Positions 1 to 64,000 of a DNA stretch of 64,000 nucleotides are shown piece after piece. Both the position numbers and the translations under genes were made by a program. Under the pieces are notes generated by a model. It saw nothing but the letters and a program-made list of their open reading frames with translations, was not told the DNA's origin and ran no database searches. Position 1 is the first letter of the stretch; every line of letters starts with the position of its first letter. Source of the DNA: Alloalcanivorax xenomutans (GTDB lineage Bacteria; Pseudomonadota; Gammaproteobacteria; Pseudomonadales; Alcanivoracaceae); the NCBI RefSeq assembly GCF_900217905.1, contig NZ_OBMO01000011.1:62001-126000 (forward strand), read 5' to 3'.

Positions 1-48
1 GCCGATGCTTTGTCCGACCGCCCCTGGCTTAACGGGAGAGATAGTTTC

Positions 49-1029
49 ATGAAAACACGTATTACCGAGATGCTGGGCATCGAGTACCCCATCGTTCAAG
101 GGGGTATGCAGAATGTTGGTTATGCGGAGCTGGCTTCCGCCGTTTCCAACGCGGGTGCTCTCGGCATTATCACCGGCCTGACTCAGCCGACCCCGGAAGA
201 CCTGGACAAGGAAATCCGCCGTTGCAAGGAGATGACCGACAAGCCGTTCGGCGTCAACCTGACCCTGCTGCCGACCATCAAGCCGGTTCCCTATGAGGAA
301 TACGTGCGAGTGATCATTGAGGCCGGCATCAAAGTGGTGGAAACCGCTGGCCGCAGCCCGGAGCCCTTCATGGCTCAGTTCAATGAGAACGGCGTCAGCG
401 TGATCCACAAGTGCACTTCCGTGCGGCATGCCCTGAAAGCGCAGAAACTCGGTTGTTCCGCGGTATCCGTGGACGGTTTCGAATGCGCCGGCCACCCCGG
501 TGAGGACGATGTGCCCAACCTGGTGCTGTTGCCGGCGGCGGCCAAGGTGCTGGATATCCCGATGATTGCCTCCGGTGGTATCGGTACCGGCACGCAGATG
601 GCGGCTTGCCTGGCGCTGGGCGCGGAAGGCATCAACATGGGCACCCGCTTCATGGCCACCAAGGAAGCGCCGATTCACGAGAACATCAAGAAGGCCATCG
701 TCGAAGCCAGTGAACTGGATACCGCGCTGGTGTACCGTCCGCTGCGCAACACCGCCCGGGTTTACAAGAACAAGGTGGCGGAGAAGGTCAATGAGATCGA
801 ACGTGAAGCCGGCAAGGATATGAAGTTCGAACTGATCCGCGACATGGTCGCCGGTACTCGCGGCAAGGTGTCGCTGACCGAAGGTGACGTGGATTACGGT
901 ATCTGGACCAGCGGCATTGTGCAGGGGTTGATCCACAGCATCCCCTCCTGCGATGAGCTGGTGCAGGAGATCATGAGCGAATGCACCGAGACCATTCGCA
1001 ATCGCCTGAACAATCTGCTGGCAGGCTGA
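49..1029 (+). CDS. Nitronate monooxygenase / 2-nitropropane dioxygenase-like flavoprotein
   Basis: FMN-dependent TIM-barrel oxidoreductase of the nitronate monooxygenase family, 326 aa. Enzymes of this family oxidise alkyl nitronates, and relatives act as enoyl-ACP reductase (FabK). Visible family signatures are the N-terminal VQGGMQNVGYAELASAV stretch, a central FECAGHPGEDD segment holding the conserved His region, and the phosphate-binding IASGGIGTG and GINMGTRF segments. An in-frame TTG lies upstream at 10, but the ATG at 49 is preceded by GGGAGAG at optimal distance and begins directly with the conserved barrel. The gene faces the prkA operon across a hairpin. Family assignment is firm; the physiological substrate is unknown. 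Confidence 0.85.
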   Translation: MKTRITEMLGIEYPIVQGGMQNVGYAELASAVSNAGALGIITGLTQPTPEDLDKEIRRCKEMTDKPFGVNLTLLPTIKPVPYEEYVRVIIEAGIKVVETAGRSPEPFMAQFNENGVSVIHKCTSVRHALKAQKLGCSAVSVDGFECAGHPGEDDVPNLVLLPAAAKVLDIPMIASGGIGTGTQMAACLALGAEGINMGTRFMATKEAPIHENIKKAIVEASELDTALVYRPLRNTARVYKNKVAEKVNEIEREAGKDMKFELIRDMVAGTRGKVSLTEGDVDYGIWTSGIVQGLIHSIPSCDELVQEIMSECTETIRNRLNNLLAG

Positions 1030-1040
1030 TTGATCGAAGC

Positions 1041-1080
1041 GCGGCCCTCTTCACCGGGTTCATATGGGAAAGAGGGCCGC
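1041..1080. terminator. Hairpin between convergent genes
   Basis: Perfect 11-bp inverted repeat (GCGGCCCTCTT at 1041-1051, its complement at 1070-1080) with an 18-nt loop. It lies between the stop of the nitronate monooxygenase gene and the stop of spoVR. There is no U tract on either strand, so bidirectional termination is inferred from position and stem strength. Confidence 0.55.
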
Positions 1081-1090
1081 GATGCCGCGT

Positions 1091-2587
1091 TTATTGCCCA
1101 CCCTGAATTGACTGACGCTCAACGACCGTGCCGTTGTCCAAGCTGTCGAGGTGCACGTCGAATCCCCACAATCGATGCAGGTGCTTGAGCACTTCCCGGC
1201 TGCTGCTTTCGTCCAGGGGGCGGTGGTGCTGGCGGACGTGCTGTAGTACCAGCGACCGGTCTCCGCGCACATTGGCCTCGTAAACCTGGATATTCGGTTC
1301 CTGGATGCTCAGGTTGTATTGCTCGGCCAGTTTGTTGCGCACCTTTTGATAGCCGCGCTCATCGTGGATGGCGTTGATTTCGATGTATTCCTTCTCGGTA
1401 TCATCCAACAGGCTGAACAGTTTGAATTCCCGGATCAGGCGCGGGGACAGGAACTGTTGGATAAAGCTCTCATCCTTGAAGCTCTCCATGGCGAACTTGA
1501 GTGTGGCCAGCCAGTCGCTGCCGGCGATGTCGGGGAACCAGTAACGGTCCTCTTCCTCCGGATTCTCACAGATGCGCCGCAGGTCCCGGAACATGGCGAA
1601 GCCCAGCGCGTACGGGTTTATGCCGGAGTAGTACTGAGAGTCGAAAGGCGGTTGATAGACCACCTGGCTGTGGTTGTGCAGAAATTCCAGCATGAAGCCG
1701 TCGGTGACCTGTTTCTGATCATAGAGATCATTGAGCAGGGTGTAGTGCCAGAACGTGGCCCACCCCTCGTTCATGACCTTGGTTTGACGCTGTGGATAAA
1801 AGTACTGGGCCATCTTCCGCACGATACGGATGACCTCCCGCTGCCAGGGTTCCAGCAGCGGCGCGTTCTTTTCAATGAAGTAGAGAATGTTTTCCTGGGG
1901 CTCCGGAGGAAAACGCTCGTTCTTTTCCCGCCTTTGCGTCGCGGGCTGCAGATCTGGAAAAGTCCGCCATAGTTCAGAGACCTGTTGCTGCAAAGCGGCC
2001 TCCCGTTCGCGCTGCCGCCGCCGCTCCTCCTGGGCGGAAATCGGCGTCGGGCGCTTGTAGCGATCGACACCGTAGTTCATCAGGGCGTGACAGGAATCAA
2101 GGATATCCTCCACCGCGTTGACGCCATGGCGCTGCTCGCATTCGGCGATGTATTTGCGGGCGAACACCAGATAATCGATGATCGCCGAAGCGTCGGTCCA
2201 GGACTTGAACAGGTAGTTGCCCTTGAAAAAGGAGTTGTGGCCATAACAGGCATGGGCGATCACCAGCGCCTGCATGGTGATGGTGTTCTCCTCCATCAAG
2301 TAAGCGATACAAGGGTTGGAGTTGATCACGATCTCGTAAGCCAGCCCCATTTGCCCGCGCCGATAGCGGTTTTCCACCTCCACGAATTGTTTGCCGAAGG
2401 ACCAGTGGTGGTAACCCACCGGCATGCCCACGGAAGAATAGGCGTCCATCATCTGTTCCGAGGAAATGACCTCGATCTGGTTGGGGTAGGTGTCAAGGGC
2501 ATACTTGCCGTGGGCCAGCTCGGAGATTGCCTCGTCATAGCGGGCAAGCAGGTTGAAGTCCCAGTCGGAGCCGGTGGACAACAGCAT
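1091..2587 (-). CDS. spoVR: SpoVR family protein (YcgB-like)
   Basis: 498-aa soluble protein of the SpoVR/YcgB family, close to the roughly 510 aa of the Escherichia coli homologue. Its biochemical role is not established. In enterobacteria it is co-regulated with the PrkA (YeaG) kinase and YeaH under RpoS, in stationary phase and nitrogen starvation. The conserved N-terminal GYHHWSFGKQF and central MNEGWATFWHY segments are visible. Its ATG overlaps the TGA of yeaH by one base (TGATG), so it is the translationally coupled last gene of prkA-yeaH-spoVR. The family is certain and the function is not. Confidence 0.9.
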   Translation of the reverse strand: MLLSTGSDWDFNLLARYDEAISELAHGKYALDTYPNQIEVISSEQMMDAYSSVGMPVGYHHWSFGKQFVEVENRYRRGQMGLAYEIVINSNPCIAYLMEENTITMQALVIAHACYGHNSFFKGNYLFKSWTDASAIIDYLVFARKYIAECEQRHGVNAVEDILDSCHALMNYGVDRYKRPTPISAQEERRRQREREAALQQQVSELWRTFPDLQPATQRREKNERFPPEPQENILYFIEKNAPLLEPWQREVIRIVRKMAQYFYPQRQTKVMNEGWATFWHYTLLNDLYDQKQVTDGFMLEFLHNHSQVVYQPPFDSQYYSGINPYALGFAMFRDLRRICENPEEEDRYWFPDIAGSDWLATLKFAMESFKDESFIQQFLSPRLIREFKLFSLLDDTEKEYIEINAIHDERGYQKVRNKLAEQYNLSIQEPNIQVYEANVRGDRSLVLQHVRQHHRPLDESSSREVLKHLHRLWGFDVHLDSLDNGTVVERQSIQGGQ

Positions 2588-3870
2588 CAGGCGGCCTCCA
2601 TGCGTTTATGGAACAGCTGGCGGAAAACCGGGTAAATATCCGCCGGGTCGTCGATCTGCGCCATGGAGAAGACATCCGGGTGCCGGTCCATGATGCCCTC
2701 GTACTGGTCCCAGAGTGCCTGGTGAGCGCGGGGCATGACTTCCACGTAGGAAAAATGCTGCATGCGGGGCAGCAATTCCTTCTCCAGCAACTCGGCGCAG
2801 CCGGGGGAGTCGTCGTTCCAGTTATCGCCGTCCGAGGCCTGGGCACCGTAGATGTTCCATTCCTCCACCGGGTAACGTTCCTTGATGATATCCCGGGTCA
2901 GCTTCAAGGCGCTGGAGACGATGGTGCCGCCGGTTTCCCGGGAGTAGAAGAATTCCTCTTCATCCACCTCCTTGGCGCTGGTGTGGTGGCGTATGAAGAC
3001 GACCTCGGTGTGCTGGTAGTTGCGCTGCAGGAATAAATAAAGCAACAGGAAGAAACGCTTCGCCAGGTCCTTCATATCCTGATTCATGGAACCGGAAACA
3101 TCCATGATGCAGAACATCACCGCCCGGCTCACCGGCACCGGGACCTTGATATGGTGGTTGTAGCGCAGATCCACGGTATCGATAAACGGGATCCGGTCGA
3201 TACGCCGGCGCAGGCGCTCAATGTGCTCGTCCAGTTCCGCCAGGCGGGCCTGGCGCTGAGGGGATTGATCCTGCTGCAGCAAGGCCTCCCGTTCCTCCTC
3301 CAATTCGCGCAGTTTGCGCCGGCTGGCCGCCGTCAGCGCGCGTCGGCGCATGGACGCCTGGCGCATGGAACGGACGATATTGATCTTGGCGGGTATGCCA
3401 TGGCTGACGATACCGCCATGGCGGATCTGGAAGGTGCGGGTGCCCTCCAGGTGGCGTTTGACCAGATTGGGTAACGCCAGGTCCTCGAACAGAAAGTTCA
3501 GAAACTCCTGCGGATCGATTTCAAAGGCGAAATCATCCTCGCCTTCGCCACTGTCGCTGGCCTGACCGGAGCCACTGCCCTGGCCGCCACCGCCGCTGGG
3601 TCGTTTGATGCGGTCGCCCTGCTGAAACTCCCGGTTGCCCGGGTGGACGATATTGCGTTGGCCTCCGGGGCCGTGGTGGAAGATGGGCTCGGAAATATCC
3701 TTGCGGGGAATGACAATGCGCTCGCCTTGTTCCATTTCCTTGATGGAGCGCTTGCCCACGGCGTCATTGACCGCTTCACGAATATGTCGCCGGTAGCGCT
3801 GCAGGAACCGTTGCCGGTTGACTGCGCTCTTATGCTTGCCGTTGAGACGCCGGTCGATGATATAGCTCAT
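2587..3870 (-). CDS. yeaH: YeaH/DUF444 family von Willebrand A-like protein
   Basis: 427-aa DUF444 protein of the YeaH type, partner of the PrkA kinase in a widely conserved operon. A Gly/Ser-rich acidic linker (about 92-113) precedes a charged, probably coiled-coil segment (about 180-225). A vWA-like domain follows, with the metal-binding DVSGSM motif at about 257-262. The reading frame is open to 3957, but the start at 3870 ([12 protein letters not shown]) matches the family N-terminus and has GGAGAG just upstream. The 114-nt gap to prkA contains a hairpin and a short heptamer array. Confidence 0.92.
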
Positions 3871-3924
3871 TGGGCTCTCCAGTCTCGGCCGATAGGGCGG
3901 TGGGACTGTGCTTCGCGGGCAGAG

Positions 3925-3980
3925 GGCCGGATTCCAATCCGGCCAGCCCCGCGCCACTATTCACTGTTCACTATTCATTG
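3925..3980. repeat. Heptamer-array element, member A (partial)
   Basis: A 9-bp stem with a 2-nt loop (GGCCGGATT / AATCCGGCC, 3925-3944) is followed by CCGCGCCACTA and then three consecutive 7-mers of the TTMACTR type at 3960-3966, 3967-3973 and 3974-3980. It ends four bases before the prkA stop codon (minus strand), so the arm starts directly after the prkA stop in the sense direction. It is the only member here lying inside an operon, between prkA and yeaH. No opposite arm is visible. Confidence 0.7.
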
Positions 3981-3984
3981 CCCT

Positions 3985-5907
3985 TTATTGCGCCTTGCGG
4001 ACCCGCAGGTACCATTCGGACAGCAGCCGAACCTGTTTCTCGGTGTAGCCGCGATCCATCATGCGTTTGACGAAGTTGTCGTGCTTGCGGCGATCCTCTT
4101 CGCTGCCTTTCGGGTTGAAGGAAATGACCGGCAACAGCTCCTCGGTGTTGGAGAACATTTTCTTCTCGATGACATCACGAAGCTTCTGATAGCTGAGCCA
4201 GCTTGGATTGCGGCCGCTGTTGTTGGCCCGCGCCCGCAGCACGAAGTTGACCACCTCGTTGCGAAAGTCCTTCGGGTTGGAAATGCCCGCCGGCTTTTCG
4301 ATCTTTTCCAGTTCCTCGTTGAGTGATTGGCGATCGAATATTTCGCCGGTATCCGGATCCCGGAATTCCTGATCCTGAATCCAGAAGTCGGCGTAAGTAA
4401 CATAGCGGTCGAAAATGTTTTGCCCGTACTCGGAGTAGGATTCCAGATACGCGGTCTGGATTTCCTTGCCGATGAATTCCACGTAACGCGGAACCAGGTA
4501 CTCCTTGATGAAGCGGTGGAATTGCTCCTGGCGTTCCTGGGGGAACTGCTCCTGTTCGATGCGCTGTTCGAGAACGTGGATCAAGTGCACCGGGTTGGCC
4601 GCTATCTCGGAGTGATCGAAGTTGAACACCTTGGAGAGGATCTTGAAGGCGAAACGGGTGGACAGGCCGTCCATGCCTTCGTCGACGCCGGCCATATCCC
4701 GGTATTCCTGAATCGACTTGGCTCTCGGGTCCACGTCCTTCAGGTTCTCGCCGTCGTAAACGCGCACTTTGGAGTAAATGCTGGAATTCTCCGGTTCGCT
4801 GATCCGCGTTAACACCGAGAACTGAGCCAGCATGTGCAGCGTGTCCGGGGCGCACTGGGCATCACGCAGACTGGAGTTGCGCAACAGCTTCTCGTAAATC
4901 ATCTGTTCTTCGGTGACGCGCAGGCAGTAAGGCACCTTGACGATGTAGACGCGGTCGATGAACGCCTCATTGTTCTTGTTATTCTTGAAGGTGTGCCATT
5001 CGGCTTCGTTGGAGTGGGCCAGCACGATGCCATCGAAGGGAATCGCGCCCATGTGCTCGGTGCCGTTGTAGTTGCCTTCCTGGGTGGCGGTGAGTAGCGG
5101 GTGCAGCACCTTGATCGGCGCCTTGAACATCTCGACGAATTCCATCAGGCCCTGATTGGCCCGGCACAGGCCGCCGGAGAAGGCGTAGGAATCCGGGTCA
5201 TCCTGGGAGAAATCCTCCAGCTTGCGGATGTCCACCTTGCCCACCAGAGCGGAGATGTCCTGATTGTTTTCGTCGCCGGGTTCGGTTTTCGATATGGCGA
5301 TCTGATCCAGTATGGAGGGGTAGCATTTCACCACCCGGAACTGGCTGATATCACCACCGTATTCATGCAAACGCTTGACCGCCCAGGGCGACATGATGGT
5401 GCGCACGTAACGGCGCGGAATGCCGTACTCCTCTTCCAGAATGGGACCGTCCTCGTCGGCGTCGAACACGGACAGAGGGGACTCATTCACCGGCGATCCC
5501 TTGATGGCGTAGAACGGCACCTTCTGCATCAACGCCTTGAGTTTCTCCGCCAGGGAGGATTTGCCGCCGCCAACCGGGCCGAGCAGGTAGAGAATCTGTT
5601 TCTTTTCTTCCAGCCCCTGGGCGGCGTGGCGGAAGTAGCTGACGATATTCTCGATGACCTCTTCGAGGCCGTAGAATTCGTCGAAGGCGGGATAGCGACG
5701 GATGATTTTGTTGGAAAAGATCCGGGAAAGCCGTGGATCCTTGGAGGTGTCCACCAGTTCAGGCTCACCGATCGCCATGAGCATGCGCTCGGGAGCGCTG
5801 GCGTAGGCGCTGGGGTCGCTCTTGCAGAGCGCCAGATACTCCTCCAGGGACAACTCCTCCTGCTGAGTGGCGTCAAACCGGGCCTGATAATGGCTGATAA
5901 TGCTCAT
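3985..5907 (-). CDS. prkA: PrkA-type serine protein kinase / AAA+ ATPase
   Basis: 640-aa PrkA (YeaG) protein, the usual family length. Members have an N-terminal AAA+ module and a C-terminal kinase-like domain. They act in stress and nitrogen-starvation physiology, and some act as ATP-dependent proteases. A Walker A motif GPVGGGKSS is at about 110-118, preceded by the conserved EEVIENIVSYFRHAA segment. The ATG at 5907 has GGAGGGAG at good spacing. It is the first gene of prkA-yeaH-spoVR, and a long AT-tract-containing intergenic region lies upstream. Upregulation in stationary phase is expected from homologues but not shown by the sequence. Confidence 0.93.
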   Translation of the reverse strand: MSIISHYQARFDATQQEELSLEEYLALCKSDPSAYASAPERMLMAIGEPELVDTSKDPRLSRIFSNKIIRRYPAFDEFYGLEEVIENIVSYFRHAAQGLEEKKQILYLLGPVGGGKSSLAEKLKALMQKVPFYAIKGSPVNESPLSVFDADEDGPILEEEYGIPRRYVRTIMSPWAVKRLHEYGGDISQFRVVKCYPSILDQIAISKTEPGDENNQDISALVGKVDIRKLEDFSQDDPDSYAFSGGLCRANQGLMEFVEMFKAPIKVLHPLLTATQEGNYNGTEHMGAIPFDGIVLAHSNEAEWHTFKNNKNNEAFIDRVYIVKVPYCLRVTEEQMIYEKLLRNSSLRDAQCAPDTLHMLAQFSVLTRISEPENSSIYSKVRVYDGENLKDVDPRAKSIQEYRDMAGVDEGMDGLSTRFAFKILSKVFNFDHSEIAANPVHLIHVLEQRIEQEQFPQERQEQFHRFIKEYLVPRYVEFIGKEIQTAYLESYSEYGQNIFDRYVTYADFWIQDQEFRDPDTGEIFDRQSLNEELEKIEKPAGISNPKDFRNEVVNFVLRARANNSGRNPSWLSYQKLRDVIEKKMFSNTEELLPVISFNPKGSEEDRRKHDNFVKRMMDRGYTEKQVRLLSEWYLRVRKAQ

Positions 5908-6253
5908 TCCTCACTCCCTCCTGGCGGCGCTTGAATGTCAAGCCGTCACTTTCTACATGAAAATAAACCCTTAACGAAATGGATGCGGCGCGAAGATCAG
6001 GGAATCCCGTCCACGGGATGTCGGTGACCGGCCTTGTCTTTAGCATGGCGCCAAAACAAAGTCTGAGTCAAAGCCAAGTCGTAAAAAATCGTCAGGAACG
6101 ATTTTTGACGTCGCCGCAGCGACGGCCCGGAGGGTGGCCGCCATGGACGGTGGCCACAAAAAAAATTTTGTTTTTTTTGCAGCGATGGAATGAACCGGCG
6201 GAGCTGAATTCGGTCACCGCCGGAACGTCATGAAAAGAGGGGAGGAGGGAGGA
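5908..6253. other. Intergenic region between prkA and apaH
   Basis: 346 bp without a credible gene. It holds a 9-bp AT-rich stem-loop (AAAAATCGT 6084-6092 / complement 6098-6106), a GTCGC/GCGAC hairpin near 6110-6123, and a GTGGCC/GGCCAC pair (6134-6139/6152-6157). These are followed by A8-T4-G-T8 (6158-6178), which should be intrinsically bent, and then by a 7-bp stem CCGGCGG/CCGCCGG (6195-6201/6217-6223). The last stem and the T/A run may end apaH transcription on the minus strand. The prkA promoter must lie in the 5908-6100 part, but I cannot point to convincing -10/-35 boxes. Confidence 0.5.
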
Positions 6254-7066
6254 TCAACGGCACTGGCAAGCGATACGGAGGCCGTCTTCCAGGCGCAGTG
6301 CGGTAAGCTGGCCGCCCCATACGCAGCCGGTATCCAGGGGTTCCACGTCATTGGCGCTGGCCCGGCCTTCCAGGGCCGCCCAGTGACCAAACAGGATGCG
6401 ACGGCCCAGGTCGCGCCGGCGAGGATGTTCAAACCAGGGCATATAGCCCTCGGGCGGCTGATCCGCTTCGCCTTTGCTGCCCAGATCCAGTTCACCGGCA
6501 TCGTTGACGAAGCGCATGCGGGTGAAATGGTTGGTGATCACTCGCCACCGCTCCGGACCTTGCAAGTCATCACGCCATCCCGCTGGTTCGTTGCCGTACA
6601 TATGGGCGAAAAAGGTGCTCGCCTGCTCGCCATCGGCGAGTACCGCGGTGATTTCCCCGGCCCGTTCACGGGCTTGTTCCAGGCTCCATAGCGGGGGCAT
6701 GCCGGCGTGGGCCATCACCGCGTTGAATTCGGGCAGGTCGATCAGCAGCGGTTGGCGCTGCAGCCAGTCCAGCAGGGTGTCCCGGTCCTTCGCCTCAAGG
6801 ATCGCCGCCAGGGTATCCTTGCTCCTGGCGTGTGTCTGCCCGTGGGCCACCGCCAGCAGGTGCAGATCATGATTGCCCAGTACGGTGAGGACATTGTCCC
6901 GCAAGTCATGGATTCGCCGCAGGGTGCCGAGCGAGTCCGGGCCGCGATTGACCAGGTCCCCGGCCAGGACCAGTTGATCGCGGTCCGCCTTGAAGCGAAT
7001 CCGCTCCAGCAGGGCCTCGAAGGGGCCCAGACAGCCCTGGATGTCGCCGATGGCGTAGGTGCTCAT
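6254..7066 (-). CDS. apaH: Symmetrical bis(5'-nucleosyl)-tetraphosphatase
   Basis: 270-aa metallophosphatase that hydrolyses Ap4A to two ADP. ApaH also removes Np4 caps from bacterial RNA in E. coli. All calcineurin-fold metal motifs are visible near the N-terminus: GDIQG (7-11), GDLVNRG (36-42) and GNHD (64-67). It lies downstream of apaG in the classic surA-pdxA-rsmA-apaG-apaH order. The 72-nt gap to apaG suggests co-transcription. Confidence 0.95.
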   Translation of the reverse strand: MSTYAIGDIQGCLGPFEALLERIRFKADRDQLVLAGDLVNRGPDSLGTLRRIHDLRDNVLTVLGNHDLHLLAVAHGQTHARSKDTLAAILEAKDRDTLLDWLQRQPLLIDLPEFNAVMAHAGMPPLWSLEQARERAGEITAVLADGEQASTFFAHMYGNEPAGWRDDLQGPERWRVITNHFTRMRFVNDAGELDLGSKGEADQPPEGYMPWFEHPRRRDLGRRILFGHWAALEGRASANDVEPLDTGCVWGGQLTALRLEDGLRIACQCR

Positions 7067-7138
7067 GGGAAAATTCCGTCAGGCTCGCTATGGGTGGTTA
7101 TTCGGAGTCGGTCAGGGTGCCGCTTCCGCCGCCGGGGT

Positions 7139-7528
7139 TCAATGCAAGGCTCGATCGGCGGCCAGGGTGAAAGCCGGGATCGGCGCATTGAAGCAGGTGC
7201 CGTCCTCGGACAGCATCTGATAGTTGCCGCGCATGCTGCCGACGGCGGTTTCCAGGATGGCGCCGCTGGAGTACTGGAACTCCTGGCCCGGCGCCAGCTC
7301 CGGCTGCTGGCCGAGAACGCCTTCGCCGTGGACTTCCTGTACGCGCTGATCGCCGTCGGTGATGATCCAGTGCCGGGTCAGCAGGCGCGCGCCCTGGCTG
7401 CCGCGGTTGATGATGCGGATGTGGTAGGCGAACGCCCAGCGCTTCTGGTCGGCGTCGCTTTGCTCCGGCAGGTACTCGCTTTCCGCGAACACCTCGATGC
7501 GGTAGGCATCGTTGTTACTGTCGCTCAT
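7139..7528 (-). CDS. apaG: ApaG protein (Co2+/Mg2+ efflux-associated domain)
   Basis: 129-aa ApaG, a small immunoglobulin-like beta-sandwich protein whose molecular role is unsettled. The YHIRIINRGSQGARLLTRHW segment and the C-terminal MRGNYQMLSEDG segment, which follows SSGAILET, are characteristic. It sits between rsmA and apaH, the position it occupies throughout gammaproteobacteria. The start is at the first Met, after a purine-rich GAGAGGGAATC. Confidence 0.95.
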   Translation of the reverse strand: MSDSNNDAYRIEVFAESEYLPEQSDADQKRWAFAYHIRIINRGSQGARLLTRHWIITDGDQRVQEVHGEGVLGQQPELAPGQEFQYSSGAILETAVGSMRGNYQMLSEDGTCFNAPIPAFTLAADRALH

Positions 7529-7576
7529 GATTCCCTCTCGCGGGGTCGGAAACCCGGTGGGCGGCGTCCTCCGCCG

Positions 7577-8350
7577 TCAGCCGGTGGCGTTGGCCAGCGC
7601 GACGTAATCCGCCACCGAAAGATGATCGGGACGCAGGCCGGGGTCGATGCCCAGGGCATCGAAAATGTCCGGTTCCACCAGGGTCTTCAGCGCATTGCGC
7701 ACCGCCTTGCGGCGCTGGGTGAAGGCCTGGTTGACCAGTTTGCCAAGATAGACCGGATCCCGGGCCGGCCAGGGCGCGGTGGCGTGCGGGGTCAGTCTGA
7801 CCACGGCGGAATCCACCTTGGGCGGCGGCTGGAACGCGCCCGGGGGCACGAAGAACAGATAATCCGCCTGGCAGTGGTATTGCACCATCACCGACAGCCG
7901 GCCGTAATCGCCCGTGCCCGGCGCCGCGGTGAGCCGGTCCACCACCTCCTTTTGCAACATGAATGTCATGTCGCCGATCACTTCCGCCTGTTCCAGCAGG
8001 TGGAAGATCAAGGGGGTTGAAATATTGTACGGCAAATTGCCCACCACCCGCAGCTTGAGGTCGCCGGCCAGGGGGCGGAAGTCGAAACGCAGGGCGTCCG
8101 CCTGATGGATGGTCAGACGTTCCTCGGGCACCGCCTCGCGCAGTAAGTGGATCAGGTCACGGTCCAGTTCCACCACGTCCAGATGCGCCACCTGCTCCAG
8201 TAGTGGATAGGTGAGCGCGCCGCGTCCGGGGCCGATTTCCACCAGCTTCTGGCCGGCCATGGGGGCCACCGTGCGGACCAGACGATCGATGATGCCCGGG
8301 TCATGCAGAAAGTGCTGCCCGAAGCGTTTGCGGGCGCGGTGTTCGGTCAT
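7577..8350 (-). CDS. rsmA: 16S rRNA (adenine1518-N6/adenine1519-N6)-dimethyltransferase
   Basis: 257-aa KsgA/RsmA, which dimethylates two adjacent adenines in helix 45 of 16S rRNA using S-adenosylmethionine, late in 30S assembly. The motifs present are the N-terminal RKRFGQHFL, the SAM-binding VEIGPGRG (about 37-44) and the catalytic NLPYNIST (about 106-113). Its start overlaps the pdxA stop by four bases (ATGA), which indicates translational coupling in the lptD-surA-pdxA-rsmA-apaGH run. Confidence 0.96.
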   Translation of the reverse strand: MTEHRARKRFGQHFLHDPGIIDRLVRTVAPMAGQKLVEIGPGRGALTYPLLEQVAHLDVVELDRDLIHLLREAVPEERLTIHQADALRFDFRPLAGDLKLRVVGNLPYNISTPLIFHLLEQAEVIGDMTFMLQKEVVDRLTAAPGTGDYGRLSVMVQYHCQADYLFFVPPGAFQPPPKVDSAVVRLTPHATAPWPARDPVYLGKLVNQAFTQRRKAVRNALKTLVEPDIFDALGIDPGLRPDHLSVADYVALANATG

Positions 8351-9324
8351 GAGGAACGTTTCTCCACCAGTTCCAGAGCCAGGTCGATGGCGGCGTGCAG
8401 GCTGCCGGCGCGGATACGTCCGCTGCCGGCCAGATCGAAGGCGGTGCCGTGGTCCACTGAAGTGCGGATGAACGGCAACCCCAGGGTGATATTCACGGCT
8501 TCGCCGAAGCCGGCGTATTTGAGCACCGGCAGACCCTGGTCATGGTACATGGCCAGCACCGCGTCATGCCGCGCCAGCAGCTCCGGTTGGAAGGCGGTGT
8601 CGGCGGGCACCGGCCCGGTGAGCCGCAAACCTTGCCGGCGCAGCCTCTCCAGCGCCGGCTCGATAATCTCGAGCTCCTCCCGCCCCAGATGGCCGCCTTC
8701 GCCGGCGTGCGGGTTCAGCCCGAGGACCAGAATACGAGGCGAGTCGATAGCGAATTTGTCATGCAAGTCCTGGCACAGGATATGCAATGTGGTTTCCAGC
8801 GTGGGCCCGGTGATCGCCGCCGCCACCTGGGACAGCGGCAAATGAGTGGTGGCGAGGGCCACGCGCAGGGTCTTGGCGGCCAGCATCATCACCACCTGAT
8901 CCACGCCGGCTTGCTCGGCGAAGAATTCGGTGTGCCCGGTAAACGCCGGATCCGCGCCTTCACGGATGATATTCTTGGCCACCGGTGCCGTGACCAGGGC
9001 GGCGAAATGGCCGTCCAGACAGCCCCGGGCAGCTCGCTCGAGCATCGTCAGGGTGCCGCCGGCGGTGGCCGGATCCGGCTGTCCGGCGGTCACCGGCGCA
9101 CCGGCGGGGCAGTGCCAAAGGGCGGGGCCGGTGGGCGGGGCGTCGCCGGGTTGCCATTGCGGCCAGGTCGCCCGGACACCCAACTGCCGGGCACGATCTT
9201 GCAGCACCTGCCGATCCGCCAGTACGACGAGGGCGGTGTCGGCATAGCGGCCGGGCAGATCCAGCATCAGATCCGGGCCGATGCCCGCCGGGTCGCCACT
9301 GGTGATGACAATCGGCGCGGTCAT
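8347..9324 (-). CDS. pdxA: 4-hydroxythreonine-4-phosphate dehydrogenase
   Basis: 325-aa PdxA, the NAD-dependent oxidative decarboxylase of the deoxyxylulose-5-phosphate-dependent pyridoxal phosphate pathway. Its product is condensed with DXP by PdxJ. Recognisable segments are the N-terminal SGDPAGIGPDL, the zinc-site GHTEFF, GLNPHAGEGGHLG, AMYHDQGLPVLK and the C-terminal TSVDHGTAFDLAG. It overlaps surA upstream and rsmA downstream by four bases each. The length is normal and all key motifs are intact. Confidence 0.96.
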   Translation of the reverse strand: MTAPIVITSGDPAGIGPDLMLDLPGRYADTALVVLADRQVLQDRARQLGVRATWPQWQPGDAPPTGPALWHCPAGAPVTAGQPDPATAGGTLTMLERAARGCLDGHFAALVTAPVAKNIIREGADPAFTGHTEFFAEQAGVDQVVMMLAAKTLRVALATTHLPLSQVAAAITGPTLETTLHILCQDLHDKFAIDSPRILVLGLNPHAGEGGHLGREELEIIEPALERLRRQGLRLTGPVPADTAFQPELLARHDAVLAMYHDQGLPVLKYAGFGEAVNITLGLPFIRTSVDHGTAFDLAGSGRIRAGSLHAAIDLALELVEKRSS

Positions 9325-10619
9325 TGATCCAGGCGGATATCGACGTAGGCTTCCGCCCGCTTTTCCTGCAGCCAGGTTTGCAGTTCTTCGTCGAATCGTT
9401 GTTTTTGCAGGGCCTGGCGGGCACGCATCTGGCGGAATTCGTCGCTCATGTCCGCTTCACGTTGCTCTTCCACCAGCAGGAAGTGGTAACCGAACTGGGT
9501 CTGGAACACCGGAGACACCTGGCCCACCGGAGTGGATTCCATCATTTGCTCGAACTCCGGCACCATCTGGCCGGGTGTGACCCAGCCCAGCTCGCCGCCC
9601 TGGTTGCGGCTGCCGGGATCATCGGAGTGCTCGCGGGCCACATCGGCCAGGCTGATGCTGCCGCTGATCACCTGCTGGTGCAGGCGCTGGGCCTCGGCCC
9701 GGGCCTGATCCTCGGTGGTCAGGGCATCCGCCTGAATCAGCACGTGCCGTACCCGATACTGAGTGACCACGTGCTCGCCGCCACCGCCGCGACGCTCAAT
9801 CATTTTCAGAATGTGATAACCGGCTCCGGAGCGCAGCGGCTCGGAGATGTCACCGGGCTGCATGTCGATGGCGGTCTCGGCGAACAGGGTCGGCCACTGG
9901 GCCGCCGGCCGCCAGCCCAGATCGCCGCCTTCCAGCGCTTGTGGGCCGTCGGATTGTTCCACCGCGGTTTCGGCGAAGTCGGCGCCGCCGCGCAGGCGCT
10001 GAACGATGCCGTTGGCTTTGTTCCGGGCTTGCTCGAGCTGCTCCGGCGAGGCGCCGCTGGGGACTTGCACCAGAATATGGCCAAGATGGAAGTCGGCGGC
10101 GAACATGCGCCGGCCCAGGTCGGAGCTGAGGAAGCGGTCCACTTCCCGATCAGTGACACGCACCCGGGAGGAAACGGAACGCTGCTGCAGGCGGGAAATC
10201 ACCATGTCGTTGCGCACCTGCTCACGGAACTCGGCCCAGGAGTAGCCGTCGGCGCGGACCGCGTTGGCGAACTGCTCCAGATCCATGTTGTTCTGCCGGG
10301 CGATGCCGGTCAGCGCCTGATTGAGGCTGCCGTCATCCACGCGGATACCGCCGCGCTCCGCCAGTTGCAGTTGAATGCGCTCGATGATCATGCGATCGAG
10401 TACTTGCTCGCGCAGCACCTGGGCCGGAGGCAGAGGGCGGTTGTCCGCCTCGAACTGACCAACGATGCCGGCAACCCGGGACTGCAACTCACTTTCCATG
10501 ATGGCGCCGTCGTTGACCACCGCGACAATGCGGTCAAGGATCCGCACCTGTGCCTGGGCATTGACTGCCAGGCCCAGACACAGACAGACGGTCAGTAACG
10601 TCGACAAAGCCCTATTCAT
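9321..10619 (-). CDS. surA: Periplasmic chaperone and peptidyl-prolyl isomerase SurA
   Basis: 432-aa SurA, the periplasmic chaperone that escorts unfolded outer-membrane proteins, including LptD, to the BAM complex. A cleavable signal peptide (about residues 1-23, ending AQA) leads into the chaperone N-domain. Two parvulin domains follow (about 175-275 and 285-385), each with a HILV/HVLI-type entry and a GYHFL/GYHIL segment. It overlaps lptD by eight bases upstream and pdxA by four downstream. The SurA-LptD pairing is conserved and functionally sensible. Confidence 0.96.
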   Translation of the reverse strand: MNRALSTLLTVCLCLGLAVNAQAQVRILDRIVAVVNDGAIMESELQSRVAGIVGQFEADNRPLPPAQVLREQVLDRMIIERIQLQLAERGGIRVDDGSLNQALTGIARQNNMDLEQFANAVRADGYSWAEFREQVRNDMVISRLQQRSVSSRVRVTDREVDRFLSSDLGRRMFAADFHLGHILVQVPSGASPEQLEQARNKANGIVQRLRGGADFAETAVEQSDGPQALEGGDLGWRPAAQWPTLFAETAIDMQPGDISEPLRSGAGYHILKMIERRGGGGEHVVTQYRVRHVLIQADALTTEDQARAEAQRLHQQVISGSISLADVAREHSDDPGSRNQGGELGWVTPGQMVPEFEQMMESTPVGQVSPVFQTQFGYHFLLVEEQREADMSDEFRQMRARQALQKQRFDEELQTWLQEKRAEAYVDIRLDQ

Positions 10620-12885
10620 ATTCTCTCCTGTATCCGGAAATGCTGCGCTCCAGCAGTGAGTCCACTCGCCCGCCGAAGCCGCCCAGTCCGGTCATTTCGA
10701 TCTGCAACATCACGGTGGAGTCCGGCTCAAGGGTGCCGTCCCCATCATCGTCGTAGAGTTCCCGCTGGCTCACCAGTCGTACCCGCCAGCAGCAGTTTCG
10801 GTATTCCGCGCCCGCCAGGGTTTCCTGGGTGCGGTGGTTTTCCACGTCGTACATCCAGCGGCCGATCAGCCGCCAGTTACGGTGGATCGGCCAGATCGCC
10901 GCGACTTCCGATTGCCGCAGATTATCCTCCGGGCGGTCGTGGAAGCCCAGGTTGAAAATCCGCCGCTCGCGGTCGTTGTAGCCGAGCCGCAGGGTGGAGC
11001 GCTGGCGCTGGCCGCCGGAGGTATCCCATTGGCCTTCGGAATAGAGGTACCAATCGCGGCCAAAGTTCCATCGCATATCGGCCACCGCCGGTGTCTGATC
11101 GGCGGTGTCTTCTCCGGTGCCGTCCAGTTGCACCCTGCGGTCGTCCAGGTAGTAGCCCTGGCCGACGCGCAGACGCAGCTGTTCGCGGCCATCGTCGTCG
11201 CGCAGGAAACGGCTGGTCAAGCCCACCGCGATCTTCTCTTCATCGCCGATGCGGTCGTAGCCGATATAGCGGTTTTCCCGGAACAGGGTGTTGTAGGAGA
11301 AGGTCAGCTCACCGGCATCGAAATCCGGCAGATCATCCTGGTTTTCGTAGGCCACCTTGTTGACGAACACCCGGGGCTCCAGGGTCTGGGTATAGCCGCG
11401 GCCGAACAGGTTGGTGGAACGCTCGAAGAACATGCCGGCGTCGAGGCTGGCGCCCCAGGTATTGAGGGAGGGCTCGCTGCCGCTGGGGCCGCCATCATCC
11501 AGCTGATAACGGGTATGGTACAGGCGTGCCCTGGGCTCCACATAACCCCAGTTGTTTTCCAGCCGCGCCGACAGCGCTGGCTGCGCGTGCATGCGCACAC
11601 CGGTGGGGTTGTTGCTGGTGTCCTTGTCGCTGCGGTCGAAGGCGGTAACGTCGCTGAGCCATAACAAGCGCAGCGGGCCGAGCAGATGCGGGCGGCCGGT
11701 CAGCTGCAACTGAGGCAGCCGGCGATAGGGGTGCAAGTCATCCGACAAGGTCGGATCGATGGTCTGCCAGGCTTGCAGCCGGCCCAGCGCCTGCCAAGTC
11801 TGGCCGTAATAGCGCAGCTCCCCGACCCGTGGCAGGTGGGTCTGCGAGCTCACCTGCAGACCGGTATCCAGGTCCTTGAAGTAGAAGTCGTCGGACACGT
11901 AATTCATGTCCACGTGCAGGCCCCAGCGGCCGATGGAGCCGTCGTGGCGCCAGGCCGCCAGCTCGCGGTCCTGATCGTCGAACTCGCGATCCTGGAACAG
12001 CACGCCGTAGCTGACCTGGCCCTGGCCATAGCGGGTCAGATAGCGGAACTCGGTTTCCAGACCGGCGCCACGGCCGTCCACATAGCGCGGGGCGACGGTG
12101 GCGTCCATTTGCGGGTGCAGGTTCAGATAGATCGGCTGGGAGAAATCCAGGCCACCGTTGTCGCTGGTGCTGATGGTCGGAAACAGCAGCCCGGATTTGC
12201 GCCGGTCATCGATGGGGAAGGTGATCCAGGGCAAATAGAACAGTGGCACGTCCCTGACCCGCAACACCACGTTGCGCGCCTCACCCCAGCCCTTGTCACG
12301 GTCCAGCAGGATCTGTTCGCCGGAGAGGCGCCAGCCATTGGAGCCGGGGGGGCAGGTGGTGTAGGTGCCATTGAACACCGAGGTCAGATTGCTGAGCTGA
12401 TCGATATACTCGGCGGAGCCATGGGCGCCCGGCCCGAACAGCGAATAACGGGCATTGCCCAGGCTGACCTGGCGGCTACTGGTCTGGCCGCTCATGGAGT
12501 CGGCGAGAAAGGTGAATTGATTGGACTCCAGGCGCAGCGGGGTGTCCACTTCAAACTTGCCGCTGCTGCGGTCGAACAGGGCGGAATTGGTGACCACCCG
12601 GGAACCGGGTTGCTCAATCAGGACGTCGCCGCTCATTTCGATCAGGCCGTCCTCGGACGCGCTGGTCTGATCGGCGGTAATGATGGTATCGCTGGCTTCC
12701 GCCCGCGGGCCGACCCGGGGGTTGTAATAGATGCCGCCGCACCACACCGGAATGGGGCGTTGCAGCACCTCGGGAAGCTCCTTCATTGCCTCACGGTCAA
12801 CCCAGTTCAGATCGTCCTTGGCTGCCGCGGTGCTGGCGAAACCCAGTACCAGGCAGGAAAACATCAGTCGTGAGTGCAGTGGCAT
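10612..12885 (-). CDS. lptD: LPS-assembly outer-membrane protein LptD
   Basis: 757-aa LptD, the beta-barrel which, with the lipoprotein LptE, inserts lipopolysaccharide into the outer leaflet. A signal peptide (about 1-22) precedes the OstA-like jellyroll domain and a C-terminal barrel of about 26 strands ending in an aromatic-rich region. The four cysteines needed for the two interdomain disulphides are visible at about C49, C178 and C698-C699 (a CC pair), so disulphide-gated maturation is expected. It is the first gene of the minus-strand operon, divergent from amgK across 174 bp that should hold both promoters. Confidence 0.96.
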   Translation of the reverse strand: MPLHSRLMFSCLVLGFASTAAAKDDLNWVDREAMKELPEVLQRPIPVWCGGIYYNPRVGPRAEASDTIITADQTSASEDGLIEMSGDVLIEQPGSRVVTNSALFDRSSGKFEVDTPLRLESNQFTFLADSMSGQTSSRQVSLGNARYSLFGPGAHGSAEYIDQLSNLTSVFNGTYTTCPPGSNGWRLSGEQILLDRDKGWGEARNVVLRVRDVPLFYLPWITFPIDDRRKSGLLFPTISTSDNGGLDFSQPIYLNLHPQMDATVAPRYVDGRGAGLETEFRYLTRYGQGQVSYGVLFQDREFDDQDRELAAWRHDGSIGRWGLHVDMNYVSDDFYFKDLDTGLQVSSQTHLPRVGELRYYGQTWQALGRLQAWQTIDPTLSDDLHPYRRLPQLQLTGRPHLLGPLRLLWLSDVTAFDRSDKDTSNNPTGVRMHAQPALSARLENNWGYVEPRARLYHTRYQLDDGGPSGSEPSLNTWGASLDAGMFFERSTNLFGRGYTQTLEPRVFVNKVAYENQDDLPDFDAGELTFSYNTLFRENRYIGYDRIGDEEKIAVGLTSRFLRDDDGREQLRLRVGQGYYLDDRRVQLDGTGEDTADQTPAVADMRWNFGRDWYLYSEGQWDTSGGQRQRSTLRLGYNDRERRIFNLGFHDRPEDNLRQSEVAAIWPIHRNWRLIGRWMYDVENHRTQETLAGAEYRNCCWRVRLVSQRELYDDDGDGTLEPDSTVMLQIEMTGLGGFGGRVDSLLERSISGYRREYE

Positions 12886-13059
12886 CGGCTGCTCAGAACA
12901 GGTAAAAAGGCCGTTTTAAACCGCAGGACGCCCCCTTGGCCGGGATTTGTCCCGGTGTTTCCCGATGCCGGCGCTCGGGTCGGGGGCACCTCGGGGCAGG
13001 AAACAGGGCGACACGGTAGTCTTCGTCAATCGCCGCAGTGTAAACGAATGGGATGGGCA

Positions 13060-14711
<1,652 letters not shown>

Positions 14712-14743
14712 GCCCGCGGGGCCGGGCGGTGCTGGAGAATTTG

Positions 14744-15418
14744 ATGGGTAAGCAAACCCCCTGGATCGCGCCTTCCATCCTGGCGGCGGATTTCGCCCGC
14801 CTGGGAGAGGAATGCGAGGCGGTACTGGCCGCCGGCGCCGACGTGATTCATTTCGACGTCATGGACAACCACTATGTGCCGAACCTGACGATCGGTCCGA
14901 TGGTGTGCCAGGCGCTGCGCAAACATGGCATCGAAGCGCCCATCGACGTGCACCTGATGGTGTCGCCGGTGGACGATCTGATCGGCATGTTCGCCGACGC
15001 CGGTGCCTCCATGATCACCTTTCACCCGGACGCCTCCCGTCATGTGGACCGCTCCCTGCAACTGATCCGGGATGCCGGCTGCCAGGCCGGGCTGGTGTTG
15101 AATCCGGCGACCACGCCGGAGTGCCTGGAATACGTCATGGACAAGCTCGACATGATCCTGCTGATGAGCGTGAACCCGGGCTTCGGCGGGCAGAAGTTCA
15201 TTCCCGGCACCCTCAAGAAGATCGAGCAGGTGCGCGCCCTGATCGATCGGCAAGAGCGGCCGATCCGTCTGGAAGTGGATGGCGGCGTGTCGGAGAAGAA
15301 TATCCGCGATGTGGCCGCCGCCGGCGCCGATACCTTTGTCGCCGGGTCCGCCATTTTCGGCAAGAGCGACTATGGCGCGGTGATCGAACAGATGCGCGCC
15401 GAACTGGCCCGGGCCTGA
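14744..15418 (+). CDS. rpe: Ribulose-phosphate 3-epimerase
   Basis: 224-aa TIM-barrel metalloenzyme interconverting ribulose-5-phosphate and xylulose-5-phosphate in the pentose phosphate pathway. The family segments [46 protein letters not shown] and VDGGVSEKN are visible. ATG 14744 is preceded by GGAG at good spacing; the frame is open further upstream inside murU but does not resemble Rpe. Its TGA is immediately followed by the ATG of the DMT exporter gene. Confidence 0.96.
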
Positions 15419-16213
15419 ATGAGCGGCATCCGCACCCGTGCCGCCGGGCATGGCGAAATGCTGGTGTGGTCGTTGCTGATCGGGACTTCCTTTCCCACCG
15501 CGGAATATCTGGTTCGGGACGCGCACCCGCTGCCTCTGACCGGGGTGCGGTTTCTGATCGCCGCGCTGCTATTGGTTCCGGCGGCCGCCCGGGTGGCGCT
15601 CAATCCGCGCCGTTTGATCATCTGGGCGATCCTTGGCGCGCTGCTGGCGGTGTTTTTCTGGGCGCAGTTCCAGGCTTTGCGAACTGTTGGCAGCGTCGAG
15701 TTGTCTCTGTTGTATCTGCTGTCGCCGCCGGGGACCGCGATCCTGGCCTGGTATGCCAACCGGGAGTATCTGCACCCGGTGCCGCTGGCGGGGTTCGCCG
15801 TGGTGTTGTATCTGGTGATCCAGTATTTGATCCTGCCGGTGCCCACCGACCTGATGGCGCTGCTGGCGCGGCCGGGAAGCCAGATCTATTTGCTCGGCTG
15901 CGCGGCGGTGATCGGCTACGCGGTGTTGTCCCGTGGGGCTATTTTGCGGAACTGGTTGCCCGCCGCGGCGGCTACCACCACTTTCTGGAGCTTGCTGTTC
16001 GCCGGCGTGCTGCTCTGCCTGGTGGGCGTCACGCGGTTACCGGAGGTGGCGCAATGGCATTGGGATCATTGGTGGCGGCTGGTTTACCTGGCGGTTTTCA
16101 CCAGTATCCTTTCCTATTGGTTGATGCAGCGGGCGTTGCAGAAGCTGCACCCGGCCATCGTCGTTGCCTACGGCGCGGTGGTGCCGTTATGGGTGGCGCT
16201 GCTACCCTTTTGA
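15419..16213 (+). CDS. EamA/DMT-superfamily membrane transporter
   Basis: 264-aa, very hydrophobic protein with roughly ten predicted membrane segments in two EamA-like halves, typical of the drug/metabolite transporter superfamily. The C-terminal WRLVYLAVFTSILSYWLMQ and IVVAYGAVVPLWVALL segments correspond to the usual end of such proteins, although the final helix is short. It begins at the base after the rpe stop, so it is probably translated from the rpe message. The substrate cannot be deduced. Confidence 0.75.
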   Translation: MSGIRTRAAGHGEMLVWSLLIGTSFPTAEYLVRDAHPLPLTGVRFLIAALLLVPAAARVALNPRRLIIWAILGALLAVFFWAQFQALRTVGSVELSLLYLLSPPGTAILAWYANREYLHPVPLAGFAVVLYLVIQYLILPVPTDLMALLARPGSQIYLLGCAAVIGYAVLSRGAILRNWLPAAAATTTFWSLLFAGVLLCLVGVTRLPEVAQWHWDHWWRLVYLAVFTSILSYWLMQRALQKLHPAIVVAYGAVVPLWVALLPF

Positions 16214-16235
16214 CGAGGAAGAAGCGGACTATCGA

Positions 16236-16775
16236 ATGCGCCTGGTAAGCGGAGTGACGCTGTTGTGTATGCTGCTGGCCGGTTGTGCCAGCCGGCCGGT
16301 GGTGGTGGAAGATCGAAACGAGCCGGAGCCGGGTAGCCACGCCGACCCGGAACAGACCGTATCGATGGAGGATTACTCCGTGGATATGGCCAATCCAGGG
16401 ATGGTGCACGCTTTGCTCAGCGCGCAGCTGCAGGAATGGGAAGGCACGCCTTACCGGCTGGGCGGGATGTCCCGCAAGGGTGTTGATTGCTCCGGATTCG
16501 TGTTTCTCACCTTTCACGATCGTTTGGGGGTGCGTCTGCCGCGTACCACGGACCAGCAGGCAAGGGTAGGGGAGAAAGTGGCCAAGGATCAGTTACAGAC
16601 CGGCGATCTGGTGTTCTTCCGTACCGGCCGGGGGGTTCGTCATGTGGGGATCTATATGAACCACGGCCGTTTCATGCACGCTTCCACCAGCCGCGGAGTG
16701 ATGGTTTCGTCGCTGGATAATGTCTACTGGCGTTCCCATTACTGGACCGCCCGCCGTATCGAAACGCGCTTCTGA
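16236..16775 (+). CDS. NlpC/P60 family lipoprotein (MepS/Spr-like endopeptidase)
   Basis: 179-aa outer-membrane-type lipoprotein with a lipobox LLAGC near residue 17 and a C-terminal NlpC/P60 cysteine peptidase domain. The catalytic Cys is in GVDCSGF, the first His in VRHVGIYM and the third polar residue region in FMHAS. MepS/Spr relatives cleave D-Ala-mDAP crosslinks to allow peptidoglycan expansion. The frame opens at 16164 inside the DMT gene, but ATG 16236 places the signal peptide correctly and has GAGGAAGAAG upstream. The stop is one base from the stop of the convergent HxlR gene. Confidence 0.87.
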   Translation: MRLVSGVTLLCMLLAGCASRPVVVEDRNEPEPGSHADPEQTVSMEDYSVDMANPGMVHALLSAQLQEWEGTPYRLGGMSRKGVDCSGFVFLTFHDRLGVRLPRTTDQQARVGEKVAKDQLQTGDLVFFRTGRGVRHVGIYMNHGRFMHASTSRGVMVSSLDNVYWRSHYWTARRIETRF

Positions 16776-16776
16776 C

Positions 16777-17238
16777 TCAGGCGTCCTTCGCCAGACGTTC
16801 GGCCCCGGCATCCTCGAAACGTACATCGCGGACGGTAAGGGGCTGGCCGTCATCGCTTTCCACGCGGAGCTGGCGGATCGGGTGTCCGCTGATCCGGTCC
16901 ACCAGCCGCAGATCGTCCCGATTGCCGTTCCAGCGTTCGCTCCATTGCCGCAGCGCGGTAATCACCGTGAACAGGTCGCGGCCCTTGTCGGTGAGCCGGT
17001 ACTCGTAGCGGGTGCCGTGCTCGCCGGCATCCACCTTGCTCATCACGCCGCTGTCCACCAGTCGATTGAGGCGATTGCAGAGGATGTTCTTGGCGATGCC
17101 CAGCCGCTGCTGAAAGTCGACGAAGCGACGGGTGCCGAGCATGGCTTCCTTGACCACCAGCAGTGACCACCAGTCGCCCACTTGATCCAGGGCACAGGCC
17201 ACGGAGCAGTCCAGGTCGTCAAAGCGTTTTCGGGTCAC
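16777..17238 (-). CDS. HxlR-family transcriptional regulator
   Basis: 153-aa winged-helix regulator of the HxlR type. The conserved CSVACALDQVGDWWSLLVVKE start, the recognition-helix region GIAKNILCNRLNRL and the wing YEYRLTDKGRDL are visible. HxlR regulators often sense redox or electrophiles and control adjacent oxidoreductases. This one is divergent from an old yellow enzyme gene across 149 bp containing two inverted repeats. Cys11 and Cys15 sit in the N-terminal region and could be sensing residues; that is inference. Confidence 0.85.
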   Translation of the reverse strand: MTRKRFDDLDCSVACALDQVGDWWSLLVVKEAMLGTRRFVDFQQRLGIAKNILCNRLNRLVDSGVMSKVDAGEHGTRYEYRLTDKGRDLFTVITALRQWSERWNGNRDDLRLVDRISGHPIRQLRVESDDGQPLTVRDVRFEDAGAERLAKDA

Positions 17239-17294
17239 GGGCGCAGCCCTCCAAGGGATTCAGCATATATAAGAGCCACTTCAGTCTATCCAAA

Positions 17295-17342
17295 ACGGTT
17301 GCATGATGAAACCGTCCTGGTTTACGGTTGCGATCTGCAACC
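17295..17342. promoter_or_regulatory. Two inverted repeats in the hxlR/OYE divergent promoter
   Basis: ACGGTT-N9-AACCGT at 17295-17315 and GGTTGC-GATCT-GCAACC at 17326-17342. The two share the GGTT/AACC core and lie 46-92 bp upstream of the oxidoreductase start. They are candidate HxlR dimer sites, but no binding evidence can be had from sequence alone. Confidence 0.45.
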
Positions 17343-17387
17343 AAATTGGACGGCGGCCGGGGCCGCCACGACTCGGGAGAACAGGCT

Positions 17388-18500
17388 ATGAGTACCTCGC
17401 TGGACGCGTTGTTGCGTCCGTTTGAACACAAGTCCCTGAAGCTGCGTAACCGCGTGGCCATGGCGCCGATGACGCGCAATTTTTCTCCGGACTACATTCC
17501 CAATGAGGATGTGGCCGCTTACTACCGCCGCCGCGCCGAAGGCGAGGTGGGGCTGATCATTACCGAGGGCACCACCGTGGGCCATGTGGCGGCCAACGGT
17601 TACGAGCGGGTGCCGGCTTTTCATGGTGAGCTGGCATTGGCCGGCTGGAAACGGGTGGTGGAGCAGGTTCACCAGGCCGGCGGCGCCATTATTCCCCAGC
17701 TCTGGCACGTGGGGGCGGTGCGCCGGCCCGGTGTCGGCCCGGACAAGGACGTGCCCGGTTATTCCCCTTCCGGTCTGTTCAAGCCGGGTAAGGAGAGCGG
17801 CCATGCCATGACCCTGGAAGACATCGACGACGTTATCCGGGCTTTCGCCGAATCCGCCCGCCACGCCCGGGATCTGGGGTTCGATGGTGTGGAAATCCAC
17901 GGGGCCCACGGCTATCTGCTTGATCAGTTCTTCTGGGAAGGCACCAATCAGCGGGATGACCAATACGGCGGCAACATGGACAACCGCGGGCGTTTCGTGG
18001 CGGACATCGTGCGCGCGGTGCGTGAGGCGGTGGGCGAGGACTTCGCCATCGTGCTGCGGTATTCCCAGTGGAAGCAGCAGGATTATGAGGCCCGGTTGGC
18101 CACCACGCCGCAGGAGCTGGAGCGCTTTCTGGCCCCGCTGGTGGACGCTGGCGTCGATCTGTTCCACGCCTCCACCCGCCGCTTCTGGGTGCCGGAATTC
18201 GAAGGTTCCGACCTCAATCTGGCTGGCTGGACCCGCAAGCTGACCGGCAAGCCGACCCTTTCCGTGGGCAGTGTGGGCCTGGATGACGATTTCATCGGCC
18301 ATAACAATCAGGGTATGGGTGGCACCGCCAATCCGGTGAGTATCGACGAACTGGAACGGCGTATGGCCAACGACGAATTCGATCTGATCGCGGTCGGACG
18401 GGCTTTGTTGCAGGACCCGAACTGGCTGATCAAGATGCGGGAAGGTCGTGAGGAGGAGATCGAGATCTTCACCAAGAAAGCGCTGGGTTCGCTCAGCTGA
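17388..18500 (+). CDS. NADH:flavin oxidoreductase, old yellow enzyme family
   Basis: 370-aa FMN-dependent TIM-barrel ene-reductase. Members reduce activated C=C bonds, nitro compounds and other electrophiles with NAD(P)H. The N-terminal LRNRVAMAPMTRNF, the substrate-binding GVEIHGAHGYLLDQFF, and the phosphate-loop region that includes FDLIAVGRALLQDPNW are characteristic. ATG 17388 follows GGGAGA at good spacing; the frame is open from 17328 but only through promoter DNA. Divergence from an HxlR regulator suggests induction by electrophilic or redox-active compounds. Confidence 0.88.
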   Translation: MSTSLDALLRPFEHKSLKLRNRVAMAPMTRNFSPDYIPNEDVAAYYRRRAEGEVGLIITEGTTVGHVAANGYERVPAFHGELALAGWKRVVEQVHQAGGAIIPQLWHVGAVRRPGVGPDKDVPGYSPSGLFKPGKESGHAMTLEDIDDVIRAFAESARHARDLGFDGVEIHGAHGYLLDQFFWEGTNQRDDQYGGNMDNRGRFVADIVRAVREAVGEDFAIVLRYSQWKQQDYEARLATTPQELERFLAPLVDAGVDLFHASTRRFWVPEFEGSDLNLAGWTRKLTGKPTLSVGSVGLDDDFIGHNNQGMGGTANPVSIDELERRMANDEFDLIAVGRALLQDPNWLIKMREGREEEIEIFTKKALGSLS

Positions 18501-18515
18501 TTCGCCCCCGCTGAT

Positions 18516-18544
18516 GCACCCTCTCCCCTGAAGGGAGAGGGTGC
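18516..18544. terminator. Convergent hairpin between OYE and MFS genes
   Basis: Perfect 12-bp inverted repeat (GCACCCTCTCCC at 18516-18527, complement 18533-18544) with a 5-nt loop, 15 nt after the oxidoreductase stop and 7 nt before the end of the transporter gene. No U tract follows on either strand. Confidence 0.6.
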
Positions 18545-18551
18545 GACAACC

Positions 18552-19865
18552 TTAACTCGCTTCCAGTGACTTGTTGATACGCAGCGCCAGCAGCGTGCAA
18601 ATCACCCCGGACAGCAGATAAACGCTGACGTAAGCCAAGCCGAATTTGGCCGACAGCCCCAGTGCCACCAGCGGCGCGAAGGCGGCGCCGAACAGCCAGG
18701 CGAAGTCGGAGGTCAATGCCGCTCCGGTATAGCGGAAGCGGCGCTGGAAGTTGGCGGTGACGGTGCCGGAAGCCTGGCCGTAGGACAGGCCCAGCAGAAC
18801 GAAGCCGACCAGAATGAAGATATCCTGCTGTACCGCGTTACCATCCATCAGCAGCGGGGTGAACAGACTGAAGATCCCGATCAGCACCGCCAGCGAGCCG
18901 ACGGTGTTGCGTTTGCCGATCCGTTCCGCGATCCAGCCGGAGGCGATGGTGCCGAAAATCGCCAGGATTGCCCCGATGGCCTGCACGATCAGCACATCCG
19001 GCACATTCTGGGAGCCGTTCAGTACGATCCAGGACAGCGGGAAGATGGTCACCAGGTGGAACAGCGCGTAGCTGGCCAGGGCGGCAAAGGCGCCAATGAA
19101 GATGTTGTAGCCCTGTTCTTGCAACATTTTGCGCGTGCTCAGAGGTTCCAGCTCGCTCTCTTCCAGCGCCGCGGTGTACTCATGGGTCAACACCAGCCGC
19201 AGGCGGGCGAACAGGGCCACCACGTTGATGGCGAACGCCACGAAGAACGGATAGCGCCAGCCCCAGCCAAGGAAATCCTCGGTGGACAGGCTCATATACA
19301 GAAACAGGAACAGGACGCTGGCCACCAGGAAACCGATAGGGGCGCCCAGTTGGCCGATCATGGCGAAGCGGGAGCGGCGGTTTTTCGGCGCGTTCAGCGC
19401 CAGCAAGGAGGGCAGGCCGTCCCAGGAGCCGCCCAGGGCCAGCCCCTGCAGAATACGCAGCAGCGACAACACCAGGATGGCGTAGCCACCCAGTACCGCG
19501 TGGCCGGGCAGGAAGGCGATGCCCGCGGTGGCGGTGCCGAGCAGGAACAAGGCGGCGGTCAGTTTGACGCTACGGCCCCAGTGGCGCTGGATGGTCATGA
19601 ACAGCGCGGTACCGAAGGGGCGGGCGATGAAGGCGAAGGAAAAAATGGTGAAGGCGTACAGCAAACCCTCCAGGCGGCCGGCGAAGGGAAAAAACACCGA
19701 CGGGAACACCAGAACCGAGGCTATTCCATAAACGAAGAAGTCGAAGTACTCTGAGGTGCGCCCGATCACCACGCCCACGGCGATCTCGTTCGGTGCCACG
19801 GCCTGATGGGCCTCGGGAGCGGAAGAGTAGGAGGGCACGGCGGCGGCGTCGTTAGTTGTTATCAT
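18552..19865 (-). CDS. MFS transporter, metabolite:H+ symporter-like
   Basis: 437-aa protein with about 12 membrane segments. The N-terminal GVVIGRTSEYFDFFVYGIAS, the loop RPFGTALFMTIQRHWGR and the GLALGGSWDG motif place it in the metabolite:H+ symporter branch (ProP/KgtP/ShiA type) of the major facilitator superfamily. The GRKR-like loop 2-3 motif is degenerate. Substrates in this group are carboxylates, betaines or shikimate; none can be chosen here. It is divergent from cyoA across about 106 bp that contain a perfect palindrome. Confidence 0.82.
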   Translation of the reverse strand: MITTNDAAAVPSYSSAPEAHQAVAPNEIAVGVVIGRTSEYFDFFVYGIASVLVFPSVFFPFAGRLEGLLYAFTIFSFAFIARPFGTALFMTIQRHWGRSVKLTAALFLLGTATAGIAFLPGHAVLGGYAILVLSLLRILQGLALGGSWDGLPSLLALNAPKNRRSRFAMIGQLGAPIGFLVASVLFLFLYMSLSTEDFLGWGWRYPFFVAFAINVVALFARLRLVLTHEYTAALEESELEPLSTRKMLQEQGYNIFIGAFAALASYALFHLVTIFPLSWIVLNGSQNVPDVLIVQAIGAILAIFGTIASGWIAERIGKRNTVGSLAVLIGIFSLFTPLLMDGNAVQQDIFILVGFVLLGLSYGQASGTVTANFQRRFRYTGAALTSDFAWLFGAAFAPLVALGLSAKFGLAYVSVYLLSGVICTLLALRINKSLEAS

Positions 19866-19926
19866 TGCTGTACCTCACGGAATCAAGTCCAACCGATCAT
19901 AATCACTTTCTCGATATCGTGACACC

Positions 19927-19945
19927 ATTGGACAAAATGTCCAAT
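19927..19945. promoter_or_regulatory. Perfect palindrome in the MFS/cyoA divergent region
   Basis: ATTGGACA-AAA-TGTCCAAT, an 8-bp inverted repeat with a 3-nt spacer, 27 nt upstream of the cyoA start. The symmetry and position suggest a dimeric repressor operator for the transporter, cyoA, or both. The cognate regulator is not identified. Confidence 0.5.
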
Positions 19946-19971
19946 TCAACATTCCGGGCTGGAGGCGTACA

Positions 19972-21009
19972 GTGCGCGGCACCCTGGACTACTTACAATA
20001 CTCGGCAATGCCAATTCTCAAGCTAGTACGCGGGATGTCACTGGCCGCCGCCGTCGCTTTGCTGGCGGGGTGTGATGCAGTGGTCATGTCACCATCCGGT
20101 GATGTGGCCGCCCAACAACGTGATCTGATCGTCTGGGCCACGGTGTTGATGCTTCTGGTGATCGTGCCCGTCATCATCCTTACTCTGTTGTTCGCCTGGC
20201 GCTACCGTTCTTCCAACAAGGAAGCGACCTACAAGCCGGATTGGGACCATTCCACGGTGTTGGAACTGGTGATCTGGGGCGTGCCTCTGTTGATTATTAT
20301 CGCCCTTGGGGCGATGACCTACGTCAGTACCCATAAACTGGACCCGTATCGCCCGCTGGATCGCATCGCGCCGGGCAAGCCGGTGCCCGAGGACATGGAG
20401 CCGCTGGTGGTGGAAGTGGTCTCCCTGGACTGGAAATGGCTGTTCTTCTACCCGGAACAGGGCATCGCCACGGTCAATGAACTGGCGGCGCCGGTGGACC
20501 GTCCGATCCGCTTCAAGATCACCTCCTCGTCCACCATGAACTCCTTCTTCATCCCGGCGCTGGCCGGCCAGATCTACGCCATGGCGGGCATGGAAACCAA
20601 GCTGCATGGGGTGATCAATGAAGAGGGCGTCTACGACGGTTTCTCCGCCAACTACAGCGGCGCCGGTTTCTCGCACATGCGCTTCAAGTTCCATGGCCTG
20701 AGCGAAGCCGGCTTCGATGAGTGGGTGGCGAAAGTCGCCGCCGAGGGCGGCACCCTGGATCGCGACGTTTATCGGGAGTTGGAGAAGCCGAGCGAGCGCG
20801 AGCCCGTACACTATTATGCCGAGGTGGATCCCACGCTCTACGACGCGATCCTGAATCTCTGCGTGGAGCCCGGCACGATGTGTATGAAAGACATGATGAT
20901 GTTTGGTCACGGTGGCCACCACGGTGGTCATGGCGGTGACAAGGCCGACAAGGCTGAAGGCCACGGTGGTCATGGTGACCATGCCGCCGGGCACGAACAG
21001 CATCAGTGA
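19972..21009 (+). CDS. cyoA: Cytochrome bo3-type ubiquinol oxidase subunit II
   Basis: 345-aa lipoprotein-anchored subunit II of a quinol-oxidising heme-copper oxidase. A lipobox LLAGC is followed by two membrane helices and a cupredoxin domain. The CuA cysteine ligands are absent and the segment ANYSGAGFSHM is present, as in CyoA and unlike cytochrome c oxidase. GTG 19972 has GGAGG at ideal spacing; ATG 20008 gives a more conventional lipoprotein signal peptide but has no ribosome-binding site. The C-terminal about 35 residues are very rich in His and Gly, which is unusual. Confidence 0.92.
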   Translation: MRGTLDYLQYSAMPILKLVRGMSLAAAVALLAGCDAVVMSPSGDVAAQQRDLIVWATVLMLLVIVPVIILTLLFAWRYRSSNKEATYKPDWDHSTVLELVIWGVPLLIIIALGAMTYVSTHKLDPYRPLDRIAPGKPVPEDMEPLVVEVVSLDWKWLFFYPEQGIATVNELAAPVDRPIRFKITSSSTMNSFFIPALAGQIYAMAGMETKLHGVINEEGVYDGFSANYSGAGFSHMRFKFHGLSEAGFDEWVAKVAAEGGTLDRDVYRELEKPSEREPVHYYAEVDPTLYDAILNLCVEPGTMCMKDMMMFGHGGHHGGHGGDKADKAEGHGGHGDHAAGHEQHQ

Positions 21010-21077
21010 TGGAATGACACGGTCTTCCATCGTTCCGATACACCTTTCATGAAGCGCCTTGGGCGTCGGTGTGCAAA

Positions 21078-23081
21078 ATGTTTGATCAAATCGACCTGAC
21101 CAAGCTCATTTTCGGTCGCCTCACCTGGGAGGCGATTCCCTATCATGAGCCGATCCTGATCGCCACGTTCGCCGCGGTGGTCCTCGGTGGTATCGCGCTG
21201 CTAGGCGCGCTGACCTATTTCCGCCTTTGGGGTTACCTGTGGCGGGAATGGTTCACCAGCATCGACCACAAAAAGATCGGCATCATGTATATCATTCTGG
21301 CCCTGGTGATGCTGCTGCGCGGCTTCGCCGACGCCATCATGATGCGCATCCAGCAGGCCTGGGCTTTCGGCGACTCCGCCGGTTACCTGCCGCCGGATCA
21401 CTATGATCAGATCTTCACCGCCCATGGTGTGATCATGATCTTCTTCGTCGCCATGCCTCTGGTGACCGGCATCATGAACTACGTGGTGCCGTTGCAGATC
21501 GGGGCCCGCGACGTGGCCTTCCCGTTCCTCAATAACTTTTCCTTCTGGATGACCACCTCCGGCGCCGTGCTGGTCATGGTGTCCCTGTTCATCGGTGAAT
21601 TCGCCAAGACCGGCTGGTTGGCCTACCCACCCCTGGCGGGCATAGACAAGAGTCCCGGCGTCGGGGTGGATTACTACATATGGGCCTTGCAGATCGCGGG
21701 TGTCGGTACCCTCCTATCGGGCGTGAACCTGTTGGTGACCATCGTCAAGATGCGGGCGCCGGGTATGACCATGATGAAAATGCCGGTGTTCACCTGGACT
21801 GCTCTTTGCACCAACGTGCTCATCGTGGCCGCTTTCCCGGTGCTGACCGCCGTACTGGCGATGCTGACCCTGGACCGCTATCTCGGTACCAACTTTTTTA
21901 CCGAAGATCTGGGTGGCAACGCCATGATGTACATCAATCTTATCTGGATTTGGGGTCACCCCGAGGTGTACATCCTGATTCTGCCGGCGTTCGGTGTGTT
22001 CTCCGAGATCGTTTCCACCTACTCCGGCAAGCGTTTGTTCGGCTATGCCTCCATGGTCTACGCCACCGTGGTGATCACCGTGCTGTCCTACCTGGTATGG
22101 CTGCACCACTTCTTCACCATGGGGTCGGGAGCCAGTGTGAACTCGTTCTTCGGGATCACCACGATGATCATCTCGATCCCCACCGGGGCCAAGGTGTTCA
22201 ACTGGCTGTTCACCATGTATCGCGGCCGTATCCGCTTCGACGTGCCGATGCTGTGGACCGTGGGCTTCATGGTTACCTTTGTCATTGGTGGCATGACCGG
22301 GGTGCTGTTGGCGGTGCCGCCGGCGGACTTCGTGCTGCACAACAGCCTGTTCCTGATCGCCCACTTCCATAACGTGATCATCGGCGGTGTGCTGTTCGGC
22401 ATGCTGGCGGCGATCACCTATTGGTTCCCGAAAGCCTTCGGCTTCAAGCTGGACCCGTTCTGGGGCAAGGTCTCGTTCTGGTTCTGGCTGACCGGCTTCT
22501 ACTTCGCCTTCATGCCGTTGTATGTACTGGGCCTGATGGGCGTGACCCGCCGCATGAGCCAATTCGATGATCCGTCCCTGCAGATCTGGTTCCAGGTGGC
22601 CGCGTTCGGCGCCGTGCTGATCGCCATCGGTATCGCCGCCTTCCTGATTCAGTTGGTGGTGAGCTTCATGCGCCGGGAGTCCTTGCGTGACGAAACCGGT
22701 GATCCCTGGGATGGCCGTACCCTGGAGTGGTCCACCTCCTCGCCGCCGCCGGCTTACAACTTCGCGTTCACCCCGCGTGTGCACGATCTGGATGCCTGGT
22801 GGCAGATGAAGCAGCACGGCTACAAGCGTCCGGAGAGCGGTTTCCTGCCGATCCACATGCCCAAGAATACCGGGGCCGGGATCATTCTGGCGGGCATCAG
22901 CACGGTGCTGGGCTTCGCGCTGATCTGGCATATGTGGCTGCTGGCCGGCGTGTCCTTCCTGGGGCTGCTGGTGGTGGCCATCGGCCACACCTTCAACTAC
23001 AACCGCGACTACCACATTCCGGTGGAAGAGGTAGTGCGCGTGGAAGCGGAACGGACACGGGTACTCGCGAACCATGGTTGA
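21078..23081 (+). CDS. cyoB: Cytochrome bo3-type ubiquinol oxidase subunit I
   Basis: 667-aa catalytic subunit with about 15 membrane helices and hemes plus CuB. Ligand regions are seen in AHGVIMIFF (low-spin heme), [15 protein letters not shown] (CuB His and the crosslinked His-Tyr), HHFF, and HFHNVIIG (both hemes). The quinone-site residues known from E. coli CyoB (Arg, Asp, His, Gln) have counterparts in [11 protein letters not shown] and PPDHYDQIF, supporting ubiquinol rather than cytochrome c as donor. ATG 21078 (MFDQIDL) is preferred over an in-frame GTG at 21069. It overlaps cyoC by eight bases. Confidence 0.95.
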
Positions 23082-23703
23082 TACGACTCAAACTCAACAA
23101 GCGCAAGGGCAGCCGCTGCAGTTCTACGAGACCGAGGAGCATCACCCGCAGACGGGCACGATGCTGGGTTTCTGGCTGTATCTGATGAGCGACTGTCTGA
23201 TCTTCGCTTCTCTGTTCGCCACTTACGGGGTTCTGGGCCGCAGCTACGCCGGCGGCCCCACCGGCGCCGAGCTGTTCGACCTGCCGCTGGTGGCGATGAA
23301 CACCGCGCTGCTGCTGCTGTCCTCCATCACCTATGGCTTCGCCATGTTGGAGATGCAGAAGAATCGGGTGCGCGGCACCATTGGCTGGCTGCTGATCACC
23401 GGCTTGTTCGGGGTCGGCTTCCTGAGCCTGGAGCTGTATGAGTTCGCGCATTTGATTCATGTCGGCGCGGGCCCGCAAACCAGTGCTTTCCTGACCTCGT
23501 TCTTCGCTCTGGTGGGGACCCACGGTCTGCACGTGTTCTTCGGCATCGTCTGGCTGGTGACCCTGTGCTTCCAGTTGCGCAAGCACGGTCTGATTCCGGA
23601 GAACAAGCGTCGCGTGGCGTGTCTGTCCATGTTCTGGCACTTCCTGGACGTGGTCTGGATCGGCGTGTTCACCTTCGTTTATCTGATGGGAGTGCTGGTA
23701 TGA
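23074..23703 (+). CDS. cyoC: Cytochrome bo3-type ubiquinol oxidase subunit III
   Basis: 209-aa, five-helix subunit III of the quinol oxidase, which stabilises the catalytic core. The N-terminal [20 protein letters not shown] and the [17 protein letters not shown] segment match CyoC closely. It overlaps cyoB by eight bases and cyoD by four (ATGA), so the four subunits are tightly coupled for equal synthesis. Confidence 0.95.
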
Positions 23704-24086
23704 GCGAGCATCACGACAACGTTCACGAGCATCATCACGAACATCATGGCGACGAGCTGCCGCACGCCGATTTCAAAAGCTACATGATCGGTTTCATCCT
23801 GTCGGTGATCCTCACCGCGATCCCGTTCTGGATCGTGATGGGCGGCGTGTTCGAGACCTCCAGCACCACCGCCCTGGTGATTCTGGGGTTCGCCGCGGTG
23901 CAGATCGTGGTGCACATGATTTACTTCCTGCACATGAACTTCCAATCCGAAGGCGGTTGGAACATGTTGGCTCTGATCTTTACCGCGGTGATGGTATTCA
24001 TCACCCTGGCGGGGTCGTTGTGGGTGATGTACCACCTTAACGTCAACATGATGCCCGGCCTGATGGAATCGGTGCACGGACAGTGA
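23700..24086 (+). CDS. cyoD: Cytochrome bo3-type ubiquinol oxidase subunit IV
   Basis: 128-aa small subunit with three membrane helices, needed for oxidase assembly. The HMIYFLHMNFQSEGGWNMLALIF-type central region is typical of CyoD. The first 22 residues are unusually rich in His, Glu and Asp, with alternating HH and EH pairs, resembling a metal-binding tail. ATG overlaps the cyoC stop (ATGA). Downstream, instead of the usual cyoE (heme O synthase), the operon continues with surf1. Confidence 0.93.
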   Translation: MSEHHDNVHEHHHEHHGDELPHADFKSYMIGFILSVILTAIPFWIVMGGVFETSSTTALVILGFAAVQIVVHMIYFLHMNFQSEGGWNMLALIFTAVMVFITLAGSLWVMYHLNVNMMPGLMESVHGQ

Positions 24087-24838
24087 ACCAACCCTCGCGC
24101 CCACGGCCCGCCGTGAGCCGCCCGCGCCGGGCGGCGCGGCTGGCGTGGATGCTGGTGGCGGTGGCCGCGTTCATCGGGCTGGTGTTCCTGGGCAACTGGC
24201 AGGTGGAGCGCCGGGCTTGGAAACTGGACCTGATCGAACGCGTCTCCAGCCGCGTGGACGCTCCGGCGGTGCCCGCCCCGGGCCCCGCCGAGTGGCCGCG
24301 AATCAGCCGCGAAGAGTATGAATATCAGCACGTTCAGCTCAGCGGCACCTTCCTTTCCGATCGCATCTCCCTGGTCCAGGCCAGCACCGAGCTGGGCAGT
24401 GGCTACTGGGTGATGACCCCGCTGAAACGGGACGACGGCACCGTGGTGCTGATCAACCGCGGCTATGTTCCCCAGCAACAGCGCGACCGGGCCGGCGCCG
24501 GCGCCTGGACCCCCGAAGGCAAGGTGCGGGTCAGCGGCCTGCTGCGCTTGAGCGAGCCCGGCGGCGGTTTTTTGCGGGACAATGTCCCCGCGGAGAGCCG
24601 TTGGTACTCCCGGGATGTGGCCGCCATTGCCCGGACCCATGACCTGACCCGGGTGGCACCGTACTTCGTCGATGCGGACGCCGGGCCGGCGCCGGCGGAG
24701 GGACCGGTGGGCGGGCTGACCGTAGTCTCTTTTCACAATAATCACCTGGTCTATGCGATCACCTGGTATACCCTTGCCTTGATGGTGGCCGCCGGCGCTG
24801 TGTTCGTGCTTCGTGAGGAACTGCGGTCACGGCGCTAG
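24083..24838 (+). CDS. SURF1 family heme-copper oxidase assembly protein
   Basis: 251-aa SURF1-family protein with one membrane helix at each end (about 23-40 and 225-245) and a periplasmic domain between. The N-terminal FLGNWQVERRAWKLDLI and the INRGYVP segment are diagnostic. Surf1 proteins help load heme (heme A in known cases) into subunit I. It starts with GTG overlapping the cyoD TGA (GTGA), so it belongs to the cyo operon. Its linkage to a quinol oxidase without a neighbouring heme synthase raises the question of which heme is used. Confidence 0.9.
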   Translation: MNQPSRPRPAVSRPRRAARLAWMLVAVAAFIGLVFLGNWQVERRAWKLDLIERVSSRVDAPAVPAPGPAEWPRISREEYEYQHVQLSGTFLSDRISLVQASTELGSGYWVMTPLKRDDGTVVLINRGYVPQQQRDRAGAGAWTPEGKVRVSGLLRLSEPGGGFLRDNVPAESRWYSRDVAAIARTHDLTRVAPYFVDADAGPAPAEGPVGGLTVVSFHNNHLVYAITWYTLALMVAAGAVFVLREELRSRR

Positions 24839-24877
24839 GAGCCTGTTCAGGGGCCAACCTCTCAGGAGAAGGTGACG

Positions 24878-26233
24878 ATGACAGCCACGAAGGGGGCCGC
24901 GGCGGCGGTGCAAAGCCCCCAGCCGATTCCGGCGCAACGCGAGACCGACGACGGTGACGCCACCGGGCGCAAGAACATGCAGCAGTTGATCCAACTGCGC
25001 TGGATCGCCGTGCTGGGTCAGATCGGCACCATACTGCTGGTGCGGTACGGTTTTGGCATTTCGTTGCCGATGGCGTTCATGCTCGCGGTGCTGGCGGGGC
25101 TGATTGGGTTCAACCTGCTCAGCATGTTGCGGCTGCGGTGGTTGCGCCGGGATGTCAGCAACGGTGAACTGTTCCTGGCGCTGCTGGTGGACGTGGCGAC
25201 ACTGACGATGCAGCTTTACGCCAGCGGTGGCGCCACCAACCCCTTTATTTTCCTGTATCTGCTGCAAGTGGTGCTGGCCGCGGTGCTGTTGGAGGCGTGG
25301 TCCACCTGGACCATCCTGCTGGTGACCGCGGTCTGCTTCGTCTGGCTGGAATTCGCCGGGCTGCCCCTGGTGATGCCGCCGGATTACGAACGGGGGCCGC
25401 TGAGTCTGTATATCCAGGGGATGTTGATCTGCTTTGTTCTCAACGCCGTGCTGCTGGTGATTTTCATCAGCCGTATTACCCGCAACCGGCGCGAGCGGGA
25501 CGCGCGGCTGGCGGATCTGCGTCAGCGCGCCGCCGAGGGGGAGCACATCGTCCGCATGGGGCTGCTGGCGTCCGGCGCCGCCCACGAACTGGGGACGCCG
25601 CTGGCGACGCTGTCGGTGATCCTGGGGGACTGGCGGCATATGCCGGTGTTCAAATCCGATCCGGATCTGCTCGACGAGATCACCGAAATGCAGACCCAGG
25701 TGCTGCGCTGCAAGTCCATCGTCAGCGGTATTTTGCTGTCCGCCGGTGAAGCCCGGGGTGAGTCCTCGGAAGAAACCACCGTGCATGCTTTCCTGGACGA
25801 GCTGGTGGAAGAGTGGCGGGCCACCCGCCCGGTGACCGGGTTCGATTATCACAACGCCTTTGGCGAGGATATGGATATCGTTTCCGACTCGGCGCTCAAA
25901 CAAAGTTTGTGCAATGTATTGGATAATGCCCTGGAAGCCTCCCGTGACTGGGTGGGGCTGCAGGTGAGCCGTGACGGCGAATCCCTGATACTGACGGTTC
26001 TGGACCGGGGGCCGGGCTTCAGCGAGGAGATGCTTGGCCGTATTGGCCGTCCCTATCAATCCACCAAGGGGCGCCCCGGCAGCGGCCTGGGGCTGTTCCT
26101 GGTGGTTAATGTGGCGCGTACCCTGGGGGGTAACCTCACCGCCCGCAACCGGCCGCACAAAGGTGCCGAAGTGACGCTGACGTTGCCACTATCGGCGATT
26201 GCCCTGGAGGAGGAGCATGGTGAACGAGCATAA
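24878..26233 (+). CDS. Redox-sensing histidine kinase, RegB/PrrB/RoxS type
   Basis: 451-aa membrane kinase with six N-terminal helices. The periplasmic GGATNPF (about 117-123) fits the conserved GGXXNPF quinone-binding heptapeptide of RegB. The H-box AAHELGTPL (His at about 236) is the RegB type, and a Cys at about 278 in VLRCKSIV matches the position of the RegB redox-box cysteine. N, G1 (DRGPGF) and G2 (GSGLGL) boxes are intact. ATG 24878 follows AGGAGAAGG; an in-frame GTG lies six bases upstream. It sits directly after cyo-surf1 and overlaps its response regulator, so it probably tunes respiratory genes to redox state. Confidence 0.9.
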   Translation: MTATKGAAAAVQSPQPIPAQRETDDGDATGRKNMQQLIQLRWIAVLGQIGTILLVRYGFGISLPMAFMLAVLAGLIGFNLLSMLRLRWLRRDVSNGELFLALLVDVATLTMQLYASGGATNPFIFLYLLQVVLAAVLLEAWSTWTILLVTAVCFVWLEFAGLPLVMPPDYERGPLSLYIQGMLICFVLNAVLLVIFISRITRNRRERDARLADLRQRAAEGEHIVRMGLLASGAAHELGTPLATLSVILGDWRHMPVFKSDPDLLDEITEMQTQVLRCKSIVSGILLSAGEARGESSEETTVHAFLDELVEEWRATRPVTGFDYHNAFGEDMDIVSDSALKQSLCNVLDNALEASRDWVGLQVSRDGESLILTVLDRGPGFSEEMLGRIGRPYQSTKGRPGSGLGLFLVVNVARTLGGNLTARNRPHKGAEVTLTLPLSAIALEEEHGERA

Positions 26234-26777
26234 CCAGCATGAAGACAGCGCGGACACCCTGTTGATTGTCGAGGACGATGCCCCCTTTGCCCGCACCCTG
26301 GCCCGCTCTTTCGAGCGCCGCGGGTACGCGGTGATCAGTGCCGATGGCATGGAATCGATGATGACGCTGCTGGAGAGTCACTCACCCCGTTACGCGGTGG
26401 TGGATCTCAAGCTGAAGGGGGAGGCCACCGGGCTGTCCTGCGTCCAGGCCTTGCACGCCCATGATGAGGATATGCTGATCGTGGTGCTGACCGGTTACGC
26501 CAGTATCGCCACCGCGGTGGAGGCGGTGAAGCTCGGCGCCTGCCATTACCTCGCCAAGCCTTCCAATACCGATGACATCGAAGCCGCGTTTCATCGTGCC
26601 GACGGCAGCACCGAGGTGGAAGTGGTGGGACGGCCGACCTCGATCAAGACCCTCGAGTGGGAGCGCATCCACGAAACCCTGGCGGAAACCGGTTTCAACA
26701 TTTCCGAAACCGCGCGCCGGCTCGGCATGCATCGCCGCACCCTGGCCCGCAAGCTGGGCAAACAGCAGGTGAAGTAG
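26217..26777 (+). CDS. Response regulator, RegA/PrrA/RoxR type
   Basis: 186-aa response regulator with a receiver domain (phospho-acceptor Asp at about 63 in VVDLKL) and a C-terminal Fis-type helix-turn-helix in which WERIHETLAETGFNISETA leads into the recognition helix RRLGMHRRTL. This C-terminus is nearly invariant in RegA/PrrA/RoxR proteins, which control respiration, carbon and nitrogen metabolism. ATG 26217 is preceded by GGAGGAGG and overlaps the kinase gene by 17 bases. A strong hairpin follows 15 nt after its stop. Confidence 0.92.
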   Translation: MVNEHNQHEDSADTLLIVEDDAPFARTLARSFERRGYAVISADGMESMMTLLESHSPRYAVVDLKLKGEATGLSCVQALHAHDEDMLIVVLTGYASIATAVEAVKLGACHYLAKPSNTDDIEAAFHRADGSTEVEVVGRPTSIKTLEWERIHETLAETGFNISETARRLGMHRRTLARKLGKQQVK

Positions 26778-26792
26778 GGCGGCACGCTATTC

Positions 26793-26815
26793 GCCGGGGC
26801 GTGTTGCGCCCCGGC
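26793..26815 (+). terminator. Hairpin after the cyo-regBA cluster
   Basis: 9-bp GC-rich stem (GCCGGGGCG / CGCCCCGGC) with a 5-nt loop directly downstream of regA. It lacks a U tract and overlaps the -35 box of the candidate trpE promoter, so it insulates the two units. Confidence 0.5.
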
Positions 26816-26832
26816 CCAGCACGTCCTAGAAT
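26804..26832 (+). promoter_or_regulatory. Candidate sigma-70 promoter of trpL-trpE
   Basis: TTGCGC (26804-26809), a 17-nt spacer, then TAGAAT (26827-26832). Transcription would start near 26839, about 27 nt before the leader-peptide GTG. The -10 box is good and the -35 box weak. Confidence 0.45.
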
Positions 26833-26865
26833 CCGGTCTCAATACAAAAAGCCGAAGGAAAGCCG

Positions 26866-26928
26866 GTGAGCCGCACCGACCTCCAAATCAAGTTCCTGCC
26901 CCGTTCCGTCGCCGCCTGGCGATGGTGA
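26866..26928 (+). CDS. trpL: trp operon leader peptide
   Basis: 20-codon reading frame starting GTG and ending TGG-CGA-TGG-TGA, i.e. Trp-Arg-Trp-stop, in the 246-nt gap upstream of trpE. A purine-rich GAAGGAAAG lies just before the start. Two Trp codons among the last three sense codons, followed by a hairpin and a T-rich stretch before a Trp biosynthetic gene, is the architecture of ribosome-mediated attenuation. The sequence is not long enough to identify by homology. The call rests on position and Trp codons. Confidence 0.75.
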   Translation: MSRTDLQIKFLPRSVAAWRW

Positions 26929-26939
26929 CGCTCTTCGCT

Positions 26940-26982
26940 TGCCGCTTCTACTGCCGATAGCGGCACCCCTCGCGTTTTATTT
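26940..26982 (+). promoter_or_regulatory. Candidate trp attenuator hairpin
   Basis: AGCGGCA (26959-26965) can pair with TGCCGCT (26940-26946, 7 bp) or, alternatively, with TGCCG (26952-26956 to 26961-26965, 5 bp, 4-nt loop). A TTTTATTT stretch lies at 26975-26982. Stalling at the Trp codons of trpL, ending at 26925, would bring a ribosome to the edge of the first partner. The antiterminator fold is not fully resolved by eye. Confidence 0.5.
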
Positions 26983-27023
26983 CCGTCTACAATCTGTCGT
27001 CTGTATCAAGATCGGGGACCACC

Positions 27024-28514
27024 ATGTCACCACGAAATCTGGATGAGTATGCCCGCCAGGGTTACACCCGCGTACCGGTGGTACGCGAAGTGCTGGCGGA
27101 TCTGGACACGCCGCTGTCCGCCTATCGCAAACTGGCCGCCGGGCCCTACAGCTACCTGTTCGAATCCGTGCAGGGCGGGGAGCGCTGGGGGCGCTATTCC
27201 ATGATCGGCCTGCCAGCGGCGGAGGTGATCCGCATCCACGGCCAGCGCATTCTGATTACCGATGCCGACGGCGAGCGCCAGTTGGACGTGCCGGATCCGA
27301 TCGCCTGGATCGAGGCCTACCGGCAGGAATACAACACCCCGGAGATCCCCGGTCTGCCCCGTTTCAACGGTGGTCTGGTGGGCTACTTCGGCTATGACAG
27401 CGTGCGCTACTTCGAGCCGCGTCTGGGGCCGGCGCCGGGGGAGGATGTGCTCGGCGTACCGGATATCCTGCTGATGCGCTCCGAGGAAGTGGTGGTGTTC
27501 GATAACCTGCGCGGCAGCCTGTTCCTGATCGTGCAGGTGGACCCGGCGGACAGCCACGCCGAAGGCCGGGCGCTGCGCCGTCTGGACGAGCTGGAGGCGA
27601 AGCTGCGGGCGCCGTTGTCCGAGCCCGGCCACCATCGCTATGGCGAACCGGTGGGAGAAGAGGATTTCGTCTCTGAGTTTCCCCGCGACCGGCATGGCCA
27701 GGCGGTGGAAACGATTCGTGAATACATCCTGGCGGGAGATGTGATGCAGGTGGTGCCAGCGCAGCGCATGAGCTGTGAATTCCCGGCACCGGCCATGGAT
27801 CTTTATCGCGCTTTGCGCTATCTCAACCCTTCCCCGTACATGTTCTATCTGGACCTGGAAGATTTTCACATCGCCGGCTCCTCGCCGGAGATTCTCACCC
27901 GGGTCGAGGGCGATACCGTCACCGTGCGGCCCATCGCGGGTACCCGCAAACGGGGGGAAACGCCGGAGCGGGACCGGGAATTGGAAGAGGAACTGCTGGC
28001 GGATCCGAAGGAACTGGCCGAACACCTGATGCTGATCGATCTGGGCCGCAACGATGTCGGCCGGGTGGCCAAGCCAGGGGAGGTGAAGCTGACCGAGAAA
28101 ATGGCGGTGGAGCGCTATTCCCACGTGATGCATATCGTCTCCAATGTGGAAGGCAAACTGCGCCCGGAACTGGGGCCGCTGGACGTGCTGCGGGCCACTT
28201 TCCCCGCCGGCACCCTGAGCGGCGCGCCGAAGATCCGCGCCATGGAAATCATCGACGAACTGGAACCCACCAAGCGCGGTGTCTACGGCGGTGCCGTGGG
28301 CTATATCGGCTTCGATGGCGACATGGACATGGCGATCGCCATCCGCACCGCGGTGGTCAAGGACGGCCGGCTTTACGTGCAGGCCGGCGGCGGCGTGGTG
28401 GCGGATTCCCAGCCCGATCTGGAATGGAAAGAGACCATGAACAAGGCCCGTGCCGTATTCCGCGCGGTGAACATGGCCCTGGGCGGGCTTAATCTGGACG
28501 AGGGGGAACGCTGA
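27024..28514 (+). CDS. trpE: Anthranilate synthase component I
   Basis: 496-aa TrpE, which converts chorismate and glutamine-derived ammonia to anthranilate, the first committed step of Trp synthesis. The N-terminal [16 protein letters not shown] holds the feedback (Trp) site region. The C-terminal chorismate-binding domain shows [28 protein letters not shown] and [17 protein letters not shown] 27024 follows GGGGA. The stop overlaps the trpG ATG (TGATG), coupling the two synthase subunits. Confidence 0.97.
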
Positions 28515-29104
28515 TGCGGGTCTTGATGATCGATAACTATGACAGCTTCACCTATAACCTGGTCCAGTACCTGCAGGAACTGGGGGCCGAGGTGCTGGTG
28601 CACCGCAATGACCAGATCGATCTGGCCGGCATGGAAGCGCTGGAGGCGGATCGGTTGATGATCTCGCCGGGGCCCTGCTCGCCCAATGAGGCCGGTATTT
28701 CCGTGGAGGCGATTCGCCATTTCGCTGGCAAGCTGCCGATTCTCGGCGTCTGTCTGGGACATCAGTCCCTGGGGCAGGCGTTCGGCGGAGAGGTGGTGCG
28801 TGCCGGGCAAGTGATGCACGGCAAGACCTCGTCGGTGCACCATACCGGCCAGGGGGTGTTCGCCGGACTGCCGAGCCCGTTCACCGCCACTCGCTATCAT
28901 TCCCTGGTGGTGGCCCGGGAGACACTGCCCGAATGTTTTGAAATCACCGCCTGGACCGAGAATGAGCAGGGCGAAATGGAAGAGATCATGGGCATGCGGC
29001 ATAAAGAGCTGCCCCTGGAAGGGGTGCAGTTCCATCCAGAGTCGATTCTGACCGAGCATGGCCACGCCATGTTGAAGAACTTTCTCGAGCACGGGGGGCA
29101 ATAA
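28514..29104 (+). CDS. trpG: Anthranilate synthase component II (glutamine amidotransferase)
   Basis: 196-aa class I glutamine amidotransferase that supplies ammonia to TrpE. The nucleophile Cys lies in [15 protein letters not shown] and the His-Glu pair in [14 protein letters not shown]; the oxyanion-hole [11 protein letters not shown] is present. It overlaps trpE and lies two bases upstream of trpD. In some bacteria the same subunit also serves PabB, which cannot be judged here. Confidence 0.96.
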
Positions 29105-29106
29105 CA

Positions 29107-30150
29107 ATGAACATTCAGGACGCGCTGGCGCGGGTGGTGGAGCATATCGATCTGTCCACCGAGGAAATGCGGGAAGTAATGCGCCAGATCATGACCGGCG
29201 GTGCCACCGACGCTCAGATCGGCGGTTTCCTGGTGGGGTTGCGGATGAAGAGCGAATCCCTGGACGAGATCACCGGTGCCGCCATGGTGATGCGCGAGCT
29301 GGTGAAACCGGTGACCATCGAGAACCGCCGCCATCTGGTGGATATCGTCGGTACCGGTGGTGATGGTGCCAATCTGTTCAATGTATCCTCCGCCAGCGCC
29401 TTCGTCGCCGCCGCCGCCGGCTGCCGGGTGGCCAAGCACGGTGGCCGCTCGGTCAGTTCCAAAAGCGGCTCCGCGGACTTGCTGGAGGCCGCCGGTATCG
29501 ATCTTGACCTGACCCCGGAGCAGGTGGCCCAGTGCGTGGACGCGGTGGGAGTGGGGTTCATGTTCGCTCCCGGCCATCACAGCGCCATGAAATACGCCAT
29601 CGGCCCGCGCAAGGAGCTGGGCATGCGCACACTGTTCAATATTCTCGGCCCGATGACCAATCCCGCCTCCGTCCAGAGGCTGGTGGTCGGTGTCTTCTCC
29701 GACCGGCTTTGCCGGCCCATGGCCGAAGTCATGGGACGCCTGGGCGCGGAGCACGTGATGGTGGTGCATGGCCATGATGGCCTGGACGAGATCACTCTGG
29801 CGGGGCGCACGCATGTGGCGGAATTCCGGGATGGTGAAGTACGGGAGTTCCAGATCACACCGGAAGACGTGGGCATCGAGTCCGATTCCCTGGTGGGGCT
29901 GGACGTGACCGATCCCGAGGCGTCGCTGGCGCTGATCCGGGATGCGTTCGGCAAGCGCACCGGGCCGGTGGCGGCCAAGGCCGCGGACATGGTGGCCCTG
30001 AACGCCGGCGCGGCGATCTATGTGTCCGGGGTGACCCGCACACTGGCGGAAGGTGTGCGGATGGCGGATGATTTGATTCATAACGGTGAAGCCGCCGAGC
30101 GCATGCGGGAACTGGCCCAGTTTTGCCGTGCCTTGAAAGCGGCGGACTGA
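29107..30150 (+). CDS. trpD: Anthranilate phosphoribosyltransferase
   Basis: 347-aa TrpD, which transfers the phosphoribosyl group of PRPP to anthranilate. The PRPP-binding motif [16 protein letters not shown] and the anthranilate-site segments [20 protein letters not shown] and [10 protein letters not shown] are visible. It follows trpG almost directly and is separated from trpC by 137 bp that contain a hairpin and a possible promoter. Confidence 0.97.
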
Positions 30151-30185
30151 GAGCGGCGGGTTGGACAGGATTTAACATAAGCCCT

Positions 30186-30215
30186 TTGAACATCCCCCGC
30201 CGGGAGCGTTCTAAT
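30186..30215 (+). promoter_or_regulatory. Candidate internal promoter for trpC
   Basis: TTGAAC (30186-30191) and TCTAAT (30210-30215) spaced by 18 nt in the trpD-trpC gap. An 8-bp hairpin (GCGGGCCG / CGGCCCGC, about 30248-30268) lies between it and the trpC ribosome-binding site. Confidence 0.35.
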
Positions 30216-30287
30216 GGGAGTGGCTTGACCACCCTCGATAAAGAAAGCGGGCCGGCGCACGGCCCGCTCAGACAGCCAGGAGCGGCC

Positions 30288-31082
30288 ATGAGCAACGGCA
30301 CCATTCTTGATCGCATCATCGAACGTAAAGAGCAGGAGATCGTCGACGGCAAACGCCGTTACAGCATGGGGGATTTGCGGGCGCTGGCGGAGAATCAGCG
30401 TCGGGCGAGAGGTTTCCATCGCAAGCTGTATGATCGCGTGGCCGAGGGCAAACCGGCGGTGATCGCGGAAATCAAGAAAGCCTCCCCCAGCAAAGGGGTT
30501 ATTCGTGAGGACTTCGATCCGGTGGATATCGCCCGGCGCTATGAGGAAAATGGCGCCGCCTGCCTGTCCGTGCTCACCGATCAGGAGTTCTTCCAGGGGC
30601 ATGAGGACTATCTGCGCGCCGCCCGTAACGCGGTGTCGTTGCCGGTACTGCGCAAGGATTTCATTGTTGACCCCTGGCAGGTGTTCGAAACCCGGGCCAT
30701 GGGGGCGGACGCCATTCTGCTGATCGTGGCGGCACTGTCCGATGCTCAGATGGATGAGCTCTACCACGCCGCCCAGCAGGCCGGCTGTGATGTGCTGGTG
30801 GAAGTGCACTCCGGTGAGGAGCTGGAGCGGGCGATGAAGCTGAACGTGGAAGTGGTCGGCATCAACAACCGCGACCTGCGCACCTTCGAAACCCGTCTGG
30901 ACACCACTCTGGAACTGGCTCCGCAAGTACCCGCCGATCACCTTGTGGTCACCGAGAGCGGCATCCACACCCGCGCCGACGTGCGCCTGATGCGTGACAA
31001 CGGTATCCACGGTTTCCTGGTCGGCGAGGCCTTCATGCGCGAGGAAGACCCCGGCGCGGCGCTGAAAAAGCTGTTTTTCTAG
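30288..31082 (+). CDS. trpC: Indole-3-glycerol-phosphate synthase
   Basis: 264-aa TIM-barrel enzyme that ring-closes carboxyphenylaminodeoxyribulose-5-phosphate to indole-3-glycerol phosphate. There is no fused TrpF domain. Catalytic and binding segments AEIKKASPSKG, CLSVLTD, LRKDFI, VGINNRDLRTF and ESGI are visible. The frame is open from 30123, but ATG about 30288 (MSNGTILDRII) follows CCAGGAG and is the family start. Its TAG stop is formed by the first unit of a heptamer array, so the 3' end of the gene abuts the intergenic element directly. Confidence 0.96.
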   Translation: MSNGTILDRIIERKEQEIVDGKRRYSMGDLRALAENQRRARGFHRKLYDRVAEGKPAVIAEIKKASPSKGVIREDFDPVDIARRYEENGAACLSVLTDQEFFQGHEDYLRAARNAVSLPVLRKDFIVDPWQVFETRAMGADAILLIVAALSDAQMDELYHAAQQAGCDVLVEVHSGEELERAMKLNVEVVGINNRDLRTFETRLDTTLELAPQVPADHLVVTESGIHTRADVRLMRDNGIHGFLVGEAFMREEDPGAALKKLFF

Positions 31083-31234
31083 TTAATAGTGAACAGTGAA
31101 TAGTTAGCAGCGAAAATCAAAAGCAAAGAAAAAGCCAAGAGGCCGCTCCAACTTCTGGACGCGGCCTCTTGGCTTTCAGTGTCCGCGGCGCTTTATCCGC
31201 GAGCTATTCTCTGTTCCCTATTAACTATTCGCTG
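31080..31234. repeat. Heptamer-array palindromic element, member B
   Basis: The left arm has five 7-mers of type YAGTKAA (31080-31114, including the trpC stop TAG). A central 16-bp perfect stem follows (31131-31146 / 31161-31176, core GCGGCCTCTT) with an inner TCCA/TGGA pairing. The right arm has four 7-mers of type TTMACTR (31207-31234), ending six bases before the crp stop. The flanks of the stem are A-rich before and T-rich after on both strands, as in a bidirectional terminator. It lies between convergent trpC and crp. Confidence 0.85.
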
Positions 31235-31240
31235 CCTTCA

Positions 31241-31870
31241 TCAGCGCGTGCCATACACCACCATGGTCTTGCCCTTCACGGACACCAGGCCCTGTTCTTC
31301 CAGATTCTTCAGGACCCGGCCGACCATCTCGCGGGAGCAGCCGACGATCCGGCCGATCTCCTGGCGGGTGACCTTGATCTGCATACCATCGGGATGGGTC
31401 ATGGCGTCGGGCTGCTTGCACAGGTCCAGCAGAGTGCCGGCGACCCGGCCGGTGACGTCAAGGAACGCCAGGTCGCCCACCTTGCGGGTGGTGGCGCGCA
31501 GACGGCCGGCCAGTTGCGCCGATACGGCGAACAGAATGTCGGCGTCTTCCCGGGTCAACTGACGGAATTTGGCGTAGCTCACCTCGGCCACTTCGCACTC
31601 GGTTTTCGCTTTCACCCAGGCGGAACGGGAAGGGTCGCTCTCGAACAGGCCCATTTCACCGAAGAAGTCACCTTCGTTGAGATACGCCATGATCATTTCG
31701 CGACCGTCGTCGTCCTCGATCATCACCGTGACCGAGCCACGGAGAATGTAATAAAGGGCGTCGGACTCATCGCCAGCGTAAATAATGGTGCTCTTCGCCG
31801 GATACCGCCGACGGTGGCAGTTGGCCAGAAAGTGGTCCAGATTGGGAATAATCTTGTTGCCGTCGCTCAT
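31241..31870 (-). CDS. vfr: cAMP receptor-type regulator (Crp/Vfr)
   Basis: 209-aa CRP-family activator of the Vfr/CRP type. The cNMP-binding beta-roll includes [11 protein letters not shown] and the phosphate-cassette region PSRSAWVKA. The DNA-binding winged helix contains [25 protein letters not shown], with the CRP-like recognition residues R-E-x-x-G-R. Gene order trpC-vfr-osmC-speD-coq7 is the same as in Pseudomonas aeruginosa, where Vfr is a global cAMP-dependent regulator. A TGTGA half-site lies upstream in the 271-bp divergent gap, too weak to call autoregulation. Confidence 0.92.
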
Positions 31871-32141
31871 GGGGTCTCTGCTTAAGCCAGAAGAATGTCT
31901 TAGCCGATTAAGCTCAAGGATATTGCCTGTTTTTCACATCGCTGCCAAGGGTAGGAGCCCGCGAGAGCTCGAAGGGGTGACGCCGGTCCGCTGTTGGGGG
32001 CGGGCGGAGGTGGTAAACAGGGCGGCGTGGAGACCATGAGCGGGCTCTAAGGGTATGGTCGCGGGGTCGCTCTGTGGTAATCTGCGCGCCCATTTGGGGG
32101 CGGGCCCGGCGGGCCGCTCCGGTGCCGAGCAGGAGTAGGTG

Positions 32142-32561
32142 ATGAAAGCTGTGGTTGAATGGCAGGGCGAAGCCTGTTTTCAGGCGGAATCCGGTTCCGG
32201 TCACACCATCCTTATGGACGGTCCGCCCGATCATGGCGGCCAGAATCGCGGTGCGCGCCCGATGGAAACCCTGCTAATGAGCGTTGGCGGTTGTTCCGCG
32301 TTCGATGTGGTGCATATTCTGCGTAAATCCCGTCAGAACGTGACAGGCTGCCGCTGTGAGCTGAGCGCGGAGCGGGCGGAGGATGAAGTCCCCGCCGTAT
32401 TCACCAAAATTCATTTGCACTTCGTGGTATCCGGCGAGGATCTCAAGGAGGCGCAGGTGAAACGGGCGGTGTCATTGTCGGCGGAGAAGTACTGCTCCGC
32501 GTCGATCATGCTCACCCGTGGTGGTGTGGAGGTCACCCACAGCTATACCATCGAAGCCTGA
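32142..32561 (+). CDS. OsmC family protein (YhfA-like)
   Basis: 139-aa OsmC-fold protein. The two redox cysteines of the family are in [11 protein letters not shown] and [11 protein letters not shown], consistent with thiol-dependent peroxide reduction, although the YhfA subgroup lacks a proven function. It is divergent from crp, the same arrangement as crp-yhfA in E. coli. ATG 32142 follows AGGAGTAGG; a GTG immediately upstream is in frame. Confidence 0.88.
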
Positions 32562-32703
32562 GCGGATACCCTTCGCCAAGGCGGCGAGGTGCCGGGCGGA
32601 CCTGGGCCGGCGCCAAAAACCTGCGGATTCCCGGTGCGGTCAGCCGTATCCGGGGTTGAGTGAGTTAACCACGGGCGGTGACGACCGCCAACGGGGAAAT
32701 GCG

Positions 32704-33507
32704 GTGGTAAAAGATCCCAATCCCAAGATTTCGGTGCACGGTTTCAACAACCTGACCAAGTCGCTCAGCTTCAATATTTTCGACATCGCCTATGCGAAGA
32801 CCGAGCAGCACCGCAAGGAGTACATCGAGTACATCGATGAGCTCTACAACGCGGAGCGGTTGACTGAAATCCTCACCAACGTGACGCGCATCATTGGCGC
32901 CAACGTCCTCAACGTGGCCCGTCAGGACTACGATCCGCAGGGCGCCAGTGTGACCATGCTGATCGCGGAACACGAAACCCCGCCGAGCGGTACCGACTGG
33001 GACGAAGAAGCGCCCGGGCCGCTGCCGGACACGGTGGTGGCGCACCTGGACAAGAGCCATGTGACTGTCCACACCTATCCGGAGTCCCATCCGGACAACG
33101 GTATCTCCACTTTCCGGGTGGATGTGGATGTGTCCACCTGTGGCGTGATCTCACCGCTGCGGGCGCTGAACTACCTGATTCACAGCTTCGACTCCGATAT
33201 CGTCACCATCGACTATCGGGTCCGCGGCATGACCCGGGATCTGGACGGCACCAAGCACTACATCGATCACGATATCACGTCGATCCAGAACTTCCTGGTG
33301 GAGGACACGCAGAACGCCTACCAGATGATCGATGTCAACGTGTACCAGGAGAACATCTTCCACACCAAGATGCTGCTCAAGGACTTCGACATCGAAAACT
33401 ACCTGTTCGGCGCCGGCAGTGACGAGTTCGACGACGCCGAACTGGCCGAAATCAAGGAACGTCTGCAGACCGAAATGCTGGAGATTTTCTACAGCCGGAA
33501 CATGTAA
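32704..33507 (+). CDS. speD: S-adenosylmethionine decarboxylase proenzyme
   Basis: 267-aa SpeD of the E. coli type (264 aa there), giving decarboxylated SAM for spermidine synthesis. The proenzyme self-cleaves before a serine to form a pyruvoyl cofactor; that serine is about residue 118 in [17 protein letters not shown]. The frame is open from 32518, but only the GTG at 32704 gives the conserved [17 protein letters not shown]-terminus and has GGGG eight bases upstream. A GGCGGT/ACCGCC hairpin (32674-32689) sits just before the ribosome-binding site. There is no speE neighbour. Confidence 0.95.
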
Positions 33508-33513
33508 AAAAAG

Positions 33514-33659
33514 CAGTGAAGAGTTAACAATTAACAGTTAACAGCGAAAATCAAAAGATAAAGAGGCCGCGCCCAACACCTGGACGCGGCCTCTTTCGTT
33601 GCAGCGTACGGAGAAATTCATCCGCGCGCTATTCACTGTTAACTATTCACTGTTCACTA
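33514..33659. repeat. Heptamer-array palindromic element, member C
   Basis: The left arm has five 7-mers (33514-33548), starting six A-rich bases after the speD stop. The central hairpin is AAAGAGGCCGCG (33560-33571) with its complement at 33585-33596. The right arm has four 7-mers (33632-33659). The last right-arm unit, TTCACTA, contains the coq7 stop codon (TAG on the minus strand). It lies between convergent speD and coq7 and is the clearest member of the family. Confidence 0.88.
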
Positions 33660-34325
33660 GATCCTGTAGGTGGTGAGCGTCATCACCTTGCTCATCAGGG
33701 TCATGGCGCGGCGGATCGGGGTGGGGAGGGGAGCGCCGCCGGCGTCTTCGGCGGTGACGGCGTGTTTCAGCTCGTCTTCGCGCATCTGTTCAAGGATGGC
33801 ACGGGTGCGGTGATCGGCGGCGGGCAGTTCGGACAGGTGGCGCTCCAGATGGCGCACCACCTGATGCTCGGTTTCCGAGACAAAGCCCAGGCTCCAGCGG
33901 TCTCCGGCCAGCCCGGCGCCGGCACCGAGAGTGTAGCTCATGGCGTAGAACAGCGGATTCAGACGGCTGGGCACGCTGCCCAGTTCGCGGATACGGTCCT
34001 CGCACCAAGCCAGATGATCTTCCTCCTCCCGGGCGGCTTCCTCCATGGCATGGCGCACGTGGGGCAAGGTGGCGGTGCTGGCCTGGCCCTGATACAGCGC
34101 CTGGGCACAGACCTCACCGGTGTGGTTGATACGCATCAGGCCGGCGATATGGCGCCGCTGCCGGGCGTCCAGGGCGGCGCTCGGGTCCTTGATGACGGCT
34201 TCGTCACCGCCGGGCTGGGCGGCGGGCTGCCGGGAGGCCCGGGTGGACCCGGGAGTGAGGGTGCGCAGCGCGTTGTCCACGCGGCTAAGCAATTGGTCCA
34301 CTGGCGTCAGGTGACGACCCGTCAT
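33657..34325 (-). CDS. coq7: 2-polyprenyl-3-methyl-6-methoxy-1,4-benzoquinone monooxygenase
   Basis: 222-aa ferritin-like diiron hydroxylase for the C6 hydroxylation step of ubiquinone synthesis. The iron ligands are carried by [31 protein letters not shown] and EDELKHA. A roughly 45-residue N-terminal stretch, rich in Pro, Ala and Gln from about residue 20 on, precedes the conserved domain. The frame extends to 34424, but ATG 34325 follows GGAGAAG. The stop codon lies within heptamer element C. Confidence 0.93.
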
Positions 34326-34460
34326 CACGACTTCTCCACGATGCTCACGGGGCGGATGGTAAGCCGGCCATGCCGATGTCCGTGGCGGACGGTGGCATGG
34401 CCGGGCCGATAGTGTAGCAGGCAACGCTCGCCATCGTCGCGGCGGCGCGCCTCGCGCGGG

Positions 34461-37250
34461 TCAGGTTTCTTCCCCGGATTCCTCGACCTGGCCGCGCCGG
34501 GTAAAGCGGATCAGCACGTCACGAAGCACATTGAGTTCCACCGGTTTGGGAATGTGGGCGTTCATGCCGGAGGCCAGGCTGCGCTCCCGGTGCTCGCGCA
34601 GGATATGGGCGGTGAGGGCGACGATGGGGACCGCCACCAGGCCGTTTTCCCGCTCGTGGGCACGGATCCGCCGGGTGGCCTCGAACCCGTCCATCTCCGG
34701 CATTTCGCAATCCATCAGGATCAGGTCATAACGCTTCTGGGTGGCACGGTGGAGGGCTTCCAGGCCGTTGGCGGCCAGTTCCGGAGTAATGCCCAGTTTG
34801 TTGAGCATGCCGCGGATAACTTTCTGGCTCAGCTTGTGGTCCTCGACCACCAGTACCTGCAATCCGGGGTCCGGGCTTTCGCTGCGTTGGCGGGGCGCCG
34901 ACGGGCGCTGCAGGCCCAACTCCTCACTCAGTACCTGTTTGAGGCGCGGCGCCGACACCGGTTTGGTCAGCACCCGATGAATACTGACGTTACGCGCGTC
35001 CACATCGGTGGGGGAGCTGCTGATACCGGTGAGCATGATCAGCACCGGTGAGTGGGTGATGACCGGATCCTCGTGGATCCGCGCCGCCAGCTGCACCCCG
35101 GTCATGCCCGGCATCTGGTGGTCGAGCAGCACCACATCGTAGGGCTCATTGATATTGGCCTGGGTACGTAACGAGGCCAGCGCTTCGCGCGGATCGTTGC
35201 TGGCGGTGACGCGCATGCCCCAGCTCAGGGCCAGATGGCGGATTACCCGGGTCACGGTGGTGGAGTCATCCACCACCAGCATGCTGCGGCCCAGCAGGGG
35301 CACCCGGTCCGCCGGATTGTCCGGTGCCGGATCATCCAGCGCCGACAACGGCACGATGAACCAATAGGCCGGTTCCTGGTTGTGCCCGTCGCGGTGTCCA
35401 CAGCGGCCACTCATGGCTTCCACCAGCTGTTCGGCGATGGCCAGATTCAGCGTGCTGCTGTCCTGGCGGGCGCCGTTTTCCCGTAGATCATGCAGGGTGC
35501 CGGCACGCAGAGCGGTACCGGAGAATTCAAAGCGCACCTGACCGGCCTGGCCGGTGGGTTCCAGCGACACATCGATGATCAACTCGCCGTGCTGGGCCTG
35601 GCGGATGAAGGCGCCGATCAGGTTGGTCAGCACCTGACGCAGGCGCCCGGGGTCCCCCTCCATGCGCGCCGGCACATTGGTGTGCACGTGGGTGATCAGT
35701 TCCACCTGCTTTTCCTCGGCCCGCTCGCGGAACAGGTCCACGGCGTCCACCAGCAGCTCGTGTACATCCAGGGCTTCATGGCTGATTTCGGCGCCGGAGG
35801 TCGACAGCTGGGAGTACTCCAGCACATCGTTGATGATCTTCAACAGGCTTTCGCCCGCATTGTGAATGGCGCTGACGCACTCCTTCTGGTTCGGTGTCAG
35901 CGGGGTATCGTCGAGCAATTCGGCCATGCCGAGGATGCCGCTGAGCGGGGTGCGGGCGTCATGGCCCATGCGCGCCAGGGTTTCGCGCCGGGTGGTCTCG
36001 ACGGTCTCGGCGACGGCCTGATTGCGCAGTTGTTCCGCCTTGAGTCTTTGGCGGCGCTGATGCTGCAGGTGCAGACCGGCGGTTTGCAAGGTGCCCGCCA
36101 CGGTGAATACCAAAAGCAGCGTCAGGGGCACGTCCAGGCCGGTGTGCAGCAGCCCCAGGGTGACCAGGCAGAGAATGGCCGCCGGAATGCCGACCAGGAT
36201 GCTGGTGAAGAAGAACAGGGCTCCGGCCGGCACTTCCCGATGCCAGGCCTGATAGCCCAGCGCGATTAAACAGGGCGCGGTGAGCAGCACCAGTATGCAG
36301 CACAGTCCCATGGCCGCCGGTGACGGCAGAATCAATAGCAATGGGATCTGAACCAGGGCCAACGCGCCCAGCACCAGCAGAATGTAATGCAGCGCCGGGC
36401 TGTGCTGACGGCTGTCGACAAAGGTGCGCCCGGCGCCGCAGGCGGCGAACAGAGCGCCGGAAAGCAGGGTCAGGCGCAGCGGATGATCCCAACTGCTGAG
36501 ATCGTCCAGATGGCCCAGAAAGCCGCTGCCGATGACGATCAGGCCGACGACACAGAAACCGAACAGGGCGTGGTAACCATGGCTGGCGGCGGAGCGCATC
36601 AAGGCCAGGGCCAGATGGTACAGGGACATGGCCAGCAACATGCCGATCAGCAGCCAGTAGACGCCGTACAGTGGGTTGTCGCCGAGCGCTTTCTGCATGG
36701 TGGTGAGCGTCAATGAATAGACCAGCTCACCATGAGGATTTACCCGCCAGTAGAACACCTGGGGCTGGCCCAGCGGCAGATCGAGCACCTGGATCGGGTA
36801 GCGGTGGACAAAGGACTCATCCGGCAGTGGCGTACGATAACGGGTGGTACCGGGTGGGCCATCGGGAAGGTAGAACTGGCTGTCCTGGTAGGCGCGGGGC
36901 GCCATCACCAGCGCGAAACGCTGCTGGTCGGACAGCTCATTGTGGATGGAAACGCGGATCCACCAGTCGTGGTTGCTCAGCCCGAGCCGCTCAACGAAAC
37001 GGGAGGCCGGTTGGAACCGGTGGTCCAGGCCGCCGCTGACCACATCCTCCAGGGAATAGTGGTTGTCCGGGTCGGGCAGGTACTCGGAATAGATGGTGAT
37101 GCGGGCGTTGTCCGGCTCGCTGTTGACCACGAACGGCGGCGGGGGAGCCGCCCAGGCGCGACCGGCGACCAGCCAGAGCAGGCCGAATATCAGCGGCAGC
37201 CATCGCGCTGGTGTGTTATTCCGTGGCCAAAACGTCCTTGGTGGCATCAT
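34461..37250 (-). CDS. RetS-like hybrid sensor kinase with a degenerate ATP-binding domain
   Basis: About 929-aa membrane sensor. It has a signal peptide or N-terminal helix, a 7TMR-DISMED2 periplasmic domain (about 45-185) and a 7TMR-DISM transmembrane block (about 195-395). A HisKA domain follows, with the H-box MGHDARTPLSGILG (His about 430), then an ATPase-like domain and two receivers (Asp about 710 and 847). Length, layout and location two genes beyond purD match P. aeruginosa RetS (His424, Asp713, Asp858). The ATPase domain lacks the N-box second Asn (NLIGAFIRQA), the DxGxG box (FSGTALRAG) and GLGL (STLNLAI). An in-frame ATG at 37277 is an alternative start. It overlaps the upstream gene by 35 bases. 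Confidence 0.85.
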   Translation of the reverse strand: MMPPRTFWPRNNTPARWLPLIFGLLWLVAGRAWAAPPPPFVVNSEPDNARITIYSEYLPDPDNHYSLEDVVSGGLDHRFQPASRFVERLGLSNHDWWIRVSIHNELSDQQRFALVMAPRAYQDSQFYLPDGPPGTTRYRTPLPDESFVHRYPIQVLDLPLGQPQVFYWRVNPHGELVYSLTLTTMQKALGDNPLYGVYWLLIGMLLAMSLYHLALALMRSAASHGYHALFGFCVVGLIVIGSGFLGHLDDLSSWDHPLRLTLLSGALFAACGAGRTFVDSRQHSPALHYILLVLGALALVQIPLLLILPSPAAMGLCCILVLLTAPCLIALGYQAWHREVPAGALFFFTSILVGIPAAILCLVTLGLLHTGLDVPLTLLLVFTVAGTLQTAGLHLQHQRRQRLKAEQLRNQAVAETVETTRRETLARMGHDARTPLSGILGMAELLDDTPLTPNQKECVSAIHNAGESLLKIINDVLEYSQLSTSGAEISHEALDVHELLVDAVDLFRERAEEKQVELITHVHTNVPARMEGDPGRLRQVLTNLIGAFIRQAQHGELIIDVSLEPTGQAGQVRFEFSGTALRAGTLHDLRENGARQDSSTLNLAIAEQLVEAMSGRCGHRDGHNQEPAYWFIVPLSALDDPAPDNPADRVPLLGRSMLVVDDSTTVTRVIRHLALSWGMRVTASNDPREALASLRTQANINEPYDVVLLDHQMPGMTGVQLAARIHEDPVITHSPVLIMLTGISSSPTDVDARNVSIHRVLTKPVSAPRLKQVLSEELGLQRPSAPRQRSESPDPGLQVLVVEDHKLSQKVIRGMLNKLGITPELAANGLEALHRATQKRYDLILMDCEMPEMDGFEATRRIRAHERENGLVAVPIVALTAHILREHRERSLASGMNAHIPKPVELNVLRDVLIRFTRRGQVEESGEET

Positions 37251-38274
37251 CCGTCGTCGTTTCCCGATCCAGCACATACGCTTCCAGGCCGGCTTCGGAA
37301 AGGATATAGGCTCCCAACTCGCTGCGTCGACCGGCGGAACACAGTATATAAGTGAAATCCCGCTCCAGGGCGGGGGCTTTTTGTCTCAATTCGCCCAATG
37401 GAATGTTGCGGGCCCCGGGAGTCCGGTCGTGCCGGAACTCCGCCGCCAGCCGCACGTCGAGCAAAATACAGGCGTGATCGCCGTCGCGAACCATGTCGTT
37501 GAGAGTAGCCTCATTCAGATGGCGGATCACCGAGGCTTGCAGAATTTCCTGGAAATCATCCTGCCCCAGGCACATCAGCACGCCATCGCTGGTCATGGTA
37601 ACGGTGGCGTTGCGCGGCTGATCGCTGATCAGAGCATCTTCGCCGAAAAAGCGGCCCGGGCCCAGGGTGGCCAGGGTATTGGCGCCGCGCCCCTGGCCGC
37701 GGGTGACCATGGCCTGGCCCTGTTTGAGCACATAGAAGGTGTCTCCGCTGTCTCCTTCGCGGACCACGGTGGTGCCCATTTCCACTTCCCGGGGCTGGAA
37801 CTTCATGAACAGCGTATGCAGTTTCGCTGGCGCGATGCGGGCGAACAGGCCGGAAGCCAGCAGCGCGTCGGTCCAGTCCCTTTGCTCGTCCTGCCCTGGC
37901 GGCGGCAGCAGATCAACCGCGCCGGTCCAGGCCATCAATAAGTCCAGCTTGTCCCGATCCAGGGTGTACAGGGTGGCGTCGGTGCGGGTAATGGCGTTGA
38001 CGGTATGGGGCGCGTAGTTGTCCAGGGCAAGGTAATTCTCGTCGTCGGTGGCGGAGAAGGGCCGCACGCTGAAGCCGGCATCGATCAGATCCAGCTCACC
38101 GTCCACCAGAAAGTAGGCCTTGTCACTGTGCTGGCCCCGTTTGAACACCATCCGGCCGGGTGGCAGATTCAGCGCTTCCAACTGGCCCTGGATGGCGTGC
38201 AGGTGAGTGTGGCTGAGACTGTCGAACGGAATAAACTCGGCGAGCCGGGACGGATCCGGCGTGGTGATGGACAT
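37216..38274 (-). CDS. Tandem cyclic-nucleotide-binding and rhodanese domain protein
   Basis: 352-aa soluble protein with three domains. A first cNMP-binding fold (about 15-120) is somewhat divergent. A second, clearer one (about 135-245) contains GDTFYVLKQGQAMVTR, GPGRFFGEDALISDQPRNATV and a terminal helix. A C-terminal rhodanese domain (about 255-340) has the catalytic-loop Cys in YILCSAGRRS and the DVRLAAEFRHDRTPGARNIPL motif. The absence of a helix-turn-helix argues against a CRP-type regulator. It overlaps the RetS-like gene, suggesting a joint signalling role. The ligand is unknown. Confidence 0.82.
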   Translation of the reverse strand: MSITTPDPSRLAEFIPFDSLSHTHLHAIQGQLEALNLPPGRMVFKRGQHSDKAYFLVDGELDLIDAGFSVRPFSATDDENYLALDNYAPHTVNAITRTDATLYTLDRDKLDLLMAWTGAVDLLPPPGQDEQRDWTDALLASGLFARIAPAKLHTLFMKFQPREVEMGTTVVREGDSGDTFYVLKQGQAMVTRGQGRGANTLATLGPGRFFGEDALISDQPRNATVTMTSDGVLMCLGQDDFQEILQASVIRHLNEATLNDMVRDGDHACILLDVRLAAEFRHDRTPGARNIPLGELRQKAPALERDFTYILCSAGRRSELGAYILSEAGLEAYVLDRETTTDDATKDVLATE

Positions 38275-38519
38275 ACTTTCCCCCTGAACAAACGCACGGC
38301 ATCAAAAGAAGCCGGGCACCCTTATCGGGCGGCGATCATTATGGTTGTGATGAGACTCTCGGTCCCGAAACGTCGCGTTTGGGCTGATGATAGCGGCTAC
38401 TCCAAGCGTTTTCCCGCCGTGCTGCCCGGCGGGCCGCGGTTTTGTGATAAGAGTCCCGCCAGAGGGAGGGGCGGCACGCCAAATCCAAAGCCCAACGGTC
38501 GCTACAAAGTCGCTGTAGG

Positions 38520-39269
38520 TCAGGCGGTCAGTGCCATCAGCAAGGTGCCGCCGCCGGAAAGCATCAGCAGGGCGAAGATGCCGCGCCGCATGGTGCGCTC
38601 GCTGACCGGCGGCGGGAAGCGGTTGCCGACCCAGGCCATCGCCGCCACCACCGGCAGCGACAGCAGCCCGATTTTGACCACATCCAGGGTCAGATCACCG
38701 TGCAGTCCGACCACCACCAGGCGCCCCAGCGAAGCCAGTGAGAACAGGGTCAGCAGGGTGATGCGGATGGTCTGGACCGGGATCGGCTGCCGATAGAGCT
38801 GATAGACGATGGGCGGACCGCTGACGCTGAACAGGCCGCCAAAGAACCCGCCCAGGAAGCCGGTGCCGACAAAGGCGGCCGGCGAGGAACGCCGGGGCAG
38901 TGGATCGGGGCGGCAGACCAGTACCAGGCCGGCGGCGATGATGACGGCGCCGAGCAGGGCCTTGAGCAGGTTCTGGGCATTGCTGTTGAGATAGCTGAGC
39001 AGCAGTACACCGATGACCATGGCCGGCACCAGTCCGATCAGGCTCTGTGCGACGATACGGCCATCCGCCTTTCTCAGCTGGGGAACCACCACCACCGCGC
39101 CAAGGGCCAGGTTCATGATGTTCAGGGCCGTCGCCGTGGCGGGGATGGAACCAAGATGGAGCAGGGTCACGGCGGCCAGCAAAAAGATGCCAAGGGCGAA
39201 ACCGGTGACAGCCTGAATATAGGTGCCGATGGCAACGGCCAGCAGAAACAGCGGCAGCGATTCAGGCAT
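38520..39269 (-). CDS. TSUP family permease (TauE/SafE)
   Basis: 249-aa protein with about eight membrane segments, of the TauE/SafE (sulfite exporter, DUF81) family. The segments GFALGIFLLAAVTLLHLG, FLGGFFGGLFSVSGPPIVYQLY and the closing MRRGIFALLMLSGG are typical. Members move sulfite, sulfoacetate or other organosulfur anions; no substrate can be assigned. It lies 76 nt downstream of purD. The 245 bp on its far side toward the cNMP/rhodanese gene show no gene and no convincing promoter boxes. Confidence 0.82.
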   Translation of the reverse strand: MPESLPLFLLAVAIGTYIQAVTGFALGIFLLAAVTLLHLGSIPATATALNIMNLALGAVVVVPQLRKADGRIVAQSLIGLVPAMVIGVLLLSYLNSNAQNLLKALLGAVIIAAGLVLVCRPDPLPRRSSPAAFVGTGFLGGFFGGLFSVSGPPIVYQLYRQPIPVQTIRITLLTLFSLASLGRLVVVGLHGDLTLDVVKIGLLSLPVVAAMAWVGNRFPPPVSERTMRRGIFALLMLSGGGTLLMALTA

Positions 39270-39345
39270 GGAACTCCCTGCGTGGGCTGACGGCGGCCGG
39301 TCAGGCCGCCGGGGTAATTGGCACGGAGGCTAGGGCCTGTTCACC

Positions 39346-40632
39346 CTAGTTCTGTTCCCGGGCCACGGCGCGATAGCCGATATCGGTACGGTGGTAGGCG
39401 TCTTTCCAGGAAATCCTGGCAACGCCCTGGTAAGCGTTGCGTTGCGCGTCGGCGACGCTGTCACCGAGGGCGGTGACACAGAGTACCCGGCCGCCGTTGG
39501 TGACCACCTGGCCGTCCTGCTCGCGGGTGCCGGCGTGGAACACTTTCACCAGATCGGAATCGGCCTGCTCCAGCCCTTCGATGGCATCCCCTTTGCCGTA
39601 GTCATCCGGGTAGCCACCGGCGGCCAGCACCACACCCAGTGCCGGGCGTGGATCCCATTGGGCTTCCACCTGGTCCAGGCGGCGATCCAGGGCCGCCTGG
39701 CAGAGCCCGGCCAGATCCGATTGCAGACGCAGCATGATCGGCTGGGTTTCCGGGTCACCGAAACGGCAGTTGTACTCGATCACCTTGGGCTGGCCGGTGG
39801 CGTCGATCATCAGACCCGCGTACAGGAAACCGGTATAGGGCATGCCTTCCGCGGCCATGCCGGCCACGGTGGGGCGGATCACCTGATCCATGATGCGCTG
39901 GTGCACGGCGTCGCTGACCACTGGCGCCGGCGAATAAGCGCCCATGCCGCCGGTATTGGGGCCGGTGTCGCCGTCGCCCACCCGTTTGTGGTCCTGGCTG
40001 GTGGCCATCGGCAGGATGTGCTCACCGTCGGCCATGACGATGAAGCTGGCTTCCTCGCCGTCGAGAAACTCTTCCACCACCACGCGGTGGCCGGCGTCTC
40101 CGAAACGGTTGCCGGCGAGCATGTCGCGCACCGCGTCTTCCGCCTCTTGCAGCGTCATGGCGACGATCACGCCTTTGCCGGCGGCCAGGCCGTCGGCCTT
40201 GATCACGATTGGCGCGCCCTGTTCACGAACGTAGGTCAGGGCTTCGTCCACATCAGTGAAGTTGCCGTAAGCGGCGGTGGGGATCCGGTGGCGGGCGAGA
40301 AAATCCTTGGTGAAAGCCTTGGAGCCCTCCAATTGGGCGGCGGCCTTGCTCGGGCCGAAGCAGCGCAGGCCGCGTTCCTGGAAGTAATCCACCACGCCCG
40401 CCACCAGCGGTGCTTCCGGACCGACGATGGTCAGAGCCACCTGCTCGCGCTCGGCCAGGTCAGCCAGGGCCGGCAGATCAAGCACGTCCACCGCCACGTT
40501 TTCCAGCTTGGCTTCGCGGGCGGTGCCGGCATTGCCCGGCGCCACCAGCACTTTTTCCACGTGCTCCGCCTGGGCCACTTTCCAGGCCAGGGCGTGTTCA
40601 CGGCCGCCGGAACCGATGATCAGAACTTTCAT
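39346..40632 (-). CDS. purD: Phosphoribosylamine-glycine ligase
   Basis: 428-aa GAR synthetase, the second step of de novo purine synthesis, ATP-grasp fold. IIGSGGREHALAWK, GPEAPLVAGV, KADGLAAGKGVIVA, GEEASFIVMADG and YNCRFGDPETQ are all present. It lies 24 nt after purH, the standard purH-purD operon. A very long open frame on the opposite strand is a high-GC shadow. Confidence 0.97.
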   Translation of the reverse strand: MKVLIIGSGGREHALAWKVAQAEHVEKVLVAPGNAGTAREAKLENVAVDVLDLPALADLAEREQVALTIVGPEAPLVAGVVDYFQERGLRCFGPSKAAAQLEGSKAFTKDFLARHRIPTAAYGNFTDVDEALTYVREQGAPIVIKADGLAAGKGVIVAMTLQEAEDAVRDMLAGNRFGDAGHRVVVEEFLDGEEASFIVMADGEHILPMATSQDHKRVGDGDTGPNTGGMGAYSPAPVVSDAVHQRIMDQVIRPTVAGMAAEGMPYTGFLYAGLMIDATGQPKVIEYNCRFGDPETQPIMLRLQSDLAGLCQAALDRRLDQVEAQWDPRPALGVVLAAGGYPDDYGKGDAIEGLEQADSDLVKVFHAGTREQDGQVVTNGGRVLCVTALGDSVADAQRNAYQGVARISWKDAYHRTDIGYRAVAREQN

Positions 40633-40656
40633 CCGTGTGTCTCCGTTGCTGGCCGG

Positions 40657-42225
40657 TTAGTGACGGAAGTGGCGCATGCCGGTGAAGACCATGGCCATGT
40701 CCGCCTCGTCGGCGGCGGCGATGACTTCCTCGTCGCGGATCGATCCGCCCGGCTGAATCACGCAGCGGATGCCATTCTCGGCGGCGTTGTCGATGCCGTC
40801 GCGGAACGGGAAGAAGGCGTCGGACGCCATCACCGAGCCCTTCACTTCCAGGCCGGCGTGTTCCGCCTTGATGGCGGCGATGCGGGCGGAGTTCACCCGG
40901 CTCATCTGACCGGCGCCAACCCCCACGGTCTGCCGGTTTTTGGCATAGACGATGGCGTTGGATTTGACGAACTTGGCGACCTTCCAGGCGAAGATCAGGT
41001 CGTGCATCTCGGCTTCCGTCGGCGCCCGCTTGGTGACCACTTTCAGATCCCCCTCGGTGATCATGCCGACGTCCCGGTCCTGCACCAGCAGGCCGCCGTT
41101 GACCCGCTTGTAGTCCAGGCCGGCGGCTGCCGGCCCGTTGATTTCACCGCATTCCAGCACACGGACGTTTTTCTTGGCGCCGGTGATCGCCAGGGCTTCC
41201 TGGCTGACCTTCGGCGCGATGATCACTTCCACGAACTGACGGTCGACGATTGCCCTGGCGGTGTCCGCGTCCAGCTCACGGTTGAACGCGATGATGCCGC
41301 CGAAGGCGGATTCCGGATCGGTCTGGAAAGCCAGCTCATAGGCCTTGCCGATGCCGTCCAGGCTCACCGACACGCCGCAAGGATTGGCGTGCTTGACGAT
41401 CACGCAGGCCGGTTTGGTGAACGACTTGACGCATTCCAGCGCGGCATCGGTATCGGCGATGTTGTTGTAGCTCAGTTCCTTGCCCTGCAACTGGCGGGAG
41501 GTGGCCACGGACGCCTGGGCAGGTTGCCGCTCGGTGTAGAACGCCGCCTTCTGATGCGGGTTCTCGCCATAGCGCATTTCCTGGGCTTTGATGAAATTCA
41601 GGTTGATGGTGCGCGGGAAGTCGGCGCTGCCGTTGCCGACCCGGCGGCCAAAGTAGTTGGCGATGGCGCTGTCGTAGGCGGCGGTGTGCTCGAACGCCTT
41701 GATCGCCAGATCGAAGCGCAACCCATCGGACAAGGCACCACTATTGGCGTCCATGTCCTCCAGCACGCGGGCGTAGTCGCCGGCGTCGGTGACGATGCCC
41801 ACGTGGGCATTGTTCTTCGCCGCGGAGCGCACCATGGTGGGGCCGCCGATATCGATGTTCTCGATGGCGTCTTCCAGGCTGCAATCCGGGTTGGCGACGG
41901 TCCGCTCGAAGGGGTAGAGGTTCACCACCACCAGATCAATGGGCTGGATAGCGTTGTCCGCCATGACCTGATCATCCTGGCCGCGCCGGCCAAGGATGCC
42001 GCCGTGCACTTTGGGGTGCAGGGTCTTCACCCGTCCGTCCATCATTTCCGGGAAGCCGGTGTAATCGGATACTTCGCGAACGGCGATGCCGGCCTCCTGA
42101 ATGGCACGGAAAGTGCCGCCCGTGGAGAGCAGTTCCACGCCCCGGTCGGCCAGGGCCCGGGCGAAGTCGACAATACCGGTTTTATCGGAAACGCTGATCA
42201 GCGCGCGTTCTACCACCTTGCTCAT
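40657..42225 (-). CDS. purH: Bifunctional AICAR transformylase / IMP cyclohydrolase
   Basis: 522-aa enzyme catalysing the last two steps of purine synthesis. The N-terminal IMP cyclohydrolase half contains [22 protein letters not shown] and [14 protein letters not shown]. The C-terminal transformylase half contains [22 protein letters not shown] and [11 protein letters not shown] rho-independent terminator just upstream separates it from fis, so it probably has its own promoter in the short (about 70 nt) gap or is transcribed by read-through. Confidence 0.97.
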
Positions 42226-42251
42226 GGGAGAGTCACCGAGTCTGGGTCAAA

Positions 42252-42278
42252 CAAAAAAGGGCAGTCAGCACTGCCCTT
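42252..42278 (-). terminator. Rho-independent terminator of dusB-fis
   Basis: On the minus strand, AAGGGCAG, a 6-nt loop, then CTGCCCTT runs into a T-rich tract (six or more T, complement of 42252-42258). It follows the fis stop by 18 nt. It is the most classical intrinsic terminator in the window. Confidence 0.8.
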
Positions 42279-42296
42279 GGATCATCAGGGAAAGGG

Positions 42297-42626
42297 TTAC
42301 AGCAAACCGTACTGCTTGAGTTTCTTGCGCAGCGTCCCGCGGTTCAGGCCCAGTAACTCGGCGGCCTTGGTTTGGTTGCCACGGGTGTATTCCAGGACTT
42401 TTTCCAGCAGCGGGATTTCCATCTCCGCCAGCACCATCTGGTACAGGTCGCTGACCGCTTCCCCATCCAGCTGATTGAAATAGTCGGTGATGGACCGTCG
42501 CACGCAGTTACGCAGTGTATCGTGGGTTTCGCTGCGGGCGAGAGTCAGATGCGGTTTACGCGATTCAGCGGTGTTCATTTCTGTCAGTGTCCGTGCAGTG
42601 ACTGTCTTCATGGAAGAAAGGGTCAT
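42297..42626 (-). CDS. fis: DNA-binding protein Fis
   Basis: 109-aa nucleoid protein and growth-phase regulator. The C-terminal helix-turn-helix ENTRY-like segment [20 protein letters not shown] is nearly invariant. The N-terminal part is longer than in E. coli (98 aa) but similar to pseudomonad Fis. The chosen ATG (42626) overlaps the dusB stop in an ATGA; internal ATGs at 42611 and 42578 are possible. It forms the conserved dusB-fis operon. Confidence 0.92.
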
Positions 42627-43663
42627 GCGGCCAATGCTCCGTCTTTGTTCCGGGCAGACACCCCGCCATAGCAACCGATGCGCAACCGGTCACTGCTGGC
42701 GCTGATCTGTTGGAAAAACTGCTCGATGGCCCGCCGTTGGTCGGTGGCCTTTTCCAGGTTGTTGAATCCGCGCCGGAAATGCTCCCCGCCCGGCAGATTC
42801 TGGGTGTACCAGCCCAGATGTTTGCGAGCGATGCGCACACCGGAATACGTGCCGTAGAAGTCATGCAAGTCACTCAAATGAGCGAGCACGCGAGCGCGTA
42901 CTTCTTCCACCGATGGCGCCGGGGCTAAACGACCGTGCTCCAGGTAATGCACCGTATCCTGGAATATCCAGGGGTTACCCTGAGCAGCGCGGCCGATCAT
43001 GATACCACCGGCACCAGTGCTTTGCAGTATCCGTTGCGCTTTTTGTGGGGAATCGATATCGCCGTTGGCGATAACCGGGATCTCCACGGAGCGTGCCACC
43101 TCACCAATGGTTTCGAATTCCGCTTCGCCATTGAAGCGGTCGGCGCGGGTGCGGCCATGAATGGCCAGCGCCTGAATGCCGGATTGCTCGGCGATGCGCG
43201 CGATCATTACCGCGTTGCGGTTGTCGCGGGTGGGGCCGGTGCGGATTTTCAGGGTGACCGGTACCGGCACGGCGGCCACCACCGATTCGAGAATCCGTGC
43301 CACCAGCTCCGGCTCGGACAGCAAGGCGGAGCCGGCGGCCCGTTTGCAGACCTTTTTCGCCGGACAGCCCATATTGATGTCGATGATCTGGGCGCCCAGG
43401 TCCACATTGGCGCGGGCGGCCTCCGCCATCATCAAAGGGTCGGCGCCGGCGATCTGCACCGAGATCGGGCCGGGCTCGCCGCTGTGATCAAGCCGGCGCG
43501 AGGATTTTGCCGACTGCCAGAGGCGGGTGTCCGAGGTCACCATTTCCGACACCACCAGACCGGCGCCCAGTTCCCGGCACAGCCGCCGGAACGGGCGGTC
43601 CGTGACGCCGGCCATGGGAGCCAGGATCACTGGGTTGGGCAGGGCATGGGGGCCGATGCGCAT
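42623..43663 (-). CDS. dusB: tRNA-dihydrouridine synthase B
   Basis: 346-aa FMN-dependent enzyme reducing a uridine in the tRNA D-loop. The [14 protein letters not shown] start, the catalytic Cys in [28 protein letters not shown] and [16 protein letters not shown] are typical of DusB. It is followed by fis with a 4-base overlap, as in most gammaproteobacteria. Confidence 0.95.
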
Positions 43664-43775
43664 GATTGTCCTCGGTTGGACGCAACAGGTTCACCGGGTG
43701 GAGACGCCGGCATGGGGGCGCCAATCATAGAGGTCCGGGCGCCGGGAGAAAAGGCCGGTGCCGGGGTTCCGCGGG

Positions 43776-44861
43776 TCAGTGGGCATCGGAAAGCCGTGCC
43801 GCCGGCGTTTCGCCCGCCGGCAGCAGCCGCAGATGGTAGCTGACCGCCTTGCGCCCCGGGTCGACGATTTCCAGGGAAACGTGTACCGGTGTCCGGATTG
43901 GCATGGCCGTGGCGCCAGCCAATTCCCCGCGCAGGTATTCATCGGCATGGAAGCGCCGCCGGGCCACCGGCTTGCCTTGCAGGTCAATAAAGGTCAGCTC
44001 CAGTTCCGGGAACGGCTGCGGCCAGGACGCCTCATTGAACAGCAGAGCGTCCACCACCAGGGCATTGTCGAACCTCGGGTGACTGCGCACCACCAGGTTG
44101 GTGCCGCGCAAGCGGTTGGCATCCACTCGTGGCGGCAGGGTGCAGCCGGCCACCGCGCAGGCCTCGGCAAAGGCGGGGCGCCAGCGCGGGTCCCGGCTCA
44201 GGCTGTCGAAGTGAAAAATCAAATACTGACCGGCCAGCACCGCCAGGGCCGCCAGTGAAGCCGCTGTCCAGCCGAGCAGTGCCAGCGGGCTGCGGCGGGG
44301 AGGGGAATCCAGTTCGCGGCGCGCCGCCGAGCGGGCGGTGGCCGGTCCGTTGAGAAATTCAAAGGCGTCGTCCGTGGCCGCTTCCGGCTCGGCGCGAGCG
44401 GGCTCCGGCGTCGCGGGTTCGGCATCGGCGGTTACCGGTTCCGGTTTTGGCTCGGGGTCCGATTCGAGCTCTCGCAGCAGGGCTTCGGCCCAGGACTCAT
44501 CGGTTTGTTCATGGGGGTGGTTACCCAGCTCCAGATCCAGGTCTGGGATCGGGTCTTCCTTTTCCAGAGACAGGAAACTGTCGCTGAGTTGCAATTGGCC
44601 GTCGTCTTCCGCGTGAGGGCGGTCATGGCCATCGGTGGCCGGAGCCGGTGCTTCCTCGGGCAGGGCCGCCGACCAGTCCACCGCGGGCGGCCGCGTTTCT
44701 TCCCGCACCAGCGGCGGACCTTCCAGAAGATGCTCGGTGGCTTGAAAGACCCGCAAACAGGAGCCGCAGCGCACCGCCCCCTTGGCCTGGGCCAGGTGTT
44801 CCTCGCTGATCTTGAATTGCGCCTCACAATGGGGGCAGCGGGTCTTGTAAGGGCCGGTCAT
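43776..44861 (-). CDS. Zinc-ribbon, DUF3426 membrane protein
   Basis: 361-aa protein starting with an MJ0042-type zinc ribbon (Cys 9, 12, 32 and 35). An acidic, Pro/Glu-rich, low-complexity middle region (about 50-185) follows, then one membrane helix (about residues 200-220) and a C-terminal DUF3426 domain with PPRVDANRLRGTNLVVRSHP. The function is unknown. Its place between prmA and dusB is conserved in pseudomonads, where a similar protein occupies the same slot. Confidence 0.82.
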   Translation of the reverse strand: MTGPYKTRCPHCEAQFKISEEHLAQAKGAVRCGSCLRVFQATEHLLEGPPLVREETRPPAVDWSAALPEEAPAPATDGHDRPHAEDDGQLQLSDSFLSLEKEDPIPDLDLELGNHPHEQTDESWAEALLRELESDPEPKPEPVTADAEPATPEPARAEPEAATDDAFEFLNGPATARSAARRELDSPPRRSPLALLGWTAASLAALAVLAGQYLIFHFDSLSRDPRWRPAFAEACAVAGCTLPPRVDANRLRGTNLVVRSHPRFDNALVVDALLFNEASWPQPFPELELTFIDLQGKPVARRRFHADEYLRGELAGATAMPIRTPVHVSLEIVDPGRKAVSYHLRLLPAGETPAARLSDAH

Positions 44862-44943
44862 GCGCTGGCGGTCCGTGGGTCGGATTTTTCGTGTAGGGAC
44901 TGTGTAAGGTGTTTTACCGAATCATGGTGCCCCGCCGCAACTG

Positions 44944-45828
44944 TTATGCGGACAGCTTGCGAACCCCGTCCACTCTTACCCAGTCTCCGCGCTGCTCGAT
45001 CGGTGACAGATCGAACCAGGGCCGGTAGGCCTCCGCCACGGCTTGGGCCTGCTCGGCGAGAATGCCCGATAACGCCAGCAGCGCACCGGGTTTGCAATAG
45101 CTGGCCAGGGTCGGGGCCAGCTCGATCAGGGGCGCCGCCAGAATGTTGGCGACCAGAACATCGCACTGGAATCCCGCCGGCATGGCGTCCGCCGGGCACA
45201 GATCGAGCCGGTCGGCCACCTGGTTGGCTTCGGCGTTGGCGCGGCTGGCCAGCAAGGCCTGTTCATCGATGTCATTGCCCAGGGCCTGCCCAGCGCCAAG
45301 CAGCAAGGCGGCGATGGACAGCACGCCGGAACCGCAGCCCACGTCCAGCACCCGTTTTCCGGCCAGCGGCGCCGCTTCCAGCCATTCCAGGCACAGCGCG
45401 GTGGTTTCATGGGTGCCGGTACCAAAAGCCAGCCCCGGATCCAGGCGCAGGTTGACCGCCTCCGGATCCGGCGGCTCACACCAGGTGGGGACGATCCATA
45501 GCCGCTCACCGAAGCGCATCGGTGCGAAGTCGTCCATCCAGGCCCGCTCCCAGACCTGATCCTCCAGCCTTTCGATACGGTGATCCTGGGGCGTCAGGCC
45601 CAACGCATCCAGGCGTTGGAGAACTTTTTGCAGGTCGTCCTGGTCCGAGAACAAGGCGGTGACCACGGTGGCCCGCCATAGCGGCCGTGCGCCGGGCGGC
45701 GGTTCGAATACCGGTTGGTCGGCGCCGTCGGTCAGCGTCACCGCCACCGCGCCCAGGGTTTCCAATGCGTCTTGCAGGGCGTCCGCTTGTTGCGAGTCGG
45801 AAGCCAGATGTAGTTGTTGCCAGGTCAT
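44944..45828 (-). CDS. prmA: Ribosomal protein L11 methyltransferase
   Basis: 294-aa SAM-dependent methyltransferase that trimethylates L11. The N-terminal substrate-recognition domain (MTWQQLHLASD) is followed by the catalytic domain with LAFGTGTHETTALCLEWL, VLDVGCGSGVLSIAAL and the DVLVANILAAPL motif. The frame is open to 45912, but ATG 45828 has GGAGG at good spacing. In Pseudomonas it lies close to accC; here two plus-strand genes intervene. Confidence 0.95.
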   Translation of the reverse strand: MTWQQLHLASDSQQADALQDALETLGAVAVTLTDGADQPVFEPPPGARPLWRATVVTALFSDQDDLQKVLQRLDALGLTPQDHRIERLEDQVWERAWMDDFAPMRFGERLWIVPTWCEPPDPEAVNLRLDPGLAFGTGTHETTALCLEWLEAAPLAGKRVLDVGCGSGVLSIAALLLGAGQALGNDIDEQALLASRANAEANQVADRLDLCPADAMPAGFQCDVLVANILAAPLIELAPTLASYCKPGALLALSGILAEQAQAVAEAYRPWFDLSPIEQRGDWVRVDGVRKLSA

Positions 45829-45984
45829 GACACCTCCATGGAGAAGCGGCAGTATAGCGATGACAGGAAAAATTTGCGCCGTGGTGGGCTTGGCCGTCAT
45901 GGCCATTGACACTTGCGGACCGGCTATTTTTTCACCGGCCGTTAAGGGGTACTATCCGGATTCGTCTATCGGACTGACCAGCCT

Positions 45985-46554
45985 ATGACTGAAGATGCCG
46001 CCGAGTTGATATTGGTGCTGATGGTGATCGCCAGCGCCTTGCTGTACCGGTTCGCGATGCCGCGTTTGCGGCGTCCGCGTGTGCCGGCGCGCACCTCGCT
46101 GGATCTCGAGAAAGTCATTCTGGTCGGCATGATGTTTTGCACCATGGCGGTGATTCCTTTCCTGGATATGATGGTGCCCTGGTTCGAGTTCGCCGACATC
46201 GTATTCATGGATGAAGTGGCCTGGCTGGGGCTGCTGCTCGGCAGTGCCGCGGTGTGGCTGTTCTGGCGGGCCAAGGAGGATCTGGCCCGATGCTCCCGAC
46301 GTCCGGTGGATAGCGGTATCTATCGTTATCTGCGCCATCCGGCCTGTGCCGCCATGCTGCTTTGGTCCCTGGCGCAGTTGCTGCTGTTACAGAACTGGCT
46401 GGCTGGCCCCGCGGCGGCCCTGACCTTTACAATGGTTTACTTGCTGCAGTTGCCCAGGGAAGAGCAACGTATGCTGGAGCGGTACGGTCATCGCTATCTG
46501 GACTATATGGCGCGCACTCCGGCGATTCTGCCGCGTTTCTCTCGTTATCGTTGA
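45985..46554 (+). CDS. Isoprenylcysteine/phospholipid methyltransferase-like membrane protein
   Basis: 189-aa integral membrane protein with about five helices and the ICMT/PEMT C-terminal signature SGIYRYLRHPACAAML ... EEQRMLERYGHRYLDYMARTP. These motifs form the SAM-binding site in the family. Bacterial members methylate unknown substrates. It is followed 63 nt later by a kinase-like gene on the same strand. Together the two separate accBC from prmA. Confidence 0.82.
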   Translation: MTEDAAELILVLMVIASALLYRFAMPRLRRPRVPARTSLDLEKVILVGMMFCTMAVIPFLDMMVPWFEFADIVFMDEVAWLGLLLGSAAVWLFWRAKEDLARCSRRPVDSGIYRYLRHPACAAMLLWSLAQLLLLQNWLAGPAAALTFTMVYLLQLPREEQRMLERYGHRYLDYMARTPAILPRFSRYR

Positions 46555-46592
46555 TTTTCCCTTTTCGCGCCCCCATAGCGGTGGTCGCCTTT

Positions 46593-46614
46593 AAAACGGT
46601 TCAGGAGCCGTTTT
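46593..46614 (+). promoter_or_regulatory. Hairpin displaying a ribosome-binding site in its loop
   Basis: AAAACGG (46593-46599) pairs with CCGTTTT (46608-46614). The 8-nt loop contains AGGAG, four bases before the stem's 3' half ends, and the ATG of the kinase-like gene is at 46618. It resembles a weak intrinsic terminator (stem then T4) that also carries the Shine-Dalgarno sequence. Confidence 0.45.
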
Positions 46615-46617
46615 ACC

Positions 46618-47280
46618 ATGATTCGGATTCATCCCCTCCGCCGCCAGCAGCTGGAGGACGTGATCAGCCACTCGGAAGTGGTCGAAAGCGACGGGCACGG
46701 CATCAAGGTGCTGCGTCTGCGTGATGGCCGCTACCTGAAATACTTCCGGCGCAAGCGTTTCTTCAACCGCGAATTGTTGTCCCCGGCGGCGGTACGGTTT
46801 GCCCGCCATGCCCGGCAACTGGCACAACTGCGCATCCCCACCCTGGAGGTGGAAAGCCTGCACCGCATTATCGGTGAGCCGCATACGGTGGCGGTGTACC
46901 AGCCGATGCCGGGTCTGACGTTGCGTCAGATGTTGGCTCGCGGGCAGGTGGATACCCAACTGATGTACCGGGTGGGCGTATTTATCGCCCGTCTGCACCG
47001 GCTGGGTGTGTTTTTCCGTTCCGTGCATCCGGGCAACATCGTCATCGACGGTCTGCGCATTGGTCTGATCGATGTGCTGGATATGAAGGTGCGGCCCTGG
47101 TCCATGTCCCGTTGGGCCCGGCGCCGTAACTGGCTGCACTTCCTGCGTTGCGAGGAAGATCGCCCGCATCTGCGTGATGATCTGGTGGAGGCGTTACTGG
47201 TGGGCTACCGGGATGCCGCCGACCTGCCGTCCCATGAGATCGGCGAGGTGGCGGAGCGGGTCCGGCATTTGCTGGGCTGA
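46618..47280 (+). CDS. Lipopolysaccharide kinase-like (toluene tolerance/InaA-type) protein
   Basis: 220-aa protein with a reduced protein-kinase fold. The region LHRLGVFFRSVHPGNIVID followed by IGLIDVLDM corresponds to the catalytic and metal-binding loops. In active kinases the first loop reads G-D-L-H-P-G-N; here the Asp position is Ser (R-S-V-H-P-G-N). Similar pseudomonad proteins labelled toluene tolerance appear to share this, so it may be a family trait. The target, possibly an LPS core sugar, is unknown. Its stop is directly followed by a 17-bp hairpin. Confidence 0.65.
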   Translation: MIRIHPLRRQQLEDVISHSEVVESDGHGIKVLRLRDGRYLKYFRRKRFFNRELLSPAAVRFARHARQLAQLRIPTLEVESLHRIIGEPHTVAVYQPMPGLTLRQMLARGQVDTQLMYRVGVFIARLHRLGVFFRSVHPGNIVIDGLRIGLIDVLDMKVRPWSMSRWARRRNWLHFLRCEEDRPHLRDDLVEALLVGYRDAADLPSHEIGEVAERVRHLLG

Positions 47281-47321
47281 GGCATCGCGGCTCTTTCCAT
47301 ACAAGAAAGAGCCGCGATGCC
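47281..47321. terminator. 17-bp hairpin filling the gap between two convergent stops
   Basis: The 17-bp stem is perfect: 47281-47297 pairs with 47305-47321 around a 7-nt loop. It occupies exactly the bases between the TGA of the kinase-like gene (ends 47280) and the TAA of accC (starts 47322). The stem core is GCGGCTCTTT. Confidence 0.75.
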
Positions 47322-48668
47322 TTAATGATTACCCAGCTTCTTTTCCAGGTGGTGGATATCCACGCCGCCTTCCTGGAACGCGGTGTCGCGGAAGATCTTG
47401 TCCCGATGCAGGGCCACGTTGGTCTTGATGCCTTCCACCACGATCTCGTCCAGAGCGTTACGCATGCGGGCAAACGCCACGTCGCGGTTCTCGCCCCAGG
47501 TGATGATCTTGCCGATCAGTGAGTCGTAGTAGGGCGGTACGGTATAACCGCCATAGACGTGGGAATCCACCCGCACCCCATTGCCGCCCGGTGCGTGGAA
47601 GTAGGTGATCTTGCCGGGGCTGGGTACGAAGGTATTGGGATCCTCGGCATTGACCCGCACCTCGATGGCGTGGCCAAGAAAAGTGATGTCTTCCTGCTTC
47701 AACGTCAGGCCTTCGCCGCCGGCGATGCGCAGCTGTTCCTTGACGATGTCGACGCCGGTGATCATCTCACTGACCGGGTGCTCCACCTGCACGCGCGTGT
47801 TCATCTCGATGAAGTAGAAGCCTTCATTTTCGTACAGGAACTCAAAGGTTCCGGCGCCCCGGTAGTTGATCTCCTTGCAGGCATTGACGCAGCGTTGCGC
47901 CACTTCTTCCTTCAGGTGAGCCGGAATGCCGGGGGCCGGAGCCTCTTCCACCACTTTCTGGTGACGGCGCTGCAGGGAGCAGTCCCGGTCGCCGAGGTGT
48001 ATGGCGTGGCCGGCACCGTCGGAGAGCACCTGAATCTCCACATGGCGTGGCTTCTGCAGGAATTTCTCCATGTACACGGTGGCATCGCCGAAAGCGTTTT
48101 TCGCTTCGGAACGGGTTAGGGTCACCGCGTTGAGCAATTGATCCGCATGCTCCACCACGCGCATGCCCCGCCCGCCACCACCGGCGGCGGCCTTGATGAT
48201 GACCGGATAGCCAATCTGCTCGGCCATGGCCTGGGTGGCTTCCGGGTCATCGCCCACCGGACCATTGGAGCCGGGAACGGTGGGGACGCCGGCTTTTTTC
48301 ATCGCCTCGATGGCGGACACCTTGTTGCCCATCAGGCGGATGGTGTCGGCGCGCGGCCCGATGAAGGTGAAGCCGGAACGTTCCACGCTTTCGGCGAAGT
48401 CGGCGTTTTCCGCCAGAAAGCCGTAACCGGGGTGAATGGCATCCGCGTCGGTCACTTCCGCCGCGCTGATGATGGCGGGGATGTTCAAATAGGAATCGGT
48501 GGATGGCGCCGGGCCGATACACACCGCTTCATCGGCGAGACGCACGTGCATCAGATCGCGGTCCGCCTTGGAGTACACCGCCACGGTACGGATGCCCATT
48601 TCCTTGCACGCGCGCAGCACGCGCAGGGCGATCTCGCCGCGGTTGGCAATGACGACTTTTTCCAGCAT
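47322..48668 (-). CDS. accC: Biotin carboxylase subunit of acetyl-CoA carboxylase
   Basis: 448-aa ATP-grasp enzyme that carboxylates the biotin on AccB in the first step of fatty-acid synthesis. [18 protein letters not shown], the Gly-rich [11 protein letters not shown], the [14 protein letters not shown] segment and the biotin-site residues near [12 protein letters not shown] are present. It follows accB by 11 nt in aroQ-accB-accC. Confidence 0.97.
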
Positions 48669-48679
48669 TTCGACCTCCG

Positions 48680-49132
48680 TTAAACGATGGAGAACAACGG
48701 CTGGTCGAATTCCACCGGTTCGCCGTCCTCGACCAGGATGGCATCAATAGTGCCGGATTTGTCCGCTTCGATCTGATTCATCATTTTCATCGCTTCGACG
48801 ATGCACAGCACGTCGCCGGCGTTGACCTTCTGGCCCACTTGGGCGAACGGGGTGGCGCCGGGGGAGGAGGCCCGGTAGAAAGTGCCCACCATGGGAGAGC
48901 GCACCAGATGGCCGGCCGGGGAGGCCGGTTCCGGTTCGGCCGCCGGGGCCGCGGCGGGTTGCGGAGCCGCCGGAGCGGGCGCCACCGGGGCGGGGGCAGC
49001 GGGGGCGGGCGCGGCGTTGCGCCAGCCGCCCCGGGTGATGCGTACGGATTCTTCGTTTTCGTGAATTTCCAGTTCTTCGATTCCGGATTCTTCCAGCAGC
49101 TCGATCAATTTCTTGATTTTTCGAATATCCAT
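48680..49132 (-). CDS. accB: Biotin carboxyl carrier protein
   Basis: 150-aa AccB. A short N-terminal domain ([17 protein letters not shown]) is joined by an Ala/Pro-rich linker (about 40-72) to the biotinyl domain. The biotin acceptor is Lys116 in EAMKM, with the thumb-like [17 protein letters not shown] present. It lies between aroQ (34 nt) and accC (11 nt). Confidence 0.97.
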
Positions 49133-49166
49133 GTCCAGTCCTGTTGGGAGCTGTTGATGTTAAAAG

Positions 49167-49619
49167 TCAGATGTCGTCGTCGGTGCCCAGACGGCGGATG
49201 GCCGCGTCCAGCGCCAACTGGTAACCGTCGGCGCCGAGACCGCAGATCACTCCCTCGGCGATATCCGAGAAATAAGAGTGATGGCGAAAGGTTTCGCGCC
49301 GGTGAATATTGGAAAGGTGCACCTCGATAAACGGAATGCTCACCGCCAGCAGGGCATCTCTCAGCGCCACGCTGGTGTGGGTGAAGGCCGCCGGGTTGAT
49401 CAGAATGAAGTCGACACCTTCCGCGCGGGCGGCATGGATGCGCTCAATCAACTCGTATTCCGCATTGCTTTGCATATGCTGAAGATGATGGCCGGCCTTC
49501 CGGGCCCGGATCTGCAGGGCCTGGTCGATTTGCGCCAAACTAGTGGCGCCATATTTGTCCGGCTCGCGTTGGCCGAGCAGATTCAGGTTGGGTCCGTGCA
49601 GAACCAGAATGGTGGCCAA
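49167..49619 (-). CDS. aroQ: Type II 3-dehydroquinate dehydratase
   Basis: 150-aa dodecameric enzyme of the shikimate pathway. [17 protein letters not shown] carries the catalytic Tyr; [16 protein letters not shown] and [17 protein letters not shown] hold the substrate-binding and catalytic His/Arg. It heads the aroQ-accB-accC operon, a standard gammaproteobacterial arrangement downstream of dsbD. Confidence 0.97.
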
Positions 49620-49803
49620 GATGGATACCCCTGAATGTGTCGTTATCTGCGGTGAACAGGAGGGAAAAACGGCATCAGGCCGGGGCTTTTCCCGAAGTTT
49701 GCAGTCTAGGGGGAATCGCCCGGCGAAAAAAGAACTTTACACTATTCGTTACATGTACCGGCGCCCCTGATGACGGGATCGGGACGCCGGTCACGGCGGC
49801 GGG

Positions 49804-51726
49804 TCAGGAGGCGGTGACCGGCAAGACAGTTTGTTCCAGATGGCGGATGAACCGCTCTGGCCCCATCTCGCCGAGCACCCGGGACTCCGGGACTTCCTCG
49901 CCAGCGGGGGTGAAGAACACCAGGCTGGGCAGACCGAAGATGTTGTATTCGGTCATGATCGCCTGGTTTTCGCTGTTGATGTCGGTGATATCCACCCGAT
50001 AAAGATCGAACCCCTCCATGGTGGCCAGCACGTCCGGGTGGCTCAGCGTGGTTTCCTCCAGCACCTTGCAGGCCACGCACCACTCGGCGAAGAAGTCCAC
50101 CAGCACCGGCCGTCCGGCCCGGGAGGACTCCGCCAGGGCCTGACGCAGCGCCGCCTGGCCGGTGAGTGTGCGCCAGGGACCGTGGTCCTCCTTGGCCGCC
50201 GTGGGTTGCGCCGTACCGGTAGTAACGGCCACCGGTGCCGCCGGTTGCCGCCAGTGGGCCAGCGGCTGCCATGGGTCGCGGGCGCCGGAGGCGGCGCCGA
50301 TCAACAAAATCACGCCATACAGCGTCAGCACCAGAGCCAGGCCCCGTTTCAGGCGGGAGCCGCCTTCTTTCACCGGTTCCAGGGCGCCCAGTTGGACGCC
50401 GTAAATGGCCAGCAACAGGCCGTACAGCGCCAGGGTCACCGGCGCCGGCACGATGCGGTCCAGCAGCCAGATGGCGACCCCGAGCATGACCACGCCGAAG
50501 AAGCGTTTGATCTCCTCCATCCACAGGCCGGCCCGGGGCAGCAAATGGCCGCCGCCGGTGCCGAACAGGATCAGCGGCACGCCCATGCCGATGGACAGCG
50601 CGAACAGGCTGGCGGCGCCGGTCAGGGCATCGCCGCTGCCAGCCACATAGATCAAGGCGCCGGCGAGGATCGGGGTGACGCAGGGGGATACCACCAGGGC
50701 GGAGATCATGCCAAGCAGGGCGGCGCCGGCCAGCCCCTTGCGCTTCGGTCCAGTCTGGTTGAGACGGTCGCGCAGCGCCGCCGGTAACTGCAACTCATAA
50801 AGGCCGAACATGGCCAGTGCCAGCAGCACGAAGATCACTACACTGGTGATGATCGCGGCCGGCTGTTGCAACAGGAACTGGAGGTTCAGCCCGGCTCCGA
50901 ACAGGGCCACCAACAGCCCCGCCAGGGTGTAGGGCACCGCCACGCCGAGCACATAGGCGCTGCTGAGCAGGAAGCCACGGCGGGCGCTGGGGTGCTGTTC
51001 CCCGGCGATGATACCGGAGAGGATCGGAATCATCGGGAAGACACAGGGCGTGAATGCCAGCAATAGACCGCCGGCGAAGAACAGGGCGATCACCAGCCCC
51101 AGGCTCTGACCGGAGATCCAGCGATTAAAGGCGTTGGCGTCCTCTGAAAACAGCGTTTCCAGGAACCCCCCGTCGCCTGTGCTCGCGGCGGCGGTTGGCG
51201 TGGCGGCCGGTGCGGTGGCGCTCAGCGCCGTGGGGGGCTTGCCGGGACGGGGCTCCTCGAAGGCGAAGGTCTTGCTGGCCGGCGGGTAGCACAGCAAATC
51301 CTCGATGCAGCCCTGATAACGCACCTCCAACTCGGTATCGGCCAGCGGCACGCTGCGCAACGGCAACGACACTTCCAGCCGCTGGTAGAATACCTCGACG
51401 TCACCGAATATGGGATCCACCTTCGGTTTGCCCGCGGGCATCTGGAAACCGGAAAAGTCATCGAGAACGTTGCCGTTGGTGTCGCGGAGAATGAACTCAA
51501 AGCGTTGGCGGTACAGATAGACGTCGTCGAGAAGTTCAAACCCCACCAGCACGGTTTGTTTGTCCCAGTCGGCATCCGCCATCACCTGGATCGCCTCGTC
51601 CACCGTGGGCGGCTGGTCGTTGCCCAACCCGCCGCTGCTTCCCCCGCCCAGAGACAGCGCAAGCGCGGGGCTGGCGAGCAGCCCCAGCACAAAAAGGGAT
51701 AATAGTGAACGCAAGCGTTGTGACAT
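49804..51726 (-). CDS. dsbD: Thiol:disulfide interchange protein DsbD
   Basis: 640-aa inner-membrane reductant shuttle that passes electrons from cytoplasmic thioredoxin to periplasmic DsbC/DsbG and CcmG. After a signal peptide come the periplasmic alpha domain (Cys140 and Cys146, in QGCIEDLLCYPP) and eight membrane helices. The paired cysteines in FTPCVFPMIPILSGI and VVSPCVTPILAG lie in that block. The periplasmic gamma thioredoxin domain holds CVAC at about 550-553. ATG 51726 is preceded by GGAGGAA; the upstream extension to 51777 is not coding. All three redox pairs are intact. Confidence 0.95.
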   Translation of the reverse strand: MSQRLRSLLSLFVLGLLASPALALSLGGGSSGGLGNDQPPTVDEAIQVMADADWDKQTVLVGFELLDDVYLYRQRFEFILRDTNGNVLDDFSGFQMPAGKPKVDPIFGDVEVFYQRLEVSLPLRSVPLADTELEVRYQGCIEDLLCYPPASKTFAFEEPRPGKPPTALSATAPAATPTAAASTGDGGFLETLFSEDANAFNRWISGQSLGLVIALFFAGGLLLAFTPCVFPMIPILSGIIAGEQHPSARRGFLLSSAYVLGVAVPYTLAGLLVALFGAGLNLQFLLQQPAAIITSVVIFVLLALAMFGLYELQLPAALRDRLNQTGPKRKGLAGAALLGMISALVVSPCVTPILAGALIYVAGSGDALTGAASLFALSIGMGVPLILFGTGGGHLLPRAGLWMEEIKRFFGVVMLGVAIWLLDRIVPAPVTLALYGLLLAIYGVQLGALEPVKEGGSRLKRGLALVLTLYGVILLIGAASGARDPWQPLAHWRQPAAPVAVTTGTAQPTAAKEDHGPWRTLTGQAALRQALAESSRAGRPVLVDFFAEWCVACKVLEETTLSHPDVLATMEGFDLYRVDITDINSENQAIMTEYNIFGLPSLVFFTPAGEEVPESRVLGEMGPERFIRHLEQTVLPVTAS

Positions 51727-52109
51727 TGATTCCTCCAGATAACCGGTTTTGTCCCTGGCCCGGTCTCCCCCAAACATAAGAGCACGGCCATGACCCGCTG
51801 GCGGTGGCCCCGGTGCTACCCGTATTCCTGATACTCCGGGTAAATATAGAGGCCGCCTGCGCGGATCGGTTCCCAGTCTGCGCCTCGTGGATTAAAGGGG
51901 CTTTAAGGCAGTGATAGCAGGTGGCGGTGAAGAACGCATTGTGCCCCCATGCCGAAATGGACGCAAAGACCGCCGCCGGCGGCCGGGATCCTGTCGTTGG
52001 CGACAAAGACTGCTATATTGGCGCACAATGCCGTGGAGTCCCGAGCGCGGACTCCGAGATGATACAAAAGGCCGTTCCCGGCCTGACAGGATGCAAGTGG
52101 GGATCACCG
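51727..52109. other. Intergenic region between dsbD and the DUF2333 gene
   Basis: 383 bp of divergent control region without a credible gene. On the plus strand an extended -10 element TGCTATATT (52011-52019) would start transcription near 52026, 84 nt before the DUF2333 ATG. A short ORF continuing upstream of that ATG is in frame but lacks a ribosome-binding site and resembles no protein. On the minus strand I see no clear dsbD promoter. Confidence 0.45.
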
Positions 52110-53102
52110 ATGAGTAATGAGAAGTTCTCCCAGAAGATGGGCGACCGGTTGCTGGACCCGGCCAATAACCGGATATGGAAAGGCGCCCTGTGGCTGATCG
52201 TGATCCTGCTTCTGGTGGACGTACTGCTCGGCTGGTACTGGAGCTGGGAGCCGGATCTCCAGGAAGTGCGGGCACTCGCCAATGCCCAGCCTGGAGAGGT
52301 CACTACGCTGGAAGTGATCAACGTGGCCAGTACCCTGCTGGACAAACCGGGCGGTTATTTGAGCAACGACGTGCTGCCGCATCGACTGTGGCTGGATAAC
52401 ATGCCGTCCTGGGAGTTCGGCGTGTTGGTGCAGTTACGCGATATGGTGCGGGTGATGCGCCGGGACATGAGCCGCTCCCAGTCCCAGAGTCAGGAAGACC
52501 GTAATCTGGCGATTGCCGAGCCGCAGTTCAATTTCGACTCCCGCAGTTGGGCCATGCCCGCCACGGAAAGCGAGTACCGTAGGGGTATCCGCGCGCTGGA
52601 GCGTTACCTGGAGAGCCTGCGCAGTGGCGATGGCCGGTTCTACGCCCGGGCCGACAACCTGAATTCCTGGCTCAACGAAGTACAGAACCGGCTTGGCGCC
52701 CTCAGCCAGGACCTCAGCCGCAGCGTCGGGCGCACCACGCTGGACACCGAGGAAAATACCCCGGTGACTCAGCTGGACAGCAAGGAACGGGTGGTGAAAA
52801 CCCCGTGGATGAAAATCGATAATGTTTTCTATGAAGCGAGAGGGGCGTCCTGGGCGCTGGTGCAACTGATGCGGGCGCTGGAAGTGGATTTCGCCGACGT
52901 GCTGCGCAAGAAGAACGCCACCGTCAGCTTCCGGCAGATGGTGCGCGAACTGGAAGCCACCCAGGAAACGCTGTGGAGCCCGATGGTTCTGAACGGCTCC
53001 GGCTTCGGCATCTTCGCCAACCATTCCCTGGTCATGGCCAACTACCTGTCCCGCGCCAACGCCTCCCTGATTGATCTTCGGAAGTTGCTGCAGGAGGGGT
53101 AG
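52110..53102 (+). CDS. DUF2333 family membrane-anchored protein
   Basis: 330-aa protein with one N-terminal membrane helix (about 27-47, LWLIVILLLVDVLLGWYW) and a large, mostly helical periplasmic part. That part contains LPHRLWLDNMPSWEFGVLVQLRDM and a C-terminal NHSLVMANYLSRANASLIDLRKLLQ. It matches the DUF2333 family of gammaproteobacteria, which has no known function. ATG 52110 gives the usual start (MSNEKFSQKMGDRLLDP). Its stop lies six bases upstream of heptamer element D. Confidence 0.82.
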   Translation: MSNEKFSQKMGDRLLDPANNRIWKGALWLIVILLLVDVLLGWYWSWEPDLQEVRALANAQPGEVTTLEVINVASTLLDKPGGYLSNDVLPHRLWLDNMPSWEFGVLVQLRDMVRVMRRDMSRSQSQSQEDRNLAIAEPQFNFDSRSWAMPATESEYRRGIRALERYLESLRSGDGRFYARADNLNSWLNEVQNRLGALSQDLSRSVGRTTLDTEENTPVTQLDSKERVVKTPWMKIDNVFYEARGASWALVQLMRALEVDFADVLRKKNATVSFRQMVRELEATQETLWSPMVLNGSGFGIFANHSLVMANYLSRANASLIDLRKLLQEG

Positions 53103-53108
53103 GAAAAG

Positions 53109-53326
53109 CAGGGAACAGTTAATAGTGAATAGTTAATAGCGAAGAAAAAGGTTTGCGGTTCCGCAAGGCGTGTTTGTGTATCCGCAACTTTCTCTGAGAA
53201 ACCTGTTTGATGGTTTTTCCTGAAAACGAAGAGGCCGCGCCCAGCCCTTGGACGCGGCCTCTTTGCTGTCCGATCAACCTTTCTTGTCTCGCGCGCTATT
53301 CACTGTTCACTATTAACTATTCACTG
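53109..53326. repeat. Heptamer-array palindromic element, member D
   Basis: The left arm has five 7-mers (53109-53143), starting six A-rich bases after the DUF2333 stop. A small TTGCGG/CCGCAA hairpin follows (53153-53166). The central stem is AAGAGGCCGCG (53229-53239) with its complement at 53253-53263. The right arm has four 7-mers (53299-53326), preceded by CGCGCGCTA. The right arm is inside the cmoA reading frame: it encodes the last residues and the stop codon. This is the longest member because of extra sequence between the left arm and the stem. Confidence 0.87.
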
Positions 53327-54062
53327 CTTTTTTTGTTCCGAGAAAACCGGCGAAGTTATACCACTTGAAAAACACGTCCACGTTGTCCAGGCCGGCGCGG
53401 GAGAGGAGCTTGAGGTTCTCATCCAGGCGGTAGGGGATCAGGACGTTTTCCAGGGCCTCGCGTTTTTGCGCGATTTCGGTTTCCGAATAGCCGTTGCGCT
53501 TCTTCATGTCGTAATAGAGCTTGATCCACAGACGGTTGAGGAAGGCGTCGTTGCCCAGCACTTTTTCCACCAGAATCAAGGTGCCGCCGGGTCTTAGTCC
53601 CGAGACGATTGAGTACAGCAGGGCCTCGCGATTGAGCGGGCGCACGAATTGCAGGGTGAGATTGAGCACCACCACCGAGGCGTCTTGTACCTGGACGCCC
53701 TCATTGAGATCGGCGTATTCCAGACGCACACGGCCAGACAGGCATTGCTCGGCCAGATTGTGCCGGGCCCGTTCGAGCATCGCCGGGGAGTAATCGCAGC
53801 CCACCAGTTCCACACCCGGCGCCACGGTTTGATCCAGCGTTTTCAAGGTGATGCCGGTGGAGCAACCCAGGTCGTAGATGCGGGAGCCCGGTACCGCGAA
53901 TTCCCGGGCCAGTTCCCCGATCATCCGCTGTTGCTCCCAATATTGAGGGATGCTGCGATCGAGCATGTCGTCGAAAACGGCGGCGGTGTTCTCGCCGAAA
54001 TCGAAATCGCTGATTGCCTGTTCCTCGGCGGCGAAGAGACGGTCCTTTTTTTGGGATGTCAT
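53313..54062 (-). CDS. cmoA: Carboxy-S-adenosyl-L-methionine synthase
   Basis: 249-aa SAM-fold enzyme of the CmoA family, which converts SAM and prephenate to carboxy-SAM for tRNA wobble uridine modification (cmo5U). YDLGCSTGITL, GCDYSPAMLERAR, VVLNLTLQFV and NGYSETEIAQKREALENVL match the family. The usual partner cmoB is not in the window. The C-terminal AVNS and the TAA are encoded by heptamer element D, so the natural C-terminus has been replaced by repeat-derived residues. No effect on the catalytic domain is expected. Confidence 0.83.
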   Translation of the reverse strand: MTSQKKDRLFAAEEQAISDFDFGENTAAVFDDMLDRSIPQYWEQQRMIGELAREFAVPGSRIYDLGCSTGITLKTLDQTVAPGVELVGCDYSPAMLERARHNLAEQCLSGRVRLEYADLNEGVQVQDASVVVLNLTLQFVRPLNREALLYSIVSGLRPGGTLILVEKVLGNDAFLNRLWIKLYYDMKKRNGYSETEIAQKREALENVLIPYRLDENLKLLSRAGLDNVDVFFKWYNFAGFLGTKKAVNS

Positions 54063-54267
54063 AAAGTTGTCCCCGAAATCAACCAGGATCGGTGGTCATT
54101 GCCTTGGTTCTGATGCGCTGGCGCATGCCGTCTCCCTGGAGTATCCCGCAGGATCATGACAGTTGTGTTGATTTCGGGGCCACGGCTGGAATTCAGGGCG
54201 CGCGCGGAAAGAGGGTATTCCGCGCGGTACACACCCAATTGATGCGATAGTCGAACGGGAGGGCCTC

Positions 54268-55416
54268 TTGTCCAAAACCTCGATGCATAAGTATAAGTGG
54301 GAAAAATACCTTCCTATCCGGCGCACCAAACTGCGCAGCTATCTGGTGGGGGGCGGCGTGCTGCTCGGCCTGGCGGGGTTCAATACCATGGCGGCGTTGC
54401 CGTTTTCGGTGGGCGCGGTGTTCATGGCCCTGGCGGCCTGGCTGCACGTTTGGGCGAAAGGGCATTTGGACAAAAACGCCACTCTGACCCGGTCCGGTCC
54501 TTACCGTTGGGTCCGCGACCCATTTCATCTGTCCAATTTTTTCATGGACCTGGGGCTGTGCCTGATCATCAATAACGGGGTGTTCAGCTTGGTGATGATG
54601 ACGTTCTGGGTCATCGCCTATCGGCACCGGTTATGGGAGGAGGATCAGCAACTGGTGGAGATTTTTGGTGACGAGTACCTGGATTACCGCGCCCGGATTC
54701 CACGCATGATTCCCTACAGGCCGCCGATGGAAAAGAAGTACGACAAACCTTTCTCGGTCAGGCACGCGCCGATCTACCGGGGCAGCGTCTGCACCCGGCT
54801 ATTCCGGCTCGCTTCTTATCCTTATTTATTTTTTGTTGCCGCGGAGATCGGTCAGAAAGGCACCGACCTGCTTGCGGCGCAAGAGCATCCCGCTTTTTAC
54901 TGGGCTCTGACGGGCTTTCTGTTCTTCCACTTCCTGTCCCGAGCGGCGGGTGAGATCACTAAAAGGCGAGCCTCCATCTTGCCGCTGTGGACGTTGCGTC
55001 ATCCGGCCCGGGGCGTGATCGTGTCGATAATGGTGGCGGCGCTGCTGGCGGTGGACATGTTGTGGTCCGGACCGCGCATTCTGGAATGGCATCTGGACAG
55101 AGGGCAGTGGCTGATTTTGTTGGTGGCGGCGATGTTGTTGGTGGCGACGCTGCGCGGGCTCTGGCACAGCGTGCGCTTTCGCCGTCTGATCGAGGGCACC
55201 GCTCTGGTCGTGGCCTGGTTGTTCACCCCGGTGCCGTGGCTGGCGCTGGTGCCGGCCTGTTATTTCTCCGCCGCCTTTCTGTACGGTGATCCGGACCAGC
55301 CCGAGGCCGATGTGGACCATGTCTTTCTGGCCACGAAAACCGACGGCGCGGCGTTGGCGGCACTGGGGTTGTGGATGCCACTGATACTGATCGGTCTACC
55401 CGCCACCTGGTTCTAG
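54268..55416 (+). CDS. Methyltransferase-like (PEMT/ICMT) membrane protein with extra C-terminal domain
   Basis: About 382-aa membrane protein. The first about 150 residues resemble a complete PEMT/ICMT domain: SGPYRWVRDPFHLSNFF, where family members read HP rather than DP, and EEDQQLVEIFGDEYLDYRARIPR. The rest (about 180-382) adds some five to six further helices with no family I recognise. Start codon choice is TTG 54268, right after GGGAGGG, or ATG 54283 further away. It converges on a PF10118 gene with element E between. Substrate unknown. Confidence 0.65.
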   Translation: MSKTSMHKYKWEKYLPIRRTKLRSYLVGGGVLLGLAGFNTMAALPFSVGAVFMALAAWLHVWAKGHLDKNATLTRSGPYRWVRDPFHLSNFFMDLGLCLIINNGVFSLVMMTFWVIAYRHRLWEEDQQLVEIFGDEYLDYRARIPRMIPYRPPMEKKYDKPFSVRHAPIYRGSVCTRLFRLASYPYLFFVAAEIGQKGTDLLAAQEHPAFYWALTGFLFFHFLSRAAGEITKRRASILPLWTLRHPARGVIVSIMVAALLAVDMLWSGPRILEWHLDRGQWLILLVAAMLLVATLRGLWHSVRFRRLIEGTALVVAWLFTPVPWLALVPACYFSAAFLYGDPDQPEADVDHVFLATKTDGAALAALGLWMPLILIGLPATWF

Positions 55417-55433
55417 GGCGTTCCATAAGACGG

Positions 55434-55527
55434 GGCCGCGCCCAGGGCTAGGGCGCGGCCTCCATGCTTTCGGATGAACCTGTCCTGTCTCGCGCGCTGT
55501 TAACTATTCCCTGTTAACTATTAACTG
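55434..55527. repeat. Heptamer-array element, member E (one arm)
   Basis: The hairpin GGCCGCGCCC (55434-55443) pairs with 55451-55460. It is followed by the family-specific TGTCTCGCGCGCT and four 7-mers (55500-55527: TTAACTA, TTCCCTG, TTAACTA, TTAACTG). The arm ends three bases before the stop of the PF10118 gene. No left arm is visible after the methyltransferase-like gene. Confidence 0.8.
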
Positions 55528-55530
55528 CCT

Positions 55531-56391
55531 TCACGCCACCGAACTGACCGCCGGCTCCGGCAGGGTGTCACGCCATTTCGCCACCAGATCGGTGTTGTCG
55601 TCGTCCCAGGGATGGAAGCGCGGGCTCAGATAGCGGAACCAGGCCGGTACGGTGGAGCTGATCACGCCCCGGTAACCGAACAGACGCCACAGGCCCTTGG
55701 CCAGCGTCAGCGGTTGCCGGTGGACGCCGTCCTGCTTCAGAAACTGCCAGGTGAAATAGCTGGTGAAGGTGATCAGATAGGCGGTGCTGATCAGGAAAGC
55801 GCGCTGGCGTTGCCAGTAGCCGCCATCCACATCCTGGTACAGATCGAAGGCCACGGCCTTGTGTTCGGTTTCCTCGATGGCGTGCCAGACCCACAAGGGG
55901 CGCACGGAAGGATCCATGCTCTCGATCACGTCCTTGTGGCTAAGAATGGTGTCGGCGAGGATCGCGGTGATGTGTTCCAGACCGGCGGTGGCGGCCAGTT
56001 GCCGCTCTGGCGGCAAATGCTTGCGGGCGCCGGCCAGCAGCTTCTGCGTGACGTTCAGGGCGCGTTCGACCAGCGCATCGTAACCCTGTCCCGCCACCAG
56101 ATCGTTGAAGGCCTTGTGCTCCAGGGAATGCATCGCCTCCTGGCCAATGAAGCCGGAGATGTCCTTCTGCCGTTGCGGGTCGTCGACGCGGTCGCGGAAG
56201 GCGCGTACCGCGTCCACGAAAAAGCGTTCGCCATCAGGAAAGGTGATGGAAAGGACGTTGAGAAGATGGGTGGCCACCGGATCATCGCCATACCAATAGC
56301 CGGCTTTCTCCAGACCTTTGAAATCGAAGTTCATGCGCCGCACCTTGATCGGCTGGCGTGATTCGCTACGTCGACGGGAAAACAATCGCAT
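55531..56391 (-). CDS. PF10118-type predicted metal-dependent hydrolase
   Basis: 286-aa protein of the PF10118 family (predicted metal-dependent hydrolase, ferritin-like helices). Conserved metal-ligand segments are IGQEAMHSLEHKAFND, LEHITAIL and HAIEETEHKAVAFDLY. Such proteins occur in hydrocarbon- and lipid-degrading bacteria, but no activity is proven. The frame is open to 57156 across the opposite araC gene; ATG 56391 follows GGAGAG and gives the family N-terminus. It is divergent from the AraC regulator, its likely controller. Confidence 0.8.
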   Translation of the reverse strand: MRLFSRRRSESRQPIKVRRMNFDFKGLEKAGYWYGDDPVATHLLNVLSITFPDGERFFVDAVRAFRDRVDDPQRQKDISGFIGQEAMHSLEHKAFNDLVAGQGYDALVERALNVTQKLLAGARKHLPPERQLAATAGLEHITAILADTILSHKDVIESMDPSVRPLWVWHAIEETEHKAVAFDLYQDVDGGYWQRQRAFLISTAYLITFTSYFTWQFLKQDGVHRQPLTLAKGLWRLFGYRGVISSTVPAWFRYLSPRFHPWDDDNTDLVAKWRDTLPEPAVSSVA

Positions 56392-56478
56392 CGGGCTCTC
56401 CTGGCGATTCTGCCAATGTTGAATGTCCGTCAATATGCTCCAGTAGCGGTGACGGGTCTTGTCGTGGAGGGCCAACCT

Positions 56479-57510
56479 GTGGTGACTTTGGGCCGTGCCT
56501 GGTTCGATGCCGGTATCCCCGGCATCTATGTGGTGCTGTTGTGTGATGTGATGAAAGGGCTGGGCAAGGACCCCGCCGCTTTGCTGGGGGGCGTCGGCGA
56601 AAGCCGTGAGCAGCTGCTGGCGCCGCAGAGCCGGGTGCCGCTGGAGCTGGCCCAGCGATGCGCCGAGCAGGCCCTGGACATGGCCGGCACCGCCGGGCTG
56701 GGGTTCCGTTATGCCCGGGCCATGCGCATTACTCTGCATGGTCCGGTGGGGCTGCTGGCGCTGTCCAGCGCCACTCTCGGGGATGGTCTCGATGCCGCCC
56801 GGCGCTACCTGGGGCTGCGGGCGCCGTTCTGGCACATGGACCGGCGTGAGGAGGCGGGCCGGGTGATTTTCCCGCTGGTGGCCACGGCCGACCCTGGACG
56901 GATCCATGCCTTCGTGGTGGAGGCCATGCTGGTGGGGTTCATCCATATGTTGGAACAGCTGCTGGAAGCGGTACCGGAAGGGGCGGAGCTGCACTTCCGG
57001 CAACCGCCACCGGCCCATGCCATGGCGCTGAGAGGGGAAGTGCCGGTGCCGGTTTGCTTCAACCAGGATGAGGACGCGCTGGTTTTGCCGCAAGCACTGC
57101 TGTCGGTGACGCCGCTGTTGGCGGATCCGCAGACCGCGGCATTGGCGCGGGAACAATGCGAGGCGGAAGTCAGCCGCTGGCGTGCGGAACAGGAGGGGCC
57201 GCTGGCCGAACGGGTGAGGGCGGTGCTGCGTGATACGGCGGCACCGTTACCGGATCTGGCGGCCATGGCGGAACGCATGGCGGTATCGCCGCGGACACTG
57301 AAACGGCATCTCCAACAGGCCGGGTCAAGCTACCGGCAAGTGCAGGACGAAGTGCTTTATGAACGGGCCCGGACGCTGCTCAAGGATCGCCATCAGCGGG
57401 TCAGCGATGTGGCCTATGCCTTGGGCTATAACGATGTGGCGAACTTTTCCCGGGCGTTCAAACGCTGGAGCGGGGAAACGCCGAAACAATTCCGGGAACG
57501 CGGGTATTGA
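56479..57510 (+). CDS. AraC-family transcriptional regulator
   Basis: 343-aa regulator of the Arabinose_bd plus AraC helix-turn-helix type (OruR/ArgR-like group, often controlling lipid or amino-acid catabolic genes). The C-terminal double HTH contains LAAMAERMAVSPRTLKRHLQ and VSDVAYALGYNDVANFSRAFKRW. The frame is open from ATG 56416, only 24 bp from the divergent gene. GTG 56479 or 56482, preceded by GGAGGG, leaves room for promoters and matches the family start. The effector is unknown. Confidence 0.83.
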   Translation: MVTLGRAWFDAGIPGIYVVLLCDVMKGLGKDPAALLGGVGESREQLLAPQSRVPLELAQRCAEQALDMAGTAGLGFRYARAMRITLHGPVGLLALSSATLGDGLDAARRYLGLRAPFWHMDRREEAGRVIFPLVATADPGRIHAFVVEAMLVGFIHMLEQLLEAVPEGAELHFRQPPPAHAMALRGEVPVPVCFNQDEDALVLPQALLSVTPLLADPQTAALAREQCEAEVSRWRAEQEGPLAERVRAVLRDTAAPLPDLAAMAERMAVSPRTLKRHLQQAGSSYRQVQDEVLYERARTLLKDRHQRVSDVAYALGYNDVANFSRAFKRWSGETPKQFRERGY

Positions 57511-57560
57511 GAAGCGGACAGGGGAAGAAGCGGGCAGCGGCAGGACGATGATGAGGGGCG

Positions 57561-57585
57561 CCGCGACCGGAGGGGCCGGTCGCGG
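57561..57585. terminator. Hairpin between convergent araC and ppa
   Basis: Perfect 10-bp stem CCGCGACCGG with its complement at 57576-57585, 5-nt loop AGGGG, 11 nt before the ppa stop. It has no U tract. Confidence 0.5.
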
Positions 57586-57596
57586 ACCGCGGACAC

Positions 57597-58127
57597 TTAC
57601 TTGCTGTTGAAGGCTTCCACGGACTTGAGGATTTCCTTCTTGGCGGCTTCGGCGCCGTCCCAGCCGTCCACTTTCACCCATTTGCCGGCTTCGAGATCCT
57701 TGTAGTTCTCGAAGAAGTGCTTGATCTGGGCCAGCAGCAGTTCGGGCAGGTCGTTGATGTCCTTGACGTTGTCGTACAGCTTGGTCAGCTTGGTGTGCGG
57801 TACCGCCACCAGCTTGGCGTCCTTACCGGCTTCGTCGGTCATGTTGAGAATGCCCACCGGCCGGCAGCGGATCACGGAGCCGGGTACCACGGGGTACGGG
57901 GTCACCACCAGCACGTCCAGGGGATCGCCGTCCTCGGACAGGGTGTTGGGGATGTAGCCGTAGTTGGCCGGGTAGAACATCGGGGTGGCCATGAAGCGGT
58001 CGACGAAGACGGCGTTGCTGTCCTTGTCGATCTCGTACTTGATCGGATCGGCATTGGCCGGGATTTCGATCGCCACGTAGATGTCTTCGGGAATCTCTTT
58101 CCCGGCGGGTACCTTGGTAAAATCCAT
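57597..58127 (-). CDS. ppa: Inorganic pyrophosphatase
   Basis: 176-aa family I soluble pyrophosphatase, the same length as the E. coli enzyme. It pulls biosynthetic reactions by hydrolysing PPi with Mg2+. [34 protein letters not shown] (with the metal-binding acidic residues) and [13 protein letters not shown] are present. A strong extended -10 promoter lies just upstream. Monocistronic by position. Confidence 0.97.
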
Positions 58128-58171
58128 GAATCGGTCCTTTCAGCGAGGGTTCAAATCGACGATGGGCGCGG

Positions 58172-58201
58172 ATTATAGCAACCGTGACGCGGCGCTGGCT
58201 A
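58172..58201 (-). promoter_or_regulatory. Promoter of ppa
   Basis: On the minus strand TGCTATAAT (perfect -10 with TG extension, 58172-58180) and a TAGCCA -35-like box 18 nt upstream (58196-58201). Transcription would start near 58165, leaving a leader of about 38 nt. Confidence 0.6.
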
Positions 58202-58363
58202 ATAGCCAAAAGTACCGACCTCATGCCCGGTCGAAGTGACCGGCCGAAAAGCGCAAATGCCCGGCATGCCCGGCCTCCGGGTTTGTTCAGCGGCGGATAA
58301 CCCGACACAATAGCGGCTCTTACTAGATCGTACCCGAAGCGCTGAAAACGGAGCCTCCATTCG

Positions 58364-58990
58364 ATGAGTGTGAAAGAAGTTGCCCATCCGCTGGTGAAAC
58401 ACAAATTGGGACTGCTGCGGCAGCACAAACTGAGTACCCGCAGTTTCCGCCAGATCACCAGTGAATTGGCGGTCTTGCTGACCTACGAAGCCACCGCCGA
58501 CATGGAGCTGGAGCCGGCCACGGTGGAAGGCTGGTCCGGACCGGTGGAAGTGCAGCGCATCAAGGGTAAAAAGGTCACCGTGGTACCGATTCTGCGTGCC
58601 GGGATCGGCATGCTCGATGGTGTGTTGGAGCTGATCCCCAGCGCCAAGGTCAGCGTGGTGGGCCTTTATCGCAATGAGGAAACTCTGCAGCCGGTGGCCT
58701 ATTTCGAGAAGCTGGCCCATGACATTCATGAGCGCACCGCCCTGATCATCGATCCGATGCTGGCCACTGGCGGCTCGCTGATGGCCACCATCGATATGCT
58801 GAAGGCGGCGGGCTGTGAACGGATCCGCGCTCTGGTATTGGTGGCGGCCCCGGAGGGCATCCATAAGGTAGCGCAGGCCCATCCGGACGTGGACATCTAT
58901 ACCGCCTCGGTGGACGAGGGCTTGAACCAGGACGGCTATATCGTGCCGGGCCTGGGCGATGCCGGGGACCGCATTTTCGGTACCCGCTAA
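58364..58990 (+). CDS. upp: Uracil phosphoribosyltransferase
   Basis: 208-aa pyrimidine-salvage enzyme making UMP from uracil and [27 protein letters not shown], the PRPP loop [17 protein letters not shown] and the uracil-binding C-terminal [14 protein letters not shown] are present. It is followed 22 nt later by a uracil permease gene, an uptake-and-capture operon. Confidence 0.97.
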
Positions 58991-59012
58991 CCGATCACGT
59001 CACGGAGCCTCC

Positions 59013-60314
59013 ATGTCCGCCACTCCCGGTTTCTTCGCGCCACGCACCGTTCTGGTGGGGGCGCAAATGTTGTTCGTTGCCTTCGGTGCTCTGGTATTGA
59101 TGCCATTGCTCACCGGACTGGACCCGAGCGTGGCGCTGTTCACCGCCGGGGTCGGCACCTTGTTGTTCCAATGCATCACCGGCTTCTCGATCCCGGTGTT
59201 CCTGGCGTCCTCCTTTGTCTTCATCGCGCCCATATCCCACGGCGTGCAGGCCTGGGGCCTGCCGGCCACCATGGGCGCGCTGATGGTCACCGCCGTGGTC
59301 TATGTGGTGCTGGCGGCACTGGTGCGCTGGCGCGGGCCGGGATTCCTGCACGTGTTGATGCCACCGGTGGTGACCGGGCCGATCATCATGGTGATTGGTC
59401 TGAGTCTGGCGCCCACCGCGGTGAACATGGCCATGGGCATGGACGGCAGCGGCCAGAAGACCTTGTTTCCGTACGGGCAGGCACTGACGGTGTCGATGGT
59501 GTCGCTGGTCACCACCTTGCTGGTGGCCACCCTGGCAAAGGGGTTTTTCCGGCTGTTACCGATCATGGTGGGGGTGCTGTGCGGTTACCTTTCCGCCCTG
59601 ATGCTGGGCATGGTGGACTTCGCCGTGGTCACCGAGCGCGCCTGGCTGGCGCCGCCGGAGTTCGTGCTGCCGACGTTCGAATGGCAAGCGATCGTGTTCA
59701 TGGTGCCGGTGGCATTGGCGCCGGCTATTGAGCACGTTGGTGATGTGCTCGCCATCAGCAATGTCACCGGGCGGGATTATGTGCGCAAACCCGGCTTGCA
59801 TCGCACCCTGCTCGGGGATGGCGTCGCCAGCATGGGCGCGGCGATGGTTGGCGGACCACCCAATACCACCTATTCGGAAGTGACCGGGGCGGTCATGCTG
59901 ACCCGGGTATTCGACCCCCGGGTGATGGTGTGGGCCGCGGTTTTCGCCATTGCGTTGTCCTTCCTGTCCCGCTTTGGCGGGTTGTTGCAGAGTATCCCGG
60001 CGCCGGTGATGGGGGGCATCCTGATCCTCATGTTCGGCTCCATCGCCAGTGTCGGCATGAACACCCTGATCAAGGCGAAGGTGGATCTGGCGCGCCAGCG
60101 TAATTTGGTGATCGTCGCCACCACGTTGGTGTTCGGCATTGGTGGCATGGTCATCAGCGGTGGTGGCTTCACCTTGCAGGGGATCAGCTTGTGCGGAGTG
60201 CTGGCGGTGGTGCTGAACCTGCTGCTGCCCGGCCGTGATCCCGTGGTTACCGATCTGCGCCAGGAGCAAGCGGTGGTGGATGATCTCATCGAGCATACCC
60301 GCTCAAAGGATTGA
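59013..60314 (+). CDS. uraA: Uracil permease (nucleobase:cation symporter-2)
   Basis: 433-aa protein with the 14-helix NCS2 fold. The conserved central PVALAPAIEHVGDVLAISNVTG contains the substrate-binding glutamate, and GGPPNTTYSEVTGAVMLTRV is also typical. ATG 59013 follows GGAG closely. Coupling to upp favours uracil over xanthine or urate as substrate. The downstream WYL regulator starts four bases after its stop. Confidence 0.9.
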   Translation: MSATPGFFAPRTVLVGAQMLFVAFGALVLMPLLTGLDPSVALFTAGVGTLLFQCITGFSIPVFLASSFVFIAPISHGVQAWGLPATMGALMVTAVVYVVLAALVRWRGPGFLHVLMPPVVTGPIIMVIGLSLAPTAVNMAMGMDGSGQKTLFPYGQALTVSMVSLVTTLLVATLAKGFFRLLPIMVGVLCGYLSALMLGMVDFAVVTERAWLAPPEFVLPTFEWQAIVFMVPVALAPAIEHVGDVLAISNVTGRDYVRKPGLHRTLLGDGVASMGAAMVGGPPNTTYSEVTGAVMLTRVFDPRVMVWAAVFAIALSFLSRFGGLLQSIPAPVMGGILILMFGSIASVGMNTLIKAKVDLARQRNLVIVATTLVFGIGGMVISGGGFTLQGISLCGVLAVVLNLLLPGRDPVVTDLRQEQAVVDDLIEHTRSKD

Positions 60315-60318
60315 GACC

Positions 60319-61017
60319 ATGCAAAGAGCCGAGCGGCTGATCGTATTGGTCGACACTTTGCGCCGGCATCGCTGGCCGGTAACCGCCAGCGCTCTCGGCG
60401 AGCAGCTCGGAGTGTCCACCCGCACCATCTATCGCGATATCCAGAGTCTGATTGGTCTGGGCGCGCCGATCGATGGTGAGGCCGGAGTCGGTTATCTGCT
60501 GCGCAAAGGGTTTTTCATGCCGCCGTTGATGTTCAGTCCGGTGGAGCTGGAGGCGCTGTTGCTTGGTGCCCGCTGGGTCGGGCAGCAGGGCGACAAGGAA
60601 CTGGCCGATGCCGCCAATAGCGCTCTGGACAAGATCGCCACGGCGGTGCCGCCGGCGTTGCGCGAAGTGCTGGAGGACACGGGCCTGTGGGCGGGCCCCT
60701 CCAGCGCCCCCCGACGTGGCGAGCCGCTGTTCGTATTGCGCCGCGCTCTGCGTGAGGAACTGAAGCTGCGAATCGTCTACCGGGATGTGGAGGGCCGGGA
60801 AACCGAGCGTACCGTCTGGCCTTTGACTTTGGCGTTTTTCGAAGGCGCCCGGATCCTGGCGGCCTGGTGCGAACTACGCGAGGATTTCCGCCATTTTCGC
60901 ACGGATCGCATCGCCGATTTGCAGGTCATGGAAGAAAGCTATCCGGGATCCCGCCGGTTATTGGCGCAGCGTTGGTTGCAGGCGGAGCGCCAGCGGCGGT
61001 CCGGGAAAGAGTCGTAG
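60319..61017 (+). CDS. WYL-domain transcriptional regulator (YafY type)
   Basis: 232-aa DeoR-like HTH plus WYL regulator. The N-terminal RAERLIVLVDTLRRHRWPVTASALGEQLGVSTRTIYRDI is the DNA-binding domain. The C-terminal WYL domain contains LRIVYRDVEGRETERTVWPLTLAFFEGARILAAWCELREDFRHFRTDRI, and the tryptophan-tyrosine-leucine core is partly altered. WYL domains bind nucleic acids or nucleotides. Its position directly after uraA suggests, but does not prove, nucleobase-related control. Confidence 0.85.
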   Translation: MQRAERLIVLVDTLRRHRWPVTASALGEQLGVSTRTIYRDIQSLIGLGAPIDGEAGVGYLLRKGFFMPPLMFSPVELEALLLGARWVGQQGDKELADAANSALDKIATAVPPALREVLEDTGLWAGPSSAPRRGEPLFVLRRALREELKLRIVYRDVEGRETERTVWPLTLAFFEGARILAAWCELREDFRHFRTDRIADLQVMEESYPGSRRLLAQRWLQAERQRRSGKES

Positions 61018-61067
61018 TCCCGCTGTGGGAAGCTGGCTTGCCAGCGAATACGGTGTTCGCGCCGGAA

Positions 61068-61592
61068 TCAATTCCTCGACAAATGCTCCTGGTAGTGGGC
61101 TTCCAGTTCGCTGTGCAACGCCCAGAATGACGGTGGCATGGTTTCGTTGAGCGTCGCCATCAGGATCGCCAGATGAGTATGCCAGCCGGATGCCACGCTG
61201 GTTTTTTCGGTGTCGCCCAAGCGCCGATGGGTAATCCGCAAACGCACCCGGTCGTCCTCGGGGATCAACTCGAAGGTCACTTCCGAACCGCCTTCTCCCC
61301 AGGTGAATGCCAGAAGATGCGGGGCCTCACAGCGGGTAACCGTGCCTTTCAGCACCGCGCCCTCGGCGTCGGCATGGTATTCGGGGGCGGTATCGCCGGG
61401 TTCCGACAGTTCATTATGATGAAATTCCAGGGTGACCGCGCCGCCGGCGAACAGTCCCATGGGGCCGGCGGCCAGCCAGCGGGCGCGTTTTTCGGACTCG
61501 GTCAGAAAGGCCCAGATCCGTTCCACCGGGCCCGGCAGCAGCCGCTCCAGTGTCAGAGTGTCGGGTTTGGTCAGCTTGGCGTAATCATCCAT
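61068..61592 (-). CDS. SRPBCC/AHSA1 family protein
   Basis: 174-aa START-like (Aha1/SRPBCC) protein with a hydrophobic ligand cavity. TLTLERLLPGPVERIWAFLTESEKRARWLA and the closing GWHTHLAILMATLNE are typical. Such proteins are commonly paired with an ArsR regulator, as here, in two-gene operons of unknown ligand. ATG 61592 follows AAGGAGAA; the frame is open further upstream into arsR but not coding. Confidence 0.87.
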   Translation of the reverse strand: MDDYAKLTKPDTLTLERLLPGPVERIWAFLTESEKRARWLAAGPMGLFAGGAVTLEFHHNELSEPGDTAPEYHADAEGAVLKGTVTRCEAPHLLAFTWGEGGSEVTFELIPEDDRVRLRITHRRLGDTEKTSVASGWHTHLAILMATLNETMPPSFWALHSELEAHYQEHLSRN

Positions 61593-61632
61593 GGTGTTCT
61601 CCTTAAGAGTGGGGCCCGGGTCGGGGTGAAGG

Positions 61633-61962
61633 TCAGTCGCCCTGGCGCAGGGCCTGTTCCAGAGCGTCCAGCCGTTCGTTCCAGAACGCCTGATAATGGC
61701 GTAGCCAGTCCATGGCCCCGGCCATGGGAGCGGCATTCAGCCGGCAGACGTGGACGCGCCCTTGCTTTTCCCGGGTCAGTAGTCCCGCCTGTTCCAGCGC
61801 TTTGATGTGCTTTGAGGCACCGGCCAGGCTCATGGAGAAAGGCGCCGCCAGCTCTCCCACCTTGCGCTCACCATCAGCGAGCAATGCCAGCATGGCGCGG
61901 CGGGTGGGGTCGGCCAGGGCCTGGAAAACGGCATCGAGTGTGTCGGGATTATTGTTAACCAT
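61633..61962 (-). CDS. ArsR-family transcriptional regulator
   Basis: 109-aa winged-helix repressor of the ArsR type linked to SRPBCC proteins. The HTH FQALADPTRRAMLALLADGERKVGELAAPFSMSLAGASKHIKALEQAGLL is intact. There is no CxC metal site, so metal sensing is unlikely. The start at ATG 61962 is supported by a promoter whose predicted transcription start falls about one base before it; an in-frame ATG at 61998 lies inside the -35 box and is rejected. It is co-transcribed with the SRPBCC gene. Confidence 0.87.
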   Translation of the reverse strand: MVNNNPDTLDAVFQALADPTRRAMLALLADGERKVGELAAPFSMSLAGASKHIKALEQAGLLTREKQGRVHVCRLNAAPMAGAMDWLRHYQAFWNERLDALEQALRQGD

Positions 61963-62008
61963 GTGGTTGAATATGGGGGTGGGTGTTTTAATTGTCAACC
62001 AAAAGGTT
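61957..62008 (-). promoter_or_regulatory. ArsR promoter with two matching operators
   Basis: On the minus strand TTGACA (61993-61998), a 17-nt spacer and CATATT (61970-61975) give a promoter. Two copies of TYAACC-N4-GGTTRA are present, with cores AACC-ATGT-GGTT (61957-61968) and AACC-AAAA-GGTT (61997-62008), centred exactly 40 bp apart. One covers the start codon and the other overlaps the -35 box. Autorepression by the ArsR protein is the natural reading. Confidence 0.65.
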
Positions 62009-62642
62009 AATTATTTTCAGGAAGGCGGCGGCCGTTTAAGTGGCCCGCATTACAGGTCGCCGGCAGTGCTTTGAGCTGACGCATCAGGCCGCCAGCGGTG
62101 AGGACCCCGCGTATTGGTGCTCCGGCTTGCCGTAGCCGCTCCGAGCTCCAGCGATTGCAGGTGCGGCCGAGCCAGAAGGTGCCCTCGGCCTGGAAGAACA
62201 GGCTGGCGCCATACAAACCGGGGCCCACCGTCCGCACTGTTCCGTCCGCGTTCCGTTGAAAGTCCGCCGCCAGTGCCCGGGTCAGGCGGTGCCAGTGATC
62301 CGGTTCCGGACACAGCGCGGCCAGATCCTTGTGCGGCAGTTGCGCCGGATGCCGTTCCAGAGCCACCACGTGCAGCACGCTGTCGGTGGGCCAGAACAGT
62401 GCTTTGAGCAGACGCGGGATGCTGTTGTTGTGTTGGTAGAAGTCGGCGTCGCCCCAACCGAACTCGTAATAGCCGGTATCCGGCAGATGATCGCGCAGAA
62501 ACCGCAGGTGAGGGTCGAGCTTGCCGGCGGGTATCACCAGACCGGTATGCCAGCGGTGCCGTACCACCAGCAAGGATTCTCCAGGGTCGGCGTGGGCCGG
62601 TACGGCGAGGATCAACACTGCAATCGCCAACAGAAATTTCAT
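62007..62642 (-). CDS. DUF2459 family exported protein
   Basis: 211-aa protein with a signal peptide (MKFLLAIAVLILAVPAHA) and a DUF2459 domain: RHRWHTGLVIPA, YYEFGWGDADFYQ and the C-terminal CNRWSSERLRQAG. The family has no known activity; the His/Cys-rich conserved motifs suggest an NlpC-like cysteine hydrolase, which is my inference. ATG 62642 is preferred over an open frame to 62729. Its TAA stop is shared with the upstream ArsR operator. Confidence 0.78.
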   Translation of the reverse strand: MKFLLAIAVLILAVPAHADPGESLLVVRHRWHTGLVIPAGKLDPHLRFLRDHLPDTGYYEFGWGDADFYQHNNSIPRLLKALFWPTDSVLHVVALERHPAQLPHKDLAALCPEPDHWHRLTRALAADFQRNADGTVRTVGPGLYGASLFFQAEGTFWLGRTCNRWSSERLRQAGAPIRGVLTAGGLMRQLKALPATCNAGHLNGRRLPENN

Positions 62643-62680
62643 CAGCTCATCCCCGTTCGGGGCCGTGGAGGTGGTGTCAG

Positions 62681-62695
62681 GTTCCGTTACGGAAC
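62681..62695. promoter_or_regulatory. 15-bp palindrome upstream of nhaD
   Basis: GTTCCGT-T-ACGGAAC, a perfect 7-bp inverted repeat with a 1-nt centre, in the 144-bp divergent gap between the DUF2459 gene and nhaD. It is a candidate operator or small hairpin. Confidence 0.4.
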
Positions 62696-62786
62696 GGTCC
62701 CATATCAATACTGGAAGACACCAATCCATGGTAGCATCGCCCCGCTTTGTTTCCGTGCGCGTATCTTTGATTCAGAAAGGCTTGTC

Positions 62787-64000
62787 ATGTTGAGACCTCT
62801 GGACATCTCCCAATATCGATTCCTTCCCGGCGGAGCAGGCCGGATTCTGTTCGCCATCCTGGCTCTGCTGTTTGCTCCCGGTGCCCTGGCCGCCACCGGT
62901 GGCCTTGATCTGACCGGCTCGGTGGCCGGGTTCATTGCCCTCGCTATCTTCGTCCTCGCCTATGCCCTGGTGATGGCCGAGGAAAAGCTGCACATGCGCA
63001 AGTCCAAGCCGGTACTGGTGGCCGCCGGTATTATCTGGGCGTTGATCGGCTGGGTTTACGTCCAGTCCGGCATGCCTGATGAGGCCGAGCACGCGTTCCG
63101 CCACACCCTGCTCGAATTCACCGAACTGATGCTGTTCCTGCTGGTGGCGATGACCTACATCAACGCCATGGACGAGCGCCGGGTATTTGATGCCCTGCGT
63201 GCCTGGATGGTGCGCAAGGGGTTCAGCTACCGGCAGCTGTTCTGGATCACCGGTATCCTGGCCTTTCTGATCTCGCCGGTCGCCGATAACCTGACCACCG
63301 CGCTGTTGATGTGCGCCGTGGTGACGAAGGTGGCGGAAGGGGACAAACCCTTCATCAACGTGGCCTGTATCAATATCGTGGTGGCCGCCAACGCCGGTGG
63401 CGCCTTCAGTCCGTTCGGCGATATCACCACTCTGATGGTGTGGCAGGCGGGCCTGATTCATTTCACTGAATTCTTCGATCTGCTGATCCCGTCGCTGATC
63501 AACTATCTGATCCCGGCGGTGGTAATGAGCCTGTTCATCAAGAGCCGTAAGCCCAGCGGCGTGAAGGAAGAGGTTGAGCTCAAGCGCGGTGCCCGCCGTA
63601 TTATCGCCTTGTTCCTGCTCACCGTGGCCACCGCGGTGGCTTGCCACTCCGTGCTGCATCTGCCGCCGGTGTTGGGGATGATGACGGGTTTGGGTTATCT
63701 GCAGTTCTTCGGCTATTTCCTGCGCCGGACCCTGCCGCGTTCCTTGGAGAAGAAGCGCCGCCATTACCTGCGCCGTGGTGATGATAAACGCCTGTCTCAA
63801 CTGGGCAGCATCGTGCCTTTCGATGTGTTCAACCGTGTGGCGCGGGCCGAGTGGGACACCTTGCTGTTCTTCTACGGCGTGGTGATGTGCGTGGGCGGCC
63901 TGGGCTTCATGGGATATCTGGGCATGCTGTCCGAGGCTCTCTATACCGGCTGGAACGCGACCTGGGCCAATATCGCCCTGGGTATCATTTCCGCGGTGGT
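62787..64000 (+). CDS. nhaD: NhaD-type Na+/H+ antiporter (partial, runs off the window)
   Basis: The first 404 codons of an open frame with no stop before the window end. After a signal-like hydrophobic start (LFAILALLFAPGALAA) come multiple membrane helices. The NhaD signatures ISPVADNLTTALLM and NAGGAFSPFGDITTLMVWQAG carry the conserved Asp, Asn and Thr residues of ion translocation. NhaD exports Na+ or Li+ at alkaline pH in marine and halophilic bacteria. ATG 62787 follows AAAGG. The missing C-terminus is simply beyond the window. Confidence 0.9.
   Translation, partial: MLRPLDISQYRFLPGGAGRILFAILALLFAPGALAATGGLDLTGSVAGFIALAIFVLAYALVMAEEKLHMRKSKPVLVAAGIIWALIGWVYVQSGMPDEAEHAFRHTLLEFTELMLFLLVAMTYINAMDERRVFDALRAWMVRKGFSYRQLFWITGILAFLISPVADNLTTALLMCAVVTKVAEGDKPFINVACINIVVAANAGGAFSPFGDITTLMVWQAGLIHFTEFFDLLIPSLINYLIPAVVMSLFIKSRKPSGVKEEVELKRGARRIIALFLLTVATAVACHSVLHLPPVLGMMTGLGYLQFFGYFLRRTLPRSLEKKRRHYLRRGDDKRLSQLGSIVPFDVFNRVARAEWDTLLFFYGVVMCVGGLGFMGYLGMLSEALYTGWNATWANIALGIISAV

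Follow-up and report, generated by a model that had tools for sequence, protein, structure and literature searches.

Inverted seven-base arrays mark many gene ends in a marine bacterium, bracket PF05635 genes in distant bacteria and suggest a possible new family of spreading DNA elements

Short inverted tandem arrays of seven-letter units mark many gene ends in the marine bacterium Alloalcanivorax xenomutans. Arrays of this kind, with lettering that differs between species, bracket an uncharacterised gene of the PF05635 family in distant bacteria, a pattern suggestive of DNA elements that spread and form a family not yet recognised. The arrays were analysed starting from a window, a single stretch of 64,000 nucleotides from this host. 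The elements in the window are probably, at a likelihood of about 0.6, non-autonomous members of a REPIN/RAYT-like class in which a PF05635 protein, and not a transposase, is the trans-acting partner.

The first-pass annotation had placed TTMACTR arrays, or their complement YAGTKAA, at five places in the window, on each side of a GC-rich hairpin with the common stem GCGGCCTCTT. Arrays were present at all five. Three elements were two-armed, as described. In the first, a left arm of five units (31080-31114, minus strand), whose initial TAG is the stop codon of the plus-strand gene, and a right arm of four units (31207-31234, plus strand) enclose the hairpin AAGAGGCCGC...GCGGCCTCTT (31137-31170). 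The second consists of a five-unit left arm (33514-33548, minus strand; inner unit TTCGCTG, the alpha edge, counted in), the hairpin AAGAGGCCGCG...CGCGGCCTCTT (33561-33595) and a four-unit right arm (33632-33659, plus strand) that is preceded by CGCGCGCTA (beta edge) and runs into the stop codon of a minus-strand gene. The third is longer, with a five-unit left arm (53109-53143, minus strand; inner unit TTCGCTA counted in), a TTTGCGGTTCCGCAAG...TATCCGCAAC module present in longer family members (53152-53187), a GC-rich hairpin (53229-53263) and a four-unit right arm (53299-53326, plus strand) with CGCGCGCTA before it and CTTTTTTT after it. At the remaining two places a single right-hand arm of four plus-strand units was found with no left arm, so that the two-sided plan did not hold there: one (3953-3980, TTMACTR) ends 4 bases before the stop codon of a minus-strand gene, and the other (55500-55527) is preceded by CGCGCGCTG and accompanied by a variant GC-rich hairpin (55430-55464). 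The stem was likewise exact only in the three two-armed elements, with a variant of it in 55430-55464 and none at 3925-3980, and the stem pattern searched alone with up to 3 mismatches was not enriched (22 found, 29.6 expected). The placement of four of the five elements between convergent genes agreed with our gene calls, which here, for stop-codon placement and for the four-genome comparison were made with our own codon-usage script and not a published gene finder. No Rfam model matched the window at its gathering score.

The arrays far exceeded chance. A two-unit pattern with up to 2 mismatches matched 30 times in the window (0.81 expected), and a scan of the whole genome returned 64 exact three-unit matches versus none for the reversed pattern, and 284 two-unit matches with up to 1 mismatch versus 5. 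The 39 stretches examined in this member of the Alcanivoracaceae contained at least 44 elements, a lower bound from a site list made of the three-unit matches and the listed part of the two-unit matches (L179 was entered as two single arms); single arms were common (18/44). The proposed anchoring at stop codons was found to generalise: in these stretches 58 of 70 arms are sense-oriented and start close to a stop codon, at most 24 bases inside or 8 bases beyond it; by the same measure, none of the 70 was so placed at a start codon. Ten host-genome elements could be aligned into a single family that has two distinct ends and inner edges in common. These data support the earlier description of a dispersed, high-copy family, distinct from REP/BIME, in which inverted heptamer arrays anchored at gene 3′ ends bound hairpins.

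Such arrays could be neutral heptameric microsatellites, made by slippage and retained by compact genomes where harmless, beside stop codons, with PF05635 hitch-hiking. Some arms are indeed long pure runs (L152, L412), and over-representation of heptamers in bacteria has been published with polymerase contact length as a reason (Mrazek 2007, as cited in PMC4679880, available text). Inverted pairs are not a product of slippage, however, and among the 115 loci listed, adjacent array pairs within 400 bp were left-minus/right-plus in 34 cases and of the opposite kind in 1. Slippage also leaves unexplained the mixed units, in which the degenerate places are fixed, the common inner edges and the excess of arrays on PF05635 flanks over control windows given below, and the conserved four-unit order seen in genome G027 leans toward copied blocks. 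We regard this explanation as unlikely.

In predicted RNA the arms of an element pair with each other (z scores -8.6 and -11.0). Stem-loops and CTTTTT flanks were present at elements, and a terminator scan of positions 46000-64000 returned slightly more candidates than shuffled sequence (22 versus 15.1, sd 4.0). Arms within one element were 0.840 alike versus 0.829 between elements (165 of 2000 shuffles); since the arms of one element were no better matched than others, nothing indicated that exact pairing is selected for. The arms of L148, L149, L150 and L184 had appeared to co-vary unit by unit, but the permutation test was not supportive, and selection for exact pairing was therefore dropped together with snap-back copying.

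Ordinary MITEs, with the arms as terminal inverted repeats of an unidentified conventional transposase and PF05635 as a passenger or an adapted element, would account for the two distinct ends of the aligned host family and for genome G027, where arms in one common four-unit order with a clean outer edge were 0.87 alike and cores only 0.50. Terminal inverted repeats are a feature of MITEs that these elements possess; target-site duplication is one that they lack, the edges of sets of 20, 19, 6 and 6 elements having shown no excess of direct repeats, except 2/19 at length 3 in G027. The arm sequence moreover changes while the position is kept, and three long array-bounded cores, when translated, each encoded PF05635/TIGR02436 and none a transposase. 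A MITE origin is thus also doubtful. The lack of target-site duplication counts against the PF05635 reading as well, as does the fact that no transposition of the elements was seen.

The period, and not a given heptamer, is the essential feature of the arrays. Of 51 inverted tandem arrays collected in a census that fixed no sequence beforehand, 50 had a period of 7 or 14. When four genomes were compared, all 15 orthologous gaps contained arrays, of which 10 were TCMACTR, 4 TTMACTR and 1 a hybrid. The heptamer sequence is not defining, because relatives use other heptamers even at an identical position; the letters change quickly, and period, inversion and place persist. To our knowledge, no known class of mobile element combines a constant period with a changing sequence. 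AACTNNN arrays occurred in 30 of 274 genomes of the class. An AACT core was rejected as a common denominator, the reversed control, itself a heptamer pattern, having matched in 23 (hand count) with fewer matches. Two further candidate rules were set aside: a palindromic hexamer plus one base fails for some heptamers, and stop codons in all frames as the cause of the heptamer sequence were dismissed by eye, GCTTGNR arms containing no stop codon in sense. Literature searches with the exact heptamer letters returned nothing relevant.

Replacement of arms at fixed positions is what would be expected if bidirectional terminator cassettes at the ends of convergent genes were spread by gene conversion, with the arms as recombination homology and PF05635 as one cargo of several. 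Besides the 15 occupied gaps, one site in which an outer TTCACTA unit survives beside TCMACTR arms fits this account, as do the TCMACTR cores of G006, which were closer to each other (0.77-0.85) than to the orthologous TTMACTR cores (0.67, 0.73 and 0.64). It does not explain single arms without a hairpin, or PF05635 genes bracketed in other families and phyla by period-7 arrays with sequences of their own, and we consider it improbable.

PF05635 genes lie between period-7 arrays both in Gammaproteobacteria and in other phyla. PF05635, the "23S rRNA intervening sequence" family, is a four-helix bundle that also matches TIGR02436. At 30 gammaproteobacterial loci chosen by the gene alone (the best-scoring of 77 PF05635-bearing genomes, not a random sample), period-7 arrays were found on 43 of 60 flanks, an array of another period on 1 flank and an inverted partner array at 23 loci, compared with period-7 arrays in 2 of 52 windows 1 kb away and 0 of 60 shuffled sequences. 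Flank distances were taken from the profile match and not from gene ends, and the match position was inferred in 13 of 90 loci (odd length). A further 20 loci gave arrays on 19 of 40 flanks (control 1/40) and at 13 loci, the other 7 having none. At the level of genomes, PF05635 was present in 18 of 19 array-bearing relatives (G012, which bears arrays, had no match) versus 3 of 38 array-poor ones (Fisher 8e-11), and in 16 of 30 genomes with AACTNNN arrays, the other 14 having no match, versus 41 of 244 without. Across phyla it was present in 34 of 40 TTMACTR-array genomes, hand-picked from the 115 loci listed with Alcanivorax-type ones left out, versus 77 of 369 in the class, which served as reference in place of those genomes' own phyla. 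The array-bearing/array-poor, AACTNNN, class PF05635 and majority-heptamer counts were tallied by hand.

The host PF05635 gene lies outside the window (G000:C4:111817-112113). Its TTMACTR arms and its inner edge, TTTTTCGCTGTTAAC, are both common to the dispersed elements, so that gene and elements in this genome have the same arm layout and inner edge. It is not inserted in a 23S rRNA gene and sits between genes that, from names recognised by eye, we take to be nrdR and glyA. Across 12 genomes the PF05635 gene is kept at one orthologous site, but six heptamer forms surround it. The PF05635 genes occupy a few conserved sites, and only 3 pairs of similar genes were found at different sites, which counts against the PF05635 reading. 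The heptamer at the gene was the majority heptamer of its genome (TTMACTR versus TCMACTR) in only 8 of 13 informative genomes, differing in G010, G019, G024, G027 and G031. Tight co-evolution of protein and heptamer was rejected: their similarities go together only among close proteins (Mantel 0/1999 overall; 269/1999 for pairs below 60% identity), 25 of 90 loci having been dropped because they lacked a period-7 array or their frame was not intact.

In the reading that we prefer, gene-bearing members would supply a small four-helix-bundle protein (PF05635/TIGR02436) from between their inverted 7-bp arrays. We infer that this protein recognises and binds the heptamer arms of its own element, either as DNA or as RNA, and through binding may act in trans to spread and homogenise arms, the role proposed for RAYTs towards REPINs. 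Elements would persist at gene 3′ ends because they do no harm there or are of use. Pairing of the arms could form a long stem that encloses a GC hairpin and is followed by a T tract, and the paired element might act as a bidirectional terminator or, like rRNA intervening sequences, be processed as RNA by RNase III. More tentatively, a ring-shaped PF05635 bundle might read and propagate 7-bp units, in which case the protein would fix the period, the letters would drift and a lineage-specific heptamer would be rewritten genome-wide.

If this reading is correct, a protein family that is very widespread but of unknown function would gain a role, and the old question of why heptamer repeats are abundant in bacteria would become testable through one small protein. 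Separately published heptamer repeats would be unified: intergenic arrays of Alcanivorax, Xanthomonas, Beggiatoa and cyanobacteria would form, with rRNA intervening sequences as special cases of the general element, one class of selfish DNA with no recognisable transposase.

The first-pass annotation knew of no named family of this exact design, and it did not foresee the changing heptamer, the frequent single arms or the link to PF05635. The design is not wholly unnamed: inverted heptamer repeats near stop codons have been published for Xanthomonas GGGAATC (PMC4692102). In the available text of that source, the GGGNATC repeats of Xanthomonas and Nostoc have a degenerate place and mostly four units, lie on the coding strand close to stop codons or across them, and form 70 close inverted pairs in one genome and 75 in another. 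They are read there as G-quadruplex DNA, which is not possible for AT-rich heptamers; a run of at least three G per unit was found in none of TTMACTR, TCMACTR, CTTTNAA and others. In one genome with GGGNATC-type arrays (G422) a PF05635 gene is bracketed by GGGAATC arrays, and the other bearer found (G391) had no PF05635 match. The TAACTGA repeats of Beggiatoaceae, cyanobacteria and Bacteroidetes resemble the present arrays in being intergenic, in their AACT core and in their patchy distribution across phyla, but in Beggiatoaceae are mostly direct and precede start codons, and the available text proposes no partner gene (PMC4679880). Avd, the accessory protein of diversity-generating retroelements, has a PF05635-like fold but partners a reverse transcriptase (PMC10053308, in part).

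Closer are the 23S rRNA intervening sequences, in which a PF05635 gene lies between terminal inverted repeats, a likeness that holds for the gene-bearing members and not for the window elements. As described in part of PMC4990558, tandem GACAGAT heptamers precede the S23p gene, the terminal stem is 28 bp, four times seven, excision is by RNase III and the sequence is thought selfish; it lies inside rRNA genes, and that text relates it neither to dispersed intergenic arrays nor to any general 7-base period. REPIN/RAYT systems, from the available text of PMC3116915, likewise comprise dispersed extragenic inverted pairs, a mostly single-copy partner gene with the same flanking repeats and several flavours per genome. 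They differ in that REPIN arms are 16-25 bp palindromes and not tandem 7-bp arrays, and that the RAYT is a Y1 (IS200-like) tyrosine transposase whereas the partner in the three gene-bearing elements tested here is PF05635; arm sequences here are, in addition, replaced at fixed positions. As in those systems, the dispersed inverted doublets of the host genome match the repeats beside the partner gene.

Heptamer arrays of the TTMACTR/YAGTKAA type had been claimed at five places in the window, and arrays were found at all five; two-unit matches numbered 30 in the window, against 0.81 expected. The two-armed plan proposed for all of these places held at three, the other two having a right arm only. 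The GC-rich stem by itself showed no enrichment. The prediction of many copies genome-wide was borne out. The host genome (G000; 4,350,020 bases, 47 contigs) contained 64 exact three-unit matches and none to the reversed pattern, and with one mismatch allowed the counts were 284 and 5, respectively.

Among 39 stretches of the host genome, 26 two-armed and 18 single-armed elements were distinguished (at least 44 in the genome). In 26 of 26 two-armed elements YAGTKAA formed the left arm and TTMACTR the right arm on the plus strand, typically with four or five units per arm. Two inner edges recurred next to the core, alpha (CAGCGAAAA / TTTTCGCTG) on 22 of 70 arms and the CGCG-rich beta on 26 of 70. 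Alignment of ten longer elements defined one family, composed of a beta edge, a AAAGAGGCCGCG hairpin, two TTGCGNATNCGCAA-like modules and an alpha edge; other cores were a REP-like hairpin or almost nothing. REP-like hairpins TGTGGGAGCTTGCCTGCAAGCGAA were seen as the core of some heptamer-armed elements (L153, L168, L183 and others). The left outer flank was purine-rich and ended in AAAG, the right was CTTTT-like, and RNA folding of two elements predicted arm-arm pairing (z = -8.6 and -11.0). An insertion sequence starting TGGACTGGCCCC...AAGTAGACAC had ends inside element cores at contig breaks (stretches L154, L156, L167, L169 and L179), and stretch L180 of the host genome carried a related end; this insertion sequence may land preferentially in heptamer-armed elements.

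The anchoring at stop codons noted in the first-pass annotation was also confirmed: 58 of 70 arms started at most 24 bases inside, or at most 8 bases past, a sense-oriented stop codon, as did 376 of 4000 random non-coding positions, and 0 of 70 arms lay within the same distance range of start codons. Both ends were so placed in 18 of 26 pairs, as were 14 of 18 singles, and the array's own TAG, TGA or TAA often served as the stop codon of the gene.

The letters of the heptamer varied and the period stayed. At two window gene pairs, the intergenic gaps of relatives between the same genes carried TTMACTR in G005 and G007 and, at the second site, in G010 and G011; TCMACTR in G006 (which we take to be A. 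dieselolei B5), in G009 and in G008 at the second site, the first being mixed; CTTTNAA and GRCGTCY in G001; and GCTTGNR in G002 at the first site. Arrays were absent from the first site in G003, G004 and G012 and from the second in G002, G004 and G012. For six TTMACTR gaps of the host (178 kb, four close genomes), arrays were present in all 15 readable orthologous gaps, as TCMACTR in ten, TTMACTR in four and a hybrid in one. Flanks at most sites were unchanged as far as the array edge, and the adjacent genes had a likeness above 0.9; core likeness of the replaced elements was 0.64-0.73 at three sites, dropping to 0.34 with a different core type. In gap 145347 the G007 core was alike only as the reverse complement (0.80; orientation judged by eye). 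Genome-wide TTMACTR/TCMACTR matches formed a series, with 64/9 in G000, 56/30 in G007, 19/102 in G008 and 0/158 in G006. Matches to TCMACTR, GCTTGNR and TTMACTR occurred in 17, 17 and 13 of the 57 relatives. In G027, of another genus, arm likeness was 0.87 with one dominant unit order, and core likeness was 0.50. A census free of any preset motif gave 51 tandem arrays whose inverted partner lay no more than 500 bases away, 46 of them with period 7, four with period 14 and one with period 6; no inverted tandem arrays were found in 354 kb of 20 other genomes (18 from other families) or, at the census threshold, in 200 kb of G006. Separately, convergent gap G000:C22:80500-80552 and its orthologues in G007, G006 and G008 held four different inserts, one with GCGTGNN-type heptamer arms, and GCTTGNR-armed elements contained nested GNATCCT or TTNAAAG heptamer arrays (L258, L268).

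A PF05635/TIGR02436 four-helix-bundle protein was encoded in each of three two-armed elements whose cores measured 394-443 bases; TCMACTR formed the arms of two and GCTTGNR those of the third. This family was present in 18 of 19 relatives with at least four array matches vs 3 of 38 others (Fisher 8e-11), one of the three being below the cut-off; one of these exceptions, G023, had the gene between its own CAAGGNG arrays. It was likewise found in 16 of 30 class genomes with AACTNNN arrays vs 41 of the remaining 244, in 34 of 40 genomes of other groups picked for TTMACTR arrays, and in 0 of 14 control genomes. Arrays occurred without a PF05635 match in G012 and in 14 of the 30 class genomes with AACTNNN arrays. 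In G192, 10 of 10 AACTNNN matches lay on either side of its PF05635 gene. The sole PF05635 match of the host genome (G000:C4:111817-112113, minus strand) had TTMACTR-type arms, one with an alpha edge and the units TTCGCTG TTAACTG TTCCCTG TTAACTA, a layout identical to that of the window elements. Eleven PF05635 matches, several scoring identically, were seen in G380 (1.5 Mb; contig C1), and 21 in G435, a Patescibacteria record with a small genome.

Period-7 tandem arrays were sought on the flanks of PF05635 genes. At the 30 best-scoring class loci they occupied 43 of 60 flanks (another period on one), lying on both sides of 18 loci and with an inverted partner at 23; windows 1 kb off gave 2 of 52 and shuffled flanks 0 of 60. 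At 20 added class loci the figures were 19 of 40 flanks and 13 of 20 loci, nine with an inverted partner (control 1/40), and at 30 loci of relatives 35 of 60 flanks (control 2/58). At 30 other-group loci, period 7 was found on 29 of 60 flanks (control 5/57), period 8 on six, period 10 on two and period 4 on one; seven is therefore dominant but not absolute, given periods 8 and 10 at some PF05635 genes beyond Gammaproteobacteria. At L461, L467, L473 and L475, from genomes of other groups, the arrays around the PF05635 genes had period 8 rather than 7. Read along the gene, consensus heptamers contained AG in 47 of 65 and CT in 12 of 65, indicating that array polarity is kept.

The heptamer drifted while the gene stayed fixed. 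Twelve PF05635 loci of twelve genomes represent one site, since their flanks are collinear on both sides, and the heptamers there were GCTTGNR, CTTTNAA, AACTTGN, AGCTCGT, ATCCTGN and AACTCGN. At the site read as nrdR-glyA, the gene arms were TTMACTR in G000, G005, G007, G011 and G033, TCMACTR in G006, G008, G009, G010, G027 and G031, and TCMATTR in G019, G024 and G029. Of 13 informative genomes, eight carried at the gene arms the heptamer that prevailed genome-wide, and the five that disagreed were G010, G019, G024, G027 and G031.

As our preferred mechanism, we infer that a PF05635 protein recognises its own heptamer arms and promotes their spread and homogenisation, and that the window elements are non-autonomous copies, kept at the ends of genes in the role of terminators or processing stems. 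Several results speak against this mechanism: no duplicated target was found at element edges and no movement was observed, PF05635 genes were mostly kept at conserved sites, some array-bearing genomes had no PF05635 match, the arms of one element were not matched to each other, and periods other than 7 occurred at some PF05635 genes. In the open-licence literature on heptamer repeats, or on PF05635 with repeats, no report joined PF05635 to dispersed heptamer arrays. By sequence, the closest solved structure to the PF05635 protein was 2rld; published work likens the family to Avd and describes a member forming a pentamer (PMC10053308, PMC4990558), an analogy in favour of the proposed mechanism. 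An rRNA intervening sequence described in PMC4990558 has tandem GACAGAT heptamers ahead of its S23p gene, carries a terminal stem of 28 bp and is excised by RNase III, and by analogy these features also lend support to the proposed mechanism.
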